Part shown: piece by piece, positions 1 through 64,000 of the stretch | Numbering within the stretch: the first letter of the stretch is position 1 | Layout: each line of letters begins with the position of its first letter | Origin: Amaranthus tricolor | Taxonomy: Eukaryota; Streptophyta; Magnoliopsida; Caryophyllales; Amaranthaceae | Reading direction: 5' to 3' | Length of the DNA stretch: 64,000 nucleotides | Assembly: GCF_026212465.1 (NCBI RefSeq) | Contig: NC_080051.1 | Span: 16,901,267-16,965,266 of the forward strand | Notes under the pieces: generated by a model | What the model saw: only the letters and a program-made list of their open reading frames with translations | The model's database searches: none | What the model was told of the DNA's origin: nothing | Position numbers and translations under genes: made by a program

Positions 1-112
1 CTTATATAATACATTTCTTTGCGAAATACTACCTTTTAACGTTTTCTTAGGGTTTGACCGTTGAAACTAACAGTTGACTATCACGTGCAAGTCACGTGAT
101 GTTTTAACCCTT
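1..112. repeat. MULE-1 left terminal inverted repeat (partial)
   Basis: This stretch matches the reverse complement of 4638-4744. It contains two perfect CACGTG palindromes (82-87 and 93-98) and TTGAC cores (about 55-59 and 74-78). CACGTG is the G-box/E-box core and TTGAC the W-box core in plant promoters. In MULEs the TIR usually acts as the promoter of the adjacent gene, so this arm probably drives the GRF gene that starts at 284. That role is inference. Confidence 0.85.
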
Positions 113-283
113 TTAAACCCTTCTTCTGTTGCTTTCTTCAATCCCTAATTCATGAGCTGCTCATTTTTTCTTCGAAAACCCAAATCCATTGTTCTTCTTT
201 CTCGTTTCTCCCTTCTTTCTTTCTCCTTGATTTGGAATCAGTAAATCAGTAAAGGAAGCCAATTTTTTTGCAATTAATTTGGA

Positions 284-736
284 ATGTCTTCTTCTTCTTG
301 TAGCTCTTCTTCTTGTAGCGAAAATTCGAAATCTGAAAAATGTGGCTGTGGAGTTCCCTTTGCAAGGAGGGTTTCTTGGACCAAGGAAAATCCCGGAAGA
401 AGGTTCAAGACTTGCGTATTTTATGATCCTGATACAAATTGGAGGGGATGCAAAAAGTTTAAATGGGTTGATCAACCTGAAATGACTGTTTGGCAAAGAG
501 AAGTCACTAACAAACTTGTGGAGGAGAAGCGACAATTGGAAACCGAAATCAAGGTTTTGACATCAAGGATTTGTTGCTTGGAACATGAAAAGGAACAAGC
601 ATTTTCAGAAATTAAAATTATTAAGAAGAGATGGTTGAATGAGAGGGAGCATGGAAATCAGTTTAAAAGCTTTGTATTAGGGTTTTTGTTTTGTTTTCTG
701 TTGGTGTTTCTTGTATTAATCAAGGGTACTAATTGA
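284..736 (+). CDS. GRF-type zinc finger, coiled-coil, membrane-anchored protein carried by MULE-1
   Basis: This is a 150-aa single-exon ORF. The N-terminus (1-15) is a Ser/Cys low-complexity stretch. A GRF-type zinc finger follows at about 20-63: CxC at C20/C22, the GRRFKTC block with C44, and C56 followed by KKFKW. A long charged helix predicted as coiled coil spans about 67-118 and begins TVWQRE. A hydrophobic membrane segment lies at about 128-146, followed by a short basic tail. The layout resembles the plant family annotated as At4g04775-like GRF-domain proteins. GRF fingers bind nucleic acid in other proteins (for example APE2 and TOP3A); the role here is unknown. The gene reads inward from the left TIR and is convergent with the transposase. 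The start at 284 is the first ATG of the frame and sits in a purine-rich context. The sequence from 161 to 535 is also open on the opposite strand, but that frame has no recognisable domain. Confidence 0.85.
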   Translation: MSSSSCSSSSCSENSKSEKCGCGVPFARRVSWTKENPGRRFKTCVFYDPDTNWRGCKKFKWVDQPEMTVWQREVTNKLVEEKRQLETEIKVLTSRICCLEHEKEQAFSEIKIIKKRWLNEREHGNQFKSFVLGFLFCFLLVFLVLIKGTN

Positions 737-1059
737 AGTTTAGGACCTAGTTAAGAGTAATTGTAACATGGATTTGGATATTGTAACATGATCATGATGA
801 ATGAATGAATTAAGTTTTTATTTTTTCCACTACATTTCTTTGCAAGTATTGTGTTCTGCTTGCTGTGTATGATCTGTTTGGTGTGTATGATGTTGTGTAT
901 GATGTGGTATGTTTGCTGTTTTTGGTATGTTTGCTGTGTATCATGATGGATTTGTTGCTTGGAACATGTGTCTCTTGTTTTGGTATGTTTGCTGTGTTTC
1001 CAACTAATGCTAATACATTGCACATTATATCAGTTCATTATACATGGCTCATTTGCACT

Positions 1060-1440
1060 GATGAACACTGATGAACAATGAAGATGAACATTGATTCAAA
1101 CACAGTACATACTCAGTTATTTAGCATTGAAGATGCACATTATATCAGTTCATTATATCAGTTCAGAAATTTACATTATATCAGTTCATTGAACATTGAA
1201 CATTGCTGCACTAAAACATTGAACATTGAACATTGAACATTGAACATTGAATTAAAACACAGTACATACTCAGGAACTGATTCATACACAAATCTCAGTT
1301 CAGTCTCAGTTATGAACATTGAATTCTTTTGCTTACATTATATCAGTTCATTGAACACTGAACATTGCTGCACTAATACATTGAACATTGAACATTGAAC
1401 ATTGAACATTGAATTCAAACACATATCTCAGTTCAATTAC
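1060..1440. repeat. GAACATT minisatellite between the two convergent MULE-1 genes
   Basis: Short runs of TGAACAT/ATTGAACA are repeated head to tail. They sit inside a larger unit that recurs about 1.5-2 times: TTACATTATATCAGTTCATT, then the GAACATT runs, then GCTGCACTAA, further GAACATT runs and AAACACA. The array lies between the 3' ends of the GRF gene and the transposase, where both transcripts must terminate. No open frame covers it. Confidence 0.85.
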
Positions 1441-1549
1441 TGATTTGATTACATCTAGTTCAAGATAGTACATTTTGAGTTCATTTGCTGCACTAATACA
1501 TTTCTTACATTAGATCGACAAATTACAATTAACACATACTTATGAAGCT

Positions 1550-4300
1550 CTATATTTGACTTTGTTCATCCATTACATATGTAGTACATGCATCTGTTGC
1601 ACTTAGCATTAGTTGTTCACTACTTAAGCAAGGCATGTCATTTTGTGTGGACAGTTGAGTACAAGAAGATCCCGGTTTAGGCCTTCCACCCTTTGACTTC
1701 ATCTTTGTTGGTTGTGATTTGGTTGGATTCTTGCATCCCTTTTTGTAGTGACCTAACTCACCACAATTACCACATCTCCGTTGCTTGTATTCTCGAACAG
1801 CAGTTGCAGGCTTCTTACCTCCTTTACCTTCATCAGTTTCCTTTTTCCTTTTCCTTATTTTAGGCCTTCCAGGCATCTTTCGAAATGGTGGAGGAAGAGG
1901 TTGGGCTAAAGTAGTTGTCGGCCACATTTCGCGTCCTGGCATACCATAAAACTTAGGAGCATACGTTTCTACAAGATACGCCTCATGGACAAAATCACTA
2001 GCATCTAATTTTCTACAAAGAATACAAGCCATGGCATGTTTGCAAGGGATCCCCAGAAGATTCCAACTTCCACAAAGGCAAGTCTTATTGGTCAAGTTTA
2101 CAACGTAACTTTTTTCATCATCATCCACCTCAAACTCAGACACATCTACTGGGATTACCCTCAAACCATATATTTGCTTTGAATTTTTTTCAATCATTTT
2201 GGTGATAGCTGGCATCAACACACCTTTAAATTTACCCAACCCTTCTCGTTTGGCTGCACTCCTTTGCATCACATATCTCCTAATCCACTCCATTAGAGAA
2301 ATAATGGGCTTCCCCCTAGCTTCTACTAACACGTTGTTGAATGACTCACAACAATTATTTAACAACATTCTAGACTTACTCCTACTACAAAAGGCATGCC
2401 TAAACCAATGTTTAGCAGGAATAGCAGATAGATATGCATGTGCCTCAACAGAAATATTCTTTATTGCAATCATTTCCTTATCAAAATGAAACTGTACAAG
2501 AAGATGTTATACAAATTAGTACAACATTACAGTCAAATATTTAATTCTACACATGATTTCATACCTTGTTGTAAGCTCTTGCTGCTCTCCAAAAGTGTTG
2601 TTTGTACAACTCTCCAGGAAACTTGATCTTGAAGTTAGCCCAAATATGCCTACAACAGAACCTAATTTCAGCTTCAGGAACTACTGAATTCAAAGCTTCA
2701 ATCAAACCCTGCAATGCCCATGAAGGTATAACATTAGTATTAGGTTTATAACATTAGTCACATATGAAACAAGATATTTGTTAACAACTAATTACGTTCA
2801 TACCTTTTGCCTATCGCTCATGAAGGTAAAATCTTCACATCCAGCTCGTGCACAACTACTCGATGGACTAACCGACTTCAGGTCTTCTACGAGGAGATTT
2901 AGAAACCAAGTCCAGGTTTCTACATTTTCGGTTTCAACCACAGCCCATGCAACAGGAAAGATGTTATTGTTCCCATCCTTACCTACAGCAGTCAGCAAAA
3001 CCCCAGGGAATTCTCCCTTCAAATGTGCCCCATCCACACCTATAATAGGCCTACATCCAGCAACAAAACCCTCCTTACATGCTGTCAAACATATATACAT
3101 CCTTTGAAACAAGGGTGGAGGTGTGTCTATTCCAATGCATTTCACGATTGCAGTGCTTCTTGGGTTAAACCTCCTTATCGCTTCAGCATAATCCCACACC
3201 CTACTATACTCTTCACTAGCATCACCAACGATCATTTTCTTAGCAATTCTTTTAGCCATGTAACACTTAGAATACTTCACTTCACAACCTAACTCTCTGT
3301 TAACCCGTTTCTTAAATGCCCTTAAATCCCAATTTGGATTTTCCCTCCAATCCTCTATGTATTTCTCAGCTAAATACAAGGCAGTGACTTTGTTATTTTG
3401 ATGTTGGTGACCACAAGTGTGCTCGGGAATATAACTCCTTATTTGAAGTGTCTCCTCATCTTTCAACTTCACAGCATGAACCTTAAAATAACACTTCTTA
3501 TCCTTCCCACAAACACAATTCACAATTCTAGCTTTCGATTTCACACAATCGCATCTATTGTAACAATACACACTTATCCTACTTCTACCATTATGCAAGT
3601 AATAATAATTGTAACCACATTCAATAGCATGGTACCTTAATGCTTTTCTAAAGACATATATCGAAGGAAACTTAAGGCCTAACGACAAATTGATCTTACC
3701 CTTGAAATCAACCTCGGGATTAAATGTAGCACAGCTGCCTATACCTTCCTCATCAACATTCAATGCACCCAAATCATCATCATCAGACTCCAGTTCATCA
3801 TCATTAACGTATATGTCTCTGTTGTTTTCTTCATCAATCTCCTTATCTACTATCAACCTAATTTCATCCTCACCAATAAACACATCTTCGAGACCATATA
3901 CTACATTTTCTACAAACAAATCAGAATCATCCTCATATTCATCCTCATCACTACAATTGTAATCATCATCAGTGTTATCCTCAATATCAGAAATTTGTTG
4001 ATCTATGTGGGCTCTCTCATTTGGTGTAAGGTTTAGGGCAGAAATAGCAGCTGAGGTACTTGTTTTAGATCTAGGGTTAGCACTTACACATTCTTTATAA
4101 CCCGTATATGTGTTTGGTGGTCCCATTTGCCCTACAACAACATCTACATTTGCTCTTTCCAACTCATCCACAACCTCATATGCCACATCAGATGTTTCGA
4201 GCTCCACCTCATCTACCCTAACATTACACAACTCAGTTGCCAACTCAGAATGCATCTTTTTCGAAGTACTTGCTTTTTTCCAGATTTTCAATTTCTTCAT
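1550..4300 (-). CDS. MULE-1 transposase (MuDR/MULE family), three exons, apparently intact
   Basis: Exons on the - strand are 4300-2804, 2708-2565 and 2491-1550, all with GT-AG borders (donors GTATGA; acceptors TTGCAG and TGTACAG). Joined, they give 860 aa without a stop. Residues 100-190 are strongly acidic. A Cys/His-rich MuDR-type DNA-binding region follows at about 200-300 (CVCGKDKKC, HTCGHQH). The MULE DDE catalytic core has D423 (IIGVDGAH), D496 (FMSDRQKG) and E596 (NNCCESFNN). A SWIM zinc finger (CxCx9CxH) lies at about 685-699. A CCHC zinc knuckle (CGNCGELGHYKKGC) lies at about 787-800, after a Pro/Lys-rich linker. A further donor-like GTATGT near 4492 suggests a 5'UTR intron. The enzyme cuts at the TIRs and joins the element to new sites in the nucleus. 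All catalytic and metal-binding positions I can see are present, so this copy could be active. Confidence 0.9.
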
Positions 4301-4637
4301 GTTATTGATTTATATAATTTTAAGAACCCTAATAAATTATTCAAACACAACAACAATCAATTTACAAATTACACGATAAATAACAAGAAAAAACCGCAGC
4401 CAAAACGAAGCAGATTTGAAGAAGGAATTCAATTTTAAAAATAAAAAACAACAATGAAGAAAAGAACCGTAATTGAGTAGTACTACATACCTCTAAATGT
4501 TAGAAGCTTCACCAGAAATCGATGAGATGAAGAAGTTAGAGAAGAAAGTAGCAGTGATGGTCGCAAGGAAGGAGAAGCAGATTTTCGAATGAAGAAGGAG
4601 AAGCTTTTTACATCTGAAATGAAGATGAAGGAAAGTC

Positions 4638-4815
4638 TTAAAACATCACGTGACTTGCACGTGATGGTCAACTGTTAGTTTTAACGGTCAAACCCTAAGA
4701 AACCGTTAAAAGGTAGTCTTTTGCAGAGAAATGTATTATATAAGGTAGTTTTTTGCAAAAAAATTTACATAAGCTAGTTTTTTGCAAACAAGTGTATAGA
4801 AAAGGTAGTTTAAAA
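4638..4815. repeat. MULE-1 right terminal inverted repeat
   Basis: Bases 4638-4744 are the reverse complement of 112-1, including both CACGTG palindromes (4647-4652 and 4658-4663) and the TTGAC cores. Beyond 4744 a TAGTTTTTTGCAAA motif recurs about every 35 bases (4747-4812), a sub-terminal tandem repeat that probably belongs to the TIR. The arm lies upstream of the transposase and is its likely promoter. Confidence 0.8.
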
Positions 4816-5092
4816 TAATTTTCTCTAATTATTAATATGAAAGTCCATTCTTTTCTTTTCTTGTCGTTTCTTTTTTTGTTTGTAAATTGGAAATATTGTT
4901 GATAAATACACTAATAACGTAAGAGACTAAAATCGTTGGCATAAAAAAACTCTGGGAGGAGATAAAGCCATTAAAGGAGGAAACCATGAATCAGGCCACT
5001 CAAGTTAGAAACATAAGAGTAGTCTATGCATACAACACCCATTGTTATCACTATCTTAGTGATATTACACCATTATGATGTACACACTAATT

Positions 5093-5188
<96 letters not shown>

Positions 5189-5988
5189 ATCTTTAAAATA
5201 CTAACAAATAATTTTTTTTATAATCTTTAAAGTAAATAATCTTTAAAATAAATATTATACAAGTATAACATTAACTCAAACTTTTTTCCAATCTTCATGC
5301 TATACATGACATGTGAATCTATCTAGTATCTATTAATTTTCGAATCAAATATGAAATACATATTTTATAATAATTGGAAAATGACGAATAAAATTTAGTA
5401 GACCGAATGAAATTGTACAACATTGTCCAAATAAACACTCTTACAATAAATAGTTGACAAGTAGGCATCAATGAGGCTAACTTCCTCGACTTTACCAACG
5501 AAACACAAATTTTATTACAATTATTTTATTTTGGAGTAATATTTTAGGCATCAATTGGTATAACAACACCCAATTGATAAGAATTCAACTGATAGATACA
5601 AGCAAGTAGGATGATAAGACAATCAAACCAATTATATTTGGATCATAGGATTTATATATACTCCACATTTTATCATATTTCCTAAACTTTTCTTATTTAA
5701 TATACGTATTTAAAATTATTTGCTATACACTACTATTTTTGAAAAAAACAACTAAATAAATGTCTATATTGTCGCCTTTTTTAGATCCCATACCTCATTA
5801 ATTTTTACACTTATCTCTTTAAGAGTTATAATGATCTTTTCAACTCGAATAGTGAGTAAAATAAAATAGACCAAGCATATAATATTTTTCCTAATTTAGA
5901 AAAATATTTAATAAAATAACCAAAAGGACCTCCTCTTTCTTCCTCTTTCACATGTGCAATACGTAGCAATATCGTATTCACTTAGAAA
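4816..5988. other. AT-rich intergenic spacer with TA microsatellite
   Basis: No gene is visible. A pure (TA)n tract runs from about 5098 to 5190, interrupted once by TG. ATAATCTTTAAA is repeated three times between 5188 and 5245. The rest is unstructured AT-rich sequence. Confidence 0.7.
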
Positions 5989-6982
5989 TGTTAGAATATT
6001 TTGAAGACTCAACTCCTTTAAATAATAATATTCAAAACATATATTAAAATTAAACAAATAAATTAAGTAATTATATTTAGTTGTTTAATAGGTCTAAAAT
6101 CATATTAGATATAAAGTGTTTAATTGATAAATAATTTAAGTCCAAAATTTGTTGAAATAAGTTGACTTAAGTTAAACATCTTTATAAGATAAGATTAAAT
6201 ATAAATGTATGTTTTAAGAAGTTATTACACGTTTTATCATATAATTACACGTCTTATTACTTGATAATTTGAATGAGTAATTTACTTGGTAAACAAGTTA
6301 TTAATACTAATTATAGGTTTTCCTATAAGTATGGAGTTATTTTTTAGCTCACCTAAAAAATAGGAATAATTCAAATTAAACTTAAATCTAGGATCTTTAT
6401 GTGGCTTATGTTTTTCTATTCTTTTTGTTTGAATTATTTAATGTTCAATGCTTGGCATGAGTACTAACGTGGCAGTATATTAAAGAATTGAAAGAGCTAA
6501 AAATAATAACAAAAACGTGTATTGAATAATTTATAGTGGAACGTCAGATTTTACTTGTTGTTCAAGGTTTTGAAGACTGATTTAGCATGACCAGATTGGC
6601 GAAATTATAGGATGAAGTTTCATTGGTTTGTACGACTATGTTGAGGCGTAACTTATATATAAGAGGCTTCAATCAAGAATTAAAAGATTGCAACACTACT
6701 TACAAAATAGCTTTTTGCTTACTTTGAGATTTAATATTCAAAAAGTGTTATAAACTTAGTTCATCTAGCTCTCACATTTGTAATAGGATTTAAAGTAAAA
6801 AGAGAGTTAGAATTTTAGTTTCATCTACGCCTAAAGTTTGGATACTTTTTAAAGTATTCATTTTGTTTTTTCTTTGTGAGATTAGGTTTAGATCTTTTAT
6901 TAAAGCAACTTGTAAGACGTTGTTCAAGGGGAAGAACGTGGTGAGAGAAGATAGAGAGATCTTCTAAGTCATCTAAAGTTGA
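5989..6982 (+). repeat. Possible solo LTR
   Basis: The segment begins TGTTAGAATATTTTGAAGAC, which looks like an LTR start. At about 6652 it has TATATATAAGAGGCTTC, similar to the TATA box and leader of an LTR U3-R junction. It has no long ORF. No partner LTR, primer-binding site or target duplication was found in the window, so this is only a candidate. Confidence 0.25.
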
Positions 6983-7345
6983 GACCGTCTTTATAAAAGA
7001 CGCGTCTCAAATGGGCTAGCCCATTAGTAATAAAAAAATAACTACCAGAAAAACACGCGCTATGAAATCCTATTTGAAGTTGGTGTTATAACCTATTAAA
7101 GTTGGTATCTCCAAATAGGTTATAATACCAACTTTAATAGGTTATAACACCAACTCCAAATTCCAATTTTGATAGGTTATAATACCAACTTCAATAGGTT
7201 ATAACACCAACTTCAATAGTTTATAATACCAGCTCCAAATAAAATTAAACGCACGCGTCAATTTTAGATTTTTCTCTTTTTTTTATTTGTTGGGTTTGGA
7301 CCTGAAGAGCCATCTCTTATAAAAACGATCTCTTGGAAGAGACAC
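6983..7345. mobile_element. Short element with GTCTC-hairpin ends and a 22-bp internal array (copy A)
   Basis: The left end carries a hairpin (GAGACcGTCT...AGACgcGTCTC) followed by ATGGGCTAGCCCATT. The right end (about 7287-7345) carries TTGGGTTTGGACC followed by a similar CTCTTATAAAAACGATCTCT hairpin. Inside are head-to-tail units of about 22 bp of the form GGTTATAA(T/C)ACCAACTTCAATA. Copies B (about 8088) and C (about 44990) have related ends. There is no coding potential. The class is unknown; a MITE-like non-autonomous element is the simplest reading. Confidence 0.5.
7078..7155. repeat. Perfect 31-bp hairpin inside copy A
   Basis: Bases 7078-7108 and 7125-7155 are exact reverse complements (31 of 31) with a 16-base loop. 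The arms are made from the same 22-bp unit that forms the downstream array, but inverted. Further direct copies follow to about 7235. A transcript of this segment would fold into a long, perfectly paired stem. Confidence 0.9.
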
Positions 7346-7559
7346 GGATTTCATATTTCACCATTTAAACAGTTTTTGGGTTTTAAGGGTTTAAAGCTTG
7401 AACCTTGATTTAAAATAAGCTCAAATGGATGTAAAGTTGGTTTAAAATGTAGCATATGTGAAAAAAATTAGTCTATGTCTAAACATATTTTGAGGCAGAC
7501 ATGACTATAAAAATATTAGAAAAACTACATAACCATTTTCAGGCCCGACCCATTTAGTA

Positions 7560-8075
7560 AATTCAGCTATTTAAATATTTTTCGAAAATAATATGGTTTT
7601 TTCAAAAAATAATAATTTGGAGGTGCCATTTTAAAGTTTAAGAATAAGCATTTTAAATTTTGTAATAGACATTTAAAATTTAAAATTTAACAATTTTAAA
7701 CTCTTGGAGTAGACATTTAAGTCTTATAGTAGACAATTTTAACCATTGGTGAAGGACTAAGGTTTGAAGTAGAGATTTTAAACCTTGATATTGATATAGA
7801 GATTTTAAGTATAATGGAAATTTCAACGATTACAGTATGTTGGTGAAACATAAAATTAAGACTTTGCAGAACAAACACTAAGACTTTAAGTATGAGTTTT
7901 AAGAGTTGAAATTTATATTTTAAGTCTTGGAATAAGTGTTCTAAGGATTAGAGTAGATAGTAAAAAAAAAAATTAAGTTAAGTCATTTAGTAAAAAAAAA
8001 TTAAGACTTAAAGTAGGTATATTAAATATTGAAATTGATATTTTAAATCTTAAAATCGATATTTTAAAACTTAAA
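7560..8075. repeat. Degenerate array of ~21-bp units (GTAGACATTTTAA-like)
   Basis: Motifs such as AGTAGACATTTAAGTCTT and GTAGAGATTTTAAACCTT recur irregularly every 20-24 bases across about 500 bp, then give way to copy B at about 8088. No ORF is present. The array resembles the one at 51545-51925 in period and composition, but not in exact sequence. Confidence 0.5.
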
Positions 8076-8087
8076 GTTGTTCAGCTA

Positions 8088-8345
8088 GTCTCTTGAGATA
8101 CCGTCTCTTTGAGTAATGTATCTTAAGCCCAGCCCATTAAAGATTAATGCCTACTTACCGTATTCTTAATGCTTACTTACATTATCCCTAATGCTTATTT
8201 ATCGTATCTTTAATTCCTACTTTCAATATCTTAAATATCTACTTACATCATTTTTAATGCCTACTTACAATATTTTAAAAAATGTATAATGAACCGGCCA
8301 ATTAAAAAAGGTCTATTAAAGAGCGTCTCTCACAAGAATGTGTGA
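8088..8345. mobile_element. Short element with GTCTC-hairpin ends and a 22-bp internal array (copy B)
   Basis: The left end reads GTCTCTTGAGATACCGTCTC, then CTTAAGCCCAGCCCATTAA. The right end has GAACCGGCC and GAGCGTCTCTCAC. Between them are about six units of about 22 bp of the form AATGCCTACTTACCGTATTCTT with drift. The ends resemble those of copy A (7.0 kb) and copy C (45.0 kb), while the internal unit is entirely different. Confidence 0.5.
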
Positions 8346-8880
8346 AGGTTGATAGAATAAACTTTTTTATTGGGCCACTCATACAAGCACCGGACCACGT
8401 ACAAGATTTTGTGCATATGAGGAAATGAGAATCGAATGCAGTGCCGGAGCTACCTTTGATCTCACGGGGTCACGTGTTCTTAGGCGTTTTTAAAAAAAAT
8501 TTAAGTAGACTTTTCTATTGGTAAGAGTAAAAATGTAAAATTAAAACTGAAATCTTTTAACGATAAATACTCCCTCATTTTAGTAATTTTGTCTTATTTA
8601 TTTATTTTAACTCATTTTTTGTTCCATTTTTTTTATGGTATGTCGTATTTAAAATTTTAGCAAGGGAAAATAGTTTTTAATTTTACAAATGAAATTCTAC
8701 CAAAATTTCGTCCATTAATAAATGCTAAAATTGTGAATCCGCCGCTGATCCTAAGCCATAAGCGTAAAAAGGAACGTTCGAGAAATTACTATTGTATATA
8801 ATGCTGTGATTGTGAAGGTCACTGACGGCGGGGAAGTTATGACTTAAGAGAACTGTAGTAGTCTTTAATTTGAACGCTTG
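8346..8880. other. Spacer upstream of the DCD gene
   Basis: No ORF of note. TACTCCCTCATTTTAGTAAT at about 8568 resembles one end of a Stowaway-type MITE, but I find no matching opposite end. The stretch from about 8760 to 8900 is the probable promoter of the DCD-domain gene; no single element can be assigned with confidence. Confidence 0.4.
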
Positions 8881-9003
8881 ATATTGTTTGCCCTCTCTTC
8901 ATCTCTCGCTCTCCACATAATCTACGCATAATCAGATACCACGGTTATCTTCAACGATTCTTATTCTATTCCTTCTTCAACATTCCAACTTTCTCAAATC
9001 TCA

Positions 9004-12000
9004 ATGAGGTATAATACCCATTTCATCTTTTGATTTTGCACATTGCGTATAATATTTACTAAAATGCTTCAATTTCTGTGCGTTATGTTTCCTAAATTTT
9101 GTTGCCATTGACTGTTGATTGACGAAAATTTACTGGATTTTCAACTTTTGATAAAAGCTTAGTACGCAGTAGGATTTATGGTTCGAATTATAATTATTGT
9201 TACATTGTTGATAGGATTGCGTTTAGCGTTTTTAGATTTCTTATTCAACTAGCTCTTTACGGTTTTGTAGAATTAAAATCTTATAATTTTCTATAAATTG
9301 ATATTACATCTAGAGTTCCATGAGAACCTCTTATATGGACCCGATGCACCCTAAAATAGTACTAACCTTAAAATGCTAGTGTTTTTGTGGAGTGGAGATT
9401 TAAAGAGTGTGCGTTGGTGGGAAGGAGATTAAGGAAAGGAGTGTTGTACGGTAAAATCAGGGTGCACTAAGTCTGTATAAGACTTTGACACTCTAGTATC
9501 GGTGACACATTACGTGTTGGGTGGCTGAGGTGACGAGCTGCAGTACTTGGTTGCATTAAGCAAGGGGAGAGGATCAGAGGAAACACGAGGTATAATGGAG
9601 CCCTTAACCTGTCTTCCTCCCCTGTGGATTATTGCTAGTATATATATTACGTTAAGGATATTATTGTAGTTGCACTGGACACTGGTGCATGTGTTGGTCT
9701 TTTTCTTATTCACATGGACTTGCTTTTGTAGATTATGCAACATTACTTGGCGACAACTTTATTATAAATTCTTTTTAGCTACTTACATAGGGTCATTCCA
9801 TGATTTTTATTGGATCGATACTTGCATGCGGAATTTTAAAATGAATAGTAGGCTAGCTGTTCTTTTTATTATTGACATGGGCTGATGTTATGCTTAATTA
9901 TGCTGAATTCTTAATATTATGATTTTCTATTATTGAAGTGAGCTGGAAGGAAATGAATGGTTTGTCTTTTTTTTTGTTTTTTTGGTTTTATGTGTAACTT
10001 GCAAAATTGTCAAATAACACTTATACAATGATGTTAAAATCCTTAAAAGAAAATCATAATATTACGATTCTTTCCTCAGTCATCTTAGTACACAATGAGA
10101 TTGCTTGAGCTTTTGAGATGCCGCAAACGATTTCTAGTTCTTCATGCAATCCAAGCTTGTCATTCTTAGGGGCTTCCAACATCGAAATTAGTCTATCAAC
10201 ATCGAAAGTAGTCTATCAACATGTGCAATTCTCCCATATTTTGTTTGTTAATATCACCAATTAATTTTGTATTTATAGATGACTATTGACTAAATTCTAC
10301 TATATTAGTAATGATCCAAATTAACTTCTAAGTGGCCGTTGATTAGGAATCCTACCGTATTTTTTGTGGCATTTTTAGGGACAGTTAGGCAATCATCTTT
10401 TAATTTTTTTGATTTTTTTTTTGCTATTATCACAGTCATAAAGAGACAAAGAAAAAGCATGTGTTGAAAATATTTTCCACCATATGATGATCTTGAGGTG
10501 ATCTATACTAATAATAGAATAATGGGTTCAAAAGTCTTACTTCCGACTGATAGGGATGATAAAGAGGCAATGTAAGATAACATTCAAGAAATAACATAAG
10601 GTGCCTATTGAAGTGTAAGAAACTAACAACAGGGGTGTGGATGAGACTTTTTTTAAGAATACTACTAAAAGGCCCGGATGAACAAAGAGATTCAAAGCAT
10701 GCAAAAAAGTTTAGAAACTATGATAGAGAAAATAATTGGAGGTAGCAATGTGCAAGTTGATAAATTGGTTTTGATGTTGAAAGCCCCTAAGAATGTTAAG
10801 TTTTGATTGTGTGAAGAACTGGAATGGTTCATGGTATCTCGATAGCTCAAGCAATAAATTAGATCCAGAACAAGATCGTAATATTATGATTTTAACATTA
10901 TTGTAAAAGTTATTTGACAATTTTGCAAGTTACAAACATAAAACAAAAAATAAAATCCAAAGACTAATGATATTTTGTGTTTACTATGACTGCCACTCTA
11001 AACATCTCAGTAACTGTTTCATTTGAGGGTATAAAGTTATCATATATAAATGCCAAACCATAAGAAAATTTACTCCAAGAATAATTTCCCCCATTACCCT
11101 TGTACTATTTCAGCTCCAAAATCTCCCATCCTCCCTCCCCAACCCCCCCAACCTATTACTATGAATATAGGCATGACATACGAAGCCCAATTGAGGTGAG
11201 ACTTAAGGCAAAACATTTGTTTTAATGGATGAAACTTAACCCTTGCCATGTCTTCATTAATGATTCGTTGGCAGTTCGATTGACCCCAATTATATATTTT
11301 GCTCGTCAGCATGTTGTTTCTCCTAGCTATCAAAATTTGCCAAGTTGCTGAATTTCCCAGACTAACAGCAGAGCTTCATCTTTTTGAAAACCTCCAACTA
11401 TGGTGGAAAACATCTTTGGAGGTATAGAGAAGAAACATTGTTTATGGTAGTGGCAGTCCATTGTGAATTCTTAATGTTTCGTGATTAAGAGTATTGGTCT
11501 ATCTTTTTTAATTATTGTTTTCCTTTTTTCTTTTAACGTTATTGTCTTCATTAACTATTTAATTCTTTGTTACTTATCCATTGTTAATATTATGTTATGC
11601 AAGTGTGTAATCTAAAGGGGAAATCAGACCTTTAACGTAATTTCTTACTCCTTGTTGGTTAATGGTACTAAAGGGTTAGGGGAATCTGTTTGTGTTGATT
11701 TTGATGAACTTTGCTATGCATTCTTATTCCCAATCTTGTTTTTTCTTCATAATTTCCCATTACCACCATAAACCTTGTCTAAGAATAATCTTGGCTAAAT
11801 TACATTAGATTTCCAATTCCTACCTTTTAATACATACAGACCGTTAAATTATTATGTTTTTCATTATTGGATCTGAGTGGAACTGATCAGAAATTCAACC
11901 CTGTTTATTACCTTCCTTACAGCCAATGGGTACTGTACTGCTTTTATATTTTGTTAATATCTTATATGTTTCTTGATTTTGATGATAAGGACCAAGGAGC

Positions 12001-14792
12001 CTCAAAAGCTAGCTCAGAAAAGAAAACAGTATGGGGCAATCTTTATGGCAAACAACTCTACCAGGGAAGAATGCTTTAAAAGGGAAATCTTTGGTTTTCC
12101 ATATGACCATGCTGACTTTGTGATGGGAGTTAAGACTGGGATGCTTTTGTTTCTCTATGATTTCGAAGATAAAAAGTTGTATGGAGTTTTTGAGGCGGAT
12201 TCAGATGGTGCTATGAATATAATACCAAATGCTTACAGCTCAATATCACACCAGAAGTTTCCAGCACAGGTGCCTTATGTTTCATGTTTTCTCCTCATTT
12301 CCAACATCATGCTTATAAATTAGACGAATCCTCTTTTTTTTTTGTTTTTTTTTTTGTCTTACAAACATATAATTATTGTTTATCCCATTCTAGGTATGCT
12401 TCAGTACACTTTGGCACTGTGATCCTCTTCCTGAGCATGCTTTTCGCGATGCAATCAAGGAAAATTACTATGCACCTTTCAAATTTAATTTTAGTTTGTC
12501 TAGAGATCAGGTAGTCTCTCTCTCTCGGCTCAAATTTTATTATCACGGTCTTTATTTGATGCCTCTGTGAAGAAAACTCCTTGTTTTTGATTGCTAATGG
12601 TCATTTGTTGCTGCCAATTTCTTTTTGGACCAATATGCTTCATGCCCATAATTCTATTGTGGGGGAAAAGGTTGGATGAGCTGTACATGGAAATGTCAAA
12701 TGGGAGAGCTTGTTATTCATGCTTTGGAATGACAAAAGTTCCAAATGACGGTTCTCCCTTGAGTATCCCATTTATCAGAGTTACCTTCTGAAATATGGTG
12801 ACAATCCCTTCAATATTGAGCACTTATACCAATGGCTCCCCTTCAAGTTCCCTGTTCTTTGCTTTTCTTTTTTTAAATTATAAGGAATGTTACCACATGA
12901 TTTGTGCGTTGGTATTTATTGTCAGCTTCTTTTTGACAAAGGAAGTTTGTTGTGTGTCTTTGGGGTTCTCTATTCATCACAGTTCTGCGGATCGAAGGTA
13001 TTCTTATAATTGCTAATGAGAGAAGGGGTTGGTGAATGATCTGAGTACTATACAAGCATTGCTATCTCATTTTGAGAGATGAAAAGAAATATCATTGGTT
13101 GAAAGTATTTGTAGTAGTCAATTTATTTTGACAAAGCACTGAAAATGAACCCTTCCATTATAGCTCTATCAAAAAACCACTTACCAAACTTACCAAAATT
13201 TTTAAGTTGTTTACTGATGAAGTGGGTTCGATTGTGTACTTGGGTGGAGCGTTGCTGGGAAGTTTGTGAACTTCTGTTTTGCTCCAAAATCTAATATATT
13301 TGGCTGAAACGCAGAGATACGATATGAAATCTCTCCAACTTCATGTGTTTACATGGTGTTAAGGCAACTATACCTATACACTCCCTTACTTTCTGGAACT
13401 TTCTTGTTTATTTCATTTGTGCCTGTACTTATTGATAATGTCATTGTCTGTCATAAGAGACTTAGAGGTTTTTCATTTTTTGGTAATGGATGCTTGTATG
13501 CTATTGTGCATCCTTCACCAGTATATGAACTAGAAGTTATTTAATTTGTCTCTTTGTTTTTTCTTTTCTTGCAGGTAAGAAGGCTTCTCTCGTTGTTTGA
13601 GGAAAGAATGATCAAGACCCCTACTTTTCCTATTAGGGAAAGACAAGATCAGAGAAGCATCCAAATGGAAAAATATATGGCTGTAGCTCATTGTGGCTCT
13701 CCGGAAAATTCAGAATTTATCAAAAAGTCAATATCAGAATTGCAAGAATTAATTTCACAAAAGCAAAAATCAATTCAAGAAATGCGAAATCAGATTGAAG
13801 AGTCGATACAAGTAAAGAAGGATTATCTAGATGCGTGTGAGCATGTGGTTGTAGCACACCAGGGTTCTCTGGTAATTTCAGAATCAATGAAAGAGTCAAT
13901 ATCAGAGTTGCAAGACTCAGATTTAGGAAAGGAAGTTCCAGAAATGCAAGATCCGATACAAGAATCTACACCAGAAAATTTGGGCAGCATAGATGTTTCT
14001 GAACATGAAAAAATTACCGCTCACCATGAAGACTACATACCATTGTGTTCTATAGAACCTGATAAGTTTGAGGACCCTTCTAAAGACCCTTTGAAGGAGT
14101 CAATGATAGATTTGCAAGATTCAAATTCAGAAAAGCAAGTTCCAGAAACACAAGATCCAATTCAAGAGTCTAAATCAGAAAAGCTGGGCAGCATAGATGC
14201 TTCTGAGCATGATCAATTTCCTGGTCACCTTGACGACTACATACCGTTGCCTTCTATAGAACCTGATGAGTTTGAAGACCCATCTAATGTATTTCACGGG
14301 AATGCAGGTCCATTTACTAAAGTTGGTGGTTTCCTCAATCCAGTTGCATGGTCTTCAGGGAATCATAGCAGCTTCGGAGAAGATAAAAAGCAGACTGATT
14401 GTAGTACGAAGCATCTTGAATATTCAGAATGTTCAGAAGTAACTAGCTTTTCTTCTGGTTCTACGAGAAACATTGGAGTTTGCCACAACGTAATTGATGA
14501 TTCCAGTGACATTCGGTCTCAGGGGATGTACTCAGATTGTTCAATGAACAGAACAAGCACATTCCAACGATTGTCAGGGCTTGGAGAAGTGAAGGCAGAA
14601 GAACATTCTTGTCATGGTGGTATTAAGGTGGACAGTTGTAAGGAGATCATGCAAGGATTGGACATTAGATGCAAAATGTGGAACCGGAAAAGAAGTTCTG
14701 AGAATGTTTCTCAATCTAGGGTCAGTGTGTTTTCTCGAATGAGAACCAGTGATGGAACGCCTTGGAAGAGAAATCAAAAGAACTGTAGCTAG
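9004..14792 (+). CDS. DCD (Development and Cell Death) domain protein
   Basis: Four coding exons give 539 aa: 9004-9008 (ATGAG only), 11990-12269, 12394-12510 and 13575-14792. The phases fit exactly: exon 1 plus exon 2 gives 95 codons, exon 3 gives 39. The DCD domain lies at about residues 15-135, with the family blocks YGAIFMANNSTREECFKREI, a GMLLFLYDF strand, LYGVFEADSDG and the FPAQV...LPEHAFRDAI region. DCD proteins are plant-specific and linked to stress and cell-death responses; this one has no Kelch or NRP-type N-terminus. The C-terminal 400 aa are hydrophilic, Ser/Glu-rich and partly coiled coil, and contain a tandem duplication (see separate entry). The 5-nt coding part of exon 1 and the 2.98-kb first intron are unusual. 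Exon 1 is inferred from the splice sites and frame and is the least certain part. Confidence 0.85.
9970..10960. mobile_element. Non-autonomous foldback element with ~240-bp imperfect inverted repeats (DCD intron 1)
   Basis: About 9980-10235 is inversely repeated at about 10722-10955. Shared blocks include GTAACTTGCAAAATTGTCAAA, AAAATCATAATATTACGAT, TTGCTTGAGCT and CATTCTTAGGGGCTTTCAACATC. The central 480 bp have no recognisable coding sequence. It sits wholly inside the long first intron of the DCD gene. The superfamily is not recognised and no clear target duplication was seen. Confidence 0.75.
13885..14287 (+). repeat. In-frame tandem duplication in the DCD protein tail
   Basis: Two adjacent copies of about 66 codons encode similar peptides. 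Each contains MQDPIQES/TQDPIQES, LGSID.SEH, an H..DYIPL.SIEPD motif and FEDPS. Copy 1 runs about 13890-14085 and copy 2 about 14088-14285. The reading frame is kept, and the copies differ at many positions, so the duplication is not very recent. Confidence 0.85.
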
Positions 14793-14846
14793 TGATTACA
14801 GACCATGGATGTTTAAGAAATATCAAGTCATTGGAATTTTAACGGG

Positions 14847-15153
14847 CCCGTTTGATAATCGGTATTAAATAGTAGGAATGAGAATAATTTATTGTGTAAA
14901 TTTTCATATATGTATCATGTCATTCTCATGGCACATGAAAGTTTGATTATTAAAAAGTTTTTGTTCACAATTTTCCATTATTACTTAAAATCATATTTTC
15001 AAATGGTAATGCATTAAAATAAATTTTATAAAAAAAGATAAAATTTTAAATGAAAATAAACATGATTATTAAACTTGTTAATAGATATTCCTACTAAAAT
15101 TATATTATTTTTTCATTACTATTTTCACCCTTTAATACTGATTACCAAATGGG
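14847..15153. mobile_element. MITE with CCCGTTTGATAATCGGTATT ends, just downstream of the DCD gene
   Basis: The left end CCCGTTTGATAATCGGTATTAAA (14847-14869) matches, inverted, the right end TTTAATACTGATTACCAAATGGG (15131-15153), with four mismatches in 23. The interior is AT-rich and non-coding, and the length is about 307 bp. It begins about 55 bases after the DCD stop codon, so it probably contributes to the 3'UTR or polyadenylation region. The superfamily (hAT or Harbinger type) is uncertain. Confidence 0.75.
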
Positions 15154-16073
15154 TAGAAATGCAAGAGTTATAATGTGCACTTAAAACAATGGAGTGTATA
15201 TTTTTTAGAGTTCAGGGAGCATCGGGCTATAAGGTTGTAACATAAAAGCGCAAAATGCAAAACACAAGACATTCCCTTATATTGCCTTTCGGATCGTTCG
15301 TAGCGGAACCATAAAGATTCGCGATTTGGATCGTTGTTGACCATGTATACGTTTGCTAGAGTCAAAGTCCTTCTAAACCGCTCAAAGGATGATGTGATTT
15401 GAAGAGAAAAAGAGAAACTAAACCCTAAAATAAATTACAAAAGAAAATAAAGAGAATTAGACAAATAGGAGAAAGATAAACTAACTAAACCCTAATTCTT
15501 TGGTTATATACTTCAAGCTTTTGGTACCAAAAAAACGTACACGTTCTTTAATTTTGATCTGATATAATGTCTGTACAAAATAGGTAATTTAGTTATTTTA
15601 ATAATTTTTTTATAGCACAATTATTAATCATTCAGATACAAAAAGGTATTTAATAATCATATTAAAAAATTTATATACTCGATCAAAGTAGACATTTTAT
15701 TTATAATGTAAATTATTGAAAATTTACATTCAATGCAACAATAGAAAAAATAAATTTAATATATATAAAGATATTTTATTTTATAAGAAGTCCATTTAAA
15801 TTATGTATATGAAGAAGCAAAAGAGAAAACAACATTTACACTCTAGAGCCATTGATAGTAATTGAGCAAATAAAAAGACAATATTTAATTTAAAAATAAT
15901 TGAGCAAATAAAAACACAATATATAATTAAGGAATAAGAAAACAATATTTGATTTAAGGAATAATTGAGCAAAGTGACACGTGAATAATAATAGGAATTC
16001 CTCAACTCTAATTATAAAACCGCCACATGTCAAAGCGTTTTTGAATTCGTGTGGATATATATATATATATATT
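15154..16073. other. Intergenic spacer with short TTGAGCAAATAAAAA repeats
   Basis: No convincing gene is seen. Between 15857 and 15975 the motif AATTGAGCAAATAAAAA(G/C)ACAATAT is repeated imperfectly about three times. An AAACCCTAA telobox-like motif occurs at 15420 and 15487. A TA run (16053-16072) abuts the next foldback element. Confidence 0.5.
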
Positions 16074-16326
16074 GGAGGGATCCATTGAGAAGGGTTAGAA
16101 GGACTCTACACCCTTAATTTCACTAAAACAAAAAAATCTATGGTCACGATTGAGCCAAAAAGTTATAATTGAAAAAGTAACTATGTTACACAGAAAGGTA
16201 ACTACGAAATAATTTTTAAAATGTTTTTAATTTATAACATAGTATCCTTTTTTGTATATATAGTAACCAAACAAAATCAAACAAAAATCCTTCTCACCCT
16301 TCTCATTTTAAAATCCTTCTTATTTG

Positions 16327-16414
<88 letters not shown>

Positions 16415-16676
16415 ATCAAATAAGAAAGATTTTAAAATGAGAAGGGTGAGAAGGATTTTTGTTTGGTTAATATATATACAAAAAAGCATACTATGTTATA
16501 AATTAAGAATATTTTAAAAATTATTTCATAGTTATCACTCTATGTAACATAGTTACTTTTACAGTTATGAGTTTTTTGCTCAATCGTGACCATAGATTTT
16601 TTTTATTTTAGTGAAATCAAGGGGTAGAGTCCTTCTTACCCTTCTCATTTTCAACCCCTACTCAATGGATCCCTCC
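16074..16676. mobile_element. Near-perfect foldback (long-TIR) element centred on a TA microsatellite
   Basis: The left half (16074-16328) is repeated inversely in the right half (about 16412-16676). Matching blocks include GGAGGGATCCATTGAG at the tips, ATCTATGGTCACGATTGAG, TAACATAGT and CCTTCTCACCCTTCTCATTT. The arms are about 255-265 bp with roughly 90% identity by eye. The loop is a (TA)n tract at 16329-16411. The flanks are also TA-rich, consistent with insertion at TA, though the duplication cannot be proved. No coding capacity. Confidence 0.9.
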
Positions 16677-16739
16677 CCTATATATAGTAGAAGTTCAAGT
16701 AAAAACCATCCTTATAATAAAATCGTGAAATCCAATTTG

Positions 16740-17070
16740 CCTGACATAAAAGTGTTATTTTTTTATTTTTTTTTTTACTAAAATGATGTTACTTTTAGGC
16801 AAAAAAATTGTTACTTTTTTTATAAAAAAATGATACTTTTAGGCAAATAAGTGTTATTTTAAGAAAAAAATTCTGGAAAAAAATCACAAAAAGGTGTTAC
16901 TTTTTACATAAAAAGTTGTTACTTTTCGAAAAACATGTGTTACTTTGTATTTATATTTTTTTTTCAAAGTAACACTTTTTTTGGCTAAAAAGTACAAGAT
17001 TTTTTTAAAGACAAAAATAACATTTTTGTGTGCAAAAGTAAAACATTTTCTGTGAAAAAATAACACATTT
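16740..17070. repeat. Degenerate array of TGTTACTTTT units
   Basis: GTGTTACTTTTTAGGCAAAA-like units recur about every 20-25 bases, at first in one orientation and then (from about 16965) inverted as AAAGTAACACTTTT. The array is AT-rich and non-coding. A second TA tract follows at 17143-17170. Confidence 0.6.
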
Positions 17071-17138
17071 TTTATCAGAGAAATTATTTCTCACGGTTAT
17101 CATATTAACTTGATTCTCACTGGAACTTGACCTCTCTA

Positions 17139-17173
<35 letters not shown>

Positions 17174-17557
17174 ATACTATGATAGAAAAAGGCATATGCA
17201 TCATGGTAAACAATGACTAAACATTGACCATCAACATAAAGATTGAACAAGAGGAAACGTTTCCCATTAGTTGTTTTACACAACCAAAAGCTAGAATACC
17301 ATTAAAAAGCAATAATTAATTTGGACAGATAAAAAGTTGGTTTCCGAAACTATTAAAACACCCGAGATTAACCAAAAAATCATCCAAAACTTATGGATGA
17401 ACACGGCAGAGGATGCAAACCAGGGAGGAATGCTTCATAAGTGTTTCTGTTGATTTTGTTTGAAGAAATCTTCTTAATGATGATGGATTTACAAATCTCA
17501 AATGTAGAATACATGTCTATCTACTTCTCGCAGCTTCAAATTGTCTGACAAGAGAGA

Positions 17558-17623
17558 TTATAACATCCTTTGGATGAATTCACCATATGACTTATGCAAT
17601 TTGAAGTCTAGAAGATGCTGCAC
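17558..17623 (-). CDS. Possible isolated terminal exon (22 aa)
   Basis: On the - strand an acceptor (TTTTGCAAAATTCAG) is followed by an open stretch encoding VQHLLDFKLHKSYGEFIQRM, one Leu and a TAA stop. I do not recognise the peptide. No partner exon is evident: the sequence to the right is the copia element at 17771-22120, which could have separated it from the rest of a gene. It could equally be chance. Confidence 0.2.
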   Translation of the reverse strand: MQHLLDFKLHKSYGEFIQRML

Positions 17624-17770
17624 CTGAATTTTGCAAACAAAACAAGATACAAGGTCGGGTCATAATGAAGCATAGCACGATACATAAAAACTCCTTTCTA
17701 ATATTTAACTTGTTGCTAAACCAATTTCAACTCTTTACTATTCCTATCGAGGGTCTTGCAGTCCATCTTC

Positions 17771-17982
17771 TGTAGGCATATATTATTCATATATTTAGAG
17801 AATATTATAGAATATTATGATTTATAATTATTCCATAGAATATTTTGTTTTCTTATTTACTCCTCTTAATTCTTGTATAAATACGGGCTATTATTGCTCT
17901 GGTTAATTAATACAAACCAAGTATTCAAAACCCCTAACACTAATGTCGTACTTTTATTATTTTCGCATTATGATATTCTACA
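17771..17982 (+). repeat. 5' LTR of the copia element at 17.8 kb
   Basis: It starts TGTAGGCATATATTATTC and ends TTCTACA directly before the primer-binding site. The first 160 bases are repeated at 21971-22120 with frequent differences, including an extra ATAGAATATT in this copy. The last 50 bases have no counterpart in the 3' copy. Confidence 0.8.
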
Positions 17983-18889
17983 TGGTATCAGAGCCAAATG
18001 ATATTATCCCAGCCCACCATATCAGGTTCATCATCTACAGAAGAAAAAAGCACTTACCTATAATGGAAATTGGAATCCGGCATACATCACCGAACCCTTT
18101 GTCGCAACTGAAGTGGTTAAACACCGACAAAGAGGTATCTACCACCGGTGTCTTATTACCCAAAATTAAAAACCAAATCCCTAAACCAAGATCCAGAATA
18201 TCGAAAGACCAAATACCCAGAAAATCAAAGCAACAAAAAACCCGACCCATTTTCTTCCTTTGCCGGATGGGAAATGGCCTTTTGAATCAGAGAACAAGTT
18301 GGATGGCCGCCTCCAAGGTACCGAAGATCTGAACCGGTGGCAAGACACATCATGCTACCTTGTTTTCGAATGCCTACCCACCAACTGGATTGAAAACATG
18401 GAAGGAGAAACCATAGACAATGGAAAACATAAGGAAGGAGAGAGAAAATTAAGTGGTGGGTGAAGGAGAAAAAGAGTTACGAAGAATGGCTCGGGATAAG
18501 AGAGATGAAATTACCATTTTCAAAGAAAATGATTTAGCCCAGCAACTCAAATGTATAAGGGAGGAGAGAGAAAATTTGACTCAAGGGGAAGGAAAAAGCA
18601 AATTAAAATCAGCCTTTTTGTTTATGGAGGCATTCACGGATCTATTTATCCTAAACCCTTCCATTTACCCACAACAAACCCATGGGCAAGCCCATTCCAT
18701 TTCCTTAAAGCCAATGCAGCAAGTTTGGGCTCCCATTGCAAACCAACTCAATCCTCTTGGATCTTTGATTGTTGGGCACAGACACCATGACTTATGATCC
18801 CTCTGATATTATTTCTCCTTCCTACACACACCAAACGCATATTCAAATGGCCAACGGGAACGTGTTAATGCTACCCAGGCTGGGACTAC

Positions 18890-21800
18890 TGATATTTCTC
18901 CCTCTCTACATTTGAAAAATTGTCTCCTCGTTCCTAATCTTTCTCATAAATTACTTTCTGTTAGTCAATTAACTAAAGAGCTTAATTGCACTGTTCTTTT
19001 GTCTTCGACTGATTGTGTTATATAGGATGCTCAGACAGGAAAGATCATCGGTCGTGATACTAAAAGGGGAGGCTTGTACTATGTGGATGAGGTGACTCAA
19101 AAGGGTTACACTTTGCTTGCTCATGGGTCACCCGATCATCAAATGTGGATGTGGCATAGTCGTCTTGGTCATCCTTCATTGGGGTATTTGAAATGTCTTT
19201 TTCCGATCTCTTAATAATTGTAATGCACCTCTGGATTGTGAGGCATGTGTCCTAGCAAAGATTCATAAGCACACTTATTTTCCGAGTCTGACTCACAGTA
19301 TAAAACCGTTTGCTTTGATTCATTCTGATGTTTGGGGTCTAGCTCCTGAATCTAATACACATGGGCTTTCGTACTTTATTTTGTTTGTGGATGATTGTAC
19401 TCGCATGAGTTGGGTGTACTTCTTGAAACATAAATCTGAGGTCTTCGATGTTTTTGTGAAATTATATAACATACTCATAACTCAATTCCAAGCTCAACCT
19501 CAAATTCTCCGGTCAGACAATGGGGGGAAAACATAAACTTGGACATGAAACACCTCATCTCAACTCATGGCTTAATTCATCAGACCACTTGCCCAAACAA
19601 TCCACAACAGAACGGGGTTGCTGAGTGAAAAAACCGCATACTCCTTGAGATAACCCGAGCACTTATGTTTGAAGCTCATGTCCTAGCTCATTTTTGGCCA
19701 GAAGAAGTTGCCACTGCTACTTACCTAACTAATCGCCTTCCCACAAAAGCTCTCCACTTCAAAACTCCATTGGAAACACTTCAAACCCATACTACTATTC
19801 CATCTTCTCATTCCCTACCTCCTTGTATATTTGGTTGGGTTGTATATGTTCACCTTCCCAAACAAGCTCGGAATAAACTTGAACCTCATATTGGGTATGG
19901 GGTGAATCAGAAAGGCTATCGATGTTTTAATTCAATCCACAACAAACTCTATACCACCATGGACTGCGACTTCTTTGAGAGTTCATACTACTACCCCTAG
20001 CTTAGTCCTCAGGGGGAGACTATGAGTGGTGATGACTTAAGTTGGCTAGTATATCCTACTGTTATCAATCTAGATCCTATAATTGATCATGACCCTACAT
20101 AGCAAATAGGTAATCTCACAACTGTTGCCACTGAAGATATATTACATCCTCCTCCTCAGATTACTTTTGTCATGTCTGAAGCATCTAGGGAGAGGTAATT
20201 CCTAAGCCTTTGTTTGATATTGCTAATGATGTTTCTAATGTTGCGTCACCTCGCAAATATGAGTTGCCCCCAAGGAATACGAGGGGTATTCCTCCAAAGA
20301 GATATGACCCTGAGTTTGAAGCACAGCGATCTCGATACCCCATTAATCAGGATAATGTTAATAATCTTTTCCAATCTGCTGTTGCTTTTAATGCCGCCTT
20401 GTATTCGAGTTTTATACCCCGGAACGATGAAGAAGCACTTCGGAATCCGAAATGGAAGAGGGCTATGGAAGATGAAATATCAGCCCTCAAAAGGAACAAC
20501 AAATGGGAGAAATATAAGTTACCCAAAGGGAAGAAAACAGTAGGCTGTAAATGGGTGTTCTCGATCAAATATCATGCCGATAGGAACATCGAGAGATACA
20601 AAGCCCGACTGGTAGCTTAAGGGTATACTCAGACATACCGGGTAGACTACTCAGAAACTTTTTCCCCGGTTGCCAAAATTGATACAATCAGAGTCCTGTT
20701 CTCAGTAGCTGCAAATAAAGATTGACTGTAATACCAATTCGATGTAAAAAACGCCTTCCTCCATGGTGAAATTGAAGAAGTCTATATCAAAGCACCAACG
20801 GGGTTCTCAGATGAGTATGGATCAAGAGAAGGGTGTAGACTCAAAATAACGTTGTATGGTTTGAAACAATCTCCGCGAGCATGGTTTGGTAGGTTTACTA
20901 CAACAATGAAGAAATTTGGGTACAAGCAAAGCAACTCTGATCACACTTTGTTCTTGAATAAAGAGAAAGGAAGGATTACCTGTTTGATAATCTATGTTGA
21001 CAATATGGTTATCACTGGGAACAATGAAGAAGAGATTAGTAATCTGAAGAAGTTGTTTATGGAGTTCGAAATGAAAGACCTAGGAAACCTGAAATATTTC
21101 CTCGGGATTGAAGTTTTAAGGTCAAAACGAGAAATCTCCATCGATCAAAAGAAGTACATACTTGATCTCCTAGCAGAAAATGGGATGCTTGATTGTAAGC
21201 CAGCTGAAAACCCAATTGTTGCCAACCATAGGCTTCAGACAGTACAAGATGGAAAATTAGCCGATAAAGAACAATATCAAAAGTTGGTGGGAAAACTCAT
21301 CTACCTATCCCATACTAGACCTGATATTTCATATGATGTTGGGGTAGTTAGTAGATTCATGCATCTTCCACAAGTACCACATATGGAAGCAATAATGAGG
21401 ATACTTAGATATTTGAAGGGCACTAGTAGCAGAGGCAATAATGAGGACACTTAGATATTTGAAGGGCACTAGTAGCAGAGGAGTCTTCTTTAGGAAAAAT
21501 GATCATCTTGATCTCATGGCTTACACAAATGCAGACTGGGTAGGAGATCGGGATAGTAGAAAGTCTACCACAGAGTACTTTACCCTAGTAGGAGGGAACC
21601 TAGTCACCTGGAGAAGTAAGAAACAGAAGGTACTAGCTCTATCAAGTGCCGAAGCAGAGTTTAGGGGAATAGCCAAAGGAGTACCAGAGATTTTATGGCT
21701 CAAGAAACTCTTGTGCGAATTGAACTTCCCACCAAAGGAAGCTTGTAATTATTTTGTGATAATCAAGCAGCCATCAACATCTCAGAGAACCCAGTTCAAC

Positions 21801-21950
21801 ATGATCGAACAAAGCATGTGGAGATAGACAAACATTTTATAAAGCAACCATTTGTACGATCCAAAGATCAACTAGCTGATATTCTCACAAAGGCAGTCAC
21901 AGTTGAAGCTTTTGAAGCTGCTTTGTGCAAGTTAGGTATCGGTGATCCGA
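18890..21950 (+). pseudogene. Copia polyprotein remnants (GAG-pre-integrase, integrase, RT, RNase H)
   Basis: Fragments in order: pre-integrase zinc region (MWMWHSRLGHPSLGYL, about 19147-19200); integrase core (IHSDVWGLAPE, FVDDCTRMSWVYFLKHKSEV, about 19315-19540); RT (VGCKWVFSIKYHADRNIERY, NAFLHGEIEEVYI, LYGLKQSPRAWF, about 20440-21220); RNase H (NADWVGDRDSRKSTTEYF, SSAEAEFRGIA, about 21500-21700). Several frames are broken by stops and shifts (for example at 20618 and 20723), and the RT catalytic motif reads YVDNM instead of YVDDM. The gag region (18.0-18.8 kb) is barely recognisable. The element is dead. Confidence 0.9.
21389..21480 (+). repeat. 46-bp tandem duplication in the copia RNase H region
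   Basis: GCAATAATGAGGA(T/C)ACTTAG through AGCAGAG occurs twice back to back (21389-21434 and 21435-21480) with one difference. The 46-bp length shifts the reading frame, adding one more break to this pseudogene. Confidence 0.95.
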
Positions 21951-21970
21951 CAACCTAACTTGAGGGGGAG

Positions 21971-22120
21971 CATAGGAATATATTATGCATATTTTTAGAG
22001 AATATTATGATTTGTAATTATTCCATAGAATATTTAGTTTCCTTATTTAGTCCTCTTAATCCTTGTATAGATAGGGCTATTATCGCTCTAGTTAATTAAT
22101 ACAAACCAAATATTCAAAAC
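21971..22120 (+). repeat. Truncated 3' LTR of the copia element
   Basis: Homologous to 17771-17931 of the 5' LTR (shared TTCCATAGAATATTT, GTTAATTAATACAAACCAA, TATTCAAAAC) and preceded by a polypurine tract. The terminal 50 bases expected from the 5' LTR are missing. Confidence 0.8.
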
Positions 22121-22486
22121 AGTTTATAGATGTAACTGCGTGAATATATTCCGGATGCTGCAACTATGAAAATTGACCGGGCAGTTTAGTAGACTTGATC
22201 CTGAAAGGCCTTGTTTTGGTTGGCGCCCAAAGCAAGGTGTTTCCTAAAAAAACAAACCAACATACTTTCGGTTGGAACCTTCATGAATGTCTTCTTACAT
22301 TTAGGTTCTTATTGGCCCTACCCATGTAAGAGTAATTGACATGCTTGATGAGTACAAACTTGGTTTTCGGTTTCATTCATCATGGGAAAGCAAAGGGTTG
22401 ACAAGGTAGTAAAAAATTAAATCTCTGCTAGACGACAATTACGTACTACAAAGTATTATCATACAGGCAAAATTTTACCTGAAGGT
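22121..22486. other. 3' flank / likely 3'UTR of the ORP gene
   Basis: Unique-looking sequence without an ORF between the truncated copia LTR and the ORP stop codon. Transcription of ORP runs leftward, so this region should hold its 3'UTR and polyadenylation site. Confidence 0.4.
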
Positions 22487-25400
22487 TCAAGCAGCAGAAA
22501 AATCATTGTACTGCCAAGGGTTAAACTCCTTGGTTTTGAACTCTTCGACCTCAACAATGTCCAAGCTATCTATTGCTGCCCGATGTTCAGTATATTTACC
22601 ATTGTATTGGTAAACCTCCATGTCACCCCACGGGGTAGTTGCAATCTCTTCGGTTAGATCGAACCATCTTGGAGAAAACTGGTCACCCTTGGCTTCTCGA
22701 TTTCTTTTTTCTGCTCTCTGCCTCTCCTCCAAACTGAAACAATAGCCCAAACAGTAGTCAATAACTTGACAGATTATTACAAATATAATTGTTTGCACAC
22801 AATTTGGGAAAAATTACCAAAAAAATAATACAACTTTTACTACCCTACAATAATACCAACTTTTGATTAACCATGAATAATACTAACTTAGGGGTATATT
22901 TCCCGAAAACATCCTTAATATGTTAAAAATCAAACTATAGCAGATTATATGACAAAAAAATTAGTTAATTAGCTAATAAACTAAAGTGGGTATTATTCTA
23001 GGAAAAAAAACCCCTAAGTTGATGTTATTCATGGTTAATCAAAAGTTGTATTATTGTAGGGAGATTAACGAAAGGTTGTATTATTCACCGTAAGTTTTCC
23101 CGCAATTTACTATTTCTTTGAATTGGTTGACTTTTTAAAAGGGGAAAAGCAAACCACCCCAACTCATTGTTTTATCATTGTTTTAACTAGTGCTGTATGC
23201 TATAAAATTCATGGCAACAAAACAACCTCTATCTCATATGTGCAGTAATGCCAGATTAAGAAAAAGGCAACAACAAGAGCATATTCTCATAACCGCTCTT
23301 AATCACATGCTCAGAGGATTCAAGACCACTAAAATGAATATTGTTTGAGGACAAAAAACATCTAGACTCATGACACTACCGCACTACCACCTCCTTGCAA
23401 GAAAAGGCAGTATACAACCAAAAGCATTACAGGATCAGTTTAGTACCAATGTTTATAGACGCATAGAATAATTTCCAGCCTACAAGCTACTATAAACGTA
23501 TAATGCAAAATTGTTCTACAAACAAAAAGTTTATCATAAAGAATCTCGTATTTACCGGTAAAGCCTAGCAAACTTGATTTCTCTCAGAGACTTAAGTTCC
23601 TAGACGAAAAAAACTCAACCATAAAGTAAAGGCTAATATCCTAATCGACACATAGAAAATGAATACACAATCTGCTGCTCCAAATAAACTTATGTCATAC
23701 TGTAGGATAAACTAATTGAAGCAAACACAGATAAAAGGAGGAAAAAAAAAAAAGAAGCATGTGAAATTGCACTCCCCCGTCCGCCTTCCCTACAATTAAA
23801 TAAAAACAAGAGGTTGCAGCAGCAGTAAGATTAAATTTCGGGAAAGACGGATTAATGAATGATCAATGAAGAGGGGAAATGAGAACTGGTGAGGTAGAGT
23901 TATCGACATCTCAAAATAGCAAGCGAGAAGCCCATATGGGAGTATTGGATGGAGTTTATAGCAGATTCACCACATAAGTGTCATCCATCAGCTGTTTGCA
24001 CTTTGGCCAATCATTTCATAGAGGTAACAGCTTATATTCACAGATATAACTACAGACAGAGGAGAAACCTGCTCTTTTCAGTACCAGACTTAGATAAATC
24101 ACCCATTTCAAGAGCATATCTATCAGGCCGTAAACGTGAATCTGAAGCCAGTAACTTCTTTGGTGCCGTGTCAAAACTGTTTATCTTATGTGCAAAGTAG
24201 GTATATTGAAATTTGTCATCTTTCGCGGTATCTGCCAGATGCCAGACCTGCAAAGTACACAATCAATCACCATTAGGTTGTGCAACTCCAAAGCAAATTC
24301 AGACGAGCACGAAGATGACTCCAAGACACCTATTTTATAGATATTAGGTAGTAAATCAGAGACTTTAAGGTTGTATACTTCAAGCAGAATGCAGAGTAGC
24401 AGATAAGCAACTAGTTAATCAAGATTGATAGAGCATAATTTACAAAACATTCAGCTAGAATGACTCAGTTGCATGCAATAAATGACAAAAATAAACTGAA
24501 CTAAAATATTCAAACGTTTAGGGACTTCAAAATGGAAACATTTACATTGCAAGTTGAATCAATAAGCTGGAAATTCAAATACCATACAGCATGAAGCTTT
24601 CAGAAGCTCACAGAATGTTAAATAAGCAAGTCATCAAGAAAGTAAAAGCAAAAATAGTAATTCTTAAACCTCTTTCAGTTCTGTGCCAGGCAAAGGTTCC
24701 CCTTCAGCATCACAGGGTTGATAACTCATTGACTCATTCCATTTACCGGTCATCAACAATTTAGGCTCCTCATTAGCATCGTATACATAACCATCCACCT
24801 CATATCTACCAGCCCTGCAAGGAAACACAAACCCAAACAACTAAGCAAAATATACAAGGATAGAAAGAAGAGCCACATTGAATGTTAGTGTAAAAGTATA
24901 AAAGGGAGGGGCAGAGGCCAAAACAATAATAAAAAAGGCAACTTGAAAAATTAGAAATACTTGCGCAAGGTAGGAACATATTACAAATATAATCCCAAAA
25001 ACATAAAACAGAAAGTCCAGGTAACACAAGTACACTGAAAGAGCAGCTACAGCCAGTTCCTAGGAATAACTAAATGTGTCAACTAAACTGGAAAAAAAGG
25101 AGCAAGTAACAAAAATACACTAAGAGAGTAAAGGACGAAACACCATCTAATGATTTGCTGATTACTACCAGACTAATCAAACGTTTTTGTACACAGTTTA
25201 ACAGAAATAAAGGTATGAGGCCAAATACAGCTTCTTTCTTATTATAAGGCGAAAGATGCATTGATCTTAAACCCTTCTCCAGCCTTCCCTTGGCATCATT
25301 CAAATAAAAGTATTGATTGCTATACATATAAAAACAGATACAAACGTCACAGAAAAACAATGATATCAGTATCCGAATCACCACTCATGAAATTAAAAGA

Positions 25401-28400
25401 TTCAGATATCAATACACACCCAAACCAACCACATGGCTGAAAATACAGCACAACTTTATCTCCTGTAGTTAAATTGGTTAGTATCATCTCTCCAGGTGAA
25501 TCCACCCATGTTCGACCAAAAATTAGGTTGTTCACTTTAGTAGGTGGCGGAACCAAATCCAGCACTACACCGCTTCTTTTAAGAGTGACGCGTGTCCTGC
25601 ATCCAAAAAACCATACGAAAACATGATATACAAATGGAACTAGAAGAAAAAAGCGGTAAAAGGCAAAGACATTTCAGTTATGAACTTCACCACTAAACGC
25701 TATTTATTACTATACTAATTCCCATGAAAATAAATCAGTCATGAACCAAGATACATGTATAAAATTAATCAAGAAATAAATTTGATGTGGGAGCATCACT
25801 TTTCATGTATATATTCTGAAAAACTTTGGGATGTTGGTTTTAGTAATGTATCAACCTCAATTATGAAAACCATGCCACAGGCAAGCGAACTGCCTAGGCG
25901 AGAAGCTACAGAGGTACTGGAGAAGTCTCTTTTTGACTCACCAAGCACAGCGACCTTACAAGAGAGCTTAGGTAAAAACTTCATGCAGATCTGAAACATA
26001 GTGTGGGTTTCTTAATGGATGTTTGACTTTTAAGCTCTCTCAACCTCACCCAAACTTCATCTAACCTCCTCCATACCCACCGGCAACCACCTCTTTATTT
26101 TGGCCAAAGCATACTATCCTATTCAGCATATCTACATTCCTACCTCAAACCCCCAATATTCTCAATCTTAAACTCCACAAATTGACTCCCATCCCTAACC
26201 CAGTGTTTAAAAGGCTCATAACAATTGGCACAGTGAGGCATGCAAAGACTAAATGTGAGGAGGAATTCCTAGATTAAAGCTTGAACAGCAGCATCCTAAA
26301 TCCAAGCCACAATTTGAGAAAAATAAACTCATATGACATGACTAAATGCAAACTTACAAAGGAACAGGTCAATGAGACATATTAGTCTCAAACAAAAAAA
26401 GATAACTAGAGGGGTCCGGTGATTAATTTTAACAACACTTGGCTGAAAACATTGTTTTCAATAGAGGCTAGAAATAAAGTATAGAGCCTCCAATCACCAA
26501 AGATTAATTTGGAAAAGATGACATGGCTTTTGCAGATGAAATATGGTCCAAAGAGGCAATGCCAACATAAATTCAATTAGAATGACGAAAGAGATGTCAA
26601 GATAATACTTCTAAATCTCAAAAGTTAACAAAACTTCCCTAGAATCTTTCAAATGATTAATAATGTCAAGAGGTTTCAATTGGTTATTTCAATATTAAAA
26701 AATGTATATTAGAAGAAAAAGAAATACCTAAGTCTTTGCTAAAGAAACAAAAAAAATATCTAGAAAGGTGATTTCATCAAGCACAGCGCCACGCCAGTTA
26801 AGAATATCCAATAAACCAAGGAATCTAAGAAAATCAGTGACAAGGTATCACTGGAATGATAGCTTTGAACTCAACACAATCAAGTAAATAGGTGAACTTG
26901 ACCCAAAAATAGGATATGCAATGGAAATGCAAACACCTCACTCTGAGTTTTGAGGGTGTGATAAAAGAGATTTGAAATCTGAGAAGCATAACAAAACAGA
27001 GATAATTTAATACTTGAAGCTAACTGAAGCTAAAATTAAGGCCCCTAAAGTGGAATTTGTCAAAGAAACACCGAGGTGGTTGATAGCAACATCTTCCGAC
27101 TATCATCATTTAAAAGGTGATGATGACAAGGCTAAAAAGAAAATGCACAAGTGCAGTGGCTACTGGCTACAGAGTACAGACACTTTTTCAGCCATATTCC
27201 AAAAACAAGATTATAGCATTTAAAGAGATAGTAGGCAATTAAACAAATGCGTAGGACAAGTGATTGAACATTTGAACCTATAGAAAATGTTGGCAAAATG
27301 AAGTTTAGAACGTAAGTGCAGAGGGTTTTAAACTTGGGACTACTTGGGAGCACATGAAAATGATGCTTACCGCTTTGAAAGATGAGAAAAATAAGAAAAT
27401 TTTCAATCGAAATGTAAGTTAATGATGCATACAGTAATCAGGAGAGCTTTCCTACAATACAAACATCTTTAAAAAGAGAGAAGATGGAGCAAAAACTTTC
27501 AAGCAAGCTCTACAACTTAAGCTATCCTATAACAGAGTTAAATACTAATGTCACATCTACTAGACTACAACCCTTGTCAACATACTTGGCGCCTCCTTAG
27601 TTAATTACTCAAGCCGTAAATGCTTAAATCGACAAAAAATACAATGAAGACATATAACTAGCAATTCTCTTTTAGTATAAATATATTAACAGCTTGAAAA
27701 TGTTTAGCCTAAAAAACACATAGAAATTAAAAAACTTAGCAATATGTAAAAATTGTTTTCTATTTGGACTCAAAAGTAAAACATGTGCTACTCTCATCTT
27801 CTCTACACTCAGATACAAACATATATCAATCAGATCCAGAAGCACATTGAGCAAATTTAATTATTGCTACAAATTTTGCAAAGCAAATATCAAAATCATA
27901 TGCTTGTGATAAGGAAAAACCAGTAAGGGAGCAAGAAAATTTATACCTTGTAATTTGATTGGTATCACAACACATTCTTGGAAGATCTTTCCCTGCCCCC
28001 TACCAACTCCTCCCCGAAACAAAACTCAACATCTTAACAATATTGAGCAATGAGAATTAAATTGATCTCCTTATGAGCGGTATGCTTCCCTATAAACTCG
28101 CTATATGTCCATTCAATGATGTCATCAAAGCGTTGTGATGAAGTGAAAGGCTAATTTGTAGAGGTAATGGTCAACAATATTACCTAGGCTTTTTTATGGC
28201 ATTGTAATTCCAGAGAAATACTTTTGACGAATATCATCAACCATCATTTTCCCTTTCCACATCTAGAGCCTTCGGATGAGCACCATCGTTCAGACTTGAA
28301 CGTATAACAATACCATGTAATGGGAAAGGAATGAATGAACAACCTACCCGAATAAAAGCACTGCCTATCTAGAAGTATTTTCATATTATTAGATTGCTAC

Positions 28401-31400
28401 CTCCACATACCTTGTGACCAGGAAAGGCATCCTTGACAAAGAAAATAAGAATGCAAGTAAAGTGAAAAAGGAAAAATATTGAAGCTTAAAGGAAATCGGA
28501 ATACAAAGTAGGAAAACTTGTTTAGTTGTATCTTATAAGAAAGGTTCCTCTAAGCATAATAGAATAGTCATAGCCTCATAGGTTAACTTGGCTTATATAC
28601 ATTTTCACCATGTTCAAATATCTCAATTTGATTAGGGCCAATGGTCAATTTGAAATAGTTAAGTATGTTGGTGAAAAGCATACAAGTCAAGTAGTATGAT
28701 AACTATTGCGGTCGTGCGGAATCTATCCTTTTCACAATTGTGACGAGAGAGCGCAGTTGAGCTCAATTCCTCTTCAAGAGGAACATTTATCATGGAAGTG
28801 TCTACCTTAGGTGGAACCATTGTTACTAGGATCGAGGTACGATCTCGGTCGTGGAACAGGATCGGGGTCGCAATTCACTAGTGTTAGAAATTTGAGGTGG
28901 GAACGAAACGATTTTGGTTTGATTTTTTAGGTTCGCGAAATGATTTATTCTGGATCGAGGTACAATTTTGGGTCGATTACTTTAAATGAAGTACTTTCTA
29001 CCTTAAAAGTAAGATAATTTACAAGTGAAAAAATAAGAAAAGAAAAAAAAGAAAAAGAAAAGGATAGACCATAACTCTCGTTTAGTTTCATTCCCAAAGA
29101 CTAAGTTTTAATATGTTGGTTTAGAAATGGGCTTTAAACTTTAGTAGCCCAAAGGCCCAAACCTAACACTAATTATATCAAAACAAAAGAAAAAAACCCT
29201 AAGAAACTAAATGGATGGCGGTTGAACTGAAAAGGTTCATCTTCAACAACGAAATTCACAATTTCTCCATTGATGTCGAGTTCAATGCCCATTAATGGCA
29301 ATTTTTTCTTTTCTTTTTTTCAATTTTTGATAGCATTTTAAGGCTGAGATTGGATCGACTAACATGACGAACCAGATCACGTCCCCGAGCGATCCAAATC
29401 GCAAATGACCCGAAATTGGGATCGAACAATCTGGATCAGCGTACGCCTGCCAAGCCTTCGATCCAGGCTACAGTGAGTGGAACTCAAGCCTTGGATCCAG
29501 AATTATACTTTCTTGATTGTTCAAGCCTTTGAAAAGGTTAAAACTCCTATACTTGACAACCACTTTCTCAAACATATATCGTTGAATTAATCTCCTTAGA
29601 GGTTTACCTTAATGATAAATTTTTTGTCAATCTCATAAGCCTCTATCTAAACATACAATGAAATAAAAAGATGTGTTATCTCAAACTCTCCAATTTTCTC
29701 ATATTGGCACCTCGATGTTGACTCATCACATCAGGTATTGACGAAGGTCCCAAGAGTTTGCTTATTAGATTTCAGATTGTTCAGTGATTAGCAAATTAAG
29801 TTAAAATAAAGAAAAGATTCTTCCTATGCCCTGAGAGTTTTTTATCTGAAAAATTGTTGGCGCTTCTTCTCAGATAACCTTGTATGATTCTCATTCATAT
29901 TGCCTTTTTTCTAGCAGCAATTACAAATTATAGTCTTCAAAATTTTTCTTAAAACCTAGTATATTAATGTGGGACACACACAAAAAGGACTTGGAAGAGA
30001 ATACACCATCTACATAAAGGTTGCATGACAAGAAAAAATAAACATATATCCTCTAAGAAACCAATAAGCACACCAAATAGACAACATCTTTACCTTCCAA
30101 CAGGATAGACATCGAGGGAGTTCCCTAAGAATTTTGTCTTCAGCTTGGATGTCACATCATATGTAAAATGCTCATTTTCACAATGCCCAGCACTCATAGG
30201 AGGATGATGGCTCACCTAAATTGTAACAAAAAGTGTAAAATAAGCAATACCAGATTTAAAAATAGCAACATCCTAAAAGATGTCTGAGGTCAAACACACA
30301 TGAATTTGCCCCACAATTAGACAGAGAATTAATTCAAACGTCATTGCTTTGATAGAATATATACAAGCATGTGTTCATTGAAATACATTAGAAGACATAC
30401 ACACCTGCTCTGAAAGAAAAGTAATTCCATTATGATTCACCATTTCATAAGTTTCACCAAGAATAGGATTAAAAGGCTTCCATGTGCGCTGAAATGCATA
30501 ATATACAGATATTGCCCAAGATGCTGCAAACAAAATATCAAAACTTTTCACAAAAAATGATATAAAAGTAAGCCTAAGTTGTTTTAAGATTTAAGAAAGC
30601 CTCTTTACCCGCATAAACCAATCGCAAATAAGGATCTTCGCATTCATTAGCCTGATCCAACAGGTGGCAGTACTCCATTAACTGCCACAACATATACCGT
30701 ATTTTAGTGTCAATGAAATCAAAAGAAGCGTTAAGCACAGAGCACCACTGCCCAATTCTCAATGAGAAACAAGAGATCAACAAAACAAACCTCAGCCATT
30801 TTCTGCAACATAGTCATAGGCTCAAAGATTATGACTGGAAGTGTCACCATTGATGTTACATCAGATCCAATATACTTATGCATCATTTTCCAGTAACTAT
30901 CTCTCTCCTGTAAGCATCGCAAGTTGACAAAATAAGATTAACATTAGCTGCATTGTGAAAAATGAGAAACAGCCCCAAGGTATAAATATTTTCTCAGCAC
31001 AAACTCCGATAACTCTTCAAGGTTCAGCACACTAGCATTGTCTATGAAGAATGCCATCTTTAATCAAGGCGTTATTCTTTGATAATTTAATAAAGGACAA
31101 CATTGACTATGGCGAGACAACAACTAAAGCACCCAACCTTTACCCCGTCAAGAAACAATTTGAAGCCCTGAAGAAGTCTTCCTGTAGTACTTGACAAAAG
31201 ACCTACAATACATACTAAAAGTAGCTTGCTAGAAGACAAGAGACAATCTCAGATTCTCAGGAGTAAACATCCCTCTCCTTTTTAGTTGCTAAATTTTTAC
31301 TTTGTTACTATGTAGATACTCTAATTTGTGTATCGTTCATTGGTGATTTGTTATTCTGGAACAATATGTGGAATCTTGTAAGATTCGCTTTGTTGTATAA

Positions 31401-34400
31401 TTTTAAATTATTTAGTAATTATATTTTTTATATATCAATTAATGGTTGAAATTATGTTTAAACATTGCCAAGGATAAAATGAAAAATTTTGGAGCTGAAA
31501 AACTGAGGAAGAAAATGACAATGAAAGGAAAGAGAGGATAACAGGTGAGGTAAAACGTTAAACCTAAAGTATAAATGATAGCCAAACCATAATATACAAC
31601 CCGATAAAATAAAAGAAAGCATCAGCTACTTAATGGCCACCAACAATGATAGTTATACTAATAACCACTCAACAATTTAAGTATAAGGGGAACCCTGGGA
31701 GGCAAAAACCTCAAAAGCCTTCTAAATCACACCCACTCAAGCTAGGCACGACTCAAAGCACGCAGAGCCACACGCTACCCTTGTGAGAGAAAGGCTTAGA
31801 AGCCATACCCCTTGCAAGGGCACCCAAAAAGCCAAAACCTCTATTACAACCACCAAGTAAAGACTAATCAAAGCAATACGAGGAGCAAGGAGATGCAAGC
31901 TATAATAAATCCCACAAGCTTACTCTTCACAAAAATACAACACAAATGATGAAACAAAGGAGAATGCCAGCCTAGAGCCTATTGCAGCAGCCTAACGAAA
32001 CAGTGTCTCGGCAGACACCAGAAGCACAGCAGAACTAGATGACCACAAACATAGCAGCAACACAGTCAAAAGGTACACAGTCCCTGAATCCTAGCACAAC
32101 GTCTGTTAACAAACCAGCCCGCTGCACGAGAAAAGAACAGCCAACGCCTGAAATTAGGAGCACATCCAAAACATACCTACAATACAGCCCAGGTGCACCA
32201 ACTAGCAGCATCAGAGGAGATGATGTTCCAGACCCTCAGGAAGACAACAGCTAGAGGCTAAAGCTTGAACATACAAAAGTACCAGCAAACACACAGCACC
32301 AACACCAGGCTAGAGCTAGCCCAGCAGACGAGACCAGACATCCAACCCAAACAGTACAGTAGCAGAAACCTAACAGCACTATGGTCCCCTACTACCCACC
32401 ACCTTGCACTGTTGTGCAGTAGCAAATGCTATGTTAAGGGGGGCCATCCCTCCTCGGAGAAATCGGAGTCATCCAAGTCGTCGTCCTCAACCCGGAATGG
32501 ATTTTTGCAATTGTAGTTGAATAGCGAGGTAACAAAAGAGCCTTCACAAGCCGCTTCGAAGGAGCGAGTTTGGGACTTCTATTGGCTACAGGCATACAAC
32601 TCTTCCCGCTTTTTGACATAAGCAGCAGTATCGAGCTAGTGGCTTTACATAATTGTTGTTTTGGCACCCAAATTGTCCTCATCTTTGGTGGATTTATTTC
32701 CGGAGCTTTTTTTGTCCCACAACACTGACCCAACATTAGGCTTTTATAGAAAAATCTTGGCACCCATTAAAAGAAGATTTTATGTTCAAATTCATTGCCA
32801 CTGATATCCCCTACAATAATACATTTTGGAAGATCTTTAGTCACATCTACCTCCACAGGTATTCGAGCATAAGAAGCTCTCAATTGAGAGCTCGTGCATT
32901 CATCTCCATACATGCGAAGTCCTAAAACACTCCCAATTCAGCCAAAAGATCCCTCCCCCCAACAATTGAGTGGGAGGTTCGACAATTTAACCCACAATGG
33001 AATACATCTTAGAATTTTCTTCCTGCAATCAAACCCTTCAATCCATTTTCTAACCATAACATGTCTAGACCCCATTGTTGCTTCGAGAGAATTCAATATA
33101 GTTTGATATCTTCTTTAAAGGCACATTTCACAATGTAGAAAGCATCCCAATAAAGCTAAAAGAAATGTTTAATGAAAGGATCAAGGAAATAAGCGAGGAT
33201 CATTATCAAAGCAGTGCTACCATATGAATCAGTATGTCTGGCTTTTAGAAAGGATCATAATAGAATGATGGAAGTAGCGGAAATGTGAATGTTTCGATGG
33301 ATGAGGGGGCGTACTTTGAAGGTTAGAAGTTGAATCAAAGATATAAGAAAGAATTTAAAAATTGCAAATATTGAAGAAAAAGGTGAAAGAGAATTGTTTA
33401 AGATGGTTTAAACATGTACAAAGATAGGGTATAAGCGAACCGATAAGGAAGATAGAAAGTAAGAGATAGGGAGACTAAAGAGGGCGAGGAAAATCAAAGA
33501 TGACTTAAAGGGCTGGATTGGAAAGGATGTAAAGGATCTAGACTTACAGATTGAGATGGTTAAAAGTCAAAATTTCTGCATAGAAGAAGAATTTACGTGA
33601 ACGACCATTAAAACTAATATATGGTTTATGTAGTCGATCTCAATCTTTAGGGACAAAAGCTTGATGTTGTTGTTTCCACTAAGTAGTTGTTTGTTATATG
33701 AGGTAAAATGGAAAGGAAATAGAATCAGAAAAGAGGGGGTAATGTACAATGTAAACGTTACTTTCCCTACTTGTTTGGTTTTACCTAAGTAACAAAATCA
33801 ATACTTATAGCTCAACAATCAAACTTTTGTTGTTCTTAGGGCTTCTTTCAGCCATTATTCTCTTTCTTCTCAAAACCAACATCTCTTATCTACTCTTATA
33901 TCTAGCATATTCCTTTATTTCCTCTTTCCTAAAATTTAATTACCACAAAAAACTTGTTTGATATATCAATTGCCATTGAAACTCCATACCAATTATTGTT
34001 TTCATCAAGAAGAAAATCTATTCTTTATCCCAAATTATTCGGATCTTTCCAAATTCTCTATCCTCTTCAACAAGAAAAGAAAACATATGATAGAGGTTAA
34101 ATTACAAACCTTACATTATTTTAGGTTTATTTAGGGCTTTAACTTTTGAAATTGTGGTTTTTAATTTTACAATCTCTTCGTATTAATTGCAGTGATTGGT
34201 CGATTGTGCTGGTTGGTGCATGTTGTGGTGGTGATCGGTTATACAAGTTTGGCGGTGGTTGGCTTGTGGGATAAGGACGGATTATTAGGCTTCGTGCGAG
34301 AAAGAAGGTGAAAAAGGTTACAACAGAGCTGAAAGAAATATACAAACACATGTTTTCATGAATTTGTTTCCGGTAATATCTGTTTGGTAACATTGTAACG

Positions 34401-35547
34401 GTATTGGTTACCTTAAACAAATGGAAAGGATAACCATCTCTTAAACCCAACAACAAATAAGAGATTAGCTTAATAAAATTTGTTTCTTGAGTCTAATAAT
34501 GCATACCATACAGCCCCTAAGAATATTGATTCCTAATATTTTCAACACTCAAGTTACATTCGTAAAATAATTGTGATAGTAAGATACATTTGCAAAATAT
34601 TTGTGGTGGTACTAGAAATCCCTGGCCATAAAAAGGAAGCTAAAACCCTAGTCTCTCGGTTTGAAAGAAAAAGTTTAAGGCTTTCGGTAAAAAATTTAAA
34701 GAAATAGAAATATTGAGTATAACCATAGCTTGTAGAAAACAAGGACTATATAGCTTGCAATTGCACAATTTTTAACTATACTCTTTTCTACTGAATTATA
34801 TTATGAGCACTTTAAGTCTCTAGCTATATTTTGGATCGCCTCATTCTTGCATTACGTTTCCCCAATGCCAGCAAGGTTGTGTAATGGGGAGTCAAATGTA
34901 TGACACGTACACTCCTAATACAAAAGCCCGAGACATCAATATGCAAATTTGCTACATAATACAGTACCAATGTCATTGCTCGAAAAATACCAATACGAAG
35001 TTTTATCTTCTAAGATCATTGATTTAAAACAACACAACCTCAAAGTCCCATATTTTCTTACGTACAAACATCAAGACAACATTGTTGATTAAAAAATGTT
35101 AATTATATGCACACAAACACACGACACACCTCTTGCTTCCACCTTCCTTTGTGTGCTTCTTCCTCTGCATCATCTTTACCTCCTTCAGGATTTACAACTT
35201 CCAAATTCTCATAACCTAATAACCTACAAAAAAATTAGATTTACTTAATTGTTTTCCAATGTAAGAAATAATTGTAATCAAATTAATTAATTAATAATAA
35301 CAATAAAAAATACTAACTCACCAACACAAAACATAACAAAATCAGCATAAAATCGAATTGAAACTAAAATCAATGTTCAGGGATGCCCATTATTAATTCA
35401 ATTTGACATAAAAGGTAAAACGGGAAAGAGAGAGAAAGAGATGAACCCATTGACGGATCGATGCATGGCGTTACTGAACATTGATAAGCTTGACGACATT
35501 GAAGCGAAAAATCCCTTATTTTCCAACTTGTTCCTGGAGCTTGACAT
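22487..35547 (-). CDS. ORP3: Oxysterol-binding protein-related protein, ORP3 type
   Basis: Ten exons on the - strand: 35547-35447, 35223-35130, 30907-30791, 30681-30609, 30523-30405, 30215-30094, 25596-25420, 24814-24670, 24247-24069 and 22733-22487. All have GT-AG borders and the phases add up to 1374 nt, or 457 aa, the usual length of plant short ORPs. The protein is a stand-alone OSBP-related lipid-transfer domain without a PH domain. The family signature EQVSHHPP is at about 167-174. Other diagnostic blocks are [57 protein letters not shown] and [17 protein letters not shown]. ORPs carry sterols or phosphoinositides between membranes; Arabidopsis ORP3a is known at the ER. No inactivating change is visible. 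Introns 2 (4.2 kb) and 6 (4.5 kb) are swollen by insertions, and MULE-2 starts about 230 bp upstream of the ATG. Confidence 0.93.
22806..23101. mobile_element. MITE with ~100-bp inverted repeats (ORP intron 9)
   Basis: Left arm 22806-22905 and right arm about 22995-23101 are inverted copies. Shared blocks are GGGAAAAATTAC at the tip, AATAATACAACTTT, CCCTACAATAATAC, ACTTTTGATTAACCATGAAT and ACTTAGGGGT. CAATTT occurs next to both tips and may be part of the target duplication. Long TIRs for the size suggest a Mutator-derived MITE, but that is inference. Confidence 0.8.
25597..30093. other. ORP intron 6 (4.5 kb)
   Basis: A very large intron for this family. No recognisable transposon ORF was found. 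Between about 28690 and 29480 the composition changes: it is richer in GC, with repeated GATCG/GGATCG words. A promoter-like stretch with a short ORF (29100-29295, separate entry) lies within it. The remainder is ordinary AT-rich intron sequence. Confidence 0.6.
29215..29295 (+). other. Promoter-like segment with a 26-codon ORF inside ORP intron 6
   Basis: On the + strand, antisense to ORP, GGCCCAAA and GCCCAAA motifs at about 29146-29160 and an AAACCCTAA telobox at about 29195 precede an ATG at 29215. The ORF reads [20 protein letters not shown] plus six residues, then stops. Site II (GGCCCA) plus telobox is the promoter signature of plant housekeeping and ribosomal-protein genes. I do not recognise the peptide. 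It may be a captured first exon with its promoter, or coincidence. Confidence 0.3.
31680..33110 (-). pseudogene. L1-type LINE ORF1 (DUF4283-like) fragment
   Basis: On the - strand, 32880-32430 encodes [20 protein letters not shown], then a [14 protein letters not shown] strand, a TAA stop, and [17 protein letters not shown]. This matches the usual plant L1 ORF1 pattern of a DUF4283 domain, then a valine-rich strand, then a degraded zinc knuckle. Composition from 31680 to 32430 is GC-richer than the surroundings and probably belongs to the same insertion. Frames are broken throughout. No RT domain is present, so it is a 5'-end fragment. Confidence 0.6.
33150..33690 (+). mobile_element. RTE-like LINE 3' end
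   Basis: The + strand encodes remnants of the LINE reverse-transcriptase C-terminus (VAEM..FRWMRG, then an [20 protein letters not shown] block) and ends ATGTAGTCGATCTCAATCTT...TTGATGTTGTTGTT. A short TTG repeat after a CATGTAGTCGAC-like motif is typical of plant RTE ends. The same 3' end occurs at 51938-52345. 5'-truncated and full of stops. Confidence 0.65.
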
Positions 35548-35774
35548 GTTTTGACTTGGAATTGAAATTTGATTGGGAAGTGAATTGGGGATTGCGATGC
35601 AAAACCCTAAGTTACGCGAAATCGATCAGATAATATCAATTTGAATAAGGAGAGTGGAGACTGTGCGCGCTTCTAAAGTTCTAAACATAAGGTATGGAAT
35701 GGAAGTGATCAAGTGACATTAATGAATAGTTGACATCTATTAACAGTTTTGAAAGGCCATGTTTTTTTTTTCGA
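35548..35774 (-). promoter_or_regulatory. Compressed upstream region of ORP between its ATG and MULE-2
   Basis: Only about 230 bases separate the ORP start codon from the tip of MULE-2. They include the 5'UTR. No clear TATA box can be assigned. The remainder of the ORP promoter is either lost, pushed beyond 41.4 kb, or supplied by the MULE-2 terminal repeat. The segment ends in a T10 run (35762-35771). Confidence 0.5.
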
Positions 35775-36000
35775 GAAAAATTAAAAAAAATTAGATAATT
35801 TAACAAGCTTTATTCAAAAAACAAGCTTTGGAAAATTTTATTTTCAAAATAAGCGTTCTTGCCTCTAAAGTTAGGCTTGGTGTAAACTCGCTCTTACTAA
35901 CAGCGAATTAAAGCAAATGGTCAAAATTTGTGTCAAGCCTCAAAACCTTAATGTCGCTGTTACTAACAACGACTTGAGGCTTGAGTGGTTTGACTTTTAT
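35775..36000. repeat. MULE-2 left TIR
   Basis: Inverted match to the right TIR. It contains two degenerate copies of the palindrome TCGCTGTTACTAACAGCGA (about 35887-35908 and 35953-35973), in the same relative order as the copies in the right TIR. It lies upstream of the GRF gene on one side and the ORP start codon on the other. Confidence 0.85.
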
Positions 36001-36271
36001 TGACTTTCTTGTTTGAATTAAACTAGTCATTGTTAAATTGAAAAATAGTCGTTATGAAGTTGAAAATAGCCGTTGTTATTATGTGTTATAAATAACTTCA
36101 TCATTTCCCTACTTCATTGTATCCAATCTCCATCATTCTTATTCTAGTTAATCTAGTTAATCATTTTTTAAAGGTAACATAAGGTATTATGTTAGTGTTA
36201 TTCTCAATTTATAAATGTTAATATTATTTTTGAATGTTTACTTACGTTACTATATCATATGTGTTCCGTAG

Positions 36272-36589
36272 ATGTCACAGGAACATTCTATTGAAGAGCT
36301 TTGTGATTGTGGCTATGAAGTTGAGATTAATACAGATTGGAGCGACTTCGATCCTGACCGTGATTTTGTTGCTTGTTCTTTCTACTTGGTTGAAGGATTA
36401 GGTTGCACATACTTTAAATGGATTGCTCCGGAGGGTACCAAATGGCAGAGAGACTTAATAATACGGCTTGAAAAAGAAAAACAAGAGCTTAAAGATGAGA
36501 TATTTAATCTCAAGAGACAAATAGATGATATGGCACATAGGAAAGAAGAGACTGAAAGGATTATGAGAAAGTTTAAGAAACAATCTTAG
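36272..36589 (+). CDS. GRF-type zinc finger and coiled-coil protein carried by MULE-2
   Basis: A 105-aa ORF. The zinc finger at about 11-50 has CDC (C11, C13), DFVACSF (C35) and GLGCTYFKW (C45). A coiled-coil helix spans about 57-100, starting TKWQRDLIIRLEKEKQELKD. The W-Q-R-[ED]..L..EK..L..EI block aligns without gaps to the MULE-1 GRF protein. Unlike that protein it has no membrane segment and no Ser/Cys N-terminus. A CGTAG acceptor directly before the ATG and a GGTAACAT donor near 36173 suggest a 5'UTR intron. The gene reads inward from the left TIR. It is the only intact gene in this element and lies head to head with ORP (725 bp between the two start codons). Confidence 0.85.
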   Translation: MSQEHSIEELCDCGYEVEINTDWSDFDPDRDFVACSFYLVEGLGCTYFKWIAPEGTKWQRDLIIRLEKEKQELKDEIFNLKRQIDDMAHRKEETERIMRKFKKQS

Positions 36590-36949
36590 TTAGCAACGGT
36601 GGTTTAACTTAACGAATGAACTATGTAATTTGATATGGATTCGTTGAACATGAATGAAATTGTGTTGAATTTTTGAGAGCATTTTCCCTATTTGAATATG
36701 ATTGTCTGTTTGTTTTTGATTAAATTCATACTGCATTTTAGGCGAAATGATTCATTGCCGAAAACACTGAGTACTTAACATCATTTTATTCATAATAAAC
36801 GTGTGATAATACGATAAAAATATATAAATCTACATATATATTACAAATTATACACAAAAGTCCAAATGTTACAAATATTGAATATGTACAAATGTTCAAT
36901 ATATACAAAATGTCACTAATGTTCAATATGTACAAACAGTATACTAATG

Positions 36950-38544
36950 TTAATCCTCCTCCTGTACCCTGTCTAACTGTGACGGTTTACGACGCCTCCT
37001 ACGATAGTAAGAGGTCGTCGCATGACGCTCGGGTAGGGGAGGTGATTGATAATGTGATGATCCAGCCCCCTGTGAGGACCCGGCACCATAGTCGGGGCAC
37101 GTTAAGTCTACCTCCTCAAGATGAACGTCGGCATGACGAGGAGATAACCCCTGCTCGTCCATAGTGGTGTCGGGCACAGCGACTTCTGGAATGAAGTGCT
37201 GAAACTGTGTCCCTAGGAGTATGCCTTGGGCAATCTCCCGTACATGCTCCTCTTGGGTGGAGCTGATGACAGATGCAATGCCCTGTGCCTACATTAAGAC
37301 TGAAGTATTAATGAAATGTATAACATGTAAGTTCTATGGATAATAATCAATGTTGAAGAATACTTACAAAGTGTGTCATCGTCGATGCTGTGGGAGCATA
37401 CTGGGCTGCCGCAATGATACCTCGTGGTGTCATCCATCGACAAGTGATGGAGAGGAACCACAGCATGTAATCCGCCGAAGTAGGTGCGCCTACAACCTCG
37501 ATCGGCGCACCTTGGGCCAGCAGCTCCAGCCTGTGATCCCAACGAGCTATATGGCGCTAGTTGATATCCAACCAGTTCTTGGGCTCCCGACCTTGCGTGA
37601 ACTGTGATACCACGTCCCACACTCCTCATCGGTTGCCCAATGAGAATGTGCTCCCACACCCAAAGCTATGAATTACAGATATAAGTAAGTAAATGAAACA
37701 CAAAAACAAATTAAGAAATAAAGCGTTAACGTGTAAAGTTAGTATTACCTGCAGAATAATCAGGGGCCCAACGATCTCCTTCACGTTCTTCCGTGAAGCT
37801 TCACACATTCTTCTATACAGATAAGCTAGGGCTGCGGAACTCCAGCTGTAACCGGAGATGACCTCTCATGGCGCATCAAGCAATGTCAAGTACAAAAGTT
37901 GTACCCTGTTGCCAGTCTTGTCGGAGAACAAGACAGCACCAATCAGATATGAGAGATACGCTTCAACGGTAGCCTCATCAGCACCTTCAGGGAGGTGCGA
38001 GAAGTTCTGCGCAAGCCATGTTACGCGTAACGCACTCCCTTTGGCTACCTCTACGGGAGGTCGAACTCCTAATAATCTATGGACTTTATCTTGCCAACTT
38101 TCGAGTTGGCGTCCAACGGTGCAGACGGCATGTCCCTCGATGGGAAGCCGTGTAAGCACAGCTACGTCAAGTAAAGACAGTAATTTCACCTAGAGGTAGG
38201 TGGAAAGTATGTGTCTCTTGGCGCCACCGCTCGACTAAAGCCGTGACTAGCGCCTGATTGACTCTTCCATAAGCGATGAGGTGGAAGTCGTACAACCTCG
38301 CTCGCTGAAGGTAGGGGATGATCCGTGCGTCAATGGCCCACGGAGCAGATTCGGGATGCCTGGTGTATATGGTCTCCACGTCGGACACCTAAACGCAAAG
38401 ATTATATTAGCATAAAGTTATAAAGGCATGTACATTCAAAATACTAAGTTCACTAACCTGGACATCCCATAGTACACTGCTCCTGTGATCCGCCTGCATC
38501 GTCAGTACACTAGGGTCTCGAGAGCCTGGAGCTGCTGGATCCAT
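36950..38544 (-). pseudogene. Plant mobile domain (PMD, aminotransferase-like) gene carried by MULE-2, broken
   Basis: Four exons can be traced on the - strand: 38544-38458, 38388-37749, 37675-37368 and 37288-36950, with good splice sites. The protein has PMD-family blocks: LWDVQVSDVETIYTRHP, YLQRARLYDFHLI, VERWRQETHTFHLPLGEITV, DVAVLTRLPIEG and YSWSSAALAYLYRRMCEA. Breaks are a 1-nt frameshift near 38175, an in-frame TGA at 37863-37865, and a further frameshift plus TAG in exon 3. The C-terminus ends in a Ser/Gly- and Arg-rich tail. PMD proteins are known as host gene-silencing factors (MAIN/MAIL1) and as passengers of plant transposons. This copy is not functional as it stands. Confidence 0.85.
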
Positions 38545-38729
38545 CTCTACTGCAATTCAACAGTAACTAAGTTGTAGTTATAATTATACGTAAAAAGACT
38601 TAAGAAATACTCAAATTGTTTACTTATGCTATTTATTTGTTTCATAGTCTTTATGTTTATATACTCAAAAACAGATACTGTTTAGCTTGACGTGCAAGTT
38701 CTAGTGTTGTGACCTTCACTACCACACCG

Positions 38730-40529
38730 TCAACAAGCGTTGCGTCTCCTTGATCCTTCGTCCATCTCGTTCGTGATCCTCCTTGACTTAGGTCTTCCTA
38801 GTCCACGAATGTGATCTGGATCGTGTATCACCTCAACACCGGTGTATTGAGGCCATAACCTCTTATCAATCAACGGCATGAATATGGATTCATATGTATT
38901 CACATAGCTCTGGGTAATGTAGCAAGAGTCGACAAAACGCTCATACGATAAGTGTCTTTTAATACAGACGACAAGAACATGATAACAAGCTAAGTGATAT
39001 ATGGAGGGTTTGTTACAAGTGCATTTCATCTCTCTCAAGTCCACACTTTGTATTTTACCACCCTTGGCGGATCCTTTATTACCACGTCCAGTCTTAACTT
39101 GAAAAAGGCCTCGTTTGTAATCAAATGCGACGATCTCATGGAAGTTTGCCTTCTCAGTGTTACGGGAGATAATTCTTGTGGCGTGTGAAGTGTACTTACT
39201 TCCCCCAATTAGCCATGCATTTGCATTCTCGCGTCTTTAAACAAAATAATCATTAAGACGGTAGAAGGTGAACTCCACAAGAGTAGTTATAAGCAAGAAA
39301 TGTACACCCTTCATCACGTTATTGAATACTTCGGCTAAGTTAGTATTAGTAACACCATACCTATACCCGCCATCATGACATATTGACCATTTACACATAT
39401 CACCAACTTGATCAATCCAAAAAAGAGCTTCTCGATTAGCAACACCAATAGCCTTCAATCCCTCGATGACCTTATGTGGTTGTCTTTGCTCTGCAGTCTT
39501 ACCATACATCTTCTTCAACTTCACATTACTCATTTGACGGTTGAAGTTACTTAACAAATGCCGCAAGCAAAACCTATGATGGGCATTCGGAGGTTGCCAT
39601 TTGGGCTCCTCCATGGTTGCTAGAATGCCCGCATGTCTATCGGAAATAACACATAAACCTGGACTATCATCAAATGCTTACGAACACACGCAATAAACCA
39701 AGACCACGCGGCTATGCATTCTTTCTCTACCAAAGCAAAGGCAAGCGGGAAGATTTCCTTGTTCCCATCTTGAGCAATCGCAGTTAACAACGTATGGCGA
39801 TACTTACCATACAAATGTGTTCCGTCAATGACAATAAGGGGTTTGCAATACTTGAACCCTCAATACTAGTGCATAAGGTGAAGGAGCAATGATTGCTGGA
39901 ATGTTGCCTAAGCTCATGTCATTAGCTAGAGCCTCCTCCTCAACACCCACATCGTCCTCAAAAGGAGCTTCAACGAATTCATTACTCCCACTATTAACAT
40001 CACCCCAAGGCTCATTTGTATCTTTTAAGTTAAAAGTATCATCATTTGAGACTTGAATTTGAAGTTGATTGGGTTCATTAGAAGGAGAAGAGGAAGATGG
40101 CATAATGGGATTTTGGGTTTCTTGGGTAGGTAAGGGCGTATGAGAAGAGCAGAAGAAGTTACATTGGAATGCATTTGTTTCTACAACATTGACATCTTGA
40201 TTCCCTAGGGGTACCTCTTCTACATATAACTCTAAAGAAGGAATAGAGGTAGACTTTGAGTACTCCCACATTGCATCTATAGCCTCCTCATCCTCAACCG
40301 GAAAAGCTAACAATTCTCCACTCATATTGTACTTAAAACTTACATTAACAGTACTTCTTGTAGTGTCAATGCCAATCTTAGAGCATATAAGATGTTTAAA
40401 TTCATTCAAATCCATGTTTGAGTTGCATGCAAACAGTTTATGTCTTCCCCCAACATACTTAACATTGCTACTACTTGACCGAATTGAACCATTCCAAAAA
40501 CATACAACAGTCACACGAAATGAAGCCAT
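38730..40529 (-). pseudogene. MULE-2 transposase, broken and internally deleted
   Basis: The N-terminal 110 codons (40529 leftward) resemble the PB1-like start of MULE transposases (MASFRVTVVCFWNG, FKHLICSKIGID). After a Ser/Pro/Asn-rich linker the sequence jumps at about 39850 straight to the catalytic core, so the MuDR DNA-binding region and the first part of the transposase domain are missing. The three catalytic residues are still encoded: D in IVIDGTHLYGKY, D in VISDRHAGI and E in NTNLAEVFNNV. A SWIM-type finger CTCN...CYH follows (about 39020-38975). Breaks are a frame change at the deletion, a 1-nt shift near 39665, and an in-frame TAA at 39237. The final 38 codons are basic. Confidence 0.88.
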
Positions 40530-41149
40530 TTCTACAACAATACGTACAAAATCAACATCACCATCAAGTTCATAAATATATACATATATAACAACATTGA
40601 TTGAATTTAGGTTTTACATTCAAACATTCTTTAAATTAAACTCAAATTTAGGGTTTGCATTCAAACATTCTCTACATTAAACTCAAACATCTTCTACATT
40701 AAATTCATGAACAAACAACCTCATTATGAAGATCATGGCAAATAACAAGTACATTCGACATATTCATAGAGTTTAAGTGTAAATGACCACTATAAATGAC
40801 ATACATTTTAAAATCAACAACAAATAAAAAATTTATAATAAAAAGGTACCTCAATAAGCTGTAGATCAACAAGAAGTAGTAAATTGCAAGTTTATGAACC
40901 TACATTTATGTGAAAGTTGATTAAGAATTTGTAAACCCTAATTTTTCGAAAAAAGAAAATAAATACAAAAAACTAGTACCTTAAGTGAATGTAGGAAGAT
41001 GACAGAACTAATTAGTAGTAAAAACTTGGAATTTGATGAGATTATTTGAAGGATTGAAGTTGATTTTTAATGGTGGAAAGAAGAGGGAGATCTCGTAGGT
41101 TGAATTAGGAAGTAAACTGAAATGAGGAAGAAGGAGAACTGGAAAATTT

Positions 41150-41399
41150 AACTCGCATTAAGTCGCTGTTAGTAACAGCGACATATGAGTTGACCAGTCA
41201 ACTCCTTAAGTCGCTGTTACTAACAGCGACTTGACCCTTGACTTATTTTTTGACCATTTGCTTTAATTCGTTGTTAGTAAAAGCGAGTTTACACCAAGCC
41301 TAGGTTTGGAGGTAAGGACGCTTATTTTGGGAATAAAGTTTGAACGAAGCTTGTTTTTTGAATAAAGTTGTTAAATAATCCTATTTTTTTCAAATTTTC
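41150..41399. repeat. MULE-2 right TIR with perfect palindromes
   Basis: Inverted match to 35775-36000. It carries two perfect palindromes, 41162-41182 and 41210-41230, built on TCGCTGTTA(G/C)TAACAGCGA, 48 bases apart, and a degenerate third copy at 41268-41289. Evenly spaced palindromes near a transposon end are candidate transposase-binding sites. Confidence 0.85.
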
Positions 41400-42010
41400 T
41401 TTTTTTCACACAAGTAAACTTTGGAAAAAACTTGATCTGAAACCCAAAAAAAAAAAAAACTGTATTGAAATCCGAAAATTTTGATCTGAATCCAATAATT
41501 GACTGAACTTGAGAAACTTGTTAATAACGAGTTAGACAGGTCAGGATTGGGTTAGATTTATTGGATTGTACAGCTGTTAAAAAAGTATAAAACTTCTCCA
41601 TTTAGGTGTACAAACAAAAAAAAACAACTAATGTTTTTTTAATTTAACATGTTCTTTACTTTCAACTCTTAATATTTAAATTTTGTATTATGTTTGAGTC
41701 ATCCGGATATCTTTACTTGTTAATGTTTCTTTATGTTGAATTATTATTATTTGATTGTCTAAAAATTGTGTTGCTACTTTACCATGATTTAGTAGGCGCT
41801 ATAGTAAATAATTTTTTCGAAAAAAAGATAATCTATTTTTAAATTCGAAAATAATTAAATCCCACAAAAAAAGTTGACCAAAGAAAAAATTAAAATGGTA
41901 ACTTGTTGGGTTAATATGAAACCGCTTGAAATCCAAAGTGATCCGACCTGAAACTGACTTGATCCGAAACTAACCTGACTCAAAAATGACCCAACCGAAA
42001 CTGTACCAAC
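41400..42010. other. AT-rich spacer
   Basis: No gene. Around 41460-41560 and 41900-42000, words such as AACTTGA, TGATCCGA and GACCTGA recur, as in short degenerate repeats. Nothing is identifiable. Confidence 0.4.
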
Positions 42011-44600
42011 CGTTTTTCAAGATCTATTCACAAGTAGCTTGGACCCAAAAAAATATATATAACTATATCGAATATGGCTTGACAATGCAAGAAAATTTAC
42101 ATCTCAAACTTTTAAAAAATTTATTATATTTTAATTGGAATAAACATAGAACATACGCTGACTCGCGTTCATACTCAAAATGGTATAGTTGAATCATTAA
42201 TTAAAAGGTTGTCATCAATTAAAGGACCATTTAAATGAAATCAAAATTATCATCATCTGCTTGGGGTCATGCAATAGTATATGCATTATCATTTATAATA
42301 TTGATACAAAATGCTTATGAGAAATATTTAACGCAACAATTGGTGCATGGTCGAGAACCAAATATTTTTGGATGTGCTATATATATGCCTATTGCACTAC
42401 CTGAACGCACAAAAATGGGTCCACAAAGACGAATGGAGACTTATATTGGATTGGAATGCCCATCAATCATAATATTATCTTGAACAAATGGCTGGCGATA
42501 TATTTAATGCTAGGTTTATCAATTGTCATTTTAACGAGACAATATTGCTGACCTTAAGGGGAGAGAAAGTGGACCCAATCATAAAAGAAGTGGAACTCAT
42601 ATGGAATGCAATGCAATTGGCAATATATGATCCAATAATGAATGCATCTGAATAAGAAATTAGAAAAAAAAGTCATAATCAATACATTGATCAATTGCCT
42701 GATGCATTTGTAGATACAAAGCAAGTGACAAAATCATATATTCATGCAACTCTTATTCTTGCACAAATTGAAATCCTTATGGATAACAAGGCCACTGGAA
42801 ATTATATATTGCACGTTGAAAGTATGAAAAACCACTTGGTTTAAAAAATTTAATACAAAGAAATCCAAAAGGTTGAGTGAAACCACAAAAGATGTGATTA
42901 GTATTGTTTCTCCAATAAGTTGTCACGAAAACCTATTGAAAATGAAAAACATAGAAAAGGAGAAAATAACGATAAAAACACAAATACAGGAAAGCTTTAA
43001 TGAATTGTGTTTCAACTAATAAATATAGTTATGACATATTTGCCCATTCAATTGCCATTGATATGACACTTGATTTAAATGATGTGTAAAAAAAACAATA
43101 GAAGAATGTTGTTGTAAAAACGATTGGCCAATACTAAAAGATATAATTCAAACAGAACTAAAGTCACTTAAAAAAATGGAAAATCTTTGGACAAATTAGC
43201 TAAACACCAAATGGTGTGAAATCAATCAACTATAAATGAGTATTTGTATGAATAAGGAATGAGAATAATAATGTTGTTAGATATAAAGCAAGACTCGTGG
43301 CACAAGACAACATATTCTCTAGTAGTTGACGCAACTACACTAACATTTCTGTTAAGTTTAACTATCTCCAATATGTTACAAATGCGACTTATGGATGTCA
43401 AGACTACACATTTATACGTTAAACTTGATACATACATCTTTATAAAAGTCCCTAAAGGAAAAAAATTACCAGAATATCACAAACTACGAGAAATATTCTC
43501 TATAAAGCTTAAAAGGTCACTTTATGGGTTAAAATAATCTGAAATAATGGATAATCCAATTAGTCAATATCTCATTAAAGGAGGATGTCAAATCATTCCT
43601 TCTGTATTTATTAAACAAATTCTATCAAGATTTTTATAATTGCAATTTATATTAATGATTTAAATAATCATTGAAATTCCAAATGAGCTTGAGTGTAAAA
43701 TATTTGATAAACAAATATGAAATGAGAGAGCTTGAAAAAAAAAATTTTATTTTAGATTACAGATAGAATACTTAAATAGCGGAATCTTTGTCTACAAGTC
43801 TAACTATACTGAAAAGGTCTTGATACAATTTTATATGGACAAAGCTCATCCACTAAGCTCTCCAATGATGATGTCATTAAATGTGAAAGATGCTCTGTTT
43901 TAACCTTGTGAAGAGAATGAAGAAGTTCTTGGCCCTAGAGTGTCATTCTTAAGTACAATTAGTGGTTTGATGTATTTAGTAATCTAACCATTAACACAAG
44001 ACTCAGTATCACTTTCTCTGTAAATCTATTAGCAAGATATAATAACCCACCAACAAAGATATATTGGAATGGGATAAAACATTTTTTATGTTACCTTCAA
44101 GGAACCATAAAACTTGAATTGTATCATTAATCAAAGAAAGATACCACTCTTATGGGATATGTAGATGCTGGATACTTATCCAATTCACAAAAGACCAAAT
44201 CACAAATGGAAACCTATTCACATATGGAGGTAAATGCAATATTTTTGAAATCCATAAAACAAACCTTGATTACTACATCATTAAATAATGCATAATTGAT
44301 TATCCTTTACAAAGTGAGTAGAGAATGTGTATCAGTCATTGGTCATATTCAAGAAGGATGTGGAATGAGTGCAATTACTAACTCTGTAACTATAATTTAT
44401 GAAGACAACACTTCTTAAATTGCACAAGTTAGTTAAGGTTTCATAAAAGGAGATAGAACTAAATATTTACTCCAAAACTTGTCTTCACACATGACCTTCA
44501 TAAAGAATGAAATATCTTATGTTCAACAAATTCAATCAAGCTAAAATCTTGTAGACATATTCATAATATCGATATTATACACATCAAGGATGATTTTACC
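42010..44600 (+). pseudogene. Highly degenerate Ty1-copia polyprotein relic
   Basis: In order on the + strand: end of integrase (WGHAIVYALSFIILIQNAYE, REPNIFGCAIYM, about 42260-42480), RT (MDVKTTHLYVKLDTYIFIKV, RSLYGLK, about 43395-43535), and RNase H/C-terminal pieces (YEDNTS, FIKGDRTKYLLQNLSSHM, QSS.NLVDIF, about 44395-44570). Many stops and frameshifts separate these. I could not identify LTRs. The element is much older than the one at 57-62 kb. Confidence 0.8.
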
Positions 44601-44989
44601 TTGCTCTTGTTTATGGGTTATTTTGTAGTTATTTCAGGTGTTACGTAGGCAAAAAGGTTAACTTTCATGTGTTTAAGGCATTGGCACGCATAAAAAAAAT
44701 CAAGAACCAAATATTAGTCTTTCTTCTTCCTTCACAAAAATATCGCAAAATTTAGAGACGATTATATGAATATCGAATTCTTCCATGAAAGCATCCATGG
44801 TGTTTCTACTGATAATATAAAAAAAATGTTAATGATGTTTATTAATAATATGAAACTTTTATTTTTAAAGATTAATGCAATAATTACATGAGTGGTTTTC
44901 AAGAGGAGAGATTAATGATCATTGAAATATGAAAAGTGTCTTGATAAAGGAGCTCTGCTAGTTACTGAGTTATAATGCTCTTTAAAATT

Positions 44990-45085
44990 TTTTTTATTAC
45001 ATTATTAATGAAATCAGCATTAAGGATTTGGGCTTAAGGACCGTCTCTCATAGAGACAGTTTCTCAAGAATAGTAACGGTGAAAA
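44990..45085. mobile_element. Fragment of the GTCTC-hairpin repeat family (copy C)
   Basis: TTGGGCTTAAGGACCGTCTC followed by TCATAGAGACAGTTTCTC matches, in inverse orientation, the left end of copy B at 8088 (GCCCA, CTTAAG and GTCTC hairpin in the same order). Only one end is present; any internal array is reduced to a short TTACATTATTAATG stretch. Confidence 0.45.
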
Positions 45086-45534
45086 ATGTAAATAATATAA
45101 ATAAGTTGGGTACTAATACCACATGAGAGCGACGGAGGGTGTACTTCTACCAGTCTACCAATCTTCCCTTTCCTCTCCCTTTTACTTGCTATCTTGCATT
45201 ATTGTCGCAATTCCAGATTTTTCAATTCCATTACAGATCAATTGTCTTACTCTTTTCATTAGCTGACCTAACCACGTGGGTTCCTCATCCAGTTTTGTTT
45301 ATTCTAATAAAACTCTTTCAAGAAGTAAATTTAGATCTTCATTACCATTGATTATATTCAGTCACTTTCAGATCCAACCTTAACCCACCACTAATTTGTT
45401 CCTTAATTCATCTTTTGATCCTACGGTTTTGACCCTCTTGCTCAAAACCCTATTAAACCTTCATTCTTTGAGGTTTAATTGGGCAAAAACCCTAATAGTT
45501 CTGGGTTTTAAGTTGCAAGATTTAGTATTTAAAG

Positions 45535-48500
45535 ATGAAGGATAAGAAAAATGCAAAATTGAACAATCAGCATCAGAATGGTCATTCCGCTTCTTTTAAA
45601 TTGGGTAAACTGTTTGATCCTGATGTTACTTGGGAAAAGGTAAACTTCTCTTCTCTACCTTTCTTTTTAACCTTGGTTTGCAAGTTATGTCATAAATTTG
45701 GTAGAATCAAGTAGTTATTTATGTTGGATATCAATAATTGAGGCTTAGATGGGGCGATTTCTGTATTGCTTGTGGCTATGTTACTTGGATTAGGAAACCC
45801 TTATTATGTACTCCCTTCTCTTATTTTTATGTTGGTTTTTACAAATATTTGATCTAAGCTTAAAACTTTGACAATTAATATAGAGAATACTATGAATTAT
45901 GCTATAAAAGCATTGCCGGGGGTGTTTGTTTAGAGAGACATAAAAGATGAGACTTGGGTTTAAAACTTTTTCGATCCCAAGTCTCTTCTATGTTTGGGGG
46001 GATAAGGAGGTGAGGTGAGAGTGCGAAAATTTTGATGAAAAGTCCCAAGTTAACAAACAAACACCCGCCTTATGAAGCTAACTTGATTGATGAGCTAATT
46101 GAAGTTTCTATTCTTTCTTAATTGGGGAATTATTGATTTTTTGCTCAACAATAAATGGAACTGTTGCTGAGTGACTCTTTGACCGCGCTCTTGGGTATGG
46201 GTATGAGTTGCCGCCTTCCTCCCCTCCCCAAACCTTGTTCATACTTTTCTATGAGTGGGATACACCGGGTATGATGATGATGAATAAATGGAACCGTTGG
46301 AGCTTAAAACCAAAATATTCTTTGATCTCTTGAAGTTTATTATGAAAATCAGTCTTAACTGGTTTTTTTGTTGTCGCTTCGGACCTTCATTTAATTGAAT
46401 AAATTGGAACTAATGGTTTTTTAACTAGATTGAGTGAAATGATCTGAATGTAGTGCCTCATGTTTTGAAAATTTCATGGGTTATCCATGGTTTCAAGTGA
46501 CAAATGGTATTGAATACTTAAATGAAGCCATTGTTACATTTTCAAACTCTTTCAGATTATCAATAAGAAATTGGTTGGAGGTGATTCCTTTTCCCAAGTG
46601 TTGATGATTGAGTTTTAAATGTTTACCAGGATCAACTAAGTGATGTTCTGCATTGGACTCGACAAGTGGTGGCGTTAGTATGTGGCTTGATTTGGGGTGC
46701 AATTCCTTTGGTTGGAGGCATTTGGCTCATACTGTAAGTTCTTTTAGAAATGCCTTCCCCTGTACATGTTTGCTCTATTTTGTTCATTATTGTACTAGAT
46801 TCTCAGTGAGGTAAATGTGTTCAACTTTACCTTAAATCATTTGTCTAGGAGTTCTCTTCTTGTCACTGCATTTGCCACTCTAAATTCTTTATTCTATATG
46901 GTTATTATTGCCATTTAAGAATATGAAATCTCGTTGTAGCATGTATTGTAGGAATGAGTATTCCCTATGCTCATATATTTTGAATGGAATCCCTCTTATA
47001 GTTGTTTCTATGAGTACCCATTTTAATGATGGGAAACCGATTTTGTATAGTTGTCATTTGCCCATATCATATATCTGGATAGGAAAGTTGTGGAAATTTG
47101 TCGATGTATTGAATCATTGTTGGGTTTGAACAACTGGTCCAAGTTTCAGCATGAGGATTCTAATTTATGAATCTTGGTTTTAGATTTAGCAAATGAGGAT
47201 CAAACCATATCTTCTAGATCTCCTTTTAATTCCATTAAATGTAGGTCGATCATATATTTTCTCATTGTTCTACAAGTCAGATTTCTTTTCCTAGTTAGTT
47301 CATTGAATTCCATTTCATTGTTGTGAACTGAAAAAGACTGATTGCATTTGCTACGGCGCTGTATTTCTTGATATGAATTCTTTAACTTGGAATTAGTAAC
47401 TGAGCAGCTTCTGACGACATTGCCAAGGTATGGAGAATTGAACTTTGTATACTAAAGCATCATCGTCATCATCATCATCATACCAAGTGTATCTCGCTTA
47501 TAGAAAACTATGATCAGGGTATGGGGAAGGAAGAACGTCTGTAGCTCATACCCATAGAGGGAAGTGTGGTCAAAAAGTCCCTCGGCTCGAGAAAGGTCTT
47601 CAAAGAGAGAGAAACCTGCAAATAGAATAAATAGAATACTAACTAATAACAAAAAATAAAGATAAAAGTAAAGAAGAAGGTAAAGAGTGATAATTAAAGG
47701 CAATGAACAAAAACAAACGATGGGTAAAAGGGACGAGTTTAGTAATCTAAGACGTGAATAAGGCGCTGCCAACTGCCCCTATCCCTGGTCAGGTCCTTGG
47801 AGAGATGAAGTTCATGCATGTCACTTTTAATCTGTTCCTCTCACGTTCTTTTAGGTCTTTCTCGACTTCTCATGGCCTCCACTATGATGCATTCGATCCT
47901 TCTTTCTGGGGCGTCATGTGTTTTTCTCTGCACATGTCCAAACCATCTCAACCTGTTTTCCTACATCCTGGTTTCTTATCCTATCCATCATAGTATTACC
48001 ACACATCCACCTCAGCATACGCTTCTCAGTTACTTTCATCCTCTGTTTGAAAACCTTCTTTACGGGCCAACAGTTTGTCCTATATAACAACGCCGGCCTA
48101 ATTGCATCGCGTTATTGCTATAAAATCTTGGATGTTAGAAACAATTCTTATACAACAGGCCTCATTTCTTTTTCAACTCCTAAATAATAGGTCATTTCTG
48201 AAATTGGTAAACTGAACTTTTAACTTTCCGCTCTTGCCTTTAATATTTTACTTGACAAACAAATAAAGTAAGTAATTTGGAGTGGCAAATGTGTAAACTT
48301 TTAAATGATAAAAATTTAGTTTTTATTTTTACCCTAAAATGGAGCCGATTTTTTATTAGAGAGGAGAGTAAGAGTCTTCTTGCTTGTTTAATTATTATGT
48401 TTTGTTCAGTTTCCTATCTCTGGTGAATGGTAATTGATTTCTCCATGCTTTGCTTTGTTACTATCACAGATTTATGGCACTTTCGACCGCTATAGTGTAT

Positions 48501-48916
48501 GGCTATTACGCATTGATACTGAAGATTGACGAAGAAGAATATGGTGGTCATGGAGCTCTTCTCCAAGAAGGACTATTTGCATCAATGACACTCTTTTTGG
48601 TATGCTCTTTTTCTTCCTTAACATCACATTAATTTTTTAACATTTTTACCGGGTTCTTTTTTAATGCCTTGCTCTCTCCTTGGAGGGAGCATGGGTATGA
48701 TCAGTTTGCTACCCAGCTACTCTCCTCCCCCAGGACCTTGACTTGTGCGGGATACTGGGTTGATGACTCGGACTCGGACTCAGACTCTGACTCAGACTCT
48801 TTTTTTAATGGTATACACCAAATTCTTTTTGTTTCTTGCACTGCTTAAAACCAAAATTTCCTTTGCTTTTGTTACAGCTTGCCTGGATTCTAGTTTACAG
48901 CTTGTTACACTTTTGA
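45535..48916 (+). CDS. RAB5IF / Rab5-interacting family small membrane protein
   Basis: Four exons, 45535-45639, 46630-46733, 48470-48599 and 48878-48916, give 378 nt or 125 aa with consistent phases and GT-AG borders. The N-terminal 30 residues are basic and hydrophilic. The conserved core begins LFDPDVTWEKDQLSDVLHW. Two or three hydrophobic segments follow (VVALVCGLIWGAIPLVGGIW, FMALSTAIVYGYYALIL and the C-terminal LFLLAWILVYSLLHF). The family hallmark is KIDEEEYGG. In animals this protein (RAB5IF/OPTI) partners the TMCO1 insertase at the ER translocon and has also been linked to respirasome assembly; the plant role is inferred from family membership. The start is the only ATG in the first exon frame before the conserved core. 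Intron 1 carries a MITE and intron 2 a LINE fragment. Confidence 0.88.
45919..46066. mobile_element. Short MITE (~150 bp) in RAB5IF intron 1
   Basis: The ends GGGGTGTTTGTTT (left) and AAACAAACACCCGCC (right) form inverted repeats, extended by GACTTGGG...CCCAAGTC matches further in. Non-coding. The GGGTGTTTGTTT tip resembles hAT/Harbinger-type MITEs; the family is uncertain. Confidence 0.7.
47440..48140 (-). pseudogene. LINE (RTE-like) reverse-transcriptase C-terminal fragment in RAB5IF intron 2
   Basis: On the - strand, 48130-47700 encodes broken pieces typical of the end of plant LINE polyproteins (VFKQRMKVTEKRMLRWMCGN, NRLRWFGHVQRK, ERPKRT). It is followed by a GATGATGATGATGACGATGA simple repeat (near 47460), as expected at a LINE 3' end. 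GC content is higher than in the surrounding intron. Stops and shifts are frequent. Confidence 0.7.
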
Positions 48917-49000
48917 TTGGCGCAGTAGCAAGAACTCTTTCGTGAAGCTAAAAATAGTAGCAATCATTATATGCTGTGAGATAAACCGATGAGTTGTGCG

Positions 49001-49141
49001 TTGAACTTCCTGATAAGTCATAAATCTCCCGAAAAAATTAGATGCTTTCCTTATTACCATTGTATTTCTGTGTTGAACTTCCTGATAAGTCATAAATCTC
49101 CCGAAAAAATTAGATGCTTTCCTTATTACCATTGTATTTCT
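49001..49141. repeat. 72-bp tandem duplication in the RAB5IF 3' region
   Basis: TTGAACTTCCTGATAAGTCA through ACCATTGTATTTCTGTG is present twice in a row (49001-49072 and 49073-49141). I see no mismatch across the aligned part, so the duplication is recent. It begins about 85 bases after the stop codon and is probably transcribed as 3'UTR. Confidence 0.95.
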
Positions 49142-51039
49142 TTTAGTTTTGTTCTTTTTCGCATTTTATTGTGAAGTACAAACACAACACATTAGCCTCG
49201 GATTCATTTGATATCAATTTTTTCACCACTTTAGTTCTACATGTTCTAATTATTGACAAATTTAGGCGTGTGTGTGTCTAGTTTGATATTTCTAGTTTTG
49301 TACATCTAGCCAATGCTTTAATATCAAAACATCTCCCTGTGACGGTAAACCCATCGCCTGCCAAGCTTTGAAATGGACTGCCGCAAAATGAGAAACGATG
49401 GTTAGTGCGATGCAATTTCAACACTTCCTCGGAAAATCATTATGCCCTAGGCGTAGTAGAGCTCGAGCTTATTATTGAAGATGAACCTTAGGATTGAGAT
49501 AACAGTATCAGTATCATTCAAAAGGTTGTATACTGTTTCTCTAAACTCTAACCCCTTCTTCCAATGTTTAAGCAACCATTTTCAACTGCAATTCACAATG
49601 AAACCTATAATCATCATGAAAGTCTAGCGGCCAAGTACTTGGTAGTAGTCGTGCCAAAATCACTCCAGACTCCATTAAAACTACCTAAAACGAGTACTAT
49701 ATATAAATTTCCTTTTCCAAGTCCATGATTGACTATGAAACAACCTCTCTATTATTTTACGGGATGGGCCGGGTCGGGGCAATTCCTTTAATGGACGGGG
49801 TGGGGCGGGTCAAATTATTTTTAATTGCTGGTCATGCTGGGTCCAAAGTCCATTGGCCAGGCCGATCCGGCCAATTATGTAAAAAAATTAATTTTACTAT
49901 CTAGAGTGTGCATTAAATTGGTACAGCTATTAATTTATTAATTTCTTAACAACTCTAATTTTAGTATAATTATTAGTATTGATTAATTTTATTATCTTGA
50001 GTGTGCATTGAATGCGCAGAGAGCCATTTGGAGGTAGTAGCCATGCCTCAATCCCCGCAACAGATATAAAACCCAAAAAAAGCAGTGGCATAACAGGCAC
50101 CTCTGATTACTATAATTATTAGTATTATAATAATTATAGTAATAATTATTGTTAATATTATTGAATTAAACAAAAACCTATTGAAAAAAAGATCAGCTAG
50201 CTTATCTAGTTTATAATTTTACAAATGGTAATGGAGTTTATGTGTAGTATATCAGTATATGTCGATTCTTTAAAAGTTCACTCCGACTCGCTAATTTTTA
50301 AAATTGACCCTTCCTGATAAAAGCCTAGCCCTTTTAAAAAATTAGCAGGCTTATCCCTTCTAAGATGGGCTGGATCACGGACTTTTAACGGGCCCTGGCT
50401 CATTAAACTTCTACGGTATAAGTTATATTATGCTCACATACACGCTATGGCACCAAAGTCTCATTAGTGAGCTACCTTACTTGCTCAAGTATATTCCCTA
50501 ATTAGCTACTTTCTTCCCTTACACAAATCTCCATTATAATTCCGTCAAGTTTTATATTCTCTTCTTTAAACAGGCTAGATGGTGAATGTAGCCCAAGATT
50601 GATAATGCATTTTTTATCGTCATTTATTACATACTTGTATAATTTGGTTCCAAAATATTTATACATCATAAACCTTCACTTAAACCTTAATTAGTGATTC
50701 TTAAATGAGGTTAATACCTCCCTTTCAGTTATTTTAACTCCAGAATAATGAGCTACTCAACATAAATGTCTAGTTAGTACTTGGTAATTAGGTTTACAGA
50801 ATTAACAAATTTCATCAGCTTTCTAGATTACACTTATTCTTTAAACATAATGCTCCCGTGTCTTTTTGAATGAATTTGCTACAGCTTAAACTCGAAGATC
50901 AAAGTTAGAGGATTAGGGACATAGAAAGTTTTATCAGAAATTTTCTCTCCCATGGACGGTTTTAAAAAGACGAAATTCCCTTTGGTCTGGTGAGGATTGA
51001 AGCCAAAAGGAATGGCACGAAAAATCTACAAAATTATAT
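49142..51039. other. Intergenic spacer between RAB5IF and the tRNA gene
   Basis: No gene recognised. GC-rich patches with GGGCCGGGTCGGGGC-like words (about 49770-49870) and GGCTGG/GGGCCCTGGC words (about 50360-50400) suggest old transposon pieces, but I found no matching ends. Confidence 0.4.
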
Positions 51040-51110
51040 GCGTCTGCCGGGAGTCGAACCCGGGTCTATTGCTTGGAAGGCAATTATCCTAACCGTTGGA
51101 CTACAGACGC
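51040..51110 (-). tRNA. tRNA-Gly (anticodon TCC)
   Basis: 71 nt on the - strand. The acceptor stem GCGTCTG pairs with CAGACGC. The D-arm is GTCCAACGGTTAGGATA. The anticodon stem-loop is ATTGC-CTTCCAA-GCAAT with anticodon TCC. The T-arm has GGTTCGACTCC (B box) closed by CCGGG/CCCGG. There is no intron and no encoded CCA, as expected for a plant nuclear gene. T-runs (TTTT, TTTTT) follow within 20 bases downstream, as needed for Pol III termination. Confidence 0.97.
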
Positions 51111-51544
51111 TGTCTATGTAATAGTTGATCCGTTGAGATGTTTATATTATAACTCTCTCAATGAAAACATCAATTATTGACTGCGAGCGTTTGTCTTTCA
51201 GTGAAGCATTTATGCTAGCCTTGCATGACAAAAAATAATAAATATAAATAAAATAAACTGATTTATGAAAGAATGACGAGAGAGAAGTTTGAGATAGAAA
51301 CAATTTATTATCTTCTTCCTCGACCTAAACTTGTGTTCTCTTCGCTTTGACGGACGCCATAGATGAACACCATTGTTTTGATTTTGATTGTTTTGTTTTT
51401 GTGTTGCTGTTGTTGTTTGATCTTTTTTCATGTATTTTTTAATTAAATTTGTTGGAGAATTGAAAGTGTCTAGAATTACAAAGACAAACCCATATGATAC
51501 TTAGTTTGCCACTGCTCATCACAATCTCTAATTGAGATGATAAG

Positions 51545-51925
51545 TTTTTATTTTAAAATTAAGCATTTTTATATTTAAAAGTAGATATTATAAGATACAA
51601 AAGTAGACGTTTTTATATCTAAGGAGGAAGTATGAGATGAAAAGTATTATAAGAACCAAAATAGGTGTTTTAACACATAAAATCGGTGTTACAAGTCATA
51701 AAAGCAAATGCTATAAGACTCAAAATAGGTGTTGTAAGTCTCAAAAAGTAGGTGTTTTTAATACTCTAAGTAGGTGTTTTAAAATTAAAGTAGGTGTTTT
51801 AAAAATAAAGTAGGTGTTATAAGTCGTAAAAGTAGATGTTGTAAGACCCAAAGTATGTGATTTAAGAACCAAAGTAGGTGTTTTAACACCCAAAGTTGGT
51901 TTTACAAGCCTAAAATTAGTTGTTG
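51545..51925. repeat. Degenerate array of AAAGTAGGTGTTTTAA units
   Basis: Units of about 20-24 bases with the core GTAGGTGTTTTAA or GTAGATGTTGTAAG recur about 15 times with heavy drift. There is no stable ORF. It directly precedes the RTE-like LINE end at 51938. The period resembles the arrays at 7.6-8.1 kb. Confidence 0.7.
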
Positions 51926-51937
51926 TATGATCCATAG

Positions 51938-52345
51938 TAGCGGAAATGCGAATGTTTCGATGGAAATAATTCAAAACGAAGACATAAAAAGGTTTTCATA
52001 GTTGCGAATATTGAGGAAAAGTGGAGGGAATGGTTCAAAATGGCTTGTGCATGTGCAAAAACCTTGGACTGAAGTATTAGCGAACAAACAAGAAATATAG
52101 AAAGTTATAGCTCTTGAGACTTAAAAAGTGGACAAGGAAGATTAAATATGACTTGTTGGACAGAAGTAGAAAAGAATATGAAAGATCTCGAGTTTCATAT
52201 TTACAAATTAATATAGTAAAAATCAAAATGAATGGAGAAGATGCATCCATATGAACAACCATTGAAACTGATATATTTATTCATGTAGTCAACTTTAATC
52301 TTTTGAGATTAAGACTCTGACACGATTGTTGTTATTACGCATGTG
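51938..52345 (+). mobile_element. RTE-like LINE 3' end, second copy
   Basis: Shares AGTAGCGGAAATG(C/T)GAATGTTTCGATGGA at its start and CATGTAGTC(A/G)A near its end with 33150-33690, and ends in TTGTTGTTATT. Protein remnants are stop-ridden. The two copies are diverged but clearly one family. Confidence 0.7.
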
Positions 52346-52830
52346 ATCATTTTATTGAATGATAGATAATTATTATCTAAATTTTACTAATAGCACCTAA
52401 TATAATCCTACAAAAGAGGACATTTTAAAATCTAAACTTACCCCCTTAAAAGCATTTGCTTAGGTTACTAGAAAGAGGGGTTTCGCAATTGGCCATCAAG
52501 GCAGTAGCTTGCTAACAAAAAAACCTTAGGATAATAGATAAAGGGGTATGACCGTATGGGCGTATGGCCATCGTCTATCTAGGCAGTAACTTGCAAACAA
52601 AAAATGCAATGCAGTAGCTTCAGAACTTTGGAGTCTAAGTAATTATGCATACCAAATATATTTACTACTTTATTTACTTGGTGTTCAACTATAAATATTA
52701 TTAGAGAAAACTCAACTTTACATTAACATTCACTAATTTAAATTTAAATTGAGAAAAAAAATCTTAAAATTTAATATTTAAATATCGAAAAATTTGGATA
52801 ATCAAATTATTTAAATTGCAAATTTTGATA

Positions 52831-53091
52831 GTCCCTCCTATTCATCTTAAGTGTCTCATTTTCTTATTTAGTCAAGTCATCCTAAATGTCTCAATTCTAT
52901 TTTGGGTTTGCTCACTTTATTAATTTACTCGTACTAAACTTAACCTTTTCACACCTTTACATCTACTAACCCTATTTTACCCCTATTAAAATTTAAAAAC
53001 ACTATACTTTTTTCTTTTACATGTAGTCTCATTTGACCACCTAAAAATTGGTGAAAAGTTAAATGGGACACATTAGGTGAATATGAGGGAG
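52831..53091. mobile_element. Stowaway-like (Tc1/mariner) MITE, 261 bp
   Basis: Flanked by TA on both sides (52829-52830 and 53092-53093). The left end GTCCCTCCTATTCATCTTAA matches, inverted, the right end (AGGTGAATATGAGGGAG), with the inner block GTGTCTCATTT / AAATGGGACAC also shared. TA target, CTCCCTCC ends and small size are the Stowaway hallmarks. Non-coding. Confidence 0.88.
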
Positions 53092-53161
53092 TATTTTGAT
53101 ATTCGGTTTTTACCCCTAATAATTTGTGTTGAAAAAAATGTCCAAATTTCGTACTTGTACT

Positions 53162-53340
53162 AGGGCCGACCTTGAGAATCGGGAGGTCCGGGAGAAAAAA
53201 TTAATTATGGGCTCCTAATTAGTAAATATACAATTGTCTATTACAGGCCCCTAAATATTAAATGTCAAAGCATCATTTTTTCTAATTTTTTGGATGATTC
53301 GGCACAGATTCCTCTTGTCCCTTATGGAGTCGGCCCTGAG
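53162..53340. mobile_element. Short hAT-like MITE, ~178 bp
   Basis: The ends AGGGCCGACCTTGAG and its inverse GAGTCGGCCCT form TIRs. TTGTACT stands directly on both sides (53155-53161 and 53341-53347), with a C/G mismatch if the duplication is 8 bp. The AGGGCCGAC tip and the 7-8 bp duplication fit hAT. Located 240 bp beyond the GT47 stop codon. Confidence 0.8.
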
Positions 53341-53578
53341 TTGTACTCATGTTGGATTGTTTAAAGATCCCACACCAATACTTAAAAAAGAAAAGGTATC
53401 AGTAAAAAAGCAAGTACAGTGCAAGATCATGCATAGTCTGAACAATTGCAATTTGCAATTCTGCAAATGAAATAGTTGAAAAAAACTGATCATCCATATA
53501 TTTTCCATCACAAAAACTATCAAAAACAAAAAGCAATAAAAATGCTCCTCTTACCTTCCAAAACAGAGACATACTAAC

Positions 53579-55621
53579 CTAAAAATTAGTAAAGTTTCTA
53601 GTATCAAAAGATCCAGAGAAGTAAGGATCCCATTCATGTTGTTCCTGCAAGTTCCCAACCCATCTATACTTCCATGCTTGCTTTTCATCATAACCAAAAC
53701 TATCATCTTTCCCTTCTTTCATGTCTTCTTTAATCATCTTCACCCTCTCCACAACCCCCTTCACTGCGACGTCGAATGCATCTTCATAACTCTCTAATTT
53801 ACACCTTGGATCACCATATATTATCTTAGGTATCAACTTTATAATTTCTTCCCTCATTTTCTCTATTTTTTGTTTAGGAATATTTTCTAAAACACTTTGT
53901 ATGTTCTTTTTCCCATCCCTTACTTCATACATTGGGATGAAAACTGAGTATTTGGTAAACTCCTTAGGGAAATGCCATAAGTATTGAATGTAAGCTGAAC
54001 CTGGATGAAAGAAAACGGGTATACAACCCGCAAGTATGGAGTCGAATGTGGATCTTCTTGTGTACGAGTCTCCTGGTGGTTGCAAACAGAAGATAGAATT
54101 TTGGAACATTTTCATCAATTCTGCTGGTTTATGGCACTTGTTCTTCCAGTTATTGCAATGAATCAACATACATTTGATTGAGTTTTCACATTGTTTGATC
54201 AACTGATTACGGATTGAGTCGGGTCTGTCGGGTCTTGGAGCTCCGGCAAAGGAAAACAGAGTCTTCCTGTCATGGTTTTTCATCCTGTTTTGCCATTGGA
54301 AGATTTCTGCATCATTTGCTGGGTGAAAATATGTTGGATATGGTATCCCAAAATCATTGCTATTCCAAGGAGATGATTCGATTACTAGACCCGTCATGTT
54401 TTTGGTTTCGGGTAAGTAAAAGAATTTGGTTCCCCAATCTGGGTCGTTTTTATTTGCGGATCTTCTAAAATCCCATGTAATTCTTCCTGCTATAAAGAAA
54501 TGATCTCTTCCCCACCATTTCTTCCACTCGGGTTTCTTCTTTAGTAGCTTTACTAGCTCAAACCCACCCGAATCTCTTACTCCAGAATCCGTATTCCATA
54601 AATGTCGGGCCACATCAAGACCCGCATAGAATGGTACAAAGATAGCATCTGCCTTAGAAGAATCATCAGTCAAGCAATCATACTGTTTCATCCTGTTGTG
54701 AAAGATCACTTCTAATAAGAATTGGTTTGTTGCAAACCACCCATATTTGGAGAAAACCCCATCCACATTCAAAAGCTCGGGTCCTAGACCCGAATTCTTC
54801 ACATACTGGCACATATCCATCCATAAGTCTAGATTTTTGCAATCTCTTAGTAAGTCCACATTGAACCTCCTAGGAAGGGTATGTACATAGATGTAACGTC
54901 CCAAACATGATTCCGGGTCAGATTTTCGGGTCGGTTTGCACACTCGAGGAGGTGGTGGTGGGGGTGGAGGGTGAGACGCATTGGCGACAACCTCCACTCC
55001 ATTATTATTCAATGATGAATCTTTATTAAAATTGGTACTAACAACTTTTGGAATTGCTACATTCCTAGGAGGCTTTCTTCTTTTTGATTTCCCTCTTCTC
55101 TTTTTCTTCCTAGAATTTACGATCTTCTGAATAATCTCCTTTTTTGTTTCCTTAACAATTCTCGAATCTTTGATGGGTTGACGCCGATTAATCTTCACTT
55201 CAACCTTAACAGGTTGTTTATGATCATTTTTTTCCATAAGATCATTCAAATCTACATTCAAAATCTCATCAATCTCATCATATTCAATATCCCCTGTTTT
55301 TTCCTCTATATCCCCTGTTTTTTCCTCTGATTTTTCCTCTGTTTTGTCATGAACATTAAGAATATTACTAGTACCAGAAATCTCCCCACGATTAGTAAGA
55401 ATGGGAATATCTTGATTATAATTTACAGAATATACATAAAATTTAGCTACAGATGCTACACTATCAATCAAAGATGAATAATTTAAGCAAATCAAAAGAG
55501 ACCACATTGTAAACAAAAATATAATTAGCAACCAAAATTTGTTCTTACATAAAGCCATGCTTATTTTATGCACTTGTCCACGATGGGATCGTGTTCTTCG
55601 GTGTATCATTAAACTCTCCAA
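53579..55621 (-). CDS. GT47 exostosin-family glycosyltransferase, xyloglucan galactosyltransferase-like (MUR3/KATAMARI/XLT2 type)
   Basis: Single-exon ORF, 680 aa. Type II membrane topology: a short basic cytosolic tail, a signal anchor at about 29-50 (WLLIIFLFTMWSLLICL), a charged stem (50-235) with a KTGDIEE repeat, a Lys/Arg-rich patch at about 170-188 and a proline run at about 218-225. The exostosin catalytic domain starts near 240 (CLGRYIYVHTLPRRFN). Family blocks include DAIFVPFYAGLD, GRDHFFIAGRITWDFR, FPYP-type GIPYPTYFHP, FSFAGAPRP and QPPGDSYTRRSTFDSILAGC. Members add galactose to xyloglucan side chains in the Golgi. MUR3, XLT2 and related clades cannot be told apart here. No break is visible. 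A stop 24 codons earlier or an extended N-terminus is not needed, since the start at 55621 already gives a full tail plus anchor. Confidence 0.93.
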   Translation of the reverse strand: MESLMIHRRTRSHRGQVHKISMALCKNKFWLLIIFLFTMWSLLICLNYSSLIDSVASVAKFYVYSVNYNQDIPILTNRGEISGTSNILNVHDKTEEKSEEKTGDIEEKTGDIEYDEIDEILNVDLNDLMEKNDHKQPVKVEVKINRRQPIKDSRIVKETKKEIIQKIVNSRKKKRRGKSKRRKPPRNVAIPKVVSTNFNKDSSLNNNGVEVVANASHPPPPPPPPRVCKPTRKSDPESCLGRYIYVHTLPRRFNVDLLRDCKNLDLWMDMCQYVKNSGLGPELLNVDGVFSKYGWFATNQFLLEVIFHNRMKQYDCLTDDSSKADAIFVPFYAGLDVARHLWNTDSGVRDSGGFELVKLLKKKPEWKKWWGRDHFFIAGRITWDFRRSANKNDPDWGTKFFYLPETKNMTGLVIESSPWNSNDFGIPYPTYFHPANDAEIFQWQNRMKNHDRKTLFSFAGAPRPDRPDSIRNQLIKQCENSIKCMLIHCNNWKNKCHKPAELMKMFQNSIFCLQPPGDSYTRRSTFDSILAGCIPVFFHPGSAYIQYLWHFPKEFTKYSVFIPMYEVRDGKKNIQSVLENIPKQKIEKMREEIIKLIPKIIYGDPRCKLESYEDAFDVAVKGVVERVKMIKEDMKEGKDDSFGYDEKQAWKYRWVGNLQEQHEWDPYFSGSFDTRNFTNF

Positions 55622-56503
55622 GATGGATCAGGATTTATAACTGTAATTGTAATATAGAAACATAAGGATTAGAATCATGTTTTAAAAAAAATTAAGAGGT
55701 ATGAAGAATTTTGGTTTATGGGGAGGAATAATTTTGGAAGTTACATTAGTAATTTTGATCGATTTTCTTAAACACTTGGAGAGGAACAAATGAAAATGAG
55801 AATGTTGAGGCAAGAAGAGTGTTTTTTTGAGCAAAAATAGTGGATTTGAAGCTTAAAAGTTTCAATGTTTCGATCTAATTTGCTTAATTTAGATAATTTT
55901 AAGAAATTATACATAAATAATAAATTTGTAAGAAATTGTATTATTGTTTTTTCTTTTTTTTTTTTTTTTTTATTTTGGTTACAATGGTTATGTTTGTTTT
56001 CTATATAGTGTATGGAAAAAGTAGTGCATGGTTGCATGTTTGTAGATACCTATACAATTGCATAATTTGGTAAATATATCTTTTGTAGGAGTAATTAACT
56101 AATATATATAATAATGATATTAATTAGTGAGTCTAATAGGGTATGAATTGGTAATAAATAATATTTAAGCCTAGAAATGTGGATGTTTAAGGCTTAACCC
56201 TCAAAATCTAAATCTCAATTTATTAATAATATATTAATAGTAAGAATATTATGAGCATTATAAAAGCATAAATTAATTAGATATCTTCAAACAAAGGTAA
56301 TTTTGATCAAATAATTATGTATGTAATCTTTTATTACATGTATGGAGATCAAGTGTTTGACTCTATGTAAAAAAAAAGTGTCACAAATATATAGATTTAT
56401 ATATTCAATTAATTTTGTTAAAATTCTTGACAAAAATAGATAATAAGTATTTGACATAAACAAATATCATACAATCATCATATCATCATGCAATATTATA
56501 CAA
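55622..56503. other. Upstream region of the GT47 gene
   Basis: AT-rich sequence with a long T run (about 55949-55973) and no gene. The first 300 bases should contain the GT47 5'UTR and promoter; no element is assigned. Confidence 0.5.
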
Positions 56504-56869
56504 ATGTCGGAAAACTTTAAGTGTCATCCTCTAAGGAAACATAACAAATGAAAAAATATCATTGGTTAAAAAATGAATACATGACATATCGATAAATTTT
56601 TTATTTAGTAATAGTATGAATAAAATAAGTAAAAGAATAAATTAAAAAATATAACAATAATTATGGAAACAAATCATAAAAAATTATAAAAATGTTAGAA
56701 AGTTCCAAGCATCATCCTCTAAGGAAGCATGACAATTGAAAAATATCATTGGTTGAGAAATGTATGCATGACATATTAATTAATTTTTATTTAGTAATAG
56801 TATGACGAAAATAGTTAAATGATTAAATCAAATGTATAACAATAATTATGGAAATAAAAATTTAACTTA
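56504..56869. repeat. Imperfect 188-bp tandem dimer
   Basis: ATGTCGGAAAACTTTAAGTG... (from 56504) recurs as ATGTTAGAAAGTTCCAAGCA... (from 56692). The two copies share CATCCTCTAAGGAA, AAATATCATTGGTT, CATGACATAT, TTATTTAGTAATAGTATGA and TATAACAATAATTATGGAAA. Identity is roughly 80-85% by eye. The dimer is non-coding and lies next to the left LTR at 56910. Confidence 0.85.
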
Positions 56870-56909
56870 TTCTTTTGTATTAGTGATGGGAAGTAAGATC
56901 AAAAGATTA

Positions 56910-57713
56910 TTGAAATGTGTGCCAATATCGTTACGATGCTAAGAACAAACAACAACGAACAAAACAAAGTTTGACAATGTAACTAAAAAGGACACAAAGA
57001 TTTAAGGAGGTTCACCCAATGATGGCTACGTCCTCCGTGGTGTGTAGTTTCTGTTTATATTATATCAAAAGAATACAAACAACACTTTTTAATGAAGAAT
57101 TACAATTGAGAAAGAGATAACAAACAAAATGGCTATGTGTTTGGCTTAGGGGTTGTGTTTGATGTATTTGATGTGTGAGTATGAGAGCCCTATTTATAGT
57201 ACTAGGTACATGAAGATGAATAGCTCAATTGAATACATAGTTAATATTGAGTAATGAATACTATGAAATAACTCTAAGGATTTGAAAGGTCGAAAACTAT
57301 TGAGTAATGAATACTATGAAATAACTCTAAGGATTTGAAAGGTCGAAAACAAGCATCCCATGTATATCAGAGAATCCGCTCGACCGGATCAGAGAGCTCG
57401 CTCGGTCGAGCGGCTCGGTCGAGCGAGTATCAGCCAAAACTGGGGCATTCTGTCTGACCGCTCGACCTACCAAAATGACTCGCTCGGTCGAGCGGGTAGG
57501 TCGAGCGACCTTACTGCTTCCTCTGTCAGATTTTGATCGAGCATACAATAAATCAAACCCTTTCATTTTCTTCATTAATCTTCATTAACACCCATAATTC
57601 TTCATGAATACTCCACACATAATTACACCCATTTAGTTACCACCATCCAAGAGTCACACTCATGAATTCATTCCTTTAATGTGCACTCAAGTCACACACT
57701 ACCATTCATAACA
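56910..57713 (-). repeat. 3' LTR of the 57-62 kb copia element (complete)
   Basis: 804 bp, bounded by TG...CA on either strand. It carries a 53-bp internal tandem duplication (57245-57297 and 57298-57350) that the other LTR lacks. A GC-rich cluster of CGCTCGACC / GCTCGGTCGAGC palindromic words runs from 57369 to 57530, in contrast to the AT-rich remainder. Confidence 0.9.
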
Positions 57714-57803
57714 ATCTCCACCTTGACTTGAGTTCACCCAAGTCAAAACATTCATCAATCCACTTCATAAAAACATACACACCTCAAAATGCCCAAGAGG
57801 GCA

Positions 57804-60800
57804 TTATTTCAAGCAAGGAGCTAAACCTACCAAGTCAACACATAATTCAAACTTGGTAGAAGGTAATGACTTTGTCATCATGTCGGCCGGATTTTCCGTA
57901 GTGTCAATCTTCTTCAATAACACCCTTTTGTGCTCAACTTCATCTCGGATGAAATTATACTTAATATCAATGTGCTTGGACCTTCTATGAAATGTATTTT
58001 GATTTCTAGCCAAATGAATTGCACTTTGACTATCACAATGCACACTTACCTCACACACCTTATTGCACATTTCACCAACAAGACCTTTAAGCCAGTTTGC
58101 CTCTTTAAATGACTCGGCCACGGCTATGTACTCCGCTTCGGTTGTAGAGAGAGCAACCACATCTTGCAGCGATGATTGCCAACTTATCGCCGAACCACCC
58201 AAAGTAAACACGAACCCACTTGTGGACTTTCTATTATCTAGATCACCACCATAATCCGAGTCACAAAACCCGGTTAGCTTGCTTGCATTCTTCCCATACA
58301 TGAGACAAACATTAGAAGTATCTTTCAAATACCTCAATAACCACTTTAGCGGCTCCCAATGTCCCTTTCCCGGATTAGACATATATCTACTCACCAAACT
58401 CACCGCATGAGCAATGTCGGGTCTAGAACATACCATAGCATACATAACGCTACCAACGGCACTAGTGTACGGAATTCTTACCATTTGCTCTTCTTCCGCC
58501 TTTGTTTGTGGACACAAATTCTTGGACAATTTGAAATGAGAAGCAAGAGGAGTAGACACACCTTTAGCATCATCCATAGAGAAACGTTGCACAACTTTCT
58601 CAATGTACTTCCTTTGACTAAGGTATAGGATACCCTTAGCCCGATCTCTCAAAATCTCCATCCCAAGAATCTTCTTGGCTTCACCAAGATCTTTCATATC
58701 AAATTCACTTGAGAGCAACTCTTTCAAGTTCTCCACCTTAAACAAAGAACTACATGCTACTAGCATGTCATCAACATATAAGAGCAAATATAATAAAGAA
58801 CCATCTTCAAACTTCTTAAAATAGACACAACTATCATAAGAAGTTCTAATAAAATCATGTGAAATCATAAAGGAATCAAACCTTTTGTACCATTGCCTTG
58901 GAGATTGCTTCAACCCATACAATGACCTCTTCAATCTACACACATGATTCTTCTTACCGGCTACCTCAAAACCTTCCAGTTGCTTCATAAAGATTTCTTC
59001 TTCAAGCTCACCGTGAAGAAAAGACGTTTTTACATCCAATTGATGTAACTCCAAATCCTCCATCGCCACCAAAGCAAGCAATGCCCTTATAGAAGAGTGT
59101 TTCACCACCGGTGAGAAAACCTCATGAAAATCAACACCCTTAATTTGAGAGTATCCCTTTGCAACTACCCTTGCTTTGTAGATGGGAGGAATATCACTAG
59201 AAGGACCCTCCTTCCTCTTGAATATCCACTTGCACCCCACAATTTTCTTTTTCTTTGGTGCAACAACGATATCCCAAGTTCCATTCTTTGCAAGAGACTC
59301 CATCTCTTGCTTCATGGCAATCAACCACTTGCTTGAGTCATTTGAGGCCATAGCCTCCTTGTACGTACTTGGTTCATTTAACCCTTCGACTTCGCTATCA
59401 ATGTTGAGAGCATAAACAACATAATCACATTCTTTGCCTAGTTGTGGACAAAGGAGGAGACCTTTGTTGAACATCATCATAATTTTCCTCATCATCAATA
59501 TTAGAAGGTTGAACCTCCACTTGTGCATCATCATTTACATCATTATCAAAAGATTTTTCAACACTAGATACAAGCATGCTATTTTCATCAAAAACAACAT
59601 CTCTAGAAACAATTATTTTCTTTGATTCATTACACCACACCCTATACCCCTTTACACCCACTCCATATCCCACAAAAATACCTTTTCTAGCCCTAGGTTC
59701 TAACTTACCATCATTTATATGAATATAAGCTGGACAACCAAAAATCCTAAGACTAGAATAGTTTACCGGAGTGTTGTACCACACTTCTTGTGGCGACTTG
59801 AATTTCAAGGCGGTATGAGGTGAACGGTTGACCAAATAACACGCCGTAGCCACCGCTTCGGCCCAAAATTGCTTCCCCAAATTAGCTTGTTTTAGCATGC
59901 ATCTAGCCCTTTCCAACAATGTTTTATTCATCCTCTCCACAACACCATTTTGTTGAGGACGACCTGCACAAGTTCTATGTCTAACAATACCTTCATTAGA
60001 ACAATATTTGAGAAATTTATTATCAACAAATTCAAGACCATTGTCGGTTCTTAAGGTCTTGATGCTCCTACCGGTTTTCTTTTCAATCATCTTCTTCCAT
60101 TCCAAGAAGACATCAAACACTTCATTTTTATGTTTTATAAAATAACACCAAATTTTCCCGGAGAAATCATCAATAAAGGTCAACATGTAACTACAACCAC
60201 TAAGGGAGGGCATTCGAGAAGGCCCCCAAAAATCGGAATGGACATAATCTAAAATTCCCTTAGTGCTGTGAACGGCGGGCTTGAAACTAACTTTCTTGTG
60301 TTTCCCATAAACACAATGTTCACAAAAACCAAGGTTCCCAAATTTCTTCCCATCAAATAAACCTTGTTTAGAGAGTTAAAACATACCTCTTTCGCCCATG
60401 TGACCAAGCCTCAAATGCCAAAGTTTGGTGTCATGATCGGACATTGTGCTTGTGGAAATATTTGCCGAGCCAAGAATGGTTGAACCTTGAAGAGCATACA
60501 AACTCCCATTCAACTTACCCTTCATCACAACTATTGAGCCTTTGGCAACCTTCATAACTCTACCTTCACAAGTGATTCTACACTTGATCTTGTCAAGAGT
60601 ACCCAAAGACAAAAGATTCTTTTTCAACCCCGGGACATACCTTACATCGGTTAAGGTCCTCACAATCCCATCATACATCTTCATTCTAATGCTCCCAAAA
60701 ACAACAACCTTACAAGTAGTGTTGTTTCCCATGGTAACATTTCCCCTATCAACACTTTCAAAAGTATGGAAGAAAGTTTTGTTGGGAGTCATGTGGAATG

Positions 60801-61752
60801 TGCACCCCGAATCAAGAATCCATTCATTATTATTTTTGTACTCATGAGTGGCAACAAGAACATCACCATCATCACTATCATTCACATAACTAGCATTAGC
60901 ATTACTAGTTCCTTCCCTAGCCTCCTCTTCATTTTTCTTTTTAAGCTTCCAACAATCCTTCTTGATGTGGCCCTTAAGCTTGCAATAATTACAAGTTTTA
61001 TTTTTATTTGGCCTAACGGACTTGGACCTCCCTTTACCTTTGTTTCCACTCCCACTAGTGGAACCTTTCTCTTGTAACCTCCCTCTCACAAACAACCCAT
61101 CACTAGCATTGCTTTGTGACTTTTGTGATAATTGTGAATCAATAAGGTCCCTTTGTGTTAAGGCACTCTTCACATCATCACTACTCAAATTATCTCTACC
61201 ATAAAGTAGAGTTTCTCTAAAATTTTTATAAGAAGGGGGTAGAGAACATAAAAGATAAATTGCCAAGTCTTCATCATCAAGATTGACATCAATGTTTTGC
61301 AAATCCATAACAATGGAATAAAACTCATCTAAGTGAGGTTTCAAAGGTTTACCTTCCTCCAAGCGTAAATCGTAGAGTCTACTTTTCAAAAGTAGCATAT
61401 TGGTAACACTCTTGGCCATGTAGAGTGATTCCAACTTCTCTCATATACTCTTGGTTGCTGTTTCTTTAACAACCTCTCTTAGAACTTCATTGGAAAGGCA
61501 TAATTAAATTGCCGATAATGCCTTAGTGTCTATCTCTTCCCATCTCGATGCGGACATTCCTTCCGGCATCTTATCTACACCATCAATGGCCTTATGCACA
61601 CCATTTTGGATCAAAATGGCTCTCATTTTGACTTGCCATAAGCCAAAATTTACATTTCTATCAAACTTCTCAATGTCGAGCTTCATTGTAGTCATGATTC
61701 TCAAATAATAATTTCTTAAAACACCGTAAAAACAACTTGGCTCTGATACCAA
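57804..61752 (-). pseudogene. Copia gag-pol polyprotein with a few inactivating changes
   Basis: On the - strand, in order: gag (from about 61690, NFGLWQVKMRAILIQNGVHK), CCHC knuckle (CNYCKLKGHIKKDC, near 60980), aspartic protease (WILDSGCTFHM, near 60810), pre-integrase (KLWHLRLGHMGERGM), integrase (FIDDFSGKIWCYF, LRTDNGLEF, QNGVVERMNKTLLERAR), RT (VGCKWIFKRKEG, KTSFLHGELEEEIFM, RSLYGLKQSPRQWYKRF, intact LYVDDML) and RNase H (TGFCDSDYGGDLDNRKSTSG, ALSTTEAEYIAVAE). Breaks are TAA near 61503, TGA near 61440, TAA near 60376 and a 1-nt shift near 59450. The stops are consistent with C-to-T or G-to-A changes. The other domains are intact. Confidence 0.9.
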
Positions 61753-61753
61753 T

Positions 61754-62201
61754 TGAAATGTGTGCCAATATTGTTACGATGCTAAGAACAAACAACAACG
61801 AACAAGACAAAGTTTGACAATGTAACTAAAAAGGACACAAAGATTTAAGGAGGTTCACCCAATGATGGCTACGTCCTCCGTGGTGTGTAGTTTCTGTTTA
61901 TATTATATCAAAAGAATACAAACAACACTTCTTAATGAAGAATTACAATTGAGAAAGAGATAACAAACAAAATGGCTATGTGTTTGGCTTAGGGGTTGTG
62001 TTTGATGTATTTGATGTGTGAGTATGAGAGCCCTATTTATAGTACTAGGTACATGAAGATGAATAGCTCACTTGAATACATAGTTAATATTGAGTAATGA
62101 ATACTATGAAATAACTCTAAGGATTTGAAAGGTTGAAAACAAGCATCCCATGCATATCAGAGAATCCGCTCGACCGGATCAGAGAGCTCGCTCGGTCGAG
62201 C
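61754..62201 (-). repeat. 5' LTR of the copia element, interrupted
   Basis: Matches 56910-57410 of the 3' LTR, without the 53-bp duplication, with about six substitutions. Homology ends exactly at 62201, inside the GCTCGGTCGAGCG cluster, where TGTAACATCTCGG begins. The missing 350 or so bases may lie beyond the window, on the far side of the inserted repeat. Confidence 0.88.
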
Positions 62202-64000
62202 GTGTAACATCTCGGAATAACTCGGGTCGTACGGAAAGAGAAGATGACCTTTTAAAAACGAGGCTACTATAATCCGAGTCAAACCGGGATGTTAGAAAAC
62301 AGTTTAAAATGGTTTTGAAGTTAAGGAAAATGTGCGGATCGAGTTCTATTAGCGTTATTAAGAACTACTAGATAATAAGAAATTCTTAGCAGCAGATAAG
62401 AACGAAAAGTTAAATCTACTTATTACAACTTGAGAACGAAAATCGCCTCATAAAAACCAAATGTTCTTCAAACTTAACTAGAAAATTCTAATGATTTATT
62501 TCTTCAAGGGTCAATCCTCACTCCCCAGACCTGCAACTTAACTTACTGCTAGTCATTGCCCAGATAGGAAACAACATCATCGCAGGGTCGTTAAGACCAA
62601 AAGTACACGTCAGCAATCGTCGCATACCAAATAAAATAATAACACAAGAGAAAGTTTTAATTTAATAACTGACGATTCACAGAACCGTACGCTTCATTCA
62701 TGCTCATTAAGAATAATTATTTTCATGTAAAGGTTAGTCAGCCATACTGCTGTACTATCCAGCCATACTGCCGGTACACTCCAATCTCCATAAGTGAGAC
62801 AATACATTAGGGGGAGCTAACCCCTAAGCAAGTCTCTACCATAGACACTCGCCTTACTTCGGTGCCTATGGTTAAGTATGCATACCCCCGCGGTGGCTCA
62901 TAATGCCCTCATAAACCGCGAGTAATTCATTTCCACCAATTGACGTCATACTACGTCCACTTTAAAGTTAGTGAGGTCATACTACCTCTGCTTATCAAAA
63001 CAATGTATAAAAATTATTGATTCGAAAGATAACATTATTCGTACTATATATCCATACTTTACTTTTGTATACCATTATTATATGATACATCGGACTAATG
63101 CGAACCACGCTGCGTGTACATACCTTAAGCAAGATAACCAACTCACAAGCGTCTTAATCAATTCCCGGTCACGAATCGACTTCCTACAAGGTTCAATCGT
63201 ATTCGGAAAATAAGCACACATACACATTTTCCTCAAATCATCAACACACATATACAATCACATCCATACCTAGAATACTACACACAACATGAACATCTAT
63301 CACATACTATAACATGGTATCTACACAAAACCGGACAGCCTATACAATCTGTCCAGAAACTCAACTTAAAACTGTCAAACTGAAAATCCGAATTCACCGT
63401 TGCTTCCGGAAGGCGTCAAAACCCCCGGGTACCAATTTTCATAATTTGTAACATAGTATAAGTATTTTTAACTTAATTTCAAAGGCAAAAATGTTCCAAA
63501 AACACATTTTTTTCACCATTTTCAAAACCTACGGGATTTTGTCATTCCATTTTTTTTATCACAAAAATATAAATATCAATGCTTTATGTCCTATTAAATC
63601 TAAACAACAAAATTTACATAAAAATAAATTTTAATGAATTATTATTATTATTATTTTTTTTTTTCAATATAATTCTTTTTACACAATTGTATACACACAT
63701 ACACATCACATATTTACATGTATATTTTTTTTTCTACCAACATTATAAATTCCTTCTACTAATCAATAAAAATAAATAAATAAATTCCTAACACCACATA
63801 CATTTTTTTTTTCTATGAACATTCATTTATATATATATATATTTTCAATCATCCATCAAAAAATTTCTTCACACATATGTAAACATATCCAAAACCCTAA
63901 AAAAAAACATACATTAATTTAGATAGAAAATACATCATACTTTCACACATGAATTTTTAAATCATGAACAAATCATAACTATAAAATAACACACATAAAA
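62202..64000. mobile_element. Probable long LTR (Ty3-gypsy-like), incomplete
   Basis: It starts abruptly with TGTAACATCTCGGAATAACT within the copia LTR. TGTAACA(C/T)C(C/T)CGG is a common start of long plant gypsy LTRs. The following 1.8 kb has no coding potential and mixes a GC-moderate part (to about 63430) with an AT-rich part carrying T-runs. No second copy, primer-binding site or ORF is in the window, so the class remains provisional. Confidence 0.5.

What the first reader, a model, noticed from the sequence alone, without database searches (positions are those of the whole stretch)
284..36589. A GRF zinc-finger/coiled-coil gene occupies the mudrB-like position in two different MULEs
Seen: both MULEs in this window (1-4815 and 35775-41399) have a small + strand ORF reading inward from the left TIR and a transposase reading inward from the right TIR. 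Both small ORFs encode a CxC..C..C GRF finger followed by a coiled coil. Outside the finger they share W-Q-R-[ED]-x4-L-x2-E-K-x2-L-x2-E-I without gaps. Known: maize MuDR carries mudrA (transposase) and a convergent mudrB, and mudrB is required for reinsertion. Inference: GRF proteins may be a recurrent accessory factor of plant MULEs, for DNA binding, insertion or countering silencing. I do not recall such a role being described.
Basis: partly seen in the sequence, partly recalled or inferred. Interest (0 to 1): 0.9.

Follow-up and report, generated by a model that had tools for sequence, protein, structure and literature searches.

The report
Zinc-finger helper gene in plant transposons
In an amaranth genome, at least three families of Mutator-like jumping genes carry, facing their transposase gene, a small zinc-finger gene found open in hundreds of copies, which suggests an unrecognised helper protein for moving or expressing the element.

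Summary
Both ORFs are GRF-type zinc ribbons followed by a long helix, homologous to each other, and each faces a MULE transposase between terminal inverted repeats. In 32 fetched GRF1 loci, transposase was detected in 28, always downstream on the opposite strand; both TIRs were found in 25, and 20 of those 25 have a perfect 9-bp target duplication (control 0 of 250). For GRF2, 48 of 48 GRF2-transposase pairs within 8 kb are convergent (0.8 pairs expected by random placement). A third family (L045; transposase 42-46% identical to the first) has the same layout. The finger shows dN/dS 0.22. Element 2 also carries a plant mobile domain. The recurrent accessory gene is supported; its function is inferred. 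Antisense accessory ORFs in MULEs are known; I found no paper naming a GRF one. The 150 best-scoring MULE domains have no listed GRF nearby: family-specific, not universal.

The parts
1..113 (+). left TIR of element 1 (its outer end lies outside the window)
   Evidence: outer bases withheld
284..736 (+). GRF1: GRF zinc ribbon (aa 19-64), helix/coiled coil (from aa 69), hydrophobic C-terminal segment (about aa 130-146)
2804..4300 (-). element 1 transposase, exon 1 (DBD_Tnp_Mut, MULE domain)
   Evidence: exon ends read by eye from splice sites
2565..2708 (-). element 1 transposase, exon 2 (approximate)
   Evidence: splice sites read by eye
1550..2491 (-). element 1 transposase, exon 3 (SWIM, weak CCHC)
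4645..4825 (-). right TIR of element 1, terminus GAGAAAATT
35773..35943 (+). left TIR of element 2
36272..36589 (+). GRF2: GRF zinc ribbon plus helix, no hydrophobic tail
37629..38388 (-). plant mobile domain (PF10536) gene in pieces, third gene of element 2
38733..40529 (-). element 2 transposase in pieces: N-terminal weak PB1, MULE domain (within 39240-39859), weak SWIM
41231..41400 (-). right TIR of element 2

Best explanation
GRF1 and GRF2 are element-encoded accessory genes, convergent with the transposase and read inward from the opposite TIR, in at least three MULE families of Amaranthus. Shown: position, orientation, copy number, mobilisation with the element, and constraint on the finger. 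Inferred: the protein dimerises through its helix, and its GRF ribbon binds single-stranded DNA or exposed ends, as APE2's GRF finger does. It helps the excised element insert, or guards its ends, in the way mudrB serves MuDR. In tail-bearing members it would do this from the nuclear envelope/ER membrane. I put the accessory-gene step at about 0.95 and the DNA-end/insertion role at about 0.4.
For: GRF1: 32 loci fetched. Transposase detected in 28 of 32, always downstream on the opposite strand. Both TIRs found in 25 of 32, only the left in 6 (short slices), only the right in 1. Exactly at the TIR ends, 20 of 25 have a perfect 9-bp duplication and 1 has one mismatch; a shifted-end control gives 0 of 250. 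GRF2: 48 of 48 GRF2-Tnp2 pairs within 8 kb convergent, random placement mean 0.82, max 5. Two database proteins (P0021, P0022; species not given) fuse GRF2 to the antisense of the same transposase at different points. Third family: L045 has inverted repeat, GRF and a facing transposase; L046 has GRF and facing transposase remains, no TIR seen. Finger dN/dS 0.22 (codon bootstrap 0.09-0.60), coil 0.45, whole gene 0.55. GRF and transposase distances correlate (Mantel r 0.72, 0 of 5000 permutations, 15 elements). Nearest solved structures are NEIL3 GRF fingers; APE2 GRF binds ssDNA (PMC8593216, passages); mudrB is required for Mu integration (PMC8224964, passages).
Against: No expression or biochemical data. 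Copies were found by GRF protein score, which favours intact copies and lowers dN/dS. The tail's dN/dS is 0.90, the N-terminus 0.97, and the hydropathy test is marginal (51 of 1000 simulations reach the observed value). GRF2 has no tail. The 150 best-scoring MULE domains of the genome have no listed GRF within 8 kb, so it is not needed for MULE transposition in general. The window proteins score below Pfam's GRF cut-off, and the fold match has E 0.23-0.26. Five of 25 loci lack a perfect target duplication (L016, L025, L028, L033, L039). No homology to MURB was tested.
Confidence: 0.6

Rival explanations
1. GRF is an anti-silencing or regulatory factor (VANC-like): it binds the TIR or the element and relieves silencing, rather than assisting insertion.
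For: VANDAL MULEs encode VANC anti-silencing proteins (PMC5735166, passages); the authors of PMC5418596 (passages) speculate that PMD genes captured by MULEs serve anti-silencing, and element 2 carries a PMD. The gene sits beside the left TIR in all 31 of 32 family-1 loci where that TIR was found.
Against: APE2's GRF ribbon binds ssDNA in repair. A membrane tail is odd for a chromatin factor. No methylation data.
Confidence: 0.25
2. A captured host gene fragment that hitch-hikes (Pack-MULE) with no function for the element.
For: MULEs capture host genes. In 4 of 32 loci GRF is kept while no transposase is detected (L009, L010, L011, L024).
Against: Same position and orientation in three families, constraint on the finger, open frames in 111 of 150 and 110 of 150 scored copies, co-divergence with the transposase, and presence in elements with transposase.
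Confidence: 0.07
3. A cis-acting or envelope-tethering role: the tailed protein anchors the element or its transposase at the nuclear envelope/ER to favour replication timing, target choice or cis preference; GRF2 is a derived soluble form.
For: Hydrophobic tail in 62 of 94 GRF relatives outside the GRF2 group, and a hydrophobic segment elsewhere in only 2 of 105 (from the listed best 120 of 433 homologues plus earlier hits); 4 of 544 polar residues in the GRF1 tails; four GRF-only elements with perfect target duplications.
Against: GRF2 family has no tail (0 of 12); tail selection test marginal; localisation untested.
Confidence: 0.15

Closest known systems
maize MuDR mudrB (MURB)
   Same: second gene, convergent with the transposase, read inward from the other TIR; a helper needed for insertion (PMC8224964, passages; PMC6446971, passages; convergence partly recalled)
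antisense plant mobile domain (PMD) ORFs of plant MULEs (PMC6446971, passages)
   Same: recurrent, often antisense second ORF in many plant MULE clades
   Different: unrelated domain; in element 2 the PMD lies on the transposase strand and GRF on the other
ORFR of Abermu MULEs (PMC9168764, passages)
   Same: ORF opposite to the transposase, Ka/Ks below 1, fast evolving, of unknown function
   Different: no domain named in the passages; the word GRF does not occur in the main text
VANB/VANC of VANDAL/Hiun MULEs
   Same: element-encoded accessory proteins beside a MULE transposase
   Different: the words GRF, zinc finger, coiled and transmembrane do not occur in the main text of PMC5735166; no sequence comparison made
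Zf-GRF of APE2 and NEIL3 (PF06839)
   Same: zinc ribbon with the GRxF...C signature; best fold and profile match is NEIL3
   Different: those are domains of repair enzymes; here a stand-alone ribbon plus helix plus, often, a hydrophobic tail
'GRF-type domain-containing' plant proteins, At4g04775-like, DUF730 (PF05325)
   Same: 433 homologues by profile, 120 listed, many with the same helix-tail plan; DUF730 matches 5 of 15 aligned members at E up to 0.1
   Different: annotated as host genes; at least the 168-aa Amaranthus tricolor protein P0041 appears to lie in a MULE remnant (L046)

Membership tests
Mutator-like element (MULE) | long TIRs | tested here: met
   (the four TIR queries come from L010, L012, L022, L027 themselves)
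Mutator-like element (MULE) | 9-bp target-site duplication | tested here: met
   20 of 25 family-1 loci perfect, control 0 of 250; window element 1 not testable (withheld bases), element 2 ambiguous in poly-T
Mutator-like element (MULE) | MULE transposase domain PF10551 | tested here: met
   32.6 bits element 1, 42.8 bits element 2, cut-off 27.6; L045 26.8 bits, just below
GRF zinc ribbon (PF06839) | Pfam curated cut-off | tested here: not met
   GRF1 16.3, GRF2 16.9 bits against 25.9; the relative GRF of L045 passes with 29.0 and P0041 with 30.9
GRF zinc ribbon (PF06839) | CxC..C..C with GRxF and fold like solved GRF fingers | tested here: met
   C20, C22, C44, C56 invariant in alignment A3 (in A1, P0005 lacks the second Cys); Foldseek top three are NEIL3 GRF, prob 0.96-0.97 but E 0.23-0.26 (GRF1 model only); window GRF2 has DRDF, some members GREF
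mudrB | convergent second gene read from the opposite TIR | tested here: met
mudrB | sequence homology to MURB | not tested
   no MURB sequence was at hand
mudrB | required for reinsertion | not testable with these tools
   needs a transposition assay
Pack-MULE | captured host fragment in an element without transposase | tested here: not met
   28 of 32 loci still hold transposase sequence; 4 do not
VANC-type anti-silencing protein | sequence similarity to VANC; hypomethylation of own element | not tested
   no sequence or methylome at hand
tail-anchored membrane protein | single C-terminal hydrophobic segment after a cytosolic/nuclear domain | tested here: inconclusive
   mean hydropathy over 17 residues above 3 near the C-end in 8 of 9 close GRF1 relatives P0001-P0009, the exception P0008 ending early; hydropathy simulation marginal; localisation untested

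The most novel reading that the evidence does not exclude
Stand-alone GRF-helix-tail proteins, now annotated across angiosperms as hundreds of uncharacterised host genes, are largely the second gene of several MULE lineages. They form an ancient transposition helper that co-diverges with its transposase and works from the nuclear envelope/ER membrane by gripping single-stranded ends.
Probability: 0.25. Interest if true: 0.88.

Novelty: new variant of a known kind. Interest (0 to 1): 0.72.

Why it matters
Why MuDR needs a second gene, and what replaces it in other MULEs, is an old question. A small accessory protein with a recognisable domain, kept in three MULE families, makes it testable: binding, localisation and transposition assays can be run on 105-150 aa proteins. 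It would also reclassify many 'GRF-type domain-containing' plant genes as transposon genes; one paper lists GRF-type fingers among domains enriched in Asteraceae, beside transposon domains (PMC10359422, one passage).

Tried and rejected
Viral-contig scans with both GRF alignments found no relative. Paper searches with GRF plus MULE/transposon words found no paper linking the two: none; one (wheat QTL, passages, unrelated); four (one opened), 25 of 104 listed, 12 listed, of which PMC5418596 and PMC10469895 were opened, while PMC13148073, PMC11734081 and PMC12320393, which hold both kinds of word, were not. Pack-MULE hitch-hiking was rejected on position, constraint and recurrence. A chance pattern match was rejected by copy number and constant layout. 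The idea that every MULE has a GRF was rejected, with the caveat that each GRF list holds only 150 scored copies. The hydropathy test used a wrongly placed segment (residues 123-143; it gave 1 of 500) and is discarded; one search replaces it and is only marginal. My first CDS pattern dropped four loci, two because they were not turned; one search uses 32 fetched loci plus the window. The first target-duplication searches were looser and gave 11 perfect 9-bp cases of 20 loci and none for L033, L034, L039, anchored at the TIR ends, replaces them. A genome-wide search with transposase 1 did not complete, so the reciprocal count for family 1 is missing. No fold search was run with the GRF2 model (mean pLDDT 69). 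L001-L008 were only partly used.

Full report
WHAT IS THERE. The window holds two MULEs, each with a small plus-strand ORF near the left TIR and a minus-strand transposase. Both small ORFs carry a CxC...C...C ribbon followed by a long helix. Pfam's GRF model scores both below its cut-off; profile and fold searches put NEIL3 GRF fingers first (GRF1 model only, prob 0.96-0.97, E 0.23-0.26). The AlphaFold model of GRF1 has two clear strands in the ribbon and one helix from residue 69 to 149 (mean pLDDT 79). GRF2 also shows strands then a helix (57-104) but with lower confidence in the ribbon (mean pLDDT 69).

HOST. The genome G000 has 519.85 Mb in 45 contigs. Its contig C4 is 34,495,491 bases long, the same length as the contig of a protein named Amaranthus tricolor LOC130810758 (P0041). 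I infer Amaranthus tricolor.

FAMILY 1. The GRF1 search scored 150 of 948 candidates; 111 of the 150 have no internal stop (my count). I fetched 32 loci, chosen down the ranking and not at random: 20 (one, L015, cut short by my own choice), 4, 8. GRF1 was present in all, by design. Transposase was detected in 28 of 32, in each case downstream and on the opposite strand. Both TIRs were seen in 25, only the left in 6 whose slices end early, only the right in L032. Exactly beside the TIR ends, 20 of the 25 have a perfect 9-bp target duplication and one (L016) has one mismatch; L025, L028, L033 and L039 have none. The same test with the right end shifted gives 0 of 250. Four loci (L009, L010, L011, L024) hold GRF but no detectable transposase, and all four have perfect duplications, so they are complete elements, whether the deletion came before or after insertion. 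L009 and L010 are 97-99% alike over shared parts. L040 holds four tandem GRF copies inside one element. GRF and transposase distances correlate across 15 elements (Mantel r 0.72, 0 of 5000 permutations).

FAMILY 2. The GRF2 search scored 150 of 1118 candidates; 110 of the 150 have no internal stop (my count). The transposase-2 N-terminal search scored 150 of 1754. Forty-eight of the 150 GRF2 copies (the window's own among them) have a listed transposase within 8 kb, and all 48 are convergent (median distance 3.4 kb). Random placement gives 0.82 pairs on average and 5 at most. Within 50 kb the counts are 53 convergent and 3 otherwise. In the three other GRF2 loci held, L043 and L044 show a match to the left TIR upstream of the gene (76-78% over most of it); L042 shows only two short pieces. 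Two database proteins of unstated species, P0021 and P0022, are GRF2 read through into the antisense of the same transposase, at two different points (95% identity over 81 aa, 82% over 45 aa). They look like independent deletion derivatives. Element 2 also holds a plant mobile domain in pieces on the transposase strand.

A THIRD FAMILY. The Pfam GRF search gave 47 hits, none of them in the family-1 list and 2 in the family-2 list. In L045 a 145-aa frame with GRF, helix and tail faces a transposase that is 42-46% identical to transposase 1, with an inverted repeat (93 bp, identical) on both sides. In L046 a 180-aa frame, whose last 32 residues are those of P0041, faces transposase remains; no TIR was seen in the 5 kb held, and other ORFs between look like an inserted hAT element (my reading). 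The 150 best MULE domains of the genome have no listed GRF within 8 kb, so many MULEs seem to do without it. That test is limited because each GRF list holds only 150 scored copies.

SELECTION AND TAIL. Over 33 GRF1 sequences (NG86, pooled pairs) dN/dS is 0.55 for the gene (bootstrap 0.38-0.83), 0.22 for the finger (0.09-0.60), 0.45 for the coil (0.24-0.89), 0.90 for the tail (0.39-2.97) and 0.97 for the N-terminus (0.41-3.14). The sample was found by protein score, which biases these down. The C-terminal 17 residues stay strongly hydrophobic (4 polar residues of 544), but a simulation gives only marginal support for selection on hydropathy (51 of 1000). Among 105 database relatives with the finger (out of 124 proteins in hand; 120 of 433 hits were listed), 62 have a hydrophobic segment in the last 45 residues and 2 elsewhere. 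None of 12 GRF2-type proteins has it.

MECHANISM. An element-encoded accessory gene is the reading that best explains constant place and orientation, constraint and recurrence. What it does is inferred. APE2's GRF finger binds single-stranded DNA (PMC8593216, passages), and mudrB, in the same position in MuDR, is required for Mu integration (PMC8224964, passages). I therefore favour a helper that grips exposed ends and aids reinsertion, with membrane tethering in tailed members. Anti-silencing in the manner of VANC is the main rival (PMC5735166, passages).

WHAT IS KNOWN. Additional ORFs in MULEs, often antisense, are described: mudrB, MutB, vanB/vanC and PMD (PMC6446971, passages), and the ORFRs of Abermu, which differ between distant species (PMC9168764, passages). 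The word GRF does not occur in the main text of PMC6446971, PMC9168764 or PMC5735166. My searches found no paper linking GRF fingers to MULEs; not every listed paper was opened, and subscription papers and Repbase notes were not searched. So this is a new variant of a known kind, MULE accessory genes, with a domain that suggests a biochemistry.

Noticed in passing
window 37629-38388 (-): plant mobile domain (PF10536) fragments make element 2 a three-gene MULE
   Followed up: partly
L040: four head-to-tail copies of the GRF1 gene (790-bp unit) inside one MULE
   Followed up: partly
L009, L010, L011, L024: elements that keep an open GRF1 frame and perfect 9-bp target duplications but have no detectable transposase
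   Followed up: partly
G000 C3:3143974, 3191472, 3238982 and C3:629875, 677399: GRF1 copies spaced about 47.5 kb apart, suggesting large tandem segmental repeats that carry a MULE
   Followed up: no
G000 C7:8034410-8054147: array of at least 12 GRF-domain frames (169 aa), about 1.8 kb apart
   Followed up: no
L011 7165-7567: about 400-bp stretch with both TIRs of family 1 and no room for the gene
   Followed up: no
L046: ORFs that look like an hAT transposon lie between the GRF and the rest of the MULE; my reading, no family search made
   Followed up: no
protein list: GRF-matching plant proteins carry misleading names such as DNA topoisomerase 3-alpha, cyanogenic beta-glucosidase and capsule polysaccharide export protein
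   Followed up: no
window 57807-61440 (-) and 20732-21451 (+): ORFs that read like copia-type retrotransposon polyprotein pieces (my reading, no family search made)
   Followed up: no
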